A DNA stretch of 64,000 nt from Sipunculus nudus (taxonomy: Eukaryota > Annelida > Sipuncula > Golfingiida > Sipunculidae). Each line of letters starts with the position of its first letter. Position 1 is the first letter of the stretch. The notes under the pieces were generated by a model. The model was not told the DNA's origin. It did not search any database and saw only the letters and a program-made list of their open reading frames with translations. The stretch spans positions 7,651,076-7,715,075 of the forward strand of contig CM049309.1 of NCBI GenBank assembly GCA_026874595.1, given 5' to 3'. The translations under genes and the position numbers were made by a program. Below are positions 1 through 64,000 of this stretch, piece after piece.

Positions 1-475
1 AGGTTTGACTTATCTGCCTAAAATATTGCGTGTTTTTACATCTTGGATAGCTTTCTCAATTTATTGGCAGATGGCACCACCTACATATATGTTAACGCTG
101 CACACATTCAGGCTTATATCTCAGAACTGGTTAGACATATTCCCCTGAAATTTTGCGTGTGTATAGACCTCACATAGCTCTTAATCATACACAAAATTGG
201 TCCTGTTTGTCTGCTGTGGGATAAAATCACTTATATACATGTAGTGGTTTGATTTTTCTGCCTAAAATTTTGCATATGTATACAACTTGGACAGCTTTCT
301 GGATTTTGTGGTAGGTGGCACAACCTACATACACATTTCAGCTGCAGACATCCATGCTAATATGCTACACACCTCACTCTGTTTCTCCTTGCCACTCAAT
401 CCATGCCTCACTTCACCCGTTCCAATCTGATTTTGGCGGATACACATAGTTGCTTGTCGACTTCCCATATTCTAG
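1..475 (+). mobile_element. HLE-B element, 3' part (5' cut by window edge)
   Basis: This is the last part of a non-autonomous Helitron-like element. The sequence holds diverged units with the phrases 'ttttgcatgtgtatag' and 'tggatagctttc'. It then has GGCGGATAC at 435-443, which is the inverted repeat of the family's 5' start GTATCCGCC. A 3' hairpin with arms near 'gttgcttgtcgac' follows, and then the terminal CTAG at 472-475. The hairpin is less perfect than in the copy at 25623-26795, so this copy is older. It encodes no protein. Confidence 0.75.
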
Positions 476-1155
476 TTTGTTGATATTCTATGATTGTTTC
501 TGTATGGGGAGACCTTGGAACACTGAAAAGGCAAATAAAAAAAAAATACAAAAATATGACCCCGGGAATATGAAGCCAACCACAGGAATTTCTTACTGCA
601 TAAACATTTGTCAGACATGCATTATGTAGGCTTATGAACAGTCACATTAAAAAACAGGAAATTGTAGAATTTCTGCAATATCATCATGGCAACTTAAAGG
701 AAATACATTGACATTACTAATATGATCAACATTTATTCTTCCCTATAACTGCAAGTATGTTATAGCAGAACTTTTAGTGCTGAGCAGATGTATTACACAA
801 CACTTTGTGAGTAGATATTCTAATGTCAGGCCATTTCTAATGTCAGACCTGCCTGTGTTGGATAGGTGTTCCTGATGCCTGTTTTATGTTACCAATTATA
901 TTGTCTGTACTTTTGGGATCCTCCCATCTGTTAATATGACAGTTAAGACATTCAGTGTAGAACCCTTGAAAAACAGGATTGAATTCCTTGCTGTTAAGAT
1001 TATAAAGCTGTGTTTCCATGTGTGCGTATGTGCTTTATATGTTAAAAAATTAGATGTGCACATGTATGCATGTATTATGCATGAATTGGCAGATGTATAT
1101 TGTGGCAGGCAATCTGGTTGGTCATTTTGAAAAAGACGCTAGGGCGATGCCATTT
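476..1155. other. AT-rich stretch without a recognised gene
   Basis: No exon-like open frame with splice signals, RNA gene or known element end was found. The short open frames here have no recognisable domain and AT-rich, non-coding-like composition. Confidence 0.5.
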
Positions 1156-1156
1156 T

Positions 1157-2850
1157 TAGCTCAGCTGACTGTAAGTCAACTGAGGTATAGGAATGGCGCT
1201 TTGTCCATCGTTCGGCAGGGCACAAATCGTAACTGCTGGACCTAGAATTTTTTAAGTAAATATCCAGGGAGTTCAATAAAAAATCTCCTTGGAAACCTGA
1301 AATTAGCTCACTGCTACCTATATCCTCCGAGCTATGGGGCTTGAAAGTACCCCCCCCCCCCCCCCAGAATAATCAAAAATATGATACAGAACCTGCAATA
1401 TCTTGATAATTAATGCATGGATTGTCATGAATCTTGCCTTGAATATTGACCATGACTAGTTTTGTCAGTTCCCGAAAAGTGGTGGCGCCACCTGTATTTT
1501 TTGTTATTTTTACGAATATTTAAACATTTTTTTAACGATAAAATGACAACACATGTCAGTTTCTCAGCTGTAATTACATCTAGTGTCCCAAAACCTGGTG
1601 TGTTTATTGATTACAAGTGGATGCCATATAGTTATCAACCTGTCTGTCTGTCTGTTTGTTTGTCTGTCTGTCCATCTGTCAATCCACACAAATTTGTTTC
1701 CAGATGATAACTCCAGGTTGTATTGACACATGGATTTCAAAACTTGACCCACATATGGCCCACCAGTAAAGCAAGAACCAATATGATTTTGGGGTCATGA
1801 GGTCAGAGGTCAAGGTCACAGGACTCACTTTTTTAAAAAAGATTATGGCTGCATTTTAAGCCAAGCTTTTCATCCCAAATTTTCCATGTTGCATATTTGG
1901 CTGACTTGCCAGTATGGGGAGAGCATAAATGCATTTTGGGTCACATGGTCAAAGTTCAAGGTCACAGGGGCCATCTGTTTACAAATTAGTTTCCAGTTGA
2001 TAACTCCAGTTTAGTTTGACATATTGGTTTCAAACTTAACTTATACATGATACAACACTTGAGTAAGAATCGTGTGGATTTTGGGGTCCTACGGTCAAAG
2101 GTCATGGTCACAGGACTCATTTCATTAAAAAGAATGCATATGCAATTGAAGCCAAACATTTCATCCCAAACCTTCCATCTTCAAGATATTGCTAACCTGC
2201 CAATAGGGGCAGATTCTGTTCAATTTTGGGGTCATGAGGTCAAAGGTCAAGCTCACAGTACCAACATATTTAGAAAGATTGTGGATGCATTTTAAGCCAA
2301 ACTTTTCATCCAAAATCTTCCATCTTGCACATATAGCTGAGCTGCCAATAGGGGAAGAGACTGATTGATTTTGGGGTCACAAGGTCAAAGGTCATGGTCA
2401 CAGGGGCCCATCAATCCACATATTAGTTTCCAGATGATAACACCAGTTTAGTTTGAAATACTGGTTTCAAACTTGACTTATATATTGCTCACCACTAAAG
2501 TAAGAACTGTTGGTTCTGGGGTCATGAGATCAAAGGTCAAGGTCACAGGACCCACTACTTTAGAAAGATTGTGGATGCATTTTAAGCCAAACTTTTCATC
2601 TCAATCCTTCCATCATCAACATGTGGTGCACCTTCCAATTGGGGAAGTTTCCTTTTGATTTTGGGGTCATAAGGTCAAAGGTTAAGGTCACAGGGCCCAT
2701 CCATTCACAAATTAGTTTATGGATGATAACTCCAGTTTGGGTAGACAGGTTGGCTTCAAACTGATCACAGGACCAATATTTTGGAAAACCTCATAAACAA
2801 ATATCCTTATAGACAAACGCAGGTGAGTGTCGAGACCCATGGGTCCCTAG
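1157..2850 (+). mobile_element. HLE-E element, full length
   Basis: Both ends are visible. The 5' end is the imperfect hairpin AGCTCAGCTGAC (1158-1169) pairing with a following GTCAACTGAGG. The 3' end has a hairpin around GACCCATGGGTC (2833-2844) and then CTAG at 2847-2850. After the 5' end comes a GGGCACAAATCGTAAC segment, a 17-base C run (about 1350-1366), the palindrome GGTGGCGCCACC at 1481-1492 and a (GTCY)n tract around 1640-1675. About four tandem units of roughly 290 bp follow, each with GGTCAAAGGTCAAGGTCAC-like half-site clusters. These units resemble the 288-bp units of HLE-A although the ends differ. No transposase or Rep is encoded. Confidence 0.8.
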
Positions 2851-3119
2851 TTCCAGGAAACGCTGAGATCCTGTGGACCCTATGTGTAAAAATGGCCACA
2901 GCAGCATTTTTCACATATATATGCACATTTATACTGATGGACACATGTAAACACTCCAGGTACAAGTCACATGAGATTTATTCAAGCATATATGAGCACA
3001 TTGAAACACAGCTTTTGTTGTCCTTTTTGCAACTGGTGAGAATAATTGTAAGTCATAACATACAAATTTCAACATGCATTCCACAGGTTTCTATGATATA
3101 ATACTCTCATTATGAGTTT
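2851..3119. other. Flank of HLE-E, no gene seen
   Basis: An open frame runs out of the end of the HLE-E element into this flank, but its first residues are element sequence. It has no domain and no splice support. Confidence 0.5.
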
Positions 3120-3480
3120 TTATTCCTGTGCCATACAATAGAGGACTACTTAAATTGTCTTCGTCTGTTCATCCGTCTGTCTCGCCCAATTCTTTTACCA
3201 CATATCCCTAAGGTCCTTGCTGCTTTTTTCACCAAATATCACAGACTTACTCAGCATAAGACTGACATGTGAATATAAAATGCAATTGGCGCCGCCTCTG
3301 TTTAAGAGTTTTTGTGCTCCATAATGGCCTTTTTCACTCTTATTTCAGATAAGTCAATAAATAAGAACATTTAAGCCTTCAGAAAATCATTTGCAAGAAT
3401 TCCTTTGAGCTAGCGAAACTCAGTGAATACTGTATTGAATATAATTATTATCAGACTAATGTTTCCACATACACAATAAT
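3120..3480 (+). repeat. Dispersed repeat, paralogous to 57180-57520
   Basis: The stretch from 'ccaattcttttacca' to 'gtttccaca' matches the segment at about 57200-57510 in order and spacing. Shared phrases include 'cagcataagactgacatgtg', 'taatggcctttttcact' and 'ttatcagactaatgtttcc'. It carries a diverged form of the GGTGGCGCCACC palindrome (ggcgccgcc). The ends are not defined, so it is a dispersed repeat of unknown class. Confidence 0.65.
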
Positions 3481-4151
3481 AGATACCGGTAGTACAAATA
3501 CTTATTTAATACACCCAGGTACAGGTACCAGGTGCTTTGTACTACTGTCATACAGCTTCATGCATGTACAGGTACAGTTTTCCCTGCTTTTGTGACCAAC
3601 CTTTCTGCCAAGGAAAAACAGTCAGCAAATGCAGGTGGTCATTGTAAATAAATGGACATGAAAACTGGTTACCATTGACAATCTTATTACAGCTTTTAAT
3701 AGAAATTTGGCAATAATTTAAGTATTTACCAATTTTTTTAATACATCAGTGTTGTACATCTTTATATGTCATTAATTAAACTTTGAAATAGATTTTGATA
3801 TATTTAAATATATGTTAGTCACCCATGATGTTTTTCCTTCCAAAATGTAAGTCATTTGTCCATGTCAGTTGACATGTCACTGTCATTTGTATAAAACAGC
3901 CATACTAGGAATAGAAGTGGCCACAATGGTAGGGGACCTGTGTACACTGGGGAACCCACTTCCCTATGAAACCTGTGACCAGCATAAGGCCTGAAAAGGA
4001 GTGAAAAAAGAGGGAAACCATTGTGTTAGGTGATCTGATCCACCAATCAGCATACAAAGTCATTTTTGGGCATTTTTTTTGCAGAAAACTTTGAAGTGAA
4101 AATGCTTTGGTATTTATTTAATCACTTAATTTCATCAGTATTTGGTTTTCT
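3481..4151. other. AT-rich stretch without a recognised gene
   Basis: Nothing beyond AT-rich, apparently single-copy sequence was recognised. Confidence 0.45.
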
Positions 4152-4155
4152 TATT

Positions 4156-5735
4156 GTATCCCCAGACAAAGTCGGGGGGAAAGTATGGTTTAGGCATGGT
4201 TGCATAGCCACTTCCACCCTAGAGAAATTTCTTTCAGGCGAGATAATTCAAAAATATTTCATGGATCTTTACCAAATTTGGCATGTCCATACATATGGAT
4301 GAGAGGACGAAGCCTATAAAAATGACTTCATGACCTTTACCAGGAGAGTGACCTTGACCTTGAAAGGTCCATTTTGGGGGGAAATCTCTCAAATACTTAA
4401 ATATCTCAAGAAATATTTCATGGATTGATCCAAAAATCAAGGTGACTGAAGATCTGGGATAGTGTTGTCATGAACCAGAAAATGGTGGTCCCACCTATTA
4501 TCCTTTTCTTGTTTTCATGCAGTTTTATACTCCCATCATTGTCACTTTACAGTACTGTGAGCATTATAAGTCAAAACTAATGGACAGATTCCTTTCATAT
4601 TATGTATATACATAGGTATGGGTAAAAGGATGATGCATATTTAAATTGGGGTCTTGACCTTTACTATGAGAGGGACCTTGACCTTGAATATTGCCATAAA
4701 TGGTGAAAATCACACAAAATCATAAATATCTCAATTAGGGATGCATGGATTCGTCCAAAAATCAAGTTGACCGAAGATCATGGATAGCTTTGTCTTCTGT
4801 GGAAGACAGGTAGCACCACCTTCTGTCTTTTTCTTGTTTTTGCTCCGTTTAATACACCATTATTGCCACTTGACAGTACTGTCCATTCATCTTGCAGAGT
4901 TTTCTCATCAACCACACAGGTGGCACCACCTACCTTAACAATTTCAGAGGATAAATTAATGCCCTTTTCACAGGAATGATTTGCAGTATTGGCCTAAAAA
5001 TTGTGCTTGTTCATAGATGTTGGATACCTCCATCTCATATTCAAGACTAGTGGCGCCATCTGCAATAATTTTTGTGTGGTGTCCATCCATACATTTGCTT
5101 TAGAAGAAAATTGCTCATATTTCATGAGTCGTTCAATGTGATGGTCTGAAATTAGGCATGTACATCCATCTTAGCGAGTTTTCTCATTAAGAAGACAGGA
5201 GGTGCCACCTAACTCACTGTTTTCAAGTATAAATTAATCCCATTTTCTCATGAGTGATTCACCATATTGGCCTGAAAATGTGCATGTCCATTGATCTTTA
5301 ATACCTCAATCTGGTATTGAAGACTGGTGGAATGGTTTTCATGTGGTGTCCATCTGTATATTTGATTAAGGTGAATATTGCTCATATCTCAGGCGTGTTT
5401 CAATGTATTGGTCTGAAATTTGGCATGTACATGTATACATCTTGGAGAGTTTTCTCATAGACCAGTCAGTTGGCGCCATTTACCATCCTGAAATTGTTCA
5501 TGTCAGTAGATCTTGGATACCTCCATCTTGTATTCAAGACTGGTGGCACCATCTGCAGTTGTATTTGGATGGCTTCCATCTGTCTATTTGCTTTGGGTAA
5601 ACAATTGCTCATATCTGAGGTGTTGATTGATGTATCAGCCTGAAATTTTGGTATATTTTTCAGTCTTGGATAGCTTTGTTGTAGACCAGACAGGTGGCAC
5701 CACCATTGTAGTTATTTCAGGTTTCAGAGAGCGTA
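4156..5735 (+). mobile_element. HLE-A fragment: 5' end present, 3' end missing
   Basis: It begins with GTATCCCC at 4156-4163 followed by 'agacaaagtcggggg', the HLE-A 5' hairpin with a decayed right arm. The next 700 bp match the HLE-A 5' region: 'atatttcatggatctttacc', 'gaccttgacctt' and the 'gtggtcccacctatt' form of the GGTGGCGCCACC site. After about 4900 it continues with degenerate units that repeat 'gacaggtggcaccacc' and 'cttggatagcttt'. No 3' hairpin with CTAG is found, so the copy is truncated or its end has decayed. Confidence 0.65.
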
Positions 5736-8290
5736 TACTAAGTATGGTCATAAATATTCACAAAGTACACTCAGAATGGTCATTAAAGTTTGAAAGGGTT
5801 TTCTGACAAAAATACCAAGTACTACAACTCTGTATGTATCAGTTCAAGGACTTAAATATTACAATTAAAATAGTCAACCAACTGGCAATGAACAAAATAG
5901 ATATTTTGTAACATTAATAGGGTTGGGGCCTATTACATGTAAAAGTAATCAAACATTAATTACATATATGGGCATGGCTCATGTAAAGTATCATTCATGG
6001 AAGAAAGGCCAACTGATTTAATTTAAAATAGGAAAAACTGCAATAAAACACATATCCAGTCTGGTTTCATATATTAAAGTGCACAATAGTTATACTAATG
6101 ATAATATATCATTGCATAATGTTCAGATTTACACTTTTCTCTGAAGGGAGGGCAACACTGGCTGTCATCATCATATATGAACCTTGCGTGTATTGATTAT
6201 AGTATCAGGCATTAGAAACATTTGCTGAATATTATTTTAAACATAATATCTTGAAGTCATTTGTGCAAATAATTTCATCTAATATACTTTTATCACATAT
6301 TATCCTTTATCAGAAAATATCTCTTGCTTCTTGATAACACTGGCATGTGCCAGTTAGAGCACATGGAAATAATTGTTCGTTCAAACCTTTGATGATGGAA
6401 AACCTTTTAAGTCAGTGACTACCTTAATCATATACAGTAATATATCACATTAATCATCACATAAATCCTAATTTCTTTACTATCACTGCTGATTAAAGTT
6501 ATGTCATAAATACTGGAATTTTAAATACAAGGTAATTTTACTTAACTTATTGATGCGAACTATCTATGTGAATAATTCATATAAATATTTTCATGCAGAA
6601 TATATAGTAAATAACAATTTGCGTATACTAAGTTCGTAAATTACATCTATTTTTACCCCTGTAATCATTACAATTACAATAACTTGCCATTGAATTTTGT
6701 TCAATGAAAAAATACATTCAGTTACTTTGTATTTAAATTGTAATTAATAACAGGTAATTACAATTCCACATTACAATCACCTCTATCCTGAACATTACCA
6801 AATTACAGGATTTCTGTCAAGCCGTTTCAAGCCAGCAAACTTTTTACCACTTGAGGCAAGTTAGGCCACAATAGCCAGCTGAATTTTAATTAAAGTCCAG
6901 TCTTTTCCAGGCTAGCTACAATTGTGTGTCTACCACAGCTTCACATTAAGGGCCATACATGCCCCTAACACTACACATGGGTGTTAACCCCCCTTCCCCC
7001 CCCCCCCTCCCTTTCCTCTAATCTTATGCATAAAGCTCTTTGTTTTCAGGTGCCCTTCACCCATGACTATCATGATTTTTGTTATTATTTAACAAAGATT
7101 TATGTGATGGAACCTGTTTAAATATCATATTGAAATATCCTTACAGGAAATGAATGGAACATGAACCTAATTTCCCAGTACAGGCTGCAGTGTCATGTTA
7201 TCAATTTATACTTGTGAGTCATTGTAAACACCAGTTCTCACCAGCAGAACATTAAAATTCGATGTATGAATCACACAAAGCGTGCATGGATCCATTTAGC
7301 TTGTCTCCAGGGACATCTTTGATTATAACAGATAAAAGTTTACCTTGCATGAATATGAGTCACCTATATAGTGATCAGTGATTTTATGTCAGCCAGCCTC
7401 CTATCTATATGTCTATAACATTTTGTAACCATTGATGATACAAACAGGCATACAGGTACTTTTATGGGAGACCTTTTATGAGACTATACACAAGGTCATT
7501 GGGTCTTGATTTCTAAGGGTTTTGTGCTGAAGTGACATTTTATCAATAATATCAGTGTTATACACCTTTCACATCAAAAATGCAAAATGGTTTCCAACAG
7601 TTTTGAATGTGAATTGAGCATTCACAGTGTTTTCAATCTGGCCAAAACGATTCCAATAAAATGATCTCTTCTGCTAAATTGCCATGTGAATGCTCCAATT
7701 CCCATTTAAAACTACTTAGACCCTGTTTTGATTAAACAACTGGGTCACAGCACAAGCATGAATGCTTGCATCACTCACATACGAGTGCGTCTTTTTTGGG
7801 AGGTTCCTCGGTGTTATGACCCAGCATTGGGGATGATAACACACCCAGGACCCGCAGGTGCGGTAGACACTGGGCCTTGGTGACCACAGGATATAAAAAA
7901 AATGATAGGAAGCGAGTGCTACCGTCCTGTCAAGTAGTTCTAAACCGAAATGGAAACTCCGCAGATGTACATACTTAGTTAAGAATTAGTTAAGTGAGCA
8001 TTAAAAAATGGAGATGGTTACCTCCACCCAAAAAAAAAAATGTTTTTACATTGTTCCATATATAAAATGTTCTCCTCATGCATTGGTGCTTGATGCCTGT
8101 CTGAATGCACAATATGTTTTGAAACCGATTTGGTCAATTTGCATTACCCAAAACATGTTTTGTATGTGATAGGGGTATTAGGAATGCAGACATATCTTAT
8201 ATATGGGTATGCATTGAAGGTGAAAGTGTTCAGTGAGGTGCGGGACTACCGGTTTATAGATTTTTCTTGGATAATTATTTCTTTCTGGCT
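5736..8290. other. AT-rich stretch without a recognised gene
   Basis: This is 2.5 kb of AT-rich sequence with many short runs such as TGTAATTACAAT near 6650-6780 and a pyrimidine tract at about 6975-7020. A small perfect hairpin with arms CAAGCATG and AATGCTTG lies at 7753-7768. No coding exon, tRNA or element end was recognised. Confidence 0.5.
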
Positions 8291-8293
8291 TTT

Positions 8294-9317
8294 TAGCCCT
8301 CAGCCCTTAGGCTGATGGGCTATTGTCGTCACCCAAGCTGTCCGTCCGTCCGTCCGGCGTCCATAAACTTTTACCTTGTGAGCGGGATATCTTGAAAAGG
8401 ATTCACCGTCAGATTTTTATTTCCTCGGTAAAGATGTATACAAAATCTCGGTCAAGTTCAAAGATGGGTGACCTTGACCTATTTTTCTACATTTTAGAGC
8501 TGATTATAGAAAATTACTTAGATGCTTATTACTCAGGAACCATTTGGTGGATTTTCACAAAACTTACTTTGATTATTAGGACTGATAGTCTGTACCTGCC
8601 ACACAAGTTTGGTGGCGCCACCTACAATTTCTGATTTTTTATGAATTTTTATCGGATTTTTCAACTTTTACCTTGTGAGCGGGATATCTCTAAAAGAATT
8701 CACCGTAGGAATTTTATTTTTTTGGTGAAGATGTATATTGACAAAATCTCGGTCAAGTTCGAAGATGGGTGACCTTGACCTATTTTTCTACGTTTTAGAG
8801 CTGATCATAGAAAAACATTTAGAAGCTTATTTCTCAGGTACCGTTGGGTGGATTTGCACAATACTTACTATGATCATAGGGACTGATGGTCTTTAACTGC
8901 TACACAAGTTTGGGGGCGCCACCTGCAATTTCTGATTTTTAATGAATTTTTCTTGGATTTTTCAACTTGGGCCTTGTGAGCGGGATATCTCTAAAAGGAT
9001 TCACAATAGGAATTTTATTTCTTTGGTGAAGATATATATTGTCAAAATCTTGGTCAAGTTTGAAGATGGGTGACCTTGACCTACTTTTCAAGGTCATAGA
9101 GCTTATAATAGAATAAAACTTAGATGCTTATTTTTCAGGAAGCATTTGGTGGATTGTTATGAATCATGGTACATACCTCTCAATTTTAAATTTATAACTG
9201 AGACATGTACAGATATACATCCATGTGAGAACAGATATTTAGTACTTGTTACTGTTACCACCTCTAAACACTGTTCTTTTGGCTGAGGGCTTTTGTCAGC
9301 TTCTGCTGATATTCTAG
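8294..9317 (+). mobile_element. HLE-C element, full length (about 1.0 kb)
   Basis: The 5' hairpin is AGCCCTCAGCC (8295-8305) pairing with GGCTGATGGGCT (8310-8321), followed by a (GTCC)n tract. Near the 3' end GGCTGAGGGC (9281-9290) repeats the left arm in inverted form. A hairpin with arms TCAGC (9296-9300) and GCTGA (9305-9309) follows, then CTAG at 9314-9317. The body is three direct units of about 300 bp starting near 8364, 8665 and 8968. Each has TGACCTTGACCT (first at 8469-8480); the first unit has a perfect GGTGGCGCCACC at 8611-8622. It is non-autonomous, and open frames inside it are repeat by-products. Confidence 0.85.
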
Positions 9318-10699
9318 TGTTAGACCAGCAGCAGTGGCATCCAGATCGTGTCAGAATCTTGTGTAGTGCCTGCACACTGATGTGACATTATTATACCAGC
9401 CAACGGAACACTGCATATTCACTGGAAGTATAAATGAACAGCTGCATCAGATTATAGTCCTAGGTCATAACTTTCATTTGATATATAACTTGTACTTTTT
9501 GGGATGTTTACAGTATTGGCGAATTTATCCTCATTCAGCAACCTTGACCTATAAGACTGGGATTTTATGACCAAAACGCACAGGAGTTTTAGGTGCATTG
9601 ACAGACAGTTTTAGAAAGTAGACAGAGACGGCAGATGTACCTCCACCAGAATTGTGCTAAGTTGAGATGTACATAATCATCTAGGGAAGCATGTTCACAA
9701 ACCCCATGCCTGGATTACAGATGAGCTCCAGAAAAAAAGGCTTTGTCCCTTGGCAAGGATAAATGAATTGCCCCACCTTGCAGTGGTTTTGAATCCTTTA
9801 GTTATAAAAACCTTTTAATGATCTAGGTTACCTTCAAATTCATTGGATTGTTCCTTAACCTTCCACAGAATTTCATCAAAATCTGTTCCTAACTTTTTGA
9901 GTAAAATTGCTAACGGACAATTAAACCATCCAAGACAGAAACATAATAGTATTATAAGTATTATAAGTTAGATAAACTTTCACAGATAATAATGAACACA
10001 GTTAGCTTGCATTTTTAACCATATTAATATTCTCCTTTACTGTCTGTTGAAGTGACCTGTAGAATTAAAAGGAATCTTATATTTTATATATATCACAGGA
10101 CAAAAAAGGAAAAGTTATTAAATATCGCAATAGCTAGGTTTTTAGATTTTTTTCTATATTTGTTGTTTTAAATATAAATAAATTTATTGATTTTCCCCCA
10201 TCAAACCAGAGAGCCTGCTGCAAATGTTAATAGACATTTAGACATATTTGACAGAATGAGTTAACGTGTTATAGTATATGGAGAAAATACCTTCTGAACG
10301 TCATAAGGTAATGTTTTTTCATAAAAAAGCTTTTTTAAGGTATACATGTTATAGATTTACACTACCATTTGTACCTTAAATTTCCATTATGTTTAATTTG
10401 TCTGAAATGAGTCGCATGCAACCAATTTTTTGCCATTATTTGCTTGCAATTTGTTAATTTCAGTATATAGTGAACCAATATGCTTCTACAATAATATTAA
10501 AAATCTTGGTTATTCTTTTTTTATAAATTCATAATGGTGGATAGACATTTCACACAGATAGGACATTTCAGATTGGATACTAGTATTTTTTAGAGCCTTT
10601 TTGCAATGGGTAAGATACATTGATGAGGTTAATATTAATAATGTTCATAAACATGGATTAATAATAAATTATCTTTTTATATCCATTTTAAATATAATG
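9318..10699. other. AT-rich stretch with a dispersed-repeat fragment
   Basis: No gene was recognised. The part at about 9640-9950, from 'acctccaccagaattg' to 'gctaacggacaattaaacc', reads like the end of a common dispersed repeat and shares the 'cctccacca' motif with 63243. The remainder is AT-rich. Confidence 0.45.
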
Positions 10700-12273
10700 G
10701 GGTAAAATCACTCATATCTTTGCAGTGGTTTGACTTACCTGCCTAATATTTTGCAGGTTTATACATCTTGGATAGCTTTCTGGATTTTGTGGCAGGTGGG
10801 GCCACCTACGTTTGTTTACGCTGCAGACATCCAGGCTTATATCTCGGGAACCATTTGACTGATTGGGCCAAAAGTTTGCATGTGTATAGATCTCACATAG
10901 CTCTTTATCATAGGCAAAACTGGTGGCACCACCTGCAACCATTTTTGCACAGCGTCTGTCTGTTTGTCTGCCGTGTGATAAAATCACTCATATCTCGGCA
11001 GTGTTTTGACTTATCCACCTGAAATTTTGCAGGTTCATACATCCTGGACAGCTTTCTTGATTTTATGACAGGTGGCGCCACCTTCATTCACGTTAACGCT
11101 GCAGACATCCAAGCTTATATCTCGGGAACCGTTCGACAGATTGGGCCAAAATTTTGCATGTGTATAGATCTCACAAAACTCTTTATCATACGCAAAACTG
11201 GTGGCGCCACCTGCAACCATTTTTGCACAGCATCCATCTGTTCATCTGCCTTGGGATAAAATCACTCATATCTCGGCAGTGGTTTGACTTATCCACCTGA
11301 AATTTTGCAGGTTTATACAACCTAGACAGCTTTCTTGATTTTTTGACAGATGGTGCCATCTTCATTCATGTTTACACTACAGACATCCTTATCTCGGGAA
11401 CTGTTTGACCGTTTCGGCCAAAATTTTGCATGGGTATAGATCTCCTTGACAGCTTTCTTGATTTTGTAACAGGTGGCACCACATACATTCACGTTTACAC
11501 TGCAGACATCCAAGCTCATATCTAGGGAACCGTCTGACAGATTAGGCCAAAATTTTGCATGTGTATAGATATCACATAGCTCTTTATCATACACACCTAA
11601 AATTTTGCAGGTTTATACATCTTAGACAGCTTTCTTGATTTTATGACAGGTGGCGCCACCTTCATTCACATGCACGCTGCAGACATCCAAGCTCATATCT
11701 TAAGAACCATTTTTGCACAGCGTCTGTCTGTTTGTCTGCCGTGGGATAAAATCACTCATATCTCGGCAGTGGTTTGACATATCTGCCTAAAATTTTGCCT
11801 GTTTATACATCTTGGATAGCTTTCTTGATTATGTGGCAGGTGGTGCCACCTACTTTTATGTTTACACTGCAGACATTCAGGCTTTTATCTCTGGTTTGAC
11901 ATACCCCCCTGAAATTTTGCATATGTATAGATCTCATATAGCTCTTAATCGTATACAAAATTTGGTGGCGCCACCTGCCACCATTTTTGCACAGCGTCCG
12001 TCTGTTTGTCTGCTGTGGGATAAAATCTCTCATATACAAGTATTGGTTTGACTTATCTGCCTAAAATTTTGCATATGTATACAACTTGGACAGCTTTTAG
12101 ATTTTGTGGTAGGTGGCGCAACCTACATTCACATTTCGGCTGCAGACACCCATGCTAAATTGCAACACACCTCACTCAATTTCCCCTTGCCACTCAATCA
12201 ATGCCTCACTTCACCTGTCCCACTCTTATTTCAGCAGATGCATGTAGTCTCTTGTTGACAACCCGTATTCTGG
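10700..12273 (+). mobile_element. HLE-B element, 5' truncated, long tandem body
   Basis: The copy begins inside a unit; the GTATCCGCC 5' hairpin is absent. It carries tandem units with a period near 277 bp, seen from repeats of 'aaatcactcata' at 10705, 10981 and 11258. Each full unit holds two GGTGGCGCCACC-type palindromes, perfect at 11071-11082. The last part has CAGCAGATGCATG in place of GGCGGATAC, a decayed hairpin and a terminal CTGG at 12270-12273, which still fits CTRR. The unit around 11400-11600 is internally rearranged and shortened. Confidence 0.8.
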
Positions 12274-12459
12274 TTTTAAAATGTCCTAGTCCGAAACTTG
12301 CAGGTCTGAAATATCCATATTGCTGAAATCATAATACTAAGGTAGATATGCAGGACATAAGAGGATCAATATTAGATTTTTAAAATAATCCTCCATTCAT
12401 ACTCCCAAACTTTGCACAGGTTCACGCTAGGCCTCTAGGCCTTATTTCAAATTTTACAC

Positions 12460-12585
12460 ATTTTTTTCTATTTTTGAGACCTTCAAAGATGTGGTTGTCT
12501 GACTGTTAACAGGACACAAATCATAACCATTGCACCTAGAAACTTTTAACTTGACATTTAGGTCTCTGTTACCCCACATGCAGAA
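12460..12585 (+). mobile_element. HLE-E core fragment
   Basis: The phrases 'ctatttttgagaccttcaaagatg' and 'gttaacaggacacaaatc' match the tandem core of the HLE-E element at 51454-52558. Neither element end is present. Confidence 0.5.
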
Positions 12586-12765
12586 ATTTTGCTGTTTCAA
12601 CTGCTGTTGCTACTTAACAATTAAGCAGTGGTTAGTCAGCTAATTAGCATTGGTTGAGATTTTTCACATGCAAATCCAAAACTGCTAAGTAATATATATT
12701 CATGAATCTCCCTTAACAACTTGAGGTACATTGTATAATGAGGATATAAAGGAGGATAAACTTGT

Positions 12766-13095
12766 GAAGTGATTGCGAGGTTGTGAAGTTATTGTCAAGT
12801 TGCTAAGTTATTGTAAAGTTGTAAAGCTGCTGCAACTGAGCAGCTAATTTACAACTTCTCAGCTTACAGCTAACCTAGCAACTTAAACTAGACCACTTGA
12901 CATATTCTGAACAACTTTGCAGCTTATTAACAACTTCACAATTTCTTTATGACTTTGTTGTATCATCGGTGCATGATTTGCCAGTTCTTTACACCTTCTT
13001 CATGACTTTACAGCTTCACGGCTTTGTAGCCTCTTCACGGCTTTGCAGCTTCTTTACAGCTTTGCAGCCCCTTTACAGCTTTGCAGCCTCTTAAC
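12766..13095. repeat. Degenerate short tandem repeats with inverted partner
   Basis: From about 13010 to 13090 a 19-bp unit (cttcacggctttgcagctt and variants) repeats about four times. Upstream, 12766-12830 has 'gttgtgaagttattg' and 'gttgtaaagctgctgcaa', which are complementary to the later 'ttgcagctttac' and 'caacttcac' words. The whole stretch could fold on itself. No coding evidence. Confidence 0.55.
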
Positions 13096-13206
13096 AACTT
13101 AGGTTCATTAAGTACATGTATACAAGTAAATATTTGCCGAAAGAGATTTAATTTCTCTCTACAATGAACCCAGGGCTTACTGAATCATATACATATATAT
13201 ATATAT

Positions 13207-13474
13207 GTCAAGGCCCAGATTGCAATCTGGACAGATCTTAGATCTGTCCAGCCCAAATTGCGATCGCAGTTCAGGCTGGCCCAAACTGCGATCGCAATCC
13301 TGGCTGGCCAGATCTTAGATCCGTCCAGCCTTTATTGCGATCGCAGTTTAGTTCGGCCCAGATTGCGATCTTGTCTTTCTTGCTTCAGGATCGCAATCTT
13401 GACTGGACAGATCTAAGATCTGTCCAGTCAAGATTGCGATCCTAAACTTGACCAGCCCATATTGCGATCCATGC
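13207..13474 (+). repeat. Left copy of a 268-bp palindrome-rich inverted repeat
   Basis: It runs from GTCAAGGCCC to 'attgcgatccatgc' and matches the reverse complement of 23078-23344 over its whole length. Inside are small perfect palindromes: GCGATCGC and an AGATCTTAGATCT core with GGAC/GTCC arms. An (AT)n microsatellite lies directly outside each copy. The pair could be terminal inverted repeats of a DNA transposon, or two opposed copies of a dispersed repeat. Confidence 0.75.
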
Positions 13475-13899
13475 GATCTAAGTGTTTCAGCTTGTTAATT
13501 TATAGTTATTTTAAAATTAAAAAAAAAAATAAAAAATGTCCAAATTTTTAAATTTTACTCAGACAAGTACTGATTAAATATGTCAATATGTTTCACTAAT
13601 AATATTAAGACTCGTGGCTGTATCAGCTGTCACAAGACTATGTAAATAATCAAAATCTGTATTGCTGGTTCCTCAATTTATGTTAATAAAATTATACTTG
13701 CCCATCTCTAGTTTTCTCCTTGTACAATTTATAGGGTGTTCTTATGCTTGAGTTATTTTTTATTCTTATAATGGTTTCATAGCTGAGATTGCTTTTAATT
13801 TTTTTTTACATTTTTTAAAATAAAAATATTTAAATATGATAAAAAATCAGATCTTAGACAAGTTCTCATTATGATTTCTGTAATGTTGATAATTGTCAT
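13475..13899. other. AT-rich stretch inside the inverted-repeat pair
   Basis: AT-rich sequence with A and T runs, and no gene recognised. Confidence 0.4.
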
Positions 13900-14332
13900 A
13901 AGACTTTTGCTATGTCTAGTGCTTAGTTTGTTGTGAAAGTAGTCCAAAGTGAATATAATAGTTTTTTGTTTAAATATAAATTAAAGCCATAAAACCAGGT
14001 ACTAATGATCATTATCCATACTTATGATCAATTTGTGAAATTTGTAAATGCTGGATTCTCAAGAACTTTGTTTTGCTGAAACTGAATAAATACCAGACAT
14101 GATAAGAATACTTTGCAAATATATTTGAATGTGAATATGAATATATGTACTCCATAATTTCATGCATAAAAATAGGAATACAGGTATAAATGAAAGTATT
14201 TGAATACAAATGCAAATACTTTCAAAATGTAATCATGAATGTATTCATGAATATATTCTATAATATTGTTTTAATAATCATTTATTTCGATTATATTATT
14301 AAAAGATCTTTTCATATGATGCTGTTATTATT
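13900..14332 (+). mobile_element. HLE-D internal segment, left part, interrupted
   Basis: The phrases 'ccataaaaccaggtactaatgatcatt', 'tactttgcaaatatatttgaat' and 'catgaatatattctataatatt' match HLE-D interiors at 27110-27460 and 41150-41500. The match stops where the HLE-A block begins and resumes at 22469, so the HLE-A block was inserted into this sequence. No HLE-D 5' end is found to the left. Confidence 0.7.
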
Positions 14333-14377
14333 GTATCCCCAGACAAAGTCGGGGGATACTATGTTTTCATACCGGTC

Positions 14378-14408
<31 letters not shown>

Positions 14409-16082
14409 ATATGAATCTTGTTGGCGCGATAACCCAAAAAATATTTCACAGAACTTTACCAAACTTGGTATATGTATAGATATGGGTAAGAGGACGACGC
14501 CTATTTAAAATGAGGTCATGACCTTTACTAGGAGAGTGTCCTTGACCTTAAATAGGTCCAATTTTGGGGAAAATCACACAAATTCTTTAATATCTCAAGA
14601 AATCTTGCATGGATTTATCCCAAAATCAAGTTGATGGAAGATCATGGATAGGGTTGTCATGTTCCAGAAACTGGTGGCGCCACCTATTATTCTTTACTTG
14701 TTTTCGTGCCGTTTAATACCCCTTAAATTGCCACCTTACAGTACTGTGAGCATTATAAGTCAAAAACTAATGAACAGATTTCTTTTATATTATGCATATA
14801 CATAGGTATGGGTTATGGGATGATGCTTATTTAAATTGGGGTCATGACCTTTCCTATGATAGTGGCCTTGACCTTGAATATTGCCATATATGGTGAAAAT
14901 CACACACCTCTTATGATATCTCCAGTGTTGATAGCCATATGGATTTCAAACATGACTTATGTATGGCCCACCACTAAAGTAAGAACCCTATAGGTTCTAG
15001 GGTCATGAGGTCAAAGGTCAAGGTCACTGGACTGGCATTTTAAAAGATACTTTGGATGCATTTTAAGACAAACTTTCATCCCAGGTCTTCCATCTTGAAT
15101 ATATAGCTCACTTGCCAATAATGGATGATCCATATAAATTTTGGGGTCACAAGGTCAAAGGTCAAGGCCACAGGAGCTATCTGTCCAAAAATTAGTTTCT
15201 GGATGATAATTCCTGCTTTTATTGATGTAATGATTTCAAAATTGACTTATATATGTCCCATTGAAAAAGCAAGACTCAAATTGATTTTGGGGTCATGAGG
15301 TCAAAGGTCAAGGTCACAGGAAACCTCTATAAAAAGATTGTGGATGCATTTTCAGCCAAACAATTCATCTCAGATCTTTCATCTTGCACATATAGTTCAC
15401 ATGCCAAGAGTGGAAGACCCCTATCAATTTTGAGGTCACAAGGTCAAAGGTGAAGGTCACAGGAGCCATATGTCCAAAAATTAGTTTCTGGATGATAATT
15501 CCTGCTTTTATTGATGTATGGATTTCAAACTTGACTTATATATGTCCCATTGGAAAAGCAAGACCTAAATTGATTTTGGGGTCATGAGGTCAAAGGTCAA
15601 GGTCACATCTTTAAAAAGATGTGGATGCATTTTCAGCCAAACATTTCATCTCAGGTCTTTCATCTTGCACATATAGTTCACCTGCCAAGAGAGGAAGAAC
15701 CCTATCAGATTTGAGGTCACAAGGTCAAAGGTGAAGGTCACAGGAGCCATCTGTCCAAAAATTAGTTTCTGGATGATAATTCCTTCTTTTATTGATGTTT
15801 GGATTTCAAACTTGACTTGTACTTGACCCATTGGAAAAGCAAGACCGGAATTGAATTTGTGGTCATGAGGTCAAAGGTCAAGGTCACAGGAAACCTCAAT
15901 AAAAAGATTGTGGATGCATTTTCAGCCAAACATTTCATCTCAGATCTTTCATCTTGCACATATAGTTCACCTGCCAAGAGTGGAAGACCCCTATCAATTT
16001 TGAGGTCACAAGGTCAAAGGTGAAGGTCACAGGAGCCATATGTCCAAAAATTAGTTTCTGGATGATAATTCCTGCTTTTATT
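14333..16082 (+). mobile_element. HLE-A copy 1 of a head-to-tail trio (3' truncated)
   Basis: The 5' hairpin is GTATCCCC (14333-14340), an 11-base loop, and GGGGATAC (14352-14359). A (CCG)n tract follows near 14380-14408. The 5' region contains AGGTCATGACCT at 14513-14524 and GGTGGCGCCACC at 14673-14684. About four 288-bp units begin near 14950. The copy stops inside a unit at 16082, where the next copy's 5' hairpin starts, and its own 3' end is missing. Confidence 0.85.
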
Positions 16083-19000
16083 GTATCCCCAGACAAAGTC
16101 GGGGGATACTATGTTTTCATACCGGTCCCGCCACCGCCGTCGCCACCACCGCCGCCGCCGCCGCCGCATATAAATCTTGTTGGCACCATTACCCAAAAAA
16201 TATTTCACGGAACTTTACCAAACTTGGTATATGTATAGATATGGGTGAGAGGACGACGCCTATTTAAAATGAGGTCATGACCTTTACTAGGAGAGTGTCC
16301 TTGACCTTGAATAGGTCCAATTTTGGGGAAAATCACACAAATTCTTTAATATCTCAAGAAATCTTGCATGGATTTATCCCAAAATCAAGTTGATGGAAGG
16401 TCATGGATAGGGTTGTCATGTTCCAGAAACTGGTGGCGCCACCTATTATTCTTTACTTGTTTTTGTGCCGTTTAATACCCCCAAAATTGCCACCTTACAG
16501 TACTGTGAGCATTATAAGTCAAAAACTAATGGACAGATTTCTTTTATATTATGCATATACATAGGTATGGGTTATGGGATGATGTTTATTTAAATTGGGG
16601 TCATGACCTTTCCTATGATAGTGGCCTTGACCTTGAATATTGCCATATATGGTGAAAATCACACACCTCTTATGATATCTCCAGTGTTGATAGCCATATG
16701 GATTTCAAACATGACTTATGGATGGCCCACCACTAAAGTAAGAACCCTATAGGTTCTAGGGTCATGAGGTCAAAGGTCAAGGTCACTGGACTGGCATTTT
16801 AAAAGATACTGTGGATGCATTTTAAGCCAAACTTTCATCTTGCATATACAGTTCACCTGCCAAGAGTGGATGATCCATATAAATTGTGAGGTCACAAGGT
16901 CAAAGGTCAAGGCCACAGGAGCTATCTGTCCAAAAATTAGTTTCTGGATGATAATTCCTGCTTTTATTGATGTATTGATTTCAAACTTGACTTATATATG
17001 TCCCATTGAAAAAGCAAGACTCAGATTGATTTTGGGGTCATGAGGTCAAAGGTCAAGGTCACAGGACACATCTTTAAAAAGATTGTGGATGCATTTTCAG
17101 CCAAACATTTCATCTCAGACCTTTCATCTTGCACATGTAAGTCATCTGCCAATAGAGGAAGACCCCTATCAGTTTTGAGGTCACAAGGTCAAAGGTGAAG
17201 GTCACAGGAGCCATCTGTCCAAAATTAGTTTCTGGATGATAATTCCTGCTTTTATTGATGTATGGATTTCAAACTTGACTTGTATATGTCCCATTGGAAA
17301 AGCAAGATCCAAATTGATTTTGAGGTTATGAGGTCAAAGGTCAAGGTCACAGGACACACCTTTAAAAAGATGTGGATGCATTTTCAGCCAAACATTTCAT
17401 CTCAGATCTTTCATCTTGCACATATAGTTCACCTGCCAAGAGAGGAAGAACCCTATCAATTTTGAGGTCACAAGGTCAAAGGTGAAGGTCACAGGAGCCA
17501 TCTGTCCAAAAATTAGTTTCTGGATGATAATTCCTGCTTTTATTGATGTATGGATTTCAAACTTGACTTGTATATGTCCCATTGGAAAAGCAAGACCCAA
17601 ATTGATTTTGAGGTTATGAGGTCAAAGGTCAAGGTCACAGGAAACCTCTTTAAAAAGATTGTGGATGCATTTTCAGCCAAACATTTCATCTCAGATCTTT
17701 CATCTTGCACATATTGTTCACCTGCCAAGAGAGGAAGAACCCTATCAATTTTGAGGTCACAATGTCAAAGGTGAAGGTCACAGGAGCCATCTGTCCAAAA
17801 ATTAGTTTCTGGATGATAATTCCTTCTTTTATTGATGTATGGATTTCAAACTCGACTTGTATTTGACCCTTTGGAAAAGCAAGACCTGAATTGATTTTGG
17901 GGTCATGAGGTCAAAGGTCAAGGTCACAGGAAACCTTTTTAAAAAGATTGTGGATGCATTTTCAGCAAAACAATTCATCTCAGATCTTTCATCTTGCACA
18001 TATAGTTTACCTGCCAAGAGTAGAAGACCCCTTTCAATTGTGAGGTCACAAGGTCAAAGGAGAAGGTCACAGGAGCCATCAGTCCAAAATTCAGTTTCTG
18101 GATGATAATTCCTGCTTTTACTGATGTATAGATTTCAAATTTGACTTGTATATGTCCCATTGGAAAAGCAAGACCCAAATTGATTTTGAGGTTATGAGGT
18201 CAAAGGTCAAGGTCACAGGACACACCTTTAAAAAGATGTGGATGCATTTTCATCCAAACATATCATCTCAGATCTTTCATCTTGCACATATAGTTCACCT
18301 GCCAAGAGAGGAAGAACCCTATCAATTGTGAGGTCACAAGGTCAAAGGTGAAGGTCACAGGAGCCATCTGTCCAAAAATTAGTTTCTGGATGATAATTCC
18401 TGCTTTTATTGATGTATGGATTTCAAACTTGACTTGAATTTGACCCATTGGAAAAGCAAGACCTGAATTGATTTTGGGGTCATGAGGTCAAAGGTCAAGG
18501 TCACAGGAAACCTCTTTAAAAAGATTGTGGATGCATTTTCAGCCAAACAATTCATCTCAGATCTTTCCTCTTGCATATATAGTTCACCTGCCAAGAGTGG
18601 AAGACCCCTATCAATTGTGAGGTCACAAGGTCAAAGGTGAAGGTCACAGGAGCCGTCTGTCCAAAAATTAGTTTCTGGATGATAATTCCTGCTTTTATTG
18701 ATGTATGGATTTCAAACTTGACTTGTATATGTCCCATTGGAAAAGCAAGAACCAAATTGATTTTGGGGTGATGAGGTCAAAGGTCAAGGTCACAGGACAC
18801 ATCTTTAAAAAGATGTGGATGCATTTTCATCCAAACATTTCATCTCAGATCTTTCATCTTACACATATAGTTCTCCTGCCAAGAGAGGAAGAACACTATA
18901 AATTTTGAGGTCACAAGGTCAAAGGTGAAGGTCACAGGAGCCATCTGTCCAAAAATTAGTTTCTGGGTGATAATTCCTGCTTTATTGATGTATAGATTTC

Positions 19001-19274
19001 AAACTTAACTTGCATATGTCCCATTGGAAAAGCAAGACCAGATTTGATTTTGGGGTCATGAGGTCACAGGTCAAGGTCACAGGACACATCTTTAAAAAGA
19101 TCAAGGTCACAGGACCAACATCTTTAACAAGATTGTGGATTGTTAGATGGAAGAAACAATGAATTTGCCAAATGTCAGTATATGCTGCTAAAAATGGGGG
19201 TCTATTTATAAAGGGGGTGGGGGCCTACTATGGCTGGGGATACTCTGGCACCTGCGGTGCCAAGAAATGTCTAG
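16083..19274 (+). mobile_element. HLE-A copy 2 of the trio, full length
   Basis: This copy runs from GTATCCCC (16083-16090) to CTAG (19271-19274). Before the end come GGGGATAC (19236-19243), the inverted repeat of the start, and a hairpin GGCACC / TGC / GGTGCC (19247-19261). The body has about nine 288-bp units. Each unit has a GAGGTCAAAGGTCAAGGTCA module and a second GAGGTCACAAGGTCAAAGGT module. Because 288 is divisible by 3, each strand shows strings of look-alike open frames of 61-74 codons. These are not genes, and no Rep/helicase is encoded. Confidence 0.88.
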
Positions 19275-19283
19275 TTTTTAATT

Positions 19284-22200
19284 GTATCCCCAGACAAAGT
19301 CGGGGGATACTATGTTTTCATACCGGTCCCGCCGCCGCCGCCGCCGCATATGAATCTTGTTGGCGCGATAACCCAAAAAATATTTCACGGAACTTTACCA
19401 AACTTGGTATATGTATAGATATGGGTAAGAGGACGACGCCTATTTAAAATGAGGTCATGACCTTTACTAGGAGAGTGTCCTTGACCTTGAATAGGTCCAA
19501 TTTTGGGGAAAATCACACAAATTCTTTTATATCTCAAGAAATCTTGCATGGATTTATCCCAAAATCAAGTTGATGGAAGATCATGGATAGGGTTGTCAAG
19601 TTCCAGAAACTGGTGGCGCCACCTATTATTCTTTACTTGTTTTCGTGCCGTTTAATACCCCCTAAATTGCCACCTTACAGCACTGTGAGCATTATAAGTC
19701 AAAAACTATTGGACAGATTTCTTTTATATTATGCATATACATAGGTATGGGTTATGGGATGATGCTTATTTAAATTGGGGTCATGACCTTTCCTATGATA
19801 GTGGCCTTGATCTTGAATATTGCCATATATGGTGAAAATCACACACCTCTTATGATATCTCCAGTGTTGATAGCCATATGGATTTCAAACATGACTTATG
19901 TATGGCCCACCACTAAAGTAAGAACCCTATAGGTTCTAGGGTCATGAGGTCAAAGGTCAAGGTCACTGGACTGGCATTTTAAAAGATACTGTGGATGCAT
20001 TTTAAGCCAAACTTTCATCCCAGGTCTTTCATCTTGCACATATAAGTCATCTGCCAATAGAGGAAGACCCCTATCAATTTTGAGGTCACAAGGTCAAAGG
20101 TGAAGGTCACAGGAGCCATCTGTCCAAAAATTAGTTTCTGGATGATAATTCCTTCTTTTATTGATGTATGGATTTCAAACTATACTTGTATTTGACCCAT
20201 TGGAAATGCAAAACCGGAATTGAATTTGGGGTCATGAGGTCAAAGGTCAAGGTCACAGGACACATCTTTAAAAAGATTGTGGATGCATTTTCAGCCATAC
20301 AATTCATCTCAGATCTTTCATTTTGCACATATAGTTCACCTGCCAAGAGTGGAAGACCCCTATCAATTTTTAAGTCACAAGGTCAAAGGTGAAGGTCACA
20401 GGAGCCATATGTCCAAAAATTAGTTTGTGGATGATAATTCCTGCTTTTATTGATGTATGGATGTCAAACTTGACTTATATATGTCCCATTGGAAAAGCAA
20501 GACCCAAATTGATTTTGGGGTCATGAGGTCAAAGGTCAAGGTCACAGGACACATCTGTAAAAAGATGTGGATGCATTTTCAGCCAAACATTTCATCTCAG
20601 ATCTTTCATCTTGCACATATAGTTCACCTGCCAAGAGAGGAAGAACCCTATCAATTTTGAGGTCACAAGGTCAAAGGTGAAGGTCACAGGAGCCATCTGT
20701 CCAAAAATTAGTTTCTGGATGATAATTCCTTCTTTTATTGATGTATGGATTTCAAACTATACTTGTATTTGACCCATTGGAAATGCAAAACCGGAATTGA
20801 ATTTGGGGTCATGAGGTCAAAGGTCAAGGTCACAGGACACATCTTTAAAAAGATTGTGGATGCATTTTCAGCCATACAATTCATCTCAGATCTTTCATTT
20901 TGCACATATAGTTCACCTGCCAAGAGTGGAAGACCCCTATCAATTTTTAAGTCACAAGGTCAAAGGTGAAGGTCACAGGAGCCATATGTCCAAAAATTAG
21001 TTTGTGGATGATAATTCCTGCTTTTATTGATGTATGGATGTCAAACTTGACTTATATATGTCCCATTGGAAAAGCAAGACCCAAATTGATTTTGGGGTCA
21101 TGAGGTCAAAGGTCAAGGTCACAGGACACATCTGTAAAAAGATGTGGATGCATTTTCAGCCAAACATTTCATCTCAGATCTTTCATCTTGCACATATAGT
21201 TCACCTGCCAAGAGAGGAAGAACCCTATCAATTTTGAGGTCACAAGGTCAAAGGTGAAGGTCACAGGAGCCATCTGTCCAAAAATTAGTTTCTGGATGAT
21301 AATTCCTTCTTTTATTGATGTTTGGATTTCAAACTTGACTTGTATTTGACCCATTGGAAAAGCAAGACCGGAATTGAATTTGGGGTCATGAGGTCAAAGG
21401 TCAAGGTCACAGCAAACCTCTTTAAAAAGATTGTGGATGCATTTTCAGCCAAACAATTCATCTCAGATCTTTCATCTTGCACATATAGTTCACCTGCCAA
21501 GAGAGGAAGAACCCTATAAGTTTTGAGGTCACAAGGTCAAAGGTGAAGGTCACAGGAGCCATCTGTCCAAAAATTAGTTTCTGGATGATAATTCCATCTT
21601 TTATTGATGTATGGATTTCAAACTTGGCTTTGTTATTGACCCATTAGAAAAGCAAGACCCAAATTGATATTGGGGTCATGAGGTCAAAGGTCAAGGTCAC
21701 AGGAAACCTCTTGAAAAAGATTGTGGATGCATTTTCAGCCAAACAATTCATCTCAGATCTTTCCTGTTGCACATATAGTTCACCTGCCAAGAGTGGAAGA
21801 CCCCTATCAATTTTGAGGTGACAAGGTCAAAGATGAAAGTCACAGGAGCCATATGTCCAAAAATTAGTTTCTGGATGATAATTCCTGCTTTTATTGATGT
21901 ATGGATGTCAAACTTGACTTGTATATGTCCCATTGGAAAAGTAAGACCAAAATTGATTTTGGGGTCATGAGGTCAAAGGTCAAGGTCACAGGACACATCT
22001 TTAAAAAGATGTGGATGCATTTTCAGCCAAACATTTCATCTCATATCTTTCATCTTGCACATATAGTTCTCCTGCCAAGAGAGGAAGAACACTATCAATT
22101 TTGAGGTCACAAGGTCAAAGGTGAAGGTCATAGGAGCCATCTGTCCAAAAATAAGTTTCTGGATGATAATTCCTGCTTTATTGATGTATAGATTTCAAAC

Positions 22201-22468
22201 TTGACTTGCATATGTCCCATTGGAAAAGCAAGACCCAAATTGGTTTTGGGGTTTTGAGATCAAAGGTCAAGGTCACAGGACACATCTTTAAAAAGATCAA
22301 GGTCACAGGACCAACATCTTCAACAAGATTGTGGATCGTTAGATGGAATAAACAATAAATATGCCAAGTGTCAGTATATGCTGCTAAAAATGGGGGTCTG
22401 TTTTTGTAGGAGGGGGGCCTACTATGTCTGGGGATACTCTGGCACCTGCGGTGCCAAGAAATGTCTAG
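19284..22468 (+). mobile_element. HLE-A copy 3 of the trio, full length
   Basis: Only 9 bases (19275-19283) separate it from copy 2. It runs from GTATCCCC (19284-19291) to CTAG (22465-22468), with the hairpin GGCACC (22441-22446) and GGTGCC (22450-22455). About nine 288-bp units are present, including a perfect-looking 577-bp two-unit duplication (about 20158-20734 and 20735-21311). Its length of about 3.19 kb is nearly the same as copy 2. Confidence 0.88.
20158..21311 (+). repeat. Tandem 577-bp duplication of two 288-bp units
   Basis: The 577 bases from 20158 recur from 20735 with no difference that I could see, while neighbouring units differ at many sites. This marks a recent amplification of a dimer inside the array. 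Confidence 0.85.
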
Positions 22469-22889
22469 TTTAAATTATATTTGACACAATATTTGTTATC
22501 AATTTATAATAAATAGTTTTATTATTTAAGTTTTATTCATGGGTAGGAATAACCAGTAATTATTAAATAAAAGTTCTCATTTGTAAAAATCAGAATTACC
22601 ATGACAGATAATGGACAGGTTTTTTTTCAAATAATTCTACTGCAATGTAGATAAAGTTATATGGACAAGTCAAAACCTATGCGAAAACAGCACACCATTT
22701 CCAACTGTATATAATATAAATGACATCAATCCTCTTCCCTGTCTCCAAGGATATTATCATAAGCTTACATAACTTGAGTTAAACACCATTAGCTCATAAT
22801 GCAGCTTATATTATCACACAAAACCTGCACTTGCCTACCTCCTCTTCAAAATCATATTTTGTGAGCATATAAAACCCATGGATTCCTTG
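22469..22889 (+). mobile_element. HLE-D tail, right part of the interrupted copy
   Basis: The words 'aaattatat', 'caatatttgttat' and 'atcctcttccctgtctccaa' continue the HLE-D segment that stops at 14332. The tail ends with a decayed CCCATGGATTC and CTTG at 22886-22889, equivalent to the hairpin and CTTG end of intact copies at 27818 and 41875. Confidence 0.65.
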
Positions 22890-22904
22890 TTACCTTTTTT
22901 CAAC

Positions 22905-23075
22905 AACCATGCAATACTAAATGAGTTGGTGAAACATCCCATGTTTCACTCCTGTGATATGAAGGCGTGAAAATTGCCTTTCTGTATTATAATTGTATTT
23001 ATTATGGGAAAATGGTACAATGCAATACCAAATGAGTTGGTAAAACAACCAATGTTTCACTCCTGTGATCGTAAA
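22905..23075. repeat. Two direct copies of a segment of about 55 bp
   Basis: The segment from 'atgcaatactaaatgag' to 'ttcactcctgtgat' occurs at about 22909 and again about 111 bases later. Each copy holds a small GAAACAT/ATGTTTC hairpin, more decayed in the second copy. No gene is seen. Confidence 0.55.
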
Positions 23076-23077
23076 AG

Positions 23078-23344
23078 CATCGATCGCAATATGGGCTGGT
23101 CAAGATTAGGATCGCAATCTCGGCTGGACTGATCTTAGATCTGTCCAGACCAGATTGCAATCCTGAAGCAAGAAAAACAGGATCGCAGTCTGGGCCGGAC
23201 TAAACTGCGATTGCAATCTAGGCTGGACGGATCTAAGATCTGACCAGCCTGGATTGCGATCGCAGTTTGGGCCGGCCTGAACTGCGATCGCAATTTGGGC
23301 TGGACAGATCTAAGATCAGTCCGAATCGCGATCTGGGCCTTGAC
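23078..23344 (-). repeat. Right copy of the palindrome-rich inverted repeat
   Basis: In reverse complement this segment matches 13207-13474 from end to end, with the GTCAAGGCCC end at 23344 facing outward. It again contains GCGATCGC and AGATCT-type palindromes and borders an (AT)n tract outside. The two copies enclose about 9.6 kb, or about 1.5 kb once the HLE-A block is set aside. Confidence 0.75.
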
Positions 23345-23597
23345 ATATACATATATATATATATAAATAAAACACATATACAATATTACTTCCTATAAAA
23401 TTGGGGTAACTTCATCAGTTAAACAGTTTACACATACATAAACTCTAGATAATAGTCTCTGAATATTTGTTATTTGCTACCTATCTAAAAAATATTGCTA
23501 AATCTTGCATTTGGGAGGGCTTAGTACTTGTTAGCAAGTTTATCAAATTATGTGGTTGTTTAGTTTTTTCATATTTTCCCTGAATGAACTTTATTCG
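23345..23597. other. Microsatellite and AT-rich spacer
   Basis: An (AT)n tract at about 23350-23366 is followed by AT-rich DNA. No gene is seen. Confidence 0.45.
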
Positions 23598-24015
23598 TTA
23601 AAATTCATAAACCTGACATTCAAACAATAAATTATATTCATCCTCAATTTGTCTGATTCCTTTAGTCATACAACATTTACACCATCTTTTGTTAAGGTGT
23701 ACCTTTTTATGTCTTCCAATTTCCATTTCTGTTGGAAAGTCACTTAGCCTAAATGTTGCCATAACAGATCTTATATTTGGTGTTAAGTACTCTAAATATT
23801 TCTCTGGTTCTAAAAGTGATTTTACTGAATTGTACATTTACAATTTGCTGTTGCACTCAATTTCTGCATGCCATACCTGTAAGGCATGATCTTCCAATCT
23901 TTTCTCTACTATAGCCATAAAATATTTTACATCTCCAATAGTTTGAGATAACCAAATTGAGCCGAAACCCAAATTTATTTAACTGTAGTTTAATATATGA
24001 AGCCCAAGTAATTTT
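23598..24015 (-). pseudogene. Non-LTR retrotransposon (LINE) fragment, region C-terminal to RT
   Basis: The minus strand encodes a decayed C-terminal region of a LINE polyprotein. Landmarks are TWASYIKLQL, then after a frameshift GSIWLSQTIGDVKYFMAIVE and LEDHALQVWHAEIECNSKL. A stop follows, then EKYLEYLTPNIRSVMATFRL and a cysteine-rich WCKCC...IEDEYNLLFECQVY. This order is typical of the post-RT part of animal LINE proteins. It is the downstream half of the fragment at 27821-28781; the two were separated by the HLE-D at 24016-27818. The frame is broken by stops and a frameshift, so it is not functional. The LINE clade is not assigned. Confidence 0.75.
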
Positions 24016-27000
24016 TAGCTCAGCTGACTATGAGTCATCTGAGCTATAGTCGTGGTCCATCGTCATCCGTCCGTCTGTCTGTCCATCCGTCTGTCTGTCC
24101 GGATGTCTGTCTGTAAGACTGGCACGTTTAGACACCATTGGACCTACGAATCTGAAATTTGCCATACAGTTAGATGTCCCAAAAATCTCCTACCAAGCCG
24201 AAAATTGGGTCAATAGGACTTTGTTCCTTCGAGATATTAAGGAAAAACCTCAATTTTTTATTAGAAATCTATTTTCACACTTCAGGACTGCCTTATATCA
24301 AAACCACTCATCTGGTTTTCTTCATATTTTTTCCATAAATATTCCTCTATATAGTTCCTATGGACATGCCAGAAATTAAGTCAGTATTATTTAATTTAAA
24401 AAAGTTATGGGCCCAAACATAATGGACTTTGTAAAAAAATCAGGAAAGATATTTGGTCACTTAAGATTAAAAGTGTTAATGGTAGGGACTTTTTTTCAGT
24501 AATACAACTTTAATTGATCAAAATTTAATTGTATACCAAAAATTAGATCAAAATCTGTTAAATTTTTTTAAATATTGGCAAAAATATAAAATTGGTACCT
24601 TAAATTTTGCCCAAGTTTGACCATGGCACGTTTTTTTCCTGTAAGTACTGTGATTTTTTGTTAGCATTTTAACACCAAAAATTTGTAACCAGTTGATAAA
24701 AAATTGTAGATTTTATTCAAGTTTTCAAGCACCATGTCACATCAAGTTTACATCAAGCTAGTGTTACGCAGTTTGCTAGAGCTCAGCTCCCCAGCTAAGC
24801 TCTAAGTCCCTTAAATTTAGCATACAGTTAGATGTCTACAAAATCCCCTACCATGCTAAGAATTTTATCACTAGGACTTAATTCCTTCGAAATATTAATG
24901 AAAAACTTCATTATTCCATTAAAAACCCATTGTTACACTGTAAGACTGCCTAATATCAAAACCACTGATCTGACTTTGATCATATATAATATACATATTT
25001 TTCTATACATTGGCTATGCACATGCCAGATATGATGTCAGTATTGCGTAATTGTTTTAAGTTATGGGCCCAAACATAATGCACTTTTTAAAAAATCAAGA
25101 AATATATTTACTCCCTTAACAAGAGGATTGCTGAAGCTAGAGATTTTTTCCAGGGATGTAACATTATTTAATCAAGATTCAATTGAATACAAAAAATTAG
25201 TTCTGAATTTTTCAAATTTTATAAGTTATTAGTATAAATATAAAATTAGTACCTTAAATTTTGCCCAACTTTGACCATGGCACGTTTGTTTCCTGAGAGA
25301 ACTGTTGAAATAATTTTCATATCATGCTCACATAATGGTTTCATCTTTGTAGTTTAGAAAGCTGAAGGAAATTGGCCAAATATTGTAGCTTTTATTAATG
25401 TTTATATGAGACCATGTCAGACCCAGGCTTATTCCAGCCCCTCTTCAGTCACCTGTATGTTGACCTTGTTGACCTTTCATCAGATTATGCATGCTTAAGC
25501 GAAGCATACACTGGGGTGGCCAGGCAGCTAATGCCTAGCCACAGTTGATCCAGGTGTCCAACCCAACTCATCTAAAAGTTGTTTTGAAAAACAACATAAC
25601 AAAAAACAATAAATCAATAATTGTAACCGCCAAAACAGAGTTTTGCGGATAATATGTTTTCAGCTGCACGCCGTCGCCGCCGCGGCGGCGTAGGTGTCTG
25701 GAGAACTCCTCTGTAACCGCTGGGCGGAATTTTACGATTATGTTTGGGTCACATGTGAACTGCTGCGCCCCGATTTTGTTTTGACCTCTGACCTTTCCTC
25801 TGCGCTCTGTGTCCGTTTGTGCGTCTGTTTCCACACATAAACCCACATATCTCGGGAACCGTTGACCAATCAGGAAAATTTTTTTGCACAAATGTAGCCC
25901 TTGCAGAGCTTTATAACATACACAAAAAATGGTGGCGCCACCTGCAACCATGTTTGCACAATGTCCATCTGTTCGTCTGCCTTGGGTTAAAATCACTCCT
26001 ATCTCTGCAGTGATTTGACTAATTCACCTGAAATTTGGCATGCGTATACATCCTGGATAGCTTTTCTGATTTTATGACTGGTGGCGCCACCTACATTCAC
26101 GTTTACGCTGCAGACATCCAAGCTCATATCTCAGGAACCGTTTGACCGATTGGGCCAAAATTTTGCATGTGTATAGATCTCACGTAGCTCTTTATCATAC
26201 GCAAAACTGGTGGCACCACCTACAGCCATTTTTGCACAGCTCCCGTCTGTTTGTCTGCCATGGGATAAAATCACTCATATCTAGGCAGTGGTTTGACATA
26301 TCTGCCTTAAATTTTGCAGGTTTAAACATCCCCGACAGCTCTCTTGATTTTATGACAGGTGGCGCCACCTGCATTCTAGTTTATGCAGCAGACATCCAAG
26401 CTCATATCTTGGGAACCGTTTGACCGATTTGGCCAAAATTTTGCATGTGTATAGTTCTCACAAAGCTCTTTATCATATGCAAAACTGGTGGCGCCACCTT
26501 CAACCATTTTTGCACAGCGTCCATCTGTTTGTCTGCCACGGGCTAAAATCACTCATAAACATATAGTGGTTGGACTTATCTACCTCAAATTTTGCATATG
26601 TATACAACTTGGACAGCTTTCTGGATTTTGTGGTAGGTGGCGCAACCTACATACACCATTTGGCTGCAGACATCCATGCTAATATGCAACACTTCACTCT
26701 TTTTCCCCTTGCCACTCAATCCATGCCTCACTTCACCCGTTCCACTCTGATTTAGGCGGATACACGTAGTCGCTTGTCGACTACCCATATTCTAGTTTTG
26801 TATTGGTTTTTTATAACAAATTAAAGAAAAATTAATAGAAAAGGAATTTGTTAGTTGATGAGTAACAGAAAATTAACTTGCAGTTACTGATGATGTAAGA
26901 ATCTTGTATGGATGGATAGAATGTCAATGTCAATGTTATTCATAATAACACCATGCAGTCACCTATGGTATTTTTCAGTGAAATTTCAATGATAAAAAAA

Positions 27001-27818
27001 TAAATCATATTATTCATTATTAATCATTAGGGATCATATGAAGGAAATTAATGATAGACATAGATGCAGTTGATAATATTAATCTAGATTCCTACTGTGT
27101 CTAGTAGATTGATGTGAAAGGAGTCCAAAGTGAATATATTACATTTATTTTTATTTAATATGAATAAAAGCCATAAAACCAGGTACTTATGATCATTATT
27201 TAAATGTGTGAATTTTGTATATTCTGGATTCTCAACATCATTGTTTGGTGAAAACTGAATAAATACCAGACATGGTGCGAATACTTTGCAATTGTATTTG
27301 AATACGAATATGAATATGTACTGCATTAAAAAATTTTATTGCATAAGAATGGGAATTCAGGTAAAAATGAAAGTATTTGAATACCAGTGCAAATACTTTC
27401 AAAATGTATTCATGAATGCATTCATGAATATATTCTATAATATTATTTCAATAATCATTTCAGTTATTTTAAAAAATCATATGATTTTCTTATTATTTTT
27501 TTTTTAAATTATATAGGCATAATATTTGTTATTAAATTTTAATAAATAGTTAAACTCTTTTATAATATGTGCTGCTTATAAGTTATATGACCAAGTCAAA
27601 ATCTGTGTGACAATAGCACTCCATTTGTTAATAAAATAAATGAAATCAATCCTCTTCCCTGTCTCCAAAGATACTATCAAAATCATACATAAGCTAAACA
27701 CCAACAACTCATATTAAAGCTTATATTTATTACCACACAAAACAAGCATGTGCCTCTTTCCCAAATCATATTTTTTATCATATATAACAGCTGAGCGCCG
27801 TGACCTATGGGTCCCTTG
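24016..27818 (+). mobile_element. HLE-D element, full length, split by an HLE-B
   Basis: The 5' hairpin AGCTCAGCTGAC (24017-24028) pairs with GTCATCTGAGCT. It is followed by 'atagtcgtggtcc' and a (GTCY)n tract. The 3' end has CAGCTGAGC, the inverted repeat of the start, a hairpin around GACCTATGGGTC, and CTTG at 27815-27818. Without the HLE-B (25623-26795) its length is about 2.6 kb, close to the 2.55-kb copy at 39325-41875. It sits inside a LINE: reading frame sense resumes on both sides with no duplication seen. No protein is encoded. Confidence 0.85.
25623..26795 (+). mobile_element. HLE-B element, full length, nested in HLE-D
   Basis: The 5' end is GTAACCGCCAAAAC (25623-25636) pairing with GTTTTGCGG, followed by a CCG-rich stretch. 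The 3' end has GGCGGATAC, the hairpin GTAGTCG / CGACTAC at about 26766-26784, and CTAG at 26792-26795. The body has about three units of roughly 277 bp with repeated GGTGGCGCCACC. The flanks 'aataaatcaata' and 'ttttgtattggtttttt' join to match the uninterrupted HLE-D at about 40840-40870, so this is an insertion without visible target duplication. Confidence 0.88.
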
Positions 27819-27820
27819 TT

Positions 27821-28781
27821 CCAATATCATCGAGTTGCTTCAGCAATCTATATGTCATATAAGGAAATCTGCTCTCTTCCAAAAGATTAAACCAGTACCT
27901 AATACTACAACTCATATATTTTACCCACAATGGTTTCTTCTGCACTCCCCAAGGACTCCAAAATTTGGTGAGATCACCCCTACCCCTAAAACATTTTTAC
28001 AATATCGATATTGCAGGGTTTCAATTTGATCACATCCATCATATCCCCAAAGTTCTGACCCGTATAATAATTTCGGTAATATAATTTTATGAAAAAGCAT
28101 AAATTTTTCACAAACCGGCATTATGCCACATTTTGTGTGTCAAATTTTTTAACATCGTTACTTTCATATTTGAATTTTGCCTAATCTGAGAGAGCTCTTA
28201 TTTCCATGATAGTCTTGATGAGAAATTTATACCCAAATATTAGCAACACTAATGTTTTTACCCTTTTTGTCCATTTCTCAGCTTTCTTGAGGATACCTCC
28301 ATTTCTAAATTTAACAGTTCTTGACTTATTGAGATTAACCTGCTTCTCCACATTTAGCAAAATTCATCCAATATATTAATTAATTTTTTTCTGCAATTAC
28401 CAGGTGTGTCAGCTAGTAAAATAATATCCTCCGTAAACATTAATATTGAAATGTCAGTTGCATTTTCTTTTAATGATATTCAATGAAAATTACTGTTTTT
28501 TTAATCTCATACAATTGATTAAGAAATATATAAAATTATATCGGGCTCAATACACACCCTTTTCTAATTCCCTACTTACAGTTAAACCATTCAGTTAATC
28601 CATCTGAAATTTGTACACAGGCTTTAAGGTCAAGATACATTGTTCTAATTACCGATAATATATTTCCATGTATCCCATACTGAATTAATTTATGACATTT
28701 CAGACAGGTCTTTCTGAATTGGTTAACATTTTGGTTAGGTCAATATTATAGGGTTCCATAAAGAGGTTAATAATACATATT
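27821..28781 (-). pseudogene. Non-LTR retrotransposon (LINE) reverse transcriptase fragment
   Basis: Read on the minus strand, the order of motifs is that of a LINE reverse transcriptase. First come YGIHGNILSVIRTMYLDLKA and LTEWFNC, then a stop, then GIRKGCVLSPI at 28539-28571. Next is LMFTEDIILLAD, where FTED (28426-28437) stands in place of the catalytic YADD box. It continues through KLLYGSELWGYDG and YRYCKNVLGV to FNLLEESRFPYMTYRLLK, which ends at the HLE-D junction. Several stops and frameshifts, plus the altered catalytic box, make it a dead copy. The protein continues at 24015-23598 beyond the inserted HLE-D. Confidence 0.85.
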
Positions 28782-28815
28782 AACAAGTGACCCATGGGTC
28801 ATAACCCTCAGCTCA
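28782..28815 (-). mobile_element. HLE-D/E-type 3' end in opposite orientation
   Basis: The sequence starts AACAAG and has the perfect palindrome GACCCATGGGTC at 28789-28800, then 'cctcagctcac'. In reverse complement this is AGCTGAGG, hairpin, CTTGTT, the 3' end of the HLE-D/E type. It abuts the LINE fragment. The body would extend to the right, but no matching 5' end was found before 31078. Confidence 0.6.
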
Positions 28816-31078
28816 CTAAGAAGACATTCACAATGAATTTTACCATCTGAATGCAAAATTTTGAAGGTATCCAGTGCACAGTGTCACGGGCAAAGGACTT
28901 TGACAAACCTACACATCCCCAGAAACAAACAAGTTTTAGCATTGTTTTGGACTTGCCTACTCCAGAAGTTGTTTCTGTTTCTCCCCCTGTAAACAGTTTC
29001 ATTTTACATCTTAAGCATTTGCCTGTCTGGGGGTTTTACAGAAAGTTCCCCAATTATCGCTATATTCCACTTGGCCTGGCAGGGGTCTCATGTGAAAGAT
29101 CCTGAAAATTAATCAATTCTTGAGCAGGATCAAATGGACAGAATTCTGTGGTCATGTTGTTTTCAGACACTTACTGGTATGAAACACAATAAGTGTCTTC
29201 CATCTTCACATTAAGTAGACAGTAGATTTTCACACCACCTTGCTGGGAAATAATATTTGTAATTACTAATATTCTTTCTATATTCACCCAACTACAGAAT
29301 TCTGAGCTAAAGGCAACAGCAATAAATTCTTGACTGATTACAGAACCAATTTACATAGCATTAGTAGCATCAGACATAAAGAGAAAATGATCTTTAGTTG
29401 GCCATTTACTTTCTTGATTAATTAAATCTGATAATACCTCTTTAATTTAAATTTCCAGTACTTATGTTTATCTGTGCAAATACTTAAGAAAAATATAACA
29501 AACTAACTATTTAACATGTTTTTTTTTTTTACTTACTTTTTTTTTTGAAAATGCAGTGAAACATGGCTGCAAACATTTTTTTTTTGGTAAGTAAAAATTC
29601 ATGTAGGACAAGTAAAAGCTAGATGGGACTTGCCTGAATGCCTAAAGTTAATGTTGAGCCCTGTCCTAATTGGGAATGTCCCAGTCCGGAATGTCCTAGT
29701 CTGATATATCCTAGTCCAAAAAGTCCATGTTTAAATATCCTACATGTACATTCATTTATACCAAGCAGTCTGCTTGAGGTTGTTTTTGATAACTACTGAT
29801 CTATTACTCTGGCTGGTGTCGGTTTTTAATCAGAATTTTTTTGCACTCTATCAAGATACTTCAGATATATATTGCAGTTTAAACGTGGACTTTTGTTTGT
29901 AGCCTGATGTCTTTTGTAAACAATAGAATTAGAAGAACTGCTTAACTTCTGGTACATTGCACATCAGCCTGCTCAGATGATTTAAGTTTTAAGGCTCCCA
30001 TTTCGAAAGATATAAAAATTATCTTTGTTATCTTGAGCCAAGAAATCCATTGATATCAGTATTACACCTGAAATCCTAATTCTATTGATACTCAATAACC
30101 AAAGGTCACCAGATAATTGGTCTGATCGACAAACATCAGTGGTTATTCTTTATTAATATTTTGACAAAAAGCTGGATTCCTTATATAATTAAGAATGAAT
30201 GTTAAATCAGTGCTATGATTTATATCATGATGGTGATAAAAACTGGCTAATCACAGAACTAAGTTCATTGCTCTCAAGTTTATAAAATTATGTTTAACCC
30301 TTTTAGTGTTATATGTGATGTCAAGTGATGGGCCAGTGATCAATTATAATTGGTGATTGTTTGGTTAATGCACACTGATTTTCTCATGGATCTTGCAGCG
30401 GCATAATTGATAACAAGTTAGGCACATACCCGTAACTTGGCTTTGTGATAACAAAATACATGCATTCATTTAATTCCTACAAGCTCAGTCTAGAAAATTC
30501 TGTGTTTAGTAATAAATTCTTACTTACAAACTCACAAAATGTATAGAATATAACATATTATTTATAGAATATGAAATTACAATGGATCCCAGGCACTATT
30601 GGCATCTGTAATAATTTCCAGGAAAACAAGCAGAAAAATTCTTGTGCGGATATTGAACCGCATCCGGTGACAAAGAAGACTAACTGATCCCATGGTATTG
30701 TCTAGTGGACAAACCGTTGCAGGAAATGGAAAGAAAGCTGAAAAATCGTTCTCGGGATTCAGCCAGCAGGGAATGGAAATATTTCGCAACATAAATAGAT
30801 GGCATCACCGGCTTTTAGCCGTGGTAGTTAAAAAAAACTCCAGGTTCATATGAAACTGGTGGAATATTGATTCAGACAGCCTCGCATGTTATTTTTTCCA
30901 CCTCGTCCTGAGACAGGAAAAAAAATAAGTTTTTTTTTTGCCGGGGCAGCAGACAGACAAAGAAATGCAGCAGAGCAGTTTTTTCGGGTGATAGAATTGA
31001 TCTGTTTTGCTTCAGATGTCTGTCCTGTGGTATTTTAATCAGTGCATTGAAGAGTGTAAAAAAAATTGTATTTTTCCT
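28816..31078. other. Stretch without a firmly recognised gene
   Basis: The sequence is mixed: some parts are less AT-rich (28850-29100 and 30570-30830). Open frames at 28851-29105 (+) and 28808-29002 (-) overlap and match nothing I know. T runs lie at about 29519-29588. See the separate low-confidence entry at 30577-30693. Confidence 0.4.
30577..30693 (-). other. Possible small exon with signal-peptide-like sequence (uncertain)
   Basis: On the minus strand an ATG in a strong context (CCATGGG) opens 38 codons. The region after a basic stretch (NIRTR) is hydrophobic (IFLLVFLEII), and then comes ANSAWDPL and a stop. This looks like a secretion signal with a cleavage site near ANSA. It is either a chance frame or a first exon that splices at the weak TT|GTAATT before the stop. 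I do not recognise the gene. Confidence 0.2.
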
Positions 31079-31081
31079 TTT

Positions 31082-32018
31082 TAGCCCTCAGCCCTTAGGC
31101 TGATGGGCTATTGTCGTCACCCAAGCTGTCCGTCCGTCCGTCCGTCCGGCCGGCCGGCGTCCGTTAACTTTTACCTTGTGAGCGGGATATCTTGAAAAGG
31201 ATTCACCGTCAGAATTTTATTTCCTCGGTAAAGATGTATATCGACAAAATCTCGGTCAAGTTCGAAGATGGGTGACCTTGACCTATTTTTCTACATTTTA
31301 GAGCTGATTATAGAAAAACACTTAGATGCTTATTACTCAGGAACCATTTGATGGATTTTCACAAAACTTACTATGATTATTGGGACTGATAATCTGTACC
31401 TGCTACACAAGTTTGGTGGCGCCACCTACAATATCTGATTTTTAATGAATTTTTATCTGATTTTTCAACTTTGGGCTTGTGAGCAGGATATCTCTAAAAA
31501 GATTCACCGTAGGAATTTTATTTTTTCCGTGAAATGTATATTGACAAAATCTCAGTCAAGTTCGAAGATGGGTGACCTTGACCTATTTTTCTTAGTTTTA
31601 GAGCTGATTATAGAAAAAACATTTAGAAGCTTATTTCTCAGGAACCATTGGCTGGATTTTCACAATACTTACTATGATCATAGGGAGTGATAGTCTGTAA
31701 CTGCTGCACAAGTTTGGGGGTGCCACCTGCAATATCTGATTTTTAATGAATTTTTCTTGGATTTTTCAACTTTGGCCTTGTGAGCGGGATATCTCTAAAA
31801 GGATTCACAATAGGAATTTTATTTCTTTGGTGAAGATGTATATCGACAAAATCTCGGTTATGAATCATGGTACATACCTCTCCATTTTAAATTTATAACT
31901 GAGACATGTACAGATATACATCCATGTGAGAACAGATATTTAGTACTTGTTACTGTTACCACCTCTAAACACTGTTCTTTTGGCTGAGGGCTTTTGTCAG
32001 CTTCTGCTGATATTCTAG
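31082..32018 (+). mobile_element. HLE-C element with internal deletion
   Basis: It has the same 5' hairpin as the copy at 8294 (AGCCCTCAGCC, then GGCTGATGGGCT) and a longer (GTCC)n tract including CCGGCCGGCCGG. The 3' end has GGCTGAGGGC, arms TCAGC and GCTGA, and CTAG at 32015-32018. Two full units and a third that stops at about 31859 are present. From there it jumps to the 3' terminal region, so most of the third unit is deleted relative to the first copy. Confidence 0.85.
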
Positions 32019-33118
32019 TTAATTTTGCTGATGACATAACTTGCATGAAAAAAAATTTTATAGCCATCCATACAGCTGTTTTTTATACAGGATGCAGTGA
32101 TTATTTATTACTGTAGATCAACAAAACTAATGACATTCTGTCATTAATGCAGCTAATACATTTTTGCAGCTGCTTGTGGGTTAAATATTACATTTAAATT
32201 TAGTTTTCTCTTTTGTGATTGCCTTGCATGTGTCCACTTATTAGTTGCTGTAGGATGCTAGAAAAATTGAATTTTATTACTTCAAGTTCTAGTCGTAGAT
32301 ATATGTGTAAAAGATAGGATATATATATTCCTTATATTTCTCTTACATTCATTGACTAAAGCTTTATTCCCACTTTAACCCTTTGAACCGTAAGATAAAG
32401 AGTTGAAAGGATTTTACCAGGTCTGCATGAAATTTTTGGCAGTTTTGCTGCTGTGAAAAAAGAGGGTTTTCTTGAACATTAGCATGTTAGCAAAAGGTAT
32501 ATAGAAATCGGCATGTAATATCTGAGTGAGGCAATATATATTTTCATAATTGTTACTCAATTTAGATAAATGTGACACCTAAAATAAACCAGATCAACCT
32601 TTGAATATGGTTGTATACTAGTGATGGGAGTCAGTTCCTTTTTCATAATCGATCATCGGTTTTAGTAAACTGATTGATGATCGATTATTAATCGGTTCAG
32701 ACAAAAATAAAGAAATATAAATTATCTTTGAAACTGTACTTTCTTAACCCAGCCTGCATGTCTTAGTAATTCTGCCTTAGGAAAGATGTTTTTGCTTTTT
32801 ATATATTTTTCCTATTATAACTAATATATGCTATTCATAGTTTCATTTTATCTAATTATAATAATCAAGAATTAAACCACAATTCAGGACATCTACTTGC
32901 TGGCCCTCATGAATACTCCTGCGTCTTATTTTAACTTCACCACCAGCAAGGACTGTCATGTTATACAAATATGACGACTGCTGACATGCATACTGGTTTC
33001 ACGGCCCGCCAGAAAAATTACAGGCCCATTAAAAAAAAGTAATTGAAATCTAAAAGTATTATTAATCATGTATGATCTGTTTGTATAATGTATAAGACAA
33101 AGGTCTGGGGTTATTATT
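32019..33118. other. AT-rich stretch, one long-arm hairpin
   Basis: No gene was recognised. ATAATCGATCATC at 32645-32657 pairs perfectly with GATGATCGATTAT at 32676-32688, giving a 13-bp stem with an 18-base loop. Confidence 0.5.
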
Positions 33119-34262
33119 GTATCCGCCAAAACAAAGTTTTGCTGATACTATTTTTTTTACCAGGTTCCGAGGCAGCGGCGGCGTTCGTTTCCGAAGAACT
33201 CCTCTGAGACTTTTAGACTGATTTTTCCGAAACTTACACCAATTATCAGGTCACATGTGAACTGGTGCCTAACCAATTTGTGTTGACCTCTGACCTTTCC
33301 TGTCTGCCCAGCGTCCACTTGTGCATCTGTTTCCACACATAAACCCACATATCTCGGGAACCGTTTTACTGATTAGGAAAAAATTTTGTACAAATGTAGC
33401 CCTTGGATAGCTTTATAACATACACAAAAAATGGTGGCGCCACCTGCATCCATGTTTGCACAGTGTCCATCTGTTCATCTGCCTTGGGTTAAATCACTCA
33501 AAACTCTGCAGTGCATGTGTATACATCCTGGATAGCTTTCTTGATTTTATGACAAGTGGCGCCACTTACATTCACGTTCCCACTGCAGACATCCATGCGT
33601 ATATCTCCGGACTAGTTTAACATATCTTCCTGAAAATTTGCATGTGTATAGATCTCTTATACCTCTTTATCATACACAAAACTGGTGGTGCCACCTGCAA
33701 TCATTTTTGCACAGCGTCCGTCTGTTTGTCTGCCATCGGACAAAATCACTCATATCTCGGCAGTGGTTTGACATAACTGCCTTAAATTTTGCAGGTTTAT
33801 ACATCCTGGACAGCTTTGTTGATTTTATGACAGGTGGCACCACCTACATTCTAGTTTACGCTGCAGACATCTAAGCTCATATCTCGGGAATCGATTGGGC
33901 CAAAATTTTGCATGTGAATAGATCTCACATAGCCCTTTACCATATGCAAAACTGGTGGTGCCACCTGCCACCATTTTTGCACAGGTCTTTCTGTTTTTCT
34001 GCTATGGGATAAAATCACTTATATACATGTAGTGGTTTGACTTATCTGCCTTAAATTTTGCATATGTATACAACTTGGACAGCTTTCTGGATTTTGTGGT
34101 AGGTGGCGCAACCTGCGTACACATTTTGGCTGCAGACATCCATGCTAATATGCAACACACCTCACTCTATTTCCCCTTGCCACTCAATCCATGCCTCACT
34201 TCACCTGTTACACTCTGATTTGGCAAATACATGTAGTCGCTTGTCGACTACCTATATTCTAG
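33119..34262 (+). mobile_element. HLE-B element, full length (about 1.1 kb)
   Basis: The 5' end is GTATCCGCCAAAAC followed by GTTTTGCTGATAC, forming a hairpin. The 3' end has TTGGCAAATAC (a decayed GGCGGATAC), the hairpin GTAGTCG / CGACTAC, and CTAG at 34259-34262. The body holds about three diverged units with GGTGGCGCCACC, perfect near 33433. The length matches the nested copy at 25623. Confidence 0.85.
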
Positions 34263-34389
34263 TTTTAACCCTTTACTGTTTACATTTATTTTAGATTTCC
34301 GACAAATTCTGACACTATTTATATTTACACTAACAGCCATATCTTTTCAAGCTTTTTTTGTATCTTTATCAAATTTTCAACAGTTCCCA

Positions 34390-35190
34390 CTAAGAGGGTT
34401 TGCGTCCATTAACAGACCACGTTTTAAAACCATTGGACCTACGAATCCAAAATTCAGCAAACCATTAGATGTCCCTAAAATCTCCTACTATACCGAAAAT
34501 TGGGTCATTAGGACTTCGTTCCTTCCAGATATTTAGGAAAAACCTCCGTTTTCGAAAAAAAGGCCATTGTTACACATCAAGGCTGCCTAATATCAAAACC
34601 ATTGGTCTGTTTTTTATCATAATAGTATTCATATTCTTCCATACATTTTCTGTGCACATACCAAAAATTAGGTCAGTATTAGGTATTATTTTGAAGTTAT
34701 GGGCTCAAATATAATGCAGTTTTTTAAAAATTAGGAAATATATTTGCTCACTTAACATGAGAATTGCTGAAGCTGAGCTTTTTTCAGGAATATAACTTTA
34801 TTTAATCAAGATTCAATTGTTTACCCAAAATTAGATCTGATTTTTGCAAATTTTTCAAGTTATTAGCATAAATAAAAAATCAATACCTTAAATTTTGTCC
34901 AACTTTGGCAATGGCACTTTTTTCCCTGTAAGCACTGTTGATTTAATTTTCACAGCATATATACATAAGGATTTAATCTTTAAAATCTGAAATTTCAAAG
35001 GAATTGTTTGAAAAGAGTAGCTTTTATTCAAGTTTTCATACACCATGTCAAGTGTTGTTTACATCTAGCCCACCTAGTAGTACAGCCTTCACTTGCATTA
35101 TGTAACCCAACCCAGGCAGCTTGCCTTGGCTCAGCTTGGCCGCTACTAGCAGGCCTCCCCCCTGCCCTGCACCCTTCCCGCCCAGCTAAT
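34390..35190 (+). mobile_element. HLE-D internal fragment
   Basis: The phrases 'accattggacctacgaatcc', 'tagatgtccctaaaatctcc' and 'ggctgcctaatatcaaaacc' match HLE-D interiors at about 24130-24300. The later part matches through 'gttatgggctcaaatataatg' and 'aacactgttgattt'-like sequence. Neither end is present. Confidence 0.65.
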
Positions 35191-35429
35191 GCATAAACTA
35201 GATGAATGTAATAATTTTCTGTATATTATTTTATTCTTGGCTATGCTACATTTTAGATTTTGTATTGTACCACCAGGGTTACAATGATTAAAGTGCACAT
35301 TTAATCGTGTCCACAAAGTGATGTATTTTGCTATGAAAGTGTGGATGTTCATTAGATAAGTAATGCTTTACTTCAGAAGAGTAAAACTTCAATAGGTGGG
35401 AAATTGACTATTAATTCCAGTAATTAATT
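35191..35429. other. Short spacer, no gene seen
   Basis: AT-rich sequence between an HLE-D fragment and an HLE-A copy. Confidence 0.4.
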
Positions 35430-38280
35430 GTATCCCCAGACAAAGTCGGGGGATACTCTGTTTTCATACCGGTCCCACCGCCGCCGCCGCATATAATCTT
35501 GTTGGCGCAATAACTCAAAAAATATTTCACGGAACTTTACCAAACTTGGTATATGTATAGATATGGGTGACAGGACGATGCCTATTTAAAATTAGGTCAT
35601 GACCTTGACTAGGAGAGTGTCCTTGACCTTGAATAGGTCCAATTTTGGGGAAAATCACACAAATTCTTTAATATCTCAAGAAATCTTGCATGGATTTATC
35701 CCAAAATCAAGTTGATGGAAGATCATGGATAGGGTTGTCATATTCCAGAAACTGGTGGCGCCACCTATTATTCTTTACTTGTTTGCATGCCGATTAATAC
35801 CCCCAAAATTGCCACCTCACAGTACTGTGAGCATTATAGGTCAAAAACTAATGGACAGATTTCTTTTATATTATGGATATACATAGGTATGGGTTATGGT
35901 TTGAGGTTTATTAAATTGGGGTCATGACCTTTCCTATGATAGTGGCCTTGACCTTGAATATTGCCATATATGGTAAAAATCACACACCTCTTATGATATC
36001 TCCAGTGTTGATAGCCATATGGATTTCAAACATGACTTATGTATGGCCCACCACTAAAGTAAGAACCCTATAGGGTTAAAAGATACTGTGGATGCATTTT
36101 AAGCCAAACTTTCATCCCAGGTCTTCCATCTTAAAATTATAGCTCACTTGCCAATAGTAGATGATCCATATCAATTTTGGGGTCACAAGGTCAAAGGTCA
36201 AGGCCACAGGAGCTATCTGTCCAAAAATTAGTTTCTGGATGATAATTCCTGCTTTTATTGATGTATGGATTTCAAACTTGACTTGTATATCCTATTGAAA
36301 AAGCAAGACTCCAATTGATTTTTTTGGGTCATGAGGTCAAAGGTCAAGGTCACAGGACTCGCATCTTTAAAAAGATTGTGGATGCATTTTCAGCCAAACA
36401 TTTCATCTCAGACCTTTCATCTTGCACATATAAGTCATCTGCCAATAGAGGAAGACCCCTATCAGTTTTGAGGTCACAAGGTCAAAGTTGAAGGTCACAG
36501 GAGCCATCTGCCCAAAAATTAGTTCCTGGATGATAATTCCTGCTTTTATTGATGTATGGATTTCAAACTTGACTTGTATTTGACCCATTGGAAAAGCAAG
36601 ACCCGAATTGATTTTTGGGTCATGAGGTCAAAGGTCAAGGTCACAGGACACATCTTTAAAAAGATGTGGATGCTTTTTCAGCCAAATATTTCATCTCAGA
36701 TCTTTCATCTTGCACATATAGTTCACCTACAAAGAGAGGAAGAACCCAATCAATTTTGAGGTCACTAGGTCAAAGGTGAAGGTCACAGGAGCCATCTGTC
36801 CAAAAATTAGTTTCTGGATGATAATTCCTTCTTTTATTGATGTATGGATTTCAAACTTGACTTGTATTTGACCCATTGGAAAAGCAAGACCCAAATTGAT
36901 TTTGGGGTCATGAGGTCAAAGATCAAGGTCACAGGATACCTCTTTAAAAGATTGTGGATGCATTTTCAGCCAAACAATTCATCTCAGATCTTTCATCTTG
37001 CACATATAGTTCACCTGCCAAGAGTGGAAGACCCCTATCACTTTTGAGGTCACAAGGTCAAAGGTGAAGGTCACAGGAGCCATCTGTCCAAAAATTAGTT
37101 TCTGGATGGTAATTCCTGCTTTTATTGATGTATGGATTTCAAACTTGACTTGTATTTGACCCATTGGAAAAGCAAGACCCAAATTGATTTTTGGGTCATG
37201 AGGTCAAAGGTCAAGGTCACAGGACACATCTTTAAAAAGATGTGGATGCTTTTTCAGCCAAATATTTCATCTCAGATCTTTCATCTTGCACATATAGTTC
37301 ACCTACAAAGAGAGGAAGAACCCGATCAATTTTGAGGTCACTAGGTCAAAGGTGAAGGTCACAGGAGCCATCTGTCCAAAAATTAGTTTCTGGATGATAA
37401 TTCCTTCTTTTATTGATGTATGGATTTCAAATTTGACTTGTATTTGACCCATTGGAAAAGCAAGACCCAAATTGATTTTGGGGTCATGAGGTCAAAGATC
37501 AAGGTCACAGGATACTTCTTTAAAAGATTGTGGATGCATTTTCAGCCAAACAATTCATCTCAGATCTTTTATCTTGCACATATAGTTCACCTGCCAAGAG
37601 TGGAAGACCCCTATCACTTTTGAGGTCACAAGGTCAAAGGTGAAGGTCACAGGAGCCATCTGTCCAAAAATTAGTTTCTGGATGATAATTCCTGCTTTTA
37701 TTGATGTATGGATTTCAAACTTGACTTGTATATGTTCCATCGGAAAAGCAAGACCCAAATTGATTTTTGGGTCATGAGGTCAAAGGTCAAGGTCACAGGA
37801 CACATCTTTAAAAAGATGTGGATGCATTTTCAGCCAAACATTTCATCTCAGATCTTTCATCTTGCACATATAGTTCACCTGCCAAGAGAGGAAGAACCCT
37901 ATCAAATTTGAGGTCACAAGGTCAAAGGTTAAGGTCACAGGAGCCATCTGTCCAAAAATTAGTTTCTGGATGATAATACCTGCTTTATTGATGTATAGAT
38001 TCCAGACTTGACTTGTATATGTCCCATTGGAAAAGCAAGACCCGAATTGATTTTGGGGTCATGAGGTTAAATGTCAAGGTCACAGGACACATCTTTAAAG
38101 AGATCAAGGTCACAGGACCAACATCTTCAACAAGATTGTGGATTGATAGATGGAAGAAACAATAAATATGCCAAGTGTCAGTATATGCTGCTAAAAATGG
38201 GGGCCTATTCTTAAAGGGGGGGGGGGGAAGCTACTATGTCTGGGGATACTATGGCACCTGCGGTGCCAAGAAATGTCTAG
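35430..38280 (+). mobile_element. HLE-A element, full length, solitary
   Basis: The element runs from GTATCCCC (35430-35437) to CTAG (38277-38280), with GGGGATAC and the GGCACC / TGC / GGTGCC hairpin just before the end. A short (CCG)n tract, an AGGTCATGACC-type site and GGTGGCGCCACC follow the start. About seven 288-bp units form the body. Two dimers, at about 36556-37131 and 37132-37707, differ at only a few positions. A deletion in the first unit (near 36075) removes the first half-site module. Confidence 0.88.
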
Positions 38281-39043
38281 TTATAGCTGAGATTGTAATT
38301 AGCATAATGATATTGTGTGTCCCTCATTCAACCAACAGTGTGTATACTTTATTTGAAAAGATGTTTTTATTTTATCAAATTTACTGAATCTTTTATTTTA
38401 TTTCGGTGAATAAAATTAAGCATGAAATGAAAACTCCAATGTGCAAAACTTTTTAATAGGGATTCAAGGAATAATCTTGTAGATGCCATGTTGTGGCATT
38501 TTCTTTTAAATTCAGTTTAAACATTTGATTTAAAAATAATAAAATATATGTGTATGCATAATATGACCCAATATGAGCTACAATCTGGATATATAATGAT
38601 TGCAACTTAGAATTCTAATATTTTAACTTATATTTTTAGTTTTTTTAATTACAAATTTATTACACTTGTAAATAAAAACAATGAATCAGATAAAAACTAT
38701 TAATGGAAAAAGTGGATATGCTAAAAAAATAGGCTTATATATAAACTTTAATGCATTATTCCCTTGAAAGTGAAATAAAGGTATTAATCCATTCTGTCCA
38801 CTTGCCTGTCCATCTGTAAATTTTTCATATGCATCACAGTATCTTAAAACTTTTACTGTTTTTCTTCATGACAGTCTTGTCAGAGTATTAGTTTGTAATC
38901 ATATATTTAGAACTTAACTATAACCAAGTAGGAGGGCCCCTTTCCTCTTAGCTTCTCGTATGCTTATATAAATGAAAAACATTACAATAGAATATTTTTC
39001 ATATTTTGCATTTGCAAAAATTTTAAACTTAATTAAGTTAGGC
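38281..39043. other. AT-rich stretch without a recognised gene
   Basis: Nothing was recognised. The next element end is the HLE-D 3' hairpin at 39044. Confidence 0.45.
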
Positions 39044-39065
39044 GCCATGACCCATGGGTCCTTTG
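39044..39065 (+). mobile_element. HLE-D 3' end fragment
   Basis: 'ggcgccatgacccatgggtcctttgtt' carries the palindrome GACCCATGGGTC and a CTTTG end, a slightly altered HLE-D terminus. It is followed directly by older HLE-D interior. The 5' end of this piece was not located. Confidence 0.55.
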
Positions 39066-39324
39066 TTTATATTCTGGATTCTCAACATCATTGTTTGGCT
39101 AAAACTGAATAAATACCAGATATGGTGCGAATACTTTGCAAATGTATTTGAATATGAATATGAATATGTACTCCGTTATAAAATTTCTTGCATAAGAATG
39201 GGAATTCAGGTAAAAATGAAAGTATTTGAATACCAGTGCAAATACTTTCAAAATTTTATTCATGAATGCATTCATGAATATATTCTATAATATTATTTTA
39301 ATAATCATTTCAGTTATATTTTAT
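39066..39324 (+). mobile_element. Older HLE-D copy, left part of interrupted tail
   Basis: 'tattctggattctcaacatc' through 'cagttatattttatt' matches the HLE-D tail at 41265-41520. The match stops at the start of the inserted HLE-D at 39325 and resumes at 41876. Confidence 0.75.
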
Positions 39325-41875
39325 TAGCTCAGCTGACTATAAGTCATCTGAGCTATAGTCGTGGTCCATTGTCCGTCATCCGTCCATCTGTCCGTCTGTC
39401 CGTCCGTCCGTCCATAGATGTGGCACGTTTTGAAACCGTATGACCTAGGAATCCAAAATGTGGCATAGTGTTAGATGTCCCCAAGATCTCCTACCAAGCC
39501 GAAAACTGGGTCTTTGCGACTTTGTTCCTTTGAGAAATTAAGGAAAAACCTCAATTTTTTATTAAAAACCTATTTTCACACTTCAGGGCTGCTTAATATC
39601 TAATCCACTCATCTGTTTTTCCTCATATTTGCCATGAATATTCCTCTATATAGTTCCTATGTACATGCCTGAAATTATGTCTGTATTATATGATTTAAGA
39701 AAGTTATGGGCCAGAACATAATGCATTTTGTAAAAAATCAGGAAAGATATTTGATGACTTAACACAAAACTTGTTAAAGCTATGGACTTTTTTTCAAGTA
39801 GTATAACTTTAATTAATCAAAATTAAATTGTATACCCAAAATTAGATCAAAATCTTTTAAATTTTTTAAAATATTTACAAAAATAATAAATTGGTACCTT
39901 AAATTTTGCCTAACTTTGACCATGGCACATTTTTTTCCTGTAAGTACTGTGGGTTTAATTTTCTCAGCATGTTTTTGTTAACACTAGTCAGGCTAGTGTT
40001 ATGCAGTTTGCAAGAGCTCAGCTCCCCAGCTTAAGCTCTCAGTTCGTAAAATTTGGCATACAATTAGATGTCTCCAAAATCCCCTATCATTCAAAGAATT
40101 TGGTCACTAGGACTTAATACCTTTGAGATATTAATGAAAAACTTCATTTTTCAATTAAAAACCCATTGTTACACTTCAATACTGCCTAATATCAAAACCA
40201 CTGATCTGACTTTAATCATATATAATATACATATTTTTCTATACATTCTCTGTGCACATGCCAGAAATGATGTCAGTATTGCATAATTGTTTTAAGTTAT
40301 GGGCCCAAACATAATGCACTTTGTAAAAAATCAAAAATATATTTACTCCCTTAACAAGGGGCTTGCTGAAGGTAGAGATTTTTTGTCAGGGATGTAACAT
40401 TATTGAATCAAGATTCAATTGAATACCCTAAATTAGTTCTGAATTTTTAAAATTTTATAAGTTATTAGAATAAATATAAAATTAGTACCTTAAATTTTGC
40501 CCAACTTTGACCATTTCACTTTTGTTTCATGTGAGCTCTGTTTATATAATTTTCATATCATGCACACATAAGGATTTCAGCTTTTTAGTTTAGAAAGCTG
40601 AAAGAAATTGGCCAAAATTGTAGCTTTTATTAATGTTTTTATGAGACCATGTCAGACCTTGGCTCTCTCCAGCCACTCTTGAGTCACCTGTATGTTGACC
40701 TTGTTGAACTTTCAGCTAATTATGCACGCTTGAGGCGAAGCATATACTGGGGCAGCCAGGCAGCTTATGGCCAGCCAAAGTTGATCCAGGTGTCCAACCC
40801 ACCTCATCTAGTGGTTTTAACCAACAACATAACAATAAACAATAAATTAATCAATTTTTATTGGTTTTTAATAACAAATTAAAGAAAAATAGAAAAGGAA
40901 TTTGTTAGTTTATAATAATAGGGAATTAACTTGCAGTTACTGATGATATAAGAATCTTGTATCGATGGATAGAATGTCATGTATTCCAAATAACACCATG
41001 CAGTCACCTATGGCATTTTTCAGTTCAATTTTAATAATAAAAAAGTAAATCATATTATTCATTACTAATCATTAGGGATCATATGAAGGAAATTAATGAT
41101 AGACAAAGATGCAGTTGATAATATTAATCTAGATTCCTACTGTATCTAGTGTGTACATTGATGTGAAATTAAACCAAAATGAATATATCACATTTATTTT
41201 TTTTTTATATAAATAAAAGCCATAAAACCAGGTACTAATGATCATTATTTAAATGTGTGAATTTTGTACATTCTGGAATTCCAACACCATTGTTTGGTAA
41301 AAACTGAATAAATACCAGATTTGGTGGGAATACTTTGCAATAGTATTTAAATACGAATATGAATATGTACTCCATTATAAAATTTCTTGCATAAAGAATG
41401 GGAATTCAGGTAAAAATGAAAGTATATGAATACCAGTGCAAATACTTTCCAAATGAATTCATGAATGCATTCATGAATATATTCTTTAATATTATTTTAA
41501 TAATAATTTCAGTTATATTTCATTTTAAAAATCATATGATTCTCTTATTATTTTTAATAAAAATTATATCTGGGACAATATTTGTATTTTTTTTTAAATA
41601 AATAGTTTAACTCTTATATTATATGTTCTGCTTATAAGTTATATTGCCAAGTCAAAATCTGTGTGACAATAGTACTCCATTTGTTAATAAAATAAATGAA
41701 ATCAATTCTCTTCTCTGTCTCCAAAGGTACTATCAAAATCATACATAAGCTAAACAACAACAACTCATAATACAGCTTATATTTATTACCACACAAAACC
41801 AGCATGTGCCTCATTTCTAAATCATATTTTTTTATCATATATAACAGCTGAGCGCCGTGACCCATAGGTCCCTTG
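39325..41875 (+). mobile_element. HLE-D element, full length and uninterrupted
   Basis: The 5' hairpin AGCTCAGCTGAC begins at 39326 and a (GTCY)n tract lies at about 39373-39412. The 3' end has CAGCTGAGCGCC, a hairpin around GACCCATAGGTC and CTTG at 41872-41875. This copy serves as the empty-site reference for the HLE-B insertion at 25623 (around 40850) and for the HLE-A block at 14333 (around 41550). It contains no coding sequence. Confidence 0.88.
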
Positions 41876-42235
41876 TTTTTAAAAAATCATATGATTCTCT
41901 TATTATTTTTAATAAAAGTAATATTTGCCACAATATTTGTTATTAAATTTTATTAAATAGTTAAACTCTTATCTTATATGTGCTGCTTATAGATTATATG
42001 GCCAAGTCAAAATCTGTATGACACTAGCACTCCATTTGTTAATAAAATAAATGAAATCAATCCTCTTCCCTGTCTCCAAAGATACTATCAAAATCATACA
42101 TAAGCTTAACACCAACAACTCATAATACAGCTTATATTTATTACCACACAAAACCAGCAAGTGCCTCATTTCAAAATCATATTTTTTATCATATATAACA
42201 GCTGAGCACCGTGACCCATGGGTTCCTTGTTTATA
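41876..42235 (+). mobile_element. Older HLE-D copy, right part of interrupted tail
   Basis: 'tttaaaaaatcatatgattctc' to 'acccatgggttccttgttt' repeats the last 355 bases of the inserted HLE-D. With 39066-39324 it makes one older HLE-D tail, so the younger element landed inside a sibling. Confidence 0.8.
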
Positions 42236-42333
42236 AAATTTGTGACTGCATTCATGATTTTCTTCAACATTTGATCATGATTGCCAGTTAAAATACTAAT
42301 AGAGCTTTCCCATTTTGTATTATTCTTCACACA

Positions 42334-42395
42334 AAGCCTAATGTTAAAATTACAGACTGTCTTCAAGCCTAATGTTAAAATTACAGACTGTCTTC
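42334..42395 (+). repeat. Exact 31-bp tandem duplication
   Basis: 'aagcctaatgttaaaattac' and the following 11 bases occur at 42334-42364 and again at 42365-42395 without change. Confidence 0.9.
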
Positions 42396-42434
42396 AGTGA
42401 TATAATTGTTACACTGGCATTGTAGTGCAGTTTT

Positions 42435-45250
42435 TAGCTCAGCTGACTATAAGTCATCTGAGCTATAGTCGTGGTCCATTGTCCGTCGTCCGTCCGTCTG
42501 TCCGTCCGTCCGTCCGTCCGTCCGTAGATGTGGCACGTTTTGAAACCGTAAGACCTAGGAATCCAAAATTCAGCATAATGTTAGATGTCCCCAAGATCTC
42601 CTACCAAGCAGAAAACTGGGTCTTTGCGACTTCATTCCTTTGAGAAATTAAGGAAAAACCTCAATTTTTTATTAAAAACCTATTTTCACACTTCAGGACT
42701 GCCTAATATCAAAACCACTCATCTGTTTTTCATCATATTTCCTATAAATAATCCTTTATATAATTCCTATGTACATGCCAGAAATTAGGTCTGTATTATA
42801 TAATTTAAAAAAGTTATGGGCCCAAACATAATGCATTTTGTAAATAATCAGGAAAGAAATTTTATCACTTAACACAAAACTTGTTAAAGCTAAGCACTTT
42901 TTTTCCAGTAATATTTCTTTTATTAATCAAAATTAAATTGTATACCCAAAATTAGATCAAAATCTTTTAAATTTTTTAAAATATTAGCAAAAATAAAAAA
43001 TTGGTACCTTAAATTTTGCCCAACTTTGACCATGGCACGTTTTTTTCCTGTAACTGCTGTGGATTTAATTTTCAAAGCATGTTTTTGTTAGCATTTCAAC
43101 TATTAACATTAAAAATTTGAAACCAGTTGATCAAAAACTGTAGATTTTATTCAAGTTTTCAAGCACCATGTCACATATTGCTAGTGTTATGCAGTTTGCT
43201 AGAGCTCAGCTCCCGAGCTTCAGCTCTAAGTTCCTTAAATTTGGCATACAGTTAGATTTCTCCAAAATCCCCTACCATGCCAAGAATTTGGTCACTAGGA
43301 CTTAATTCCTTCGAGATATCAATGAAAAACTTCATTTTTCCATTAAAAACCCATTGTTACGCTTTAAGACTGCCTAATATCAAAACCACTGATCTGACTT
43401 TGATCATATATAATATACATATTTTTCTATACATTCGCTATGCACATCCCAGAAATGATGTCAGTATTGTGTATTTTTTTTAAGTTATGGGCCCAAACAT
43501 AATGCACTTTGTAAAAAATCAAGAAATATATTTACTCCCTGAACAAGGGCATTGCTGAAGCTAGAGATTTTTTTGTCAGGGATGTAACATTATTTAATCA
43601 AGATTCATTTGAATACCCAAAATTAGTTCTGAATTTTTCAAATTTTATAAGTTATTAGTATAAATATAAAATTAGTACCTTAAATTTTGCCCAACTGTGA
43701 CCATGGCACGTTTGTTTCCCGTGAGCACTGTTGATATAATTTTCTCAGAATGTAAACATAAGTATTTAATGTGTTTAAATCTGAAATTTGAAACTAAAAG
43801 GTTGAAAATTAGGCTAGTTATTAAATTTTATCTTGAGGCTCTATTGTAGTCACTTGCTTTGTTCCAGATGCAGGTAGGCCACTCCAGGTCACTGGAAGTC
43901 AGCTATGCCAGGGTTCCTGATTTGTTTCAGTCACTGGGGGAGATCCCCTGCTGTGACAGGTGTACAATTGTTCTCATATCACACCCCCTCCCCCCCCCCC
44001 CCATGAATATATAAATATACATTTGTATGCATGATGTGGTGTTACATGACAAAAATGAGATTAATGATGATGCAATTTAGAATTATGAATCAACGTTTAT
44101 ATTCAGAAATATATGTTATATTGGAAATGTATACAAATTAAACTTAAAATAAAAAAATGAGGATCTAATACAAACATGTGTTCATTATTTTCGAGCCTCA
44201 GCAGAATTGGAGATCAGGCTTTGTTTGCCCTGAATGTTTATGCAAAAGTGTTGTTAATCCCATCTCTTCCCCCCCCCCCCCCCCCCCCCCCCGGCTGTCA
44301 TTGATCCTTAGCACCTCACCGTCACCTGTGCACTGGGACATTAGTTATTATTGCAAATGTGTACAATTTTTTCAATTTGAAAGATAATTGGATTAGAAAA
44401 CATTAAGATCTAATATTGAAACATATTCTTGCCCCAGGAGAATGGAAAATAAAGTGATCAGCTCTTGTCTGTCCATCATCTCTCAATTATCATTAAATAT
44501 ATATACTAATTATGAAATTTTTCCTTTAAGCACTGTTGAAATTACCTTCATATGCTGTATGTGTATGGATTTAAGCCATTAAAGTCTGAAATTTGAAAGC
44601 AATTTATGTATTCAGATGTGTAATATTGCAGATGAAAAACTTTAAAATATTAAAATATATTATCAGCTTTGTTTGTCTAACAGTCTGTCTGTCCTTTTTT
44701 AAATATTATGTAATTGTGAATGAACTATTTAATCCTGTAAGTATTGTTGAATTAAGTGGAAATCCTATATGTATATACACTATGTTAATACAGAGATGTT
44801 GTAACTCCCATCTTTCCAGCCCTCCCCCCCCCCCCCCAACTACCACCACCAGGTCCTTGCATCTGGGGACTGGAGACATCAGTTATATTTCAACTGTATA
44901 CATTTTATAAAATAAAAAAACATATATTTAATAATATATATTATGTAAAATAGATCAAATTGAGCAAATGTGTAAACTACTGAACTGTCAACAAATTATC
45001 AAAAAGCCAGCCAAGATCATGGTAATAATATACATCTTATGTTCACAAACTGCTCACATGCTTCAATTTTGACATTAGAGAATGCATGGTTTGGTCACAA
45101 AATATTATTTGCAACAATTTTGTCACTCATCAATACAAACCAATCATGTCAACCAGCCATGGCATATATTACCTTTTCCTCTTAGACTTGATCTCCATTA
45201 TTATTTTAGATTTTTACTTTCAAGGTCAACTTCAGCTGAGCACAGTGACC
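42435..45250 (+). mobile_element. HLE-D2 element, 3' hairpin lost
   Basis: The 5' hairpin AGCTCAGCTGAC starts at 42436 and is followed by a (GTCY)n tract. The interior to 43800 matches HLE-D. It then switches to a different tail, shared with 49574-51451, that starts 'gcaggtaggccactccagg'. This tail has C runs near 43985-44002, 44271-44292 and 44822-44837. The end CAGCTGAGCACAGTGACCCAT at about 45234-45254 lacks the closing half of the hairpin and the CTTG. Confidence 0.75.
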
Positions 45251-46987
45251 CATATTTATAGCACCATGTCTTGAATGTTTACATCAAGTCATTGGTTAAC
45301 AGTGTTCCAGGCTGTTACATAACACCTTCACTCCTTGCCTACTGCTTCTGTGAGAGTCTGGGTCAGGCTGGGTCAGGCAGTAATTACCAGAGAGCCTTTC
45401 TCCTCTCTCTCTTTTCCTTTCTCTCTTTCTAGCTCTCTTTTTCTCTCTCTCTTTCTCTCTCTCTCACCCCTATGCCTCCCTTCCTCCCTCCACCCCATTC
45501 TGTTGACAGGTTCTATAAACCTAATTTATTAGATATATATGTTGATGCAATTAAGAAATGTGAATCAACTGAAATATTCACATATATATGTTATACTCTA
45601 AATGTATAGTTACATTTTCAAACCTGGAAAAAAATGATGTTATAAAAAAAGGAATGTATGTAAAAATTGTTCATAATTTCCTGGCTCAGAAGAATGGGAA
45701 TTAAAATTATTTGCTTTGTTTCTCTAGCTTTCTTGCCTGTTTTAAATATTTAATAATTATGAATAAACTTTTTTTTCCTGTAAGCTCTTGATTAATTAAA
45801 TTTCATATCCTGTACGTATATGCAAGGGTATTGTAACTCCCACCATCCCCTTCCCCCACCCCACTAAGTCCTTGCTCCTTCGCACTGTCAACAATAGTGC
45901 TATTGCTATAGCATAAAATTTAATAATTTGAAGAAAATATATACAGAGAGACAGAGGCGTTGTAACTCCCATCGTAAACCCCCCCCCCCCCCCTCCATCA
46001 AGTCCTTCAGCCTGTGGAGTGGGGATTTTATAGCAACTGTATACATATCATAAAATAGAAAAAAAAGTTTAATTAAAGTTTAAATTAAAAAAAATTGGAT
46101 CTCATTAGACAAATGTGTAAAATGTTGAACTGTCAACAGCCTGTCAAAAAGGTATCCAATGAAAACGCAAGGTCAGATCTTAAAATATTATTTGCAACAA
46201 TTTCTTCAATCATATCAACCAATCATAGCCTAGATTACCTCTTTCTCTCAGACTTTATTTACATTTCATAATATTTTAGATTTTAACCGTCCAGGTGTTT
46301 AAGTACTGTTTAATGCTCCGTCCCTCTCACTCTATCTCCTTTTCTCTCTACATCCAACCCTCCTTGCTGCCCACACTGTTTTCTTCTCCGAACCCCATCC
46401 CAATGTCAGCCTCAGTAAACGAGAACAAGTTGAATCAGATATATTCATATTTTTATATATTGTATAACTGTTTGTTACCTATGTACGTGCCAGAAATTAT
46501 GTCAATATTGTGTAATATGTAGACGTGGTGGGCATCAATATAATGTACCTTGTCAAGACCTAAGAGATATCATGTCATACAGTCACAATTCATAAATCCA
46601 CTCTTCAGCATAGTTAATAATAACATTATATATGTCAAATTGAAATCTTGCAGACTTCCTTACACTATAGATCCTTCAACAAATAGCCTTATCATCATTC
46701 TACCACTGCTTAGTGTTCTGTCATTGCATTCATATTTGCTCAAATATATTGCTATTTTCAACAGCTCCCAAATAAATAAAAAATAAACCACTATATTTAC
46801 GCCATATTAATCCATCAGTCAGGTAATTTCATACATGATTTACTCACATATGACATTATATTCCTTTATAATAGCCTAATAGGTCCATGATATTCATAAG
46901 GTTTGTTGACTAAATATAGTACCACAATGGTGATACATTAATAGTTCAATCATGATCAGCTGAGCGCCGTGACCCATAGGTCCCTTG
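45251..46987 (+). mobile_element. HLE-D2 tail repeats ending in a 3' terminus
   Basis: Further diverged copies of the C-run tail module lie here, with 'gttgtaactccca' at about 45831 and 45959. The stretch ends with CAGCTGAGCGCCGTGACC, a hairpin around GACCCATAGGTC, and CTTG at 46984-46987. No own 5' end was found, so it is either part of the 42435 element or a second truncated copy. A TC-rich low-complexity tract sits at 45400-45490. Confidence 0.6.
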
Positions 46988-47689
46988 TTTATATGACTGG
47001 TGTCACAGCTAAGTGTATGCGTAATTAGTCCAATTCCAAGTGAATGCCTGACATTTCATGGCTAGCTTGACATTAGAACTGCAAGGCCTCTCCCATCATT
47101 CAAGACAAACCTTAAGAAATTTTATTTTCAAGGAATCTTGTTAATATATAAAATTGAAAATAAAATTTTTGCTATAAAAGTCAACTTCATGCAAAAAATT
47201 CAACTGGAATATATAAAAAAAAAAATATGACGATCATACTTGAGGGCATATAGTCATATAGCAATATAATTATATATTATTATATTAAAAATATATAAAT
47301 CAAGTACAAACTTATTTTCATCATATTAACTTTATTACTGAATGTGAAATCCTATCATTCAGATAAACTTATGACAACCATATATAGTGTGGACAATCCA
47401 AAAGAAATATGTTGTAATTGTTTTTCACTGGAACTGTATGCTATGCTGCTATGTATTTTTAGACAGGGTTGTAGCTTTACAAGAGGGGGATATAATATGA
47501 GACACCAGGGGCTTAGCACTGTGTCCCAGACACCCTTGCGTTACACGCATGCAGTCCATCATGGGTTGTATATTGATTGTTTGGTCCTGGCTTTGAGCCA
47601 AGAAGATCAGCATTTTATCCTTTTCTGGCAGAAAATTTAACATTTTTATGACAGTCATTTTAATCAGGAGAACCCACAAGTTGTCTCGT
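46988..47689. other. AT-rich stretch without a recognised gene
   Basis: Overlapping open frames on both strands at 47344-47679 have no recognisable domain. Confidence 0.4.
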
Positions 47690-48149
47690 TCAAATGGTGT
47701 GCCGTGAATGTAGATGTATCCCTGAATTATTTACTTATAAAAAGGAACAGTTATATGATAAGGACCTCAAATCAGGGATGGCTTTTTGGAATTTTGTAAA
47801 TATATCTTTTATTGGCCAAGGTTTTTGGGTAGCTTTATGTCATACAATAAAATGGTTGCGCAACCTGCAATCATTTTTGCACAGCGTCCATCTTTTCATC
47901 TGCCTTGGGTTAAAATCCCTCATATCTCTGCAGTGGTTTGACTTATCTTTCTGTAATTTTGTATATGTATACATCTTGGATAGTTTCTCTTTCAAATAAC
48001 AGGTGGCACCACCTACAATCATGTTTACATGGCAGACATCCATGCTAATATACAACACATCTCATTCTTTCCCCTTCCCACTTAATCCACCAGTCTTACT
48101 CTGATTTTGGCGGATCCATGTAGCTGCTTGTCGACTACCCATATTCTAG
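47690..48149 (+). mobile_element. HLE-B element, 3' part
   Basis: A diverged unit with 'ggttgcgcaacctgcaatc' and 'gcacagcgtccatc' leads to GGCGGATCC, the hairpin 'tgcttgtcgacta' and CTAG at 48146-48149. The palindrome appears as GGTTGCGCAACC, in which both arms changed in a compensating way. The 5' end is missing. Confidence 0.7.
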
Positions 48150-48297
48150 TTGTTGATAATATTTTGCTAAGTTTCAGCAGAAAGGTTTATAAATATTGAT
48201 TATTGACAAGACATTTTCAATAAAATGTTAATTTTTTTTATAAATACAAAAAATCTGTTCATTTTGTGAAATATGGTGATGAAATGATTCCAGATGG

Positions 48298-49080
48298 TTA
48301 TGTGGTAGTGAATAAAGTGATATGAAAAGAACAGAACAGGGGTGATATGGAAATAATGGAACAAAGAAAAGGGTGATATGGAAAGGATGGAATGTCAGTG
48401 AAAGGGGTGATATGGAAAGAATGGAACAATGAAAGGGGTGATATGGAAAGTATGGAACAATGAAAGGGGTGATATGGAAAGAATGGAACAATGAAAGGGG
48501 TGATATGGAAAGAATGGAACAATGAAAAGAAGTGATATGGAAAGAATGGAACAATGAAAATGAGTGATATGGAAAGAATGGAACAATGAAAGGGGTGATA
48601 AGGAAAGAATGGAACAATGAAAGGGGTGATATGGAAAGAATGGAACAATGAAAATGAGTGATATGGAAAGAATGGAACAATGAAAATGAGTGATATGGAA
48701 AGAATGGAACAATGAAAGGGGTGATAAGGAAAGAATGGAACAATGAAAGGGGTGATATGGAAAGAATGGAAAAATGAAAGGGGTGATATAGAAAGAATGG
48801 AACAATGTAAAAAAAGTAATATGGAAAGAACGGAACAGTGAAAGGGGTGATATGGAAAGAAGGGAACAATGAAAATGAGTGATATGGAAAGAATGGAACA
48901 ATGAGAGGGGTGATATGGAAAGGATGGAACAATGAAAGGGGTGATATGGAAAGAATGGAACAATGAAACGGGTGATATGGAAAGAATGGAACAATGTAAA
49001 AAAAGTAATATGGAAAGAACAGAACATTGAAAGGGGTGATATGGAAAGAATGGAACAATGAAAAGGAGTGATATGGAAAG
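48298..49080. repeat. 31-bp minisatellite, about 25 units
   Basis: The unit, read as 'atggaacaatgaaaggggtg' plus 11 bases, repeats every 31 bp, for example at 48421, 48452 and 48483. Variants of the unit alternate (ggggtgat, tgagtgat, and a 'taaaaaaagtaat' form at 48804 and 48992). Because 31 is not a multiple of 3 and the minus strand unit lacks stops in every frame, all three minus frames stay open for 210-351 codons. They all encode rotations of the same His/Phe/Pro/Ser-rich 31-residue pattern. This is best explained as non-coding. Confidence 0.9.
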
Positions 49081-49573
49081 AAAAGAGTTATGAGAATTAT
49101 ATGTGTAATAATTATATGAAATATTTCAAAATAATTAAACCCTGAAGGAGGTATGTAAGAAATTGCGCACTCCCATATTGACATTTTTAGCTCAGCAGAC
49201 TGTAGGCTATCTGAGCTATAGCGATCACTCTTTGTCCGTCTTCCGTCTTGCCGTCTGGCCGTCTGTCCGTTAACAAGGCACAAATCGTAACCACTGGACC
49301 TGGAATCTTCTTACTTTACATCCAGAGAGGTCCATGAAAAATCTCCTTGGAAAACCAGGAATTAGGTCCCTGTTACCCATATTCTTCAAGCTATGGGGCT
49401 CTGAAGTGCCTCCTCAGAATAATGAAAAATTTGATACAAAAGCTCAAGTGTTCGAACAACTAATGCATTGATCACCATGATTATTTGCATTGATATTGAT
49501 CATGAAGTGTTTCATCAGTTTCTGCAGACTGGTGGAGCCACCTGTATTTTTTTTTATTTTATTTTATGATTTT

Positions 49574-51451
49574 TAGCTCAGCTGACTATAAGTCATCTGA
49601 GCTATAAGCGTGGTCCATTGTCCGTCCGTCTGTCCGTCCGTAGATGTGGCACGTTTTGAAACCGTAAGACCTAGGAATCCAAAATTCGGCATAATGTTAG
49701 ATGTCCCCAAGATCTCCTACCAAGCCGAAAACTGGGTCTCTGTACTTCGTTCCTCTGAGAAATTAAGGAAAAACCTCAATTTTTTATTAAAATCCTATTT
49801 TCACACTTCAGGACTGCCTAATATCAAAACCACTCATCTGTTTTTCCTCATATTTACCATAAATATTCCTCTATATATTTCCTATGCACATGCCAGAAAT
49901 TAAGTCTGTAAAGTATAAATTCTTTAAGTTATGGGCCCAAACATAATGGACTTTGTAAAAATTCAGGAAAAATGATAACTCACTTAACATGAAAAATTTT
50001 GAAACTGGAGTCTATATTCTCAAGTATATAACTATGTTTAATTAAGATTCAATTGTTCACCTAAAATTAGATCTGAATTTTGTAAATTTTTTAAGTTATT
50101 AGCATAAAAAAATCAGTACCTTAAATTTTGCCCAACTTTGATCATGGCACGTTTTTTTCCTGTAAGCACCATTGATTTCATTTTCTCAGCATGTAAACAT
50201 AAATATTTAGTTTGTCTAAATCTGAAATTTGAAAATAAAAGCTTGAAAATTAAGCTAGTTATTGATTTTTTTCTGTAGTCACTTGCTTTGATTACAGATG
50301 CAGGGTCCCACTCCAGGTCACTGGAAGTCAGCTATGCCAGGGTTTCTGATTTGTTACAGTCACTGGGGGAGATCCCCTGCTGTGACAGGTGTACAGTTAT
50401 TCTCATATCACCACCCCAATCACCCCCCCCCCCCCCCCCCCCCCCCCCGCCCAAACCCAACCCACCAAGTTTTATGCAATAATTGTTATTGTTTTCACTG
50501 TATCTCCTTAATTGTAATGCTGTTTCCACTCCGATATGCAAAAACTTTCCTTGAAAAAATAATTCAAGGTGTAATCCAGACGATGCAATGTTGTGTAATG
50601 TAGCATTTTTAAAGAAATCAATTTTCTTTTAAATGATTTTAACAAATATAAATGAACCCATCAGTATGCTTAAATTATTATAAAATATGAAGCACATTAG
50701 GGATAAATAAAGACACAATTAAAAATTGTGAAATCTAAATCAAGTATTATTTTTAGATATTTATTGTTTAGCAGATTTAAAAGATATATTTTTGTGGTAA
50801 AAAAAAAATAAACATTTGTATGCATGATGTGGTGTTATCTGACAAGATTGAGATTTATGATGATGCAATTGAGAATTATGAATCAACTTTTATATTCAGA
50901 TATATATGTTAAATTGGAAATATATAGAAATATAAACTTAAATTAGAAAATAATTGATGTGATAAAAAAATCAGGATTTAATACAAACATTTGTTCATTA
51001 TTTTCCTGCCTCAGCAGAATTTGAGATCAGGCTTTGTTTGCCCTGTTTAATGTTGTTAATTAGCTATATTTCAACTGTATACATTTCATAAAAAAATACA
51101 TATATATCTAATAATATATATTATACAAAAAAAATAGGTGCAATTGAACAAATGTGTAAACTACTGAAATGTCAACAGTTAATCGAAAAACCAACTAATG
51201 ATCATGGTAATAGTACAGATCATTTGTTCACAAACTGCTCACATGCTTTAGTTTCAACATTAGGAAACACATGGTCAGGTCACAAAATATTTTTTGCAAC
51301 AATTTCTTGCTCATCAATACAAACCAATCATATAAACCAACCATGGCCTTTATTACCTCTTCCTCTTACACTTTATCTCCATTAGATATTATTTTAGATT
51401 TTTACCTTCAAGGTTAACGTCAGCTGAGCACAGTGACCCATAGGTCCCTTG
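49574..51451 (+). mobile_element. HLE-D2 element, full length, nested in HLE-E
   Basis: The 5' hairpin AGCTCAGCTGAC at 49575 is followed by (GTCY)n. The 3' end has CAGCTGAGCACAGTGACC, a hairpin around GACCCATAGGTC, and CTTG at 51448-51451. An uninterrupted run of 26 C lies at 50423-50448. Flanks 'attttattttatgat' and 'ttttctctatttttgagtcc' rejoin to the HLE-E sequence with no duplication visible. Confidence 0.85.
50423..50448 (+). repeat. Run of 26 C
   Basis: An uninterrupted homopolymer, preceded by CCACCCCAATCA and followed by GCCC. The minus strand G run could form a quadruplex. Read length at this site may be unreliable. Confidence 0.9.
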
Positions 51452-52558
51452 TTTTTCTCTATTTTTGAGTCCTCCAAAGATGCTGTCACCTGTTAACAGG
51501 GCACAAATCCGAACCACTGGACATGGAATCTTCTCACTTTACATCCAGAGAGGTCCATGAAAAGTTTCCTTGGAAACCTGGAAAAAGGTCTCTGTTAACC
51601 ACATTCTTCAAGCTATCAGGCTCCGAAGTACCCCCAGAATAATGAAAAATTTGATACAAAAGCTCAAGTATCGGAACAACTAATGCATTGATCACCATGA
51701 TTCTTTGCATGGATATTCATCATGGAGTGTTTTATCAGTTTCTGCAGACTGGTGGTGCCACCTGTATTTTTTCGATTTTTTAACATTTTTTTTCTCAATT
51801 TTGAGACCTTAAAAGATGCTGTCATCTGTTAACAGGGCACAAATCATAACAACAAGACGTAGAATCTTCTCACGTTACATCCAGAGAGGTACACTGGACC
51901 TGGAATCTTCTCACTTTACATCCAGTTAGGTCCATGTAAAGTCTCCTTGGAAACCTGAAATTATGTCTCTGTTACCCATATTCTCTGAGCTATTGGGCTT
52001 ATAAGCACCCTCATCATAATTAAAAAAATTGATACAAAAGCAGGGCAAATATTATAAACATTGGACCTGGAATCTTCTAACATAAAATCAAGGGAGGTCT
52101 ATGAAAATCTCCTTGGAAACGTGTATTAGGTCTCTGTTACCCATATTTCTGAGCAATGGGGCTTATAAATATAAACACCCCTCTGAAAAATTGAAAATTT
52201 GATACCAAAGTAGGGCACAAACCATAACCTTTGGGCCAAGAATCTTCTTACTTTACATCCTTAGATTTCCTCATAGAGTCTCCCCAGAAACCTAATTGGG
52301 TCACAGTGAACTATATTCTCAGAGTTTTGGGGTATGTTTGAGCACCCTAGAAATAATGCAAAATACATACAAATTGCCAGATTCCTCATGAAAGGCTGGT
52401 TGGTTTGTCATCAGATTTGTTGTGCTTATGGGTCTTGATGAACTTAAGCTAATATGCATGAACAATGATGCCACCTACATTACCTTAATTAATTGTCTGT
52501 GCAAGGACATATTGTCAACATGTCAGTCGGCTGAGCGTCATGACCCTCGATTCACTTG

Positions 52559-53859
52559 TTGTAATTCTGCCCAGGTACTGCACTCTTTTTGCAGTGGATA
52601 TATACTGCAGTCGTTCTGTCAGTCATTTGTATCAGACCAATGAGAGCTTGGATGCACAGTGGGCTACCATGCTCTGATTGGTCAGTTACAAGTCTTGACC
52701 CTGTGCCAGCACCTTTTGGTGATATCCAGCAAACCCAGCTAAAGTAAGGAGTTGTAAAAGGTACATATTAACATGTGAAAAAATGTGGGCATTACCCACA
52801 CCATAAGTTCATTTTTGCAGAATACAAAAGTTTTCTAGCAAAACCATCCCAGAACACAGACTTACATAAACTCCCACTCACCTGTCTTGTACACTGGTAT
52901 GGCTCTGTGTGCGAGTCAGCACCGTCAACACCATTACAAGATGTTTACCATAACAAGAATACATTACCAGAGGTTCAATCTTGCACCTTCGCGACAACAT
53001 CCAGAAAAGTATCATGAAAGAAGAAACACTGGTTTCTAGCTTAAAAAATCTTGAATTTTTGAAATTGTACATTATAGGCAACAGGTGGCTTGCATGCTAT
53101 ATTAATTTTGTACCACTGAACACGCATGGTGCAAGTTTTTTTCAGCTGGTGCACAAGGTTCCTAACAGTTTTAGAATGAAATATTTGCAGATATTATTAT
53201 ATTTTTGGGAGAAAACCCTGTATTTCATGTATGTTTAACACACCTGGTAGGTGAAAAGTTTCCTTTTAAACAAAGGAGGTACAGAACATGTCTCTAGCAT
53301 ACAGCCATTGTGTATAAGGAGTGTTATTAAAGTCACCAAGGAGTGTTATTAAAGTCACCAAGGAGTGTTTCCCCGTGTACTGACACAAACACAGCATCAT
53401 TTGCGGTGCCATATAACAGGGATTTTCAGAATTCTGCCTGCACAGTTCTCTGCCCAATGCTGTGTAAAGTTACATGACATGATTTTCAGAAAAGTCCTCA
53501 GCCGTGTGCCAAGTATATATAATTGATATATTCTGCTTTGGCTGTAGGACTATGATAATCAGAGATTCCTGTCTTAACAGTCACTGACCACTGCTGAGTA
53601 TTTTAAACAAACCAGTAAATACTAACTGGCAACTCACCCTTGCATTTTACTTAATCAGATAATCATAAAGTAACAATATTATAATCATTTAATGATGCAA
53701 TAATGACATACAGTGCTAAAAATAAATTATCAAATTTTACATAGCCTTTCAAAATATTACAGAGATTCCCTGCCATATAGGACACTTCAGAACCCCAGGT
53801 GACTCTTCAGTTATTGTCCTGAGCATCCCAGACTAAATTTTTATCCTTACTTAATTTAG
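52559..53859. other. Stretch without a recognised gene
   Basis: No domain was recognised in the short open frames here. An exact 22-bp tandem duplication (GGAGTGTTATTAAAGTCACC plus AA) sits at 53318-53361. Confidence 0.45.
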
Positions 53860-53887
53860 CTGAGCAACGTGACCCATGGGTCCCTTG
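53860..53887 (+). mobile_element. HLE-D 3' end
   Basis: AGCTGAGCAACGTGACCC, a perfect GACCCATGGGTC palindrome, and CTTG at 53884-53887 form an HLE-D 3' terminus. The extent to the left is unclear because the upstream sequence does not match the HLE-D interiors seen elsewhere. Confidence 0.6.
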
Positions 53888-56220
<2,333 letters not shown>

Positions 56221-57126
56221 CTAATTGTATTGTTGGCGCAATAACTCAAAAAATATTTCACGGATCTTTACCAAACTTGGTATATATATAGATATGGATG
56301 CGAGGACGACGCCTATTTAAAATGAGGTCATGACCTTGACTAGGAGAGTGTTCTTGACCTTAAATAGGTCCAATTTTGGGGAAAATCACACAAATTCTTA
56401 AATATCTCAAGAAATCTTGCATGGATTGATCCCAAAATCAAGTTGATGGAAGATCATGGATAGGGTGTTCATGTTCCAGAAACTAGTGGGGCCACCCATT
56501 ATTCTTTATTTGTTTTCGTGCCATTTAATACCCCCAAAAATGCTACTTGACACTACTGTGAGCATTATAAGTCAAAAACTAATGGACAGATTTCTTTTAT
56601 ATTATGTATGTACATAGATATGGGTTATGGGATGATGTTTATTTAAATTGGGGTCATGACCTTTCCTATGAGAGTGGCTTTGACCTTAAATATTGCCATA
56701 TATGGTGAAAATCACACAAAATCATTAATATCTCAATCAGGGATGCATGGATTTGTCCAAATATCACCTTGACCGTAGATCTTGGATAGTGTTGTCATGT
56801 ACCGGAAACTGGTAGCACCACCTGTTATTCTTTTACCTGTTTTCGTGCCGTTTTATACCCCATCATTGCCACTTAACAGTACTGTGAGCATTATAAGTCA
56901 AAAACTAATGGACAGATTTCTTCCATATTATGCATGTACATAGACATGGGTTAGGGGATGATGTATATTGAAATTTGGGTCATGACCTTTTCTGTGAGAG
57001 TGACCTTTTCTATGAGTGTGGTCTGATGTTAATTGTTGCCAAAGATTTGGGGCCTATTCTTAAAGGGGGTGGGGGGGTTAATTGTCTGGGGATACTATGG
57101 CACCTGCGATGCCAAGAAGTATCTAG
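56221..57126 (+). mobile_element. HLE-A element, 5' truncated, without tandem array
   Basis: The copy starts at 'attgttggcgcaataactc', after the position of the 5' hairpin and CCG tract. It contains the AGGTCATGACC site, 'ttgaccttaaataggtcc' and the 'gtggggccaccc' form of the palindrome. It skips the 288-bp array. The 3' end has a GGGGATAC repeat, GGCACC / TGC / GATGCC with one mismatch in the hairpin, and CTAG at 57123-57126. Confidence 0.8.
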
Positions 57127-57179
57127 TTACATCTAGTTCAACTTGTAAATGTATAACTAAAAATTCTGTGCTTTCACTC

Positions 57180-57700
57180 ATTTAAGTTTTGTGCTTTTTA
57201 GTCCACATCTGTCCATCTGTCTGTTAATCCAATTCTTTTACCAATTATCTTTAAACTGCTGCTGTTTTCTTCACAAATTTAACAGTCATACTCAGCACAT
57301 GTCTGACATGTGATTATACCCTGCAGGTGGCGCTACCTTTGTTAAGCAACTTCCTGCAGTCCAAAATGGTCTTTTTCACTTCCCTTCAGATAATTCAGTA
57401 TATAAAAACACTTAAGCCTTTCCAAAACATATGCAAAGAATCCTTGGAGCTACAGGAATGCAATACTATATTGAATTGTATGATTATCAGACTGATGTTT
57501 CCACAGGACTTTTGATGATTGTGAAATGTTCTGATTTCACATTTCCATATATGAAGCAATATCTTTAACCTTTTTATCTCATGAAGCACTGTACCAATCA
57601 TTACCAAATGTTTTAGAAATGTAAATCGCATGACTAGCATGTGATGAAAACCTGCAGGTGGCAGCACCTCTGTTTGAACACTTTAGCCATGTTTAATCAT
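57180..57700 (+). repeat. Dispersed repeat, paralogous to 3120-3480
   Basis: The first 330 bases match 3120-3480 in order. The later part repeats the same theme with 'gcaggtggcgctacc' (57324) and 'gcaggtggcagcacc' (57655), so two related units seem to lie in tandem. The class is unknown. Confidence 0.6.
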
Positions 57701-57800
57701 GATTTTTGTGTGATGATGGCACTACCACTGGTAGCTTACTCTCTCTTAGGTAATATGGTATTTTCTGCTTATTCTGCAACAAGTTAGAAAATGTTTTAAT

Positions 57801-58044
57801 TTAAGCTTTCCTTCCTTTGTCAACTGTATCTTCTACCAAGTTAAATCTAATACCAAATGACCCAGCAACAGCACGAGCTGTTAGTATAAGATGGCCACAA
57901 CAATGACATGCATCTATTTTTGATAACATGTCCCTTGGTGTCTCTTGTTCAAATATGTCTAGTTTACAATGAACATCCCCAATTCCTCCCAATTTAAACA
58001 GAGGCATCATGTAAACTAAACACTTAATCAAGCATATTCTTTTT
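57801..58044 (-). pseudogene. Truncated coding-like fragment of unknown family
   Basis: On the minus strand an open frame reads YMMPLFKLGGIGDVHCKLDI, then FEQETPRDMLSKIDACHCCG and HLILTARAVAGSFGIRFNLV before a stop. Its composition is protein-like, unlike the AT-driven frames nearby, and it has a Cys/His cluster (CHCCGH). It has no ATG start: the frame opens directly at the 5' end of the HLE-E at 58045, so the element may have cut it off. It could be an exon end or part of another transposon. I do not recognise the family. Confidence 0.35.
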
Positions 58045-59851
58045 TAGCTCAGCTGACTGTAAGTCAACTAAGGTAAAGGAAGTGCTCTTTGTCCCACGTC
58101 TGTCCGGCCGGCCGTTAGCAGGGCACAAATCGTAACCGCTGGTCCTAGAAACTTCTTAGTGAACAACCAAGGAGGTCAATTAAAAATATCCTTGGAAACC
58201 TGATCCTTAGAGCTATGGGGCTTGAAAGTACCCCCCGGAATAATAAAAAAAATATAATACACAACCTCCAATATCATAATAATTAATGCATGGATTCTCA
58301 TGAATCTGGCCTTAAATATTGACTATGACTAGTTTTGTCAGTTCTCTAAAAGTGGTGGCGCCACCTGTATTTTTTGTTATTTTAACAAATATTTTTCTAT
58401 TTTTATTACTATTAAATGACAACAATCATGTCAGTTTCTTAGCTGTAATTACATCAAGTGTCCCAAATCCTGGTGTGTGTATTGTTCACAAGTGGATGCC
58501 ATATAGTAATCACCCTGTCTGTTTGTCTGTCTAGCTGTCCATCCGTCCATCCACACAATTTTTTTCCAGATGATAACTCCAGGTTGTATAGACACATGGA
58601 TTTCAAACTTGACTTACGTATGGCCCACCAATAAAGCAAAAACCTATATGATTTTTGGGTCACCAGGTTAAAGGTCAAGCTCACAGGGGCCATTTGTTTA
58701 CAAATTAGTTTCCAGATGGTAACTCCAGTTAAGTTTGACATATTGGTTTCAAACTTAATTTATATATGACTCACCACTAAAGTAAGAACCATGTCGATTT
58801 TGGGGTCCAACGGTCAAAGCTCAAGGTCACAGGACTCATTTCTTTGAAAAGAATGCATATGCATTTGAAGCCAAACTTTTCATCACAAACCTTCCATCTT
58901 CAAGATTTTGCTAACTTGTCAAATGGGGAAGATTCTGTTTAGTTTTTGGGTCATGAGATCAGAGGTCAAGGTCACAGTACCCACTTATTTAGAAAGATTG
59001 TGGATGCATTTTAAACCAAACTTTTCATATCAATCCTTCCATCTTCGATATGTGGTGCATCTGCCAATAAGGAAAGTTTCCTTTTGATTTGGGGTCACTA
59101 GGTCAAAGGTCATGGTAACAGGGGCCCATCTTTCCACATATTTGTTTCTGGATGATAACTCCAGTTTGGATTGACATGTTGGTTTCAATTTTGACTTATA
59201 AATGACCCACCAATATTGTAAGAACCCTTTTGATTTTACGGGTCGTAAGGCCAAAGGTCAAGGTCACAGGACCCACTTCTTTAAAAAGATTGTTGATGTA
59301 TTTTTAGTCAATCTTTCTGTCCTGAACCTTCTTTTTTCCAGATGTTGGTCACCTGCCCATAGTGGAAGTAACTTATGAATTTTGGGGTCACAAGGTCAAA
59401 GGTCAAGTTCATGGGGGCCATCTGTCCACGTATTAGTTTCCAGATGATATCACCAGTTTGGTTTGAAATATTGGTTTCAAACATGACTTATATATGGCCC
59501 ACCACTAAAGTAAGAACTGTTGATTCTGGGGTCATGAGATCAAAGGTCAAGGTCACAGGACCCACTACTTTAGAAAGATTGTGGATGCATGTTAAACCAA
59601 AATTTTTCATCTCAATCCTTCCATCTTCGATATGTGGTGCATCTGCCAATAGGGAAAGTTTCCTTTTGATTTGGGGTCACTAGGTCAAATGTTAAGGTCA
59701 CAGGGCCCATCCATTCACAAATTATTTTATGGAGGATAACTCCAGTTTAGGTAGACAGGTTGGCTTGAGACTGGACCAATATTTTGGAAAACCTCATAAA
59801 CATATCCTTACAGACAAATGCAGTTTAGCGTCAAGACCCATTGGTCCCTAG
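58045..59851 (+). mobile_element. HLE-E element, full length
   Basis: The 5' hairpin AGCTCAGCTGAC (58046-58057) is followed by the GGGCACAAATCGTAAC segment, GGTGGCGCCACC at 58354-58365 and a (GTCY)n tract near 58516. The body has about four to five units of roughly 290 bp with GGTCAAAGGTCAAGGTCACA modules. The 3' end has 'tagcgtcaagacccattggtc' and CTAG at 59848-59851. It has the same layout and length as 1157-2850. Confidence 0.85.
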
Positions 59852-62800
59852 ATTTTAAATTTTGAATTTAATAAGGGTTCTTGCCATAAGATTTGGGGAT
59901 ATTTTGGTATCACTGACGCCACAGCTGTCAGGATAATCAGGTTACATATTCAAATGGTTTCCTGCAGTCCAGGTCAGTGCTGTTTTAAAACCATCTATTT
60001 GACTTTTAGATCTGATATTTCTACTTTTGCATTCTCTATTCCATGCCCTTCTCCTGTTGTCAGTTGCTGTTTTCTCTGATGTCAGCATAATGGCAGTTTA
60101 CCAGATTAAGTGGTTCAAGAAAAAGTGTTAAATTTGATAAAATTTGCTTTCTGTAGATATTTTAGGATACCTGAGTTGTCTGTCTGGAGGATGAGTCAAG
60201 GCATACTTAGCACTGGGATTTAGTTTATATTGGTAGCAGGCTGGTCACTTTTTTTATAAGACATGTTTTCATAGTAGCAGAAAGTCTTTCACAATAATAG
60301 GATCTGAAAGGTCAAGGGTTACTTACTGAAAAGAAGGCAGCAAAGTTTGACTTGCCTAAATTTACTTGTCTCCCAGCTGAATTATGCAATAAATGGTGAA
60401 CTGATTTTCTGGAAATCTCAGTATTTTATTTTTTGTCTTGATGGTTTAGGCTCTTCCATAACTAAGTTAGCAAGGAAAACATCATTCTCTGATTGATTTC
60501 CAGAGGTTGGTATGGTAAACACTGTGTGGGGAACTCTGGAATTTTCTTGTGATGTAATCCCAGTGTATAAATAGAGACTATTTAAGAGGCTGTGCACAAG
60601 ACATTAGTGTTCCTTGGTTTGCTGCTCAAAATTATCAGCCCTCGTTAAATGATCCAATTTTAGTAAAATTGTAAAATTTAGATATGGATTTTTTTGTATG
60701 CTCAGCATTGGGAGAGGTATGCAGTCTCTGACAGCTCACTATTGATACAGTAGTCCTATAGACTGGTCACATCACAATATGTACAGGGCGGTCTCTCTAT
60801 TTATCTGTTCTTCATCTTTCGGTGTCACTTTGATAACTTAGCAGGAATTTGATTGATAAGACATAACTCACTATGAATGTTATCTGATAATGTGTCTTGC
60901 CTGATTTCCATTCTTGGCAAAATCAGCCAGTATTTAAATAAGGGTCAAAGGTCACAAGACTTGCAAACAGCATATAATGCTCTCGTGCAGGACTTTAGTT
61001 TAAAATATGTTTACTTTGAATATCATTGCCCTGAGAGTTCATTTCAGCATAGTTCTGTGACCCTTACAACCAGTGTGTTTGGAAGAATTATTAACCCGGC
61101 ACAAAGTGAGGATTATTGTTTTCACTTGACACTTGTGTGTGTATATTTCTGCAGGTTGTCGTAACAACAGTATCACAGATTTATTGAGATTTGATATTTT
61201 AGTTGGTATTGTGAAATAGATTACATTTTGGTGTGGGTCGCAGTAACAATATTGGGATGCACATTTTATTGGGTTTTATAGCATATTTGTTTACACCAAG
61301 ATGAGTGATCAAATGGCTACCTTTTTAGCGCGAGTCATGACGTCACTGAGGACAATGACATCACTCTTGCCGATTCCCTGAAAGGCATCAGTAAATCAAC
61401 AAACAGCATGGGGGCCCTCGGTTGTTGTATGTTATGTATAGTCAGCGCAGCAATACCTCGATGTCCAGGGGTGCTCTTCATAATATTTTAAATGAAAAAG
61501 GTCCCAGGAATAACACAGGTTTAATTTACATTCTAAGGTACCACCTTTGAACACTTTCTTCCATGCAGCTTTTGTATCCCTACATCAGACACTGACATTT
61601 CTTTATTAATGAATGACACTGGGAGGGATGTGAGCAGGAACTGGGACCAGAGTACCCATGCAAGTGTCATAGAATACAAAAATACCAAAACTGATCGTTA
61701 TTACCTTCAGGGGTTCAGTAATGTGGTTGCCTAGGACTCTGACTCAGATAACTGGATTCTGAGGCACCTGGTGTATCATATGTGCATCAGTCTTGACAGA
61801 CTGAAGATTTTTTTTTTTGCTTTTTCGAGCAGCTACAGGTTACTGTGGTCAAGACCCTTGCCCTGCATGCTCCTTAATCATAATTTTGAAATTTTGACAA
61901 GCCATTAGACATGTTGCCACCAAGCTAGACAGAGACTGCCACTGTATCCTATCCAGAATCCAGAAGATAGAGAGGAGTCAAAGAGGAGAGAGACACTGCA
62001 GTGCTCACATCCTCACAAAGTAATCTCATCATTGCACTGCATCAGTCCTGTGTTCCTTCCGTTTGTCCACACTCAATATTTCTTTAAATCCTAAAGCCAT
62101 TATTAGTCATAATTATTTATATTTGTGATTGCACAGTTTTCTCTAAAAAATGTAAACAAAATGGAAATAAAAAAATATGCAGAACTGGAGGAAAGATAAA
62201 CAAAAAAATGAATTCTGAAAAGACCAGACATGGATACCTTATAATGAAATTAAATCAGAATATGAGAAAGCAAGCCTGGCCATTGAAGTAATTAAAGTTT
62301 AACTGTAGTTTGTGTAATATGTTGTCATTTACTGAAAGTAAAAGTAAATATTAACACATTTACACTTGTGTTCAAGGAACAAATTGATTAACTGTATGAG
62401 TGGTTGGTAATAGTGGGCATAAGATAAGCATGGACTTTTCCATAGTGGATTTGTCAGTTGTGCTTGACAGATGGACAGGGCCACTGATGAACAACAGATA
62501 AATTGCCCGGTATATTTTCCAGGGTTTGTTATACAATGAAAAAGCCATCTGGCAGTGCTCATCCTTTTTAATCAAGGCTGGCAATGCTTAAGTGGAAAGT
62601 ATTTTGTGCAGCCATTTAATAATGAAACTTTTAATGTCACTTTATCTTTGTATCATCAGGCATTGTCAACTGTTCTTTCAATATTAATTTTCCCAAGGGA
62701 TCTTCCATTAAAAATATTACTTAGAAATGAACAAGAATTCCATGATTTACCATAATTGCTTTTGAAATCTATCAGGATGTTTGCAGACACTGTTTGCAGT

Positions 62801-63242
62801 TGTAATGAATTGAAATATGAATAGGAAATGATTTTTTTTGTAACGTGCTCAAGTAGCTGTAATTTCTTACCAACAGCAGTATGTATCAGCTTAGCCCTAA
62901 TGGTACAAAAATATTTTGAAATGTGTCACAATTATCAGAAGTGAGAATATAAAGGTAGTCATTTGTCATGACTGTGAATTGCTACAGAGTCTTCATTTCA
63001 GTTCAGTTATAATCATCAGTTCGGAAAGTCAGCCATATTCAAGATCTAGCATTAACACAGCAGAAGAAAAAAAAATCTTGTCATAGGTATAGCTCTCCAG
63101 GACCAAAACAAATAAAAATAAAATTGATAATTAAATGTCTGAGTGACATTTTTATTGTATTGTTAAATTATGCCTCAATAATAGGCATAAAAGTGATTGG
63201 ACCTTAAAAAAAAAGCTAGAAATCTACATTTCAGCAAATGCT
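59852..63242. other. Mostly single-copy, probably intronic sequence
   Basis: No exon with convincing homology was found. The sequence is less repetitive than the rest of the window. One CRE-type palindrome TGACGTCA lies at 61338-61345, followed 27 bases later by TGACATCA. Confidence 0.5.
61338..61345. promoter_or_regulatory. CRE-type palindrome
   Basis: TGACGTCA is the full cAMP-response element consensus. It lies in a slightly GC-richer patch (GCGCGAGTCA before it). Function is an inference from the motif alone. Confidence 0.4.
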
Positions 63243-63545
63243 ACCTCCACCATTCATTTATTCACCCTATATTCTGAAGTTCATTTGAGTATAAGTGACC
63301 GTACATTTGTGAATTTTCCCTGATGATGTTCCTGGATCTGGATCATGTGCCTGATCAACACCAAAATCTAAGAGATTCTTCATTTGCCTTTTCTCAAAAT
63401 TCCATTAAAATTTCATGCGATTGCTTATATAATGGATGGAGTTATGGTCAGAACAAACACACAAACACATCCACAAACACACTCAAAGACACCCACAAAT
63501 ACACACAAACACACACATGAATGCATGCCCTCCTGGAGGAGGCAA
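63243..63545 (+). repeat. Dispersed repeat with a CA-rich microsatellite
   Basis: It starts 'acctccaccattcattt' and ends with a hairpin-like CCTCCTGGAGG (about 63529-63539). A degenerate (CACAAACA)n tract lies at about 63455-63518. The opposed 'cctccacc' and 'ggaggagg' words suggest element ends, but the boundaries are not certain. Confidence 0.5.
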
Positions 63546-63741
63546 CAATTGAACATTTTTATTATTGACCAATTATTATGAACCAATTGTTGACCTCACT
63601 ACCAGAGCCCTTATGCTCCGCCATTTTCATCTAATTATGGTAATGAGCCCCCAGTACACTCCCACACAGAAGGCCTTCCATGCCCATGGTTGTGAGAGCT
63701 CTTTACAAGACAATAGTGAAGTCACAAAGGTTGATGATATA

Positions 63742-63764
63742 TGACGTCGCATTGACTGACGTCA
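63742..63764 (+). promoter_or_regulatory. Pair of CRE-type sites
   Basis: TGACGTCG (63742-63749) and TGACGTCA (63757-63764) lie 15 bases apart, start to start. They are about 60-80 bases before an ATG at 63824 with a good splice donor downstream. Paired CREs are seen in some cAMP-inducible internal promoters. Confidence 0.35.
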
Positions 63765-63823
63765 TCAGCTGGACTTGCTGTATCTCTGTTCTCCAGTGCT
63801 GAATATATCATTGTCATTGTGAA

Positions 63824-63872
63824 ATGTCTTCCCATATTTTGGATTATTTGTCTCATATGAATTACGTGCAAG
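63824..63872 (+). other. Candidate short first coding exon (uncertain)
   Basis: An ATG at 63824 opens MSSHILDYLSHMNYVQ and meets a near-perfect donor CAAG|GTAAGA at 63873. I do not recognise the peptide. It is supported only by the start context, the donor and the CRE pair just upstream, and could be chance. Confidence 0.2.
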
Positions 63873-64000
63873 GTAAGACATTATTATTCAACAGTCAGCC
63901 TGTGGAATGGCTCCTGCAACCTTTGGCCTGGAACTTCTTATACTGTCTCCTTTGTATAAGAAATATCCTGGAAAACATGCCAACACAGGCACTGGTGCAG
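63873..64000 (+). other. Window end, no gene seen
   Basis: Nothing recognised; the sequence would be intron if the candidate exon is real. Confidence 0.3.

Follow-up and report, generated by a model that had tools for sequence, protein, structure and literature searches.

We found that five families of repeated elements in Sipunculus nudus, HLE-A to HLE-E (hereafter A to E), are very probably non-autonomous rolling-circle transposons of the Helentron type, that is, HINEs of the DINE-1/Pearl kind. D and E count as HINEs for which a Helentron lineage with D/E-type ends was identified; A, B and C are HINE-like, and the 31 Rep 3′ flanks sampled held no partner for them. The A to E copies located below all lie on the plus strand of the window, by which we mean the whole 64,000-nucleotide stretch of DNA that was analyzed.

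The five families share one terminal layout. A 5′ hairpin, formed in one copy of each family by the 5′ terminal repeat and a downstream inverted repeat, directly follows TT or a T-rich stretch. An inverted copy of its left arm lies subterminally at the 3′ end; beyond it come a small palindrome and CTAG or CTTG, with a T directly after this motif in nearly all copies. The original prediction had described this arrangement, and we found it complete in one or more copies of every family, with the sequences it had named located where it placed them. The inverted copy of the left arm in D at 2820 has one mismatch, and CTGG replaces CTAG or CTTG at one degenerate B end (12273). The repeated motifs are more frequent in the window than in shuffled sequence: GTATCCCC has 13 matches (shuffle mean 1.18, largest 4), GTATCCGCC has 3 (mean 0.02, largest 1) and GGCTGAGGGC, with at most one mismatch, has 5 (mean 1.18, largest 4).

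Family A forms a head-to-tail array in which the first copy (14333..16082) begins with the hairpin GTATCCCC..GGGGATAC at 14333, lacks a 3′ end of its own and abuts the 5′ end at 16083. The second copy (16083..19274) has both ends, with the hairpin at 16083 and, at the 3′ end, GGGGATAC, the palindrome GGCACC/GGTGCC and a CTAG that closes at 19274 before TT; both ends were also identified in the third copy (19284..22468). Another complete A copy (35430..38280) has TT before and after it, and a 3′ end sequence lies at 57086..57126. One B copy with both ends (25623..26795) is nested in an E-type element, and another (33119..34262) ends in the palindrome GTAGTCG/CGACTAC and CTAG, then TT. The C copy at 8295..9317 starts with a AGCCCTCAGCC hairpin after TTTTT and ends with GGCTGAGGGC, TCAGC/GCTGA and CTAG, then, exceptionally, TG; a second C copy (31083..32018), 95.4% identical to it, has the same end features followed by TT. 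The D copy at 1158..2850 begins with AGCTCAGCTGACTGTAAGTCAACTGAGG after TTTTT and ends with CAGGTGAG, GACCCATGGGTC and CTAG, then TT. Its counterpart at 58046..59851 also has both ends and is the other exception, with AT after the 3′ CTAG. Both ends of an E copy were found at 39326..41875. The 5′ end at 24017 probably pairs with the 3′ end at 27818 (CTTG, then TT) to bound the E element that holds the nested B copy (24017..27818), and the 5′ end at 49575 is likely to pair in the same way with the CTTG, then TT, at 51451 (49575..51451). Several families are nested in one another within a single 64-kb window.

Unfilled sites show how A, B and E insert. When the flanks of the A array (14333-22468) are joined, they run through unfilled paralogues at ~27440-27560, 41500-41620 and 41870-41990. 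The B copy at 25623..26795 has an unfilled paralogue at ~40796-40905 without target duplication, and the E copy at 39326..41875 has unfilled paralogues at ~27410-27520 and 41460-41575, likewise without target duplication and with ~4 extra T at the junction. A second B site is occupied in the C3 Helentron copy but empty in the C8 copy, and it too lacks a duplication. For C (31083..32018), the joined flanks matched only the window itself in a search of the genome and gave no empty site. Thus the A array, B and E in the window, together with the second B site, show insertion into a T tract without target duplication, and the earlier claim that these are rolling-circle, Helitron-like elements with real edges was borne out at the checkable sites (A, B and E). 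The inverted arms at both element ends might instead suggest MITEs or other TIR transposons driven by a DDE transposase, and the related Pearl element was originally named a MITE, according to part of the account in PMC7492417. However, the 3′ arm is subterminal, and we rejected this extremely improbable reading because the unfilled sites of A, B and E lack a target duplication and the encoding relative of D and E is a Rep-helicase.

The layout of A to E is not a new one. The portions of the published work compared here describe it for Helitron2 (Bao and Jurka 2013, PMC3627910), for Helentrons and HINEs (Thomas, Vadnagara and Pritham 2014, PMC4067079) and for HINEs of the oyster that contain tandem repeats (Vojvoda Zeljko et al. 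2020, PMC7492417). As in the relevant part of PMC4067079, HINE and DINE-1 elements have subterminal inverted repeats, either palindromic or with a 5′ inverted repeat after them, a 3′ palindrome and a TT target; some copies contain microsatellites or tandem repeats, and the copies outnumber the encoding partner; the end sequences differ from those here, and no structural difference emerges from that part of the account. The Crassostrea gigas Cg_HINE, in the corresponding part of PMC7492417, resembles our elements in its 5′ subTIR with a complementary inverted repeat, GTCY-type microsatellite, satellite-like middle arrays, 3′ subTIR and palindrome, and T-rich insertion site without TSD. This likeness is one of layout, and the nesting of several families in one 64-kb window distinguishes the present case. 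Helitron2 with asymmetric terminal inverted repeats (ATIRs), as far as PMC3627910 was drawn on, has hairpins at both ends, a 5′ ATIR that makes the 5′ hairpin, a 3′ ATIR immediately before the 3′ hairpin, and hairpins kept by compensatory changes. The D/E partner has, in addition, a sub-threshold C-terminal endonuclease-like match, which points to Helentron over the endonuclease-free Helitron2. The FoHeli Helitrons of Fusarium oxysporum, in the section of PMC5148889 considered, likewise have terminal hairpins and ATIRs like those of Helitron2/Helentron, and their joined ends are supported by experiment, although they are fungal and one group inserts between TNAT and T. In a search of the literature for the five end sequences as text, the 15 papers listed of the 267 that hold at least one look unrelated, judged by title.

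These comparisons bear on the proposal, made in the original prediction, that the elements join features of canonical Helitrons and of Helentrons in a novel hybrid, as Helitron1 passengers with an extra 5′ hairpin. The 3′ palindrome followed by CTAG does resemble the CTRR terminus, but canonical Helitron1 elements start with 5′-TC, end in CTRR-3′, insert between A and T and lack a 5′ hairpin, whereas the elements here start with GTAT or AGC, target a T tract and have a 5′ hairpin; CTAG alone fits CTRR and CTTG does not. The D/E partner, with its sub-threshold endonuclease match, is also Helentron-like. A hybrid class is therefore very improbable, and we rejected it since a 5′ hairpin with a subterminal inverted repeat already defines Helitron2/Helentron in the parts of PMC4067079 and PMC3627910 compared; what had seemed a new combination is the layout published for Helitron2, Helentron and HINE (PMC3627910, PMC4067079, PMC7492417).

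Folding of the ends gave a mixed result. With one copy per end folded as single-stranded DNA and compared with shuffles, the 5′ hairpins had z values of −5.4 for A (35430..38280), −3.4 for B (33119..34262), −4.8 for C, −2.8 for D and −4.5 for E, and the 3′ ends of −3.2, −1.75, −1.80, +0.66 and −0.62, respectively. The expectation of folded ends thus holds for the 5′ hairpins of all five families but fails for the 3′ palindromes of D and E, which fold no better than shuffled sequence.

The ends are also less disparate than had been claimed. We compared one copy per family against 1000 shuffles, using end stretches trimmed after inspection, so that the Z values are generous. At the 5′ end, D-E gave Z 9.6 and A-B 7.3; at the 3′ end, D-E gave 7.5 and A-B only 2.8 (6/1000 shuffles). 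Family C scored 4.0 with E, 3.6 with B, 2.6 with A and 1.1 with D at the 5′ end, and 4.2 with A, 3.6 with B and near 0 with D and E at the 3′ end; A against D or E was near 0 at both ends. By this measure D and E are clearly related, A and B are related at the 5′ end, and C is ambiguous, so the description of five unrelated ends did not survive. Judged by identity, the A copies (95.5-98.5%) and C copies (95.4%) in the window are young.

Genome-wide, the same ends are abundant. With at most 2 mismatches, we counted 4,685 A 3′ ends (2333+2352; 35 places), 1247+1276 A 5′ ends (35 places), 9,232 B 3′ ends (4656+4576; 30 places) and 2,254 C 3′ ends (1117+1137; 37 places), and an exact-match pattern with free places found 19,285 D/E 3′ ends (9598+9687); reversed-pattern controls gave 0 in each search. 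The 5′ and 3′ ends of A pair in the correct order and strand. On contig C1, 93 of the 100 A 3′ ends listed fell inside the span of the 100 A 5′ ends listed, and among these matches 50/93 had an A 5′ end within 10 kb upstream on the same strand, against a mean of 0.79 pairs and a maximum of 4 in 200 trials of random placement; the opposite strand gave 0 and the same strand downstream 3. The other 43/93 had no nearby 5′ end among the listed matches, which are exact matches only. The 9.76-kb spacing of units with A 3′ ends on C1 had suggested an autonomous A element, a candidate that we rejected because the one unit read has no frame longer than 134 aa.

An encoding partner was found for D and E. 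Over their last 7.0 kb, the C17 and C5 Helentron copies share 98.4% identity, and their alignment breaks off just past CACTTGTTT. Both have TTTTT(A)AGCTCAGCTGACTGTAAGTCATCTGAGCTA and GTCC repeats ~14 kb upstream, so that D/E-type ends lie on both sides; the 5′ border was set by likeness to the HINEs of D and E, since the repeat upstream is the same in the two copies. The C17 copy encodes Herpes_teg_N, DUF6570, Helitron_like_N (6e-28; 98.7 bits, cut-off 28.9) and PIF1 (5e-23; 82.4 bits, cut-off 25.9), that is, Rep and a PIF1 helicase, with Exo_endo_phos below the Pfam cut-off (3e-4; 21 bits versus 24.5). The Rep locus at C7:71.19 Mb, with a sub-threshold Exo_endo_phos_2 match (23.6 versus 27.4), terminates in GCGCCGTGACCCATGGGTCCCTTG followed by TT. 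This is the commonest form (38/100) among the D/E matches listed, and differs by a single base from the E ends at 27818 and 41875. The endonuclease exceeds its cut-off only in the C11 copy (49.9 versus 24.5), whose ends were not found.

We sampled 31 Rep 3′ flanks, against 143 PF14214 matches in the genome. A D/E-type 3′ end (at most 4 mismatches) occurred in sense orientation in 13/31 and antisense in 2, a recognized end was missing from 18/31, and the 3′ ends of A, B and C occurred in 0/31 on either strand. The call for an autonomous Rep/helicase relative with the same ends was thus answered for D and E (C17/C5, C7:71.19) but not for A, B and C in these flanks. The D/E palindrome takes the form TGACCCATGGGTCA or TGGCCCATGGGCCA, with both sides altered together, and 5/6 Rep loci with the TGGCCCATGGGCCA form terminate in CTAG. 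Covariation is nevertheless modest, because among the 100 matches listed the inner pair is A-T in 92 (G-C in 4, unpaired in 4), the next is broken in 3, and most matches leave the third unpaired (T-C in 64). The 3′ form of D itself (..GAGACCCATGGGTCCCTAG) was not met at any Rep locus whose ends were printed. No recognizable ends were found in the long C11-type copies (C11, followed over 26.5 kb, and C7, C8, C3 and C4, followed in pieces) or in the stretches read of L001 and L002, which have the best Pfam scores and internal stops; L022-L024 have an endonuclease-like motif but no recognized end.

These observations are consistent with a model in which the Rep-helicase of a Helentron would nick at the junction between T and element, the strand would then be unwound and copied in rolling-circle fashion, and transfer would be stopped by the 3′ palindrome together with CTAG or CTTG before T. 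As suggested in part of PMC3627910, the 5′ repeat may pair with its subterminal inverted 3′ copy, opening the 5′ hairpin and marking the end point. The fixed layout would then be a requirement of this enzyme class. Drift into at least two lineages may account for the different end sequences, with A/B in one, D/E in another and C either intermediate or separate. Each lineage would most likely have its own Helentron subfamily. Alternatively, one Helentron enzyme, either D/E-type or of the young C11 kind, could move all five families in trans, reading hairpin layout and T target over sequence. The families do share the layout and a CTAG end before T, and A and C are numerous and young, yet A, B and C ends are absent from the 31 Rep flanks. 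However, for the D and E HINEs there is a Helentron lineage bearing D/E-type ends, in keeping with the usual one family per enzyme. Some of the ends are related to one another, the flanks read number only 31 against 143 PF14214 matches, and ends of C11-type copies were not found. We consider a single enzyme rather unlikely. It is unlikely, too, that this genome has no Helentron bearing A, B or C ends and that these three families depend in trans on Helentron enzymes whose own ends differ in sequence, the hairpin layout and T-T junction, not the arm sequence, being what is read.

In summary, reading the five families as HINEs removes an apparent new transposon class and makes the fixed design of their ends a Helentron signature. 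With young, abundant families that have different arms but the same layout, alongside an encoding Helentron with known ends, this genome is suited to the question of whether Helentron enzymes read structure or sequence.

The original prediction held that five repeat families in the window, HLE-A to HLE-E (here A to E), have unrelated ends in one layout mixing Helitron and Helentron traits. The end sequences quoted for them are present in the window (C4:7651076-7715075, in a genome of 1.43 Gb and 153 contigs) and are commoner there than in shuffles; the stretch 45,900-60,300 was examined by scripts only. Family A begins after TT with a GTATCCCC hairpin and ends with GGGGATAC, a TGGCACC/GGTGCCA palindrome and CTAG, followed by TT. 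Family B likewise follows TT, with a hairpin of GTATCCGCC or GTAACCGCC, and closes with GGCGGATAC, GTAGTCG/CGACTAC and CTAG before TT, CTGG replacing CTAG in one degenerate copy. Family C has TTTTT, a AGCCCTCAGCC hairpin, then GGCTGAGGGC, TCAGC/GCTGA and CTAG before T. Families D and E have T-rich DNA and a AGCTCAGCTGAC hairpin at one end, and CAGSTGAG, GACCCATGGGTC or a near form, and CTAG or CTTG at the other, with TT following except at 59851.

Genome-wide, we counted 4,685 copies of the A 3' end and 2,523 of its 5' end (35 places, up to two mismatches), 9,232 B 3' ends, 2,254 C 3' ends and 19,285 D/E 3' ends (exact matches to a pattern with free places); the reversed-pattern control for each of the A, B, C and D/E end searches gave 0 over the whole genome. 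Pairing of A ends on contig C1 used 93 of the first 100 3' ends listed, seven being left out as they lie past the last 5' end among the first 100 of those. A same-strand 5' end lies no more than 10 kb upstream of 50 of the 93 (median length 2.7 kb), compared with a mean of 0.79 pairs and a maximum of 4 over 200 trials of random placement; no 5' end on the opposite strand falls within 10 kb of any of the 93, and three have a same-strand 5' end downstream. A 3' ends also recur at a regular 9.76 kb in C1:63713994-63743278, and B 3' ends every ~11 kb, with one 22-kb gap, in C3:39137237-39193288, spacing that suggests large tandem arrays containing these elements.

The supposed unrelatedness of the ends held only in part. 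Ends were aligned globally against 1000 dinucleotide shuffles, using one stretch per family selected after reading. A versus D or E gave Z near 0 at 5' and 3' ends alike, as predicted, whereas D and E resemble each other at both ends (Z = 9.6 at 5', 7.5 at 3') and A and B at the 5' end (7.3). Judged by both ends, D and E are a single lineage; A and B are one by their 5' ends, their 3' ends being weakly alike (2.8). The relation of C to the others is ambiguous from end sequence (5': C-E 4.0, B-C 3.6, A-C 2.6, C-D 1.1; 3': A-C 4.2, B-C 3.6); B-D gave 1.9 at the 3' end.

A search for an encoding partner with the same ends had also been proposed as a check. Searching the genome for PF14214 (Helitron_like_N), with 150 of 195 candidates scored, gave 143 matches, and we sampled the 3' flanks of 31 Rep loci (160,785 bases). 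Of the 31 flanks, 13 contain a D/E-type 3' end in sense orientation and 2 contain one in antisense orientation (up to four mismatches), whereas A, B and C 3' ends occur in 0 of 31 on either strand at up to 8, 7 and 9 mismatches, respectively. The exact genome count predicts about one sense D/E end by chance in this sample, although the relaxed pattern may raise chance matches and the two antisense flanks are the better control. Two Helentrons (rolling-circle transposons encoding Rep and PIF1 helicase), one at C17:35.63 Mb and one at C5:42.91 Mb, share 98.4% identity across their final 7.0 kb, and their alignment breaks off just past CAGCTGAGCATCATGACCCATGGGTCACTTGTTT. Both have TTTTT(A)AGCTCAGCTGACTGTAAGTCATCTGAGCTATAG and GTCC repeats ~14 kb upstream; the sequence further out is one repeat shared by the two copies, so the 5' border is placed there by similarity to the D/E HINEs (non-autonomous Helentrons). 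Their 5' end gave Z = 11.0 versus D and 9.4 versus E, and their 3' end 6.8 and 9.2. The C17 frame contains Herpes_teg_N, DUF6570, Helitron_like_N and PIF1 domains, with Exo_endo_phos below threshold. The Rep locus at C7:71.19 Mb has a PIF1 helicase frame, a sub-threshold endonuclease match and the commonest D/E terminus among the matches listed (38/100). Among those matches, 92/100 have an A-T inner palindrome pair, 4/100 a G-C pair and 4/100 no pairing there, and the terminal tetranucleotide is CTTG in 93/100 and CTAG in 7/100; the G-C form occurs six times at Rep loci, five with CTAG.

Very long Helentrons were also seen at Rep loci L003-L006, L007-L008, L018-L021, L047 and L052-L055, and one on C11 has a 2,235-aa open frame with OTU, Rep, PIF1 and endonuclease. 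Copies on C7 and C11 are 99.0-99.7% identical in pieces covering >24 kb, and are thus probably recent; element ends were looked for, and none was recognised in the pieces compared.

Target duplication, named at the outset, together with a DDE transposase partner, as evidence against the prediction, is absent at the three window insertions comparable with unfilled paralogues (related sites lacking the insertion): the joined flanks of the A array at 14333-22468, of the B copy at 25623-26795 and of the E copy at 39326-41875 continue through the unfilled copies. All three sit in T tracts. One more B insertion, in a Helentron copy on C3, is missing from the C8 copy; for family C, the window is the sole match to the joined flanks. 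The A array comprises three copies head to tail at one target site, copy 1 lacking its 3' end and adjoining copy 2, with nine bases (TTTTTAATT) between copies 2 and 3.

Internally, families A, B, C and D contain a 12-bp perfect palindrome, GGTGGCGCCACC, 17 times in the window (1481, 8611, 11071, 11200, 14673, 16432, 19612, 25931, 31415, 35754, 58354 and others); a literature search for this 12-mer listed an enzyme paper and nothing else. TGGTGGCGCCACCTG has 26,946 + 26,732 exact genome copies versus 1 + 1 for the reversed control. To the left of the palindrome, the flanks of A, C and D resemble one another (Z = 4.7-6.6), whereas those to the right hardly do (C-D 2.2, others -1.3 to 1.5), and B flanks are weaker (up to 3.0, with C), a pattern pointing to a common module or conserved site. 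Tandem repeats of A and D (2237-2537, 15008-22267, 36188-38104 and 58821-59547) include AGGTCAAAGGTCA and AAAGGTCAAGGTCA, present 31 and 28 times in the window and 0 times on the opposite strand, which we take to resemble nuclear-receptor half-sites. Inverted-repeat clusters of GATCGCAA/TTGCGATC lie outside the HLE ends, at 13227-13434 and 23182-23293.

The ends, the target for A, B and E, the nesting and the D/E partner lineage were observed here; rolling-circle transposition, with a Helentron Rep-helicase acting in trans, is the likeliest mechanism. This enzyme would perform the nicking, strand transfer would be a further step, and pairing of the 5' and 3' repeats may be the end signal, as suggested by Bao and Jurka (PMC3627910). 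Window copies of B, D and E are 82.2-92.7% identical and those of A and C 95.4-98.5% (one to six pairs per family); the latter values imply recent movement, and thus a partner for A and C should have existed recently. The layout is not a new Helitron/Helentron combination: PMC3627910 and PMC4067079 already describe it, as does PMC7492417, with tandem arrays, in an oyster. Families A to E are therefore further examples of a described kind of element.
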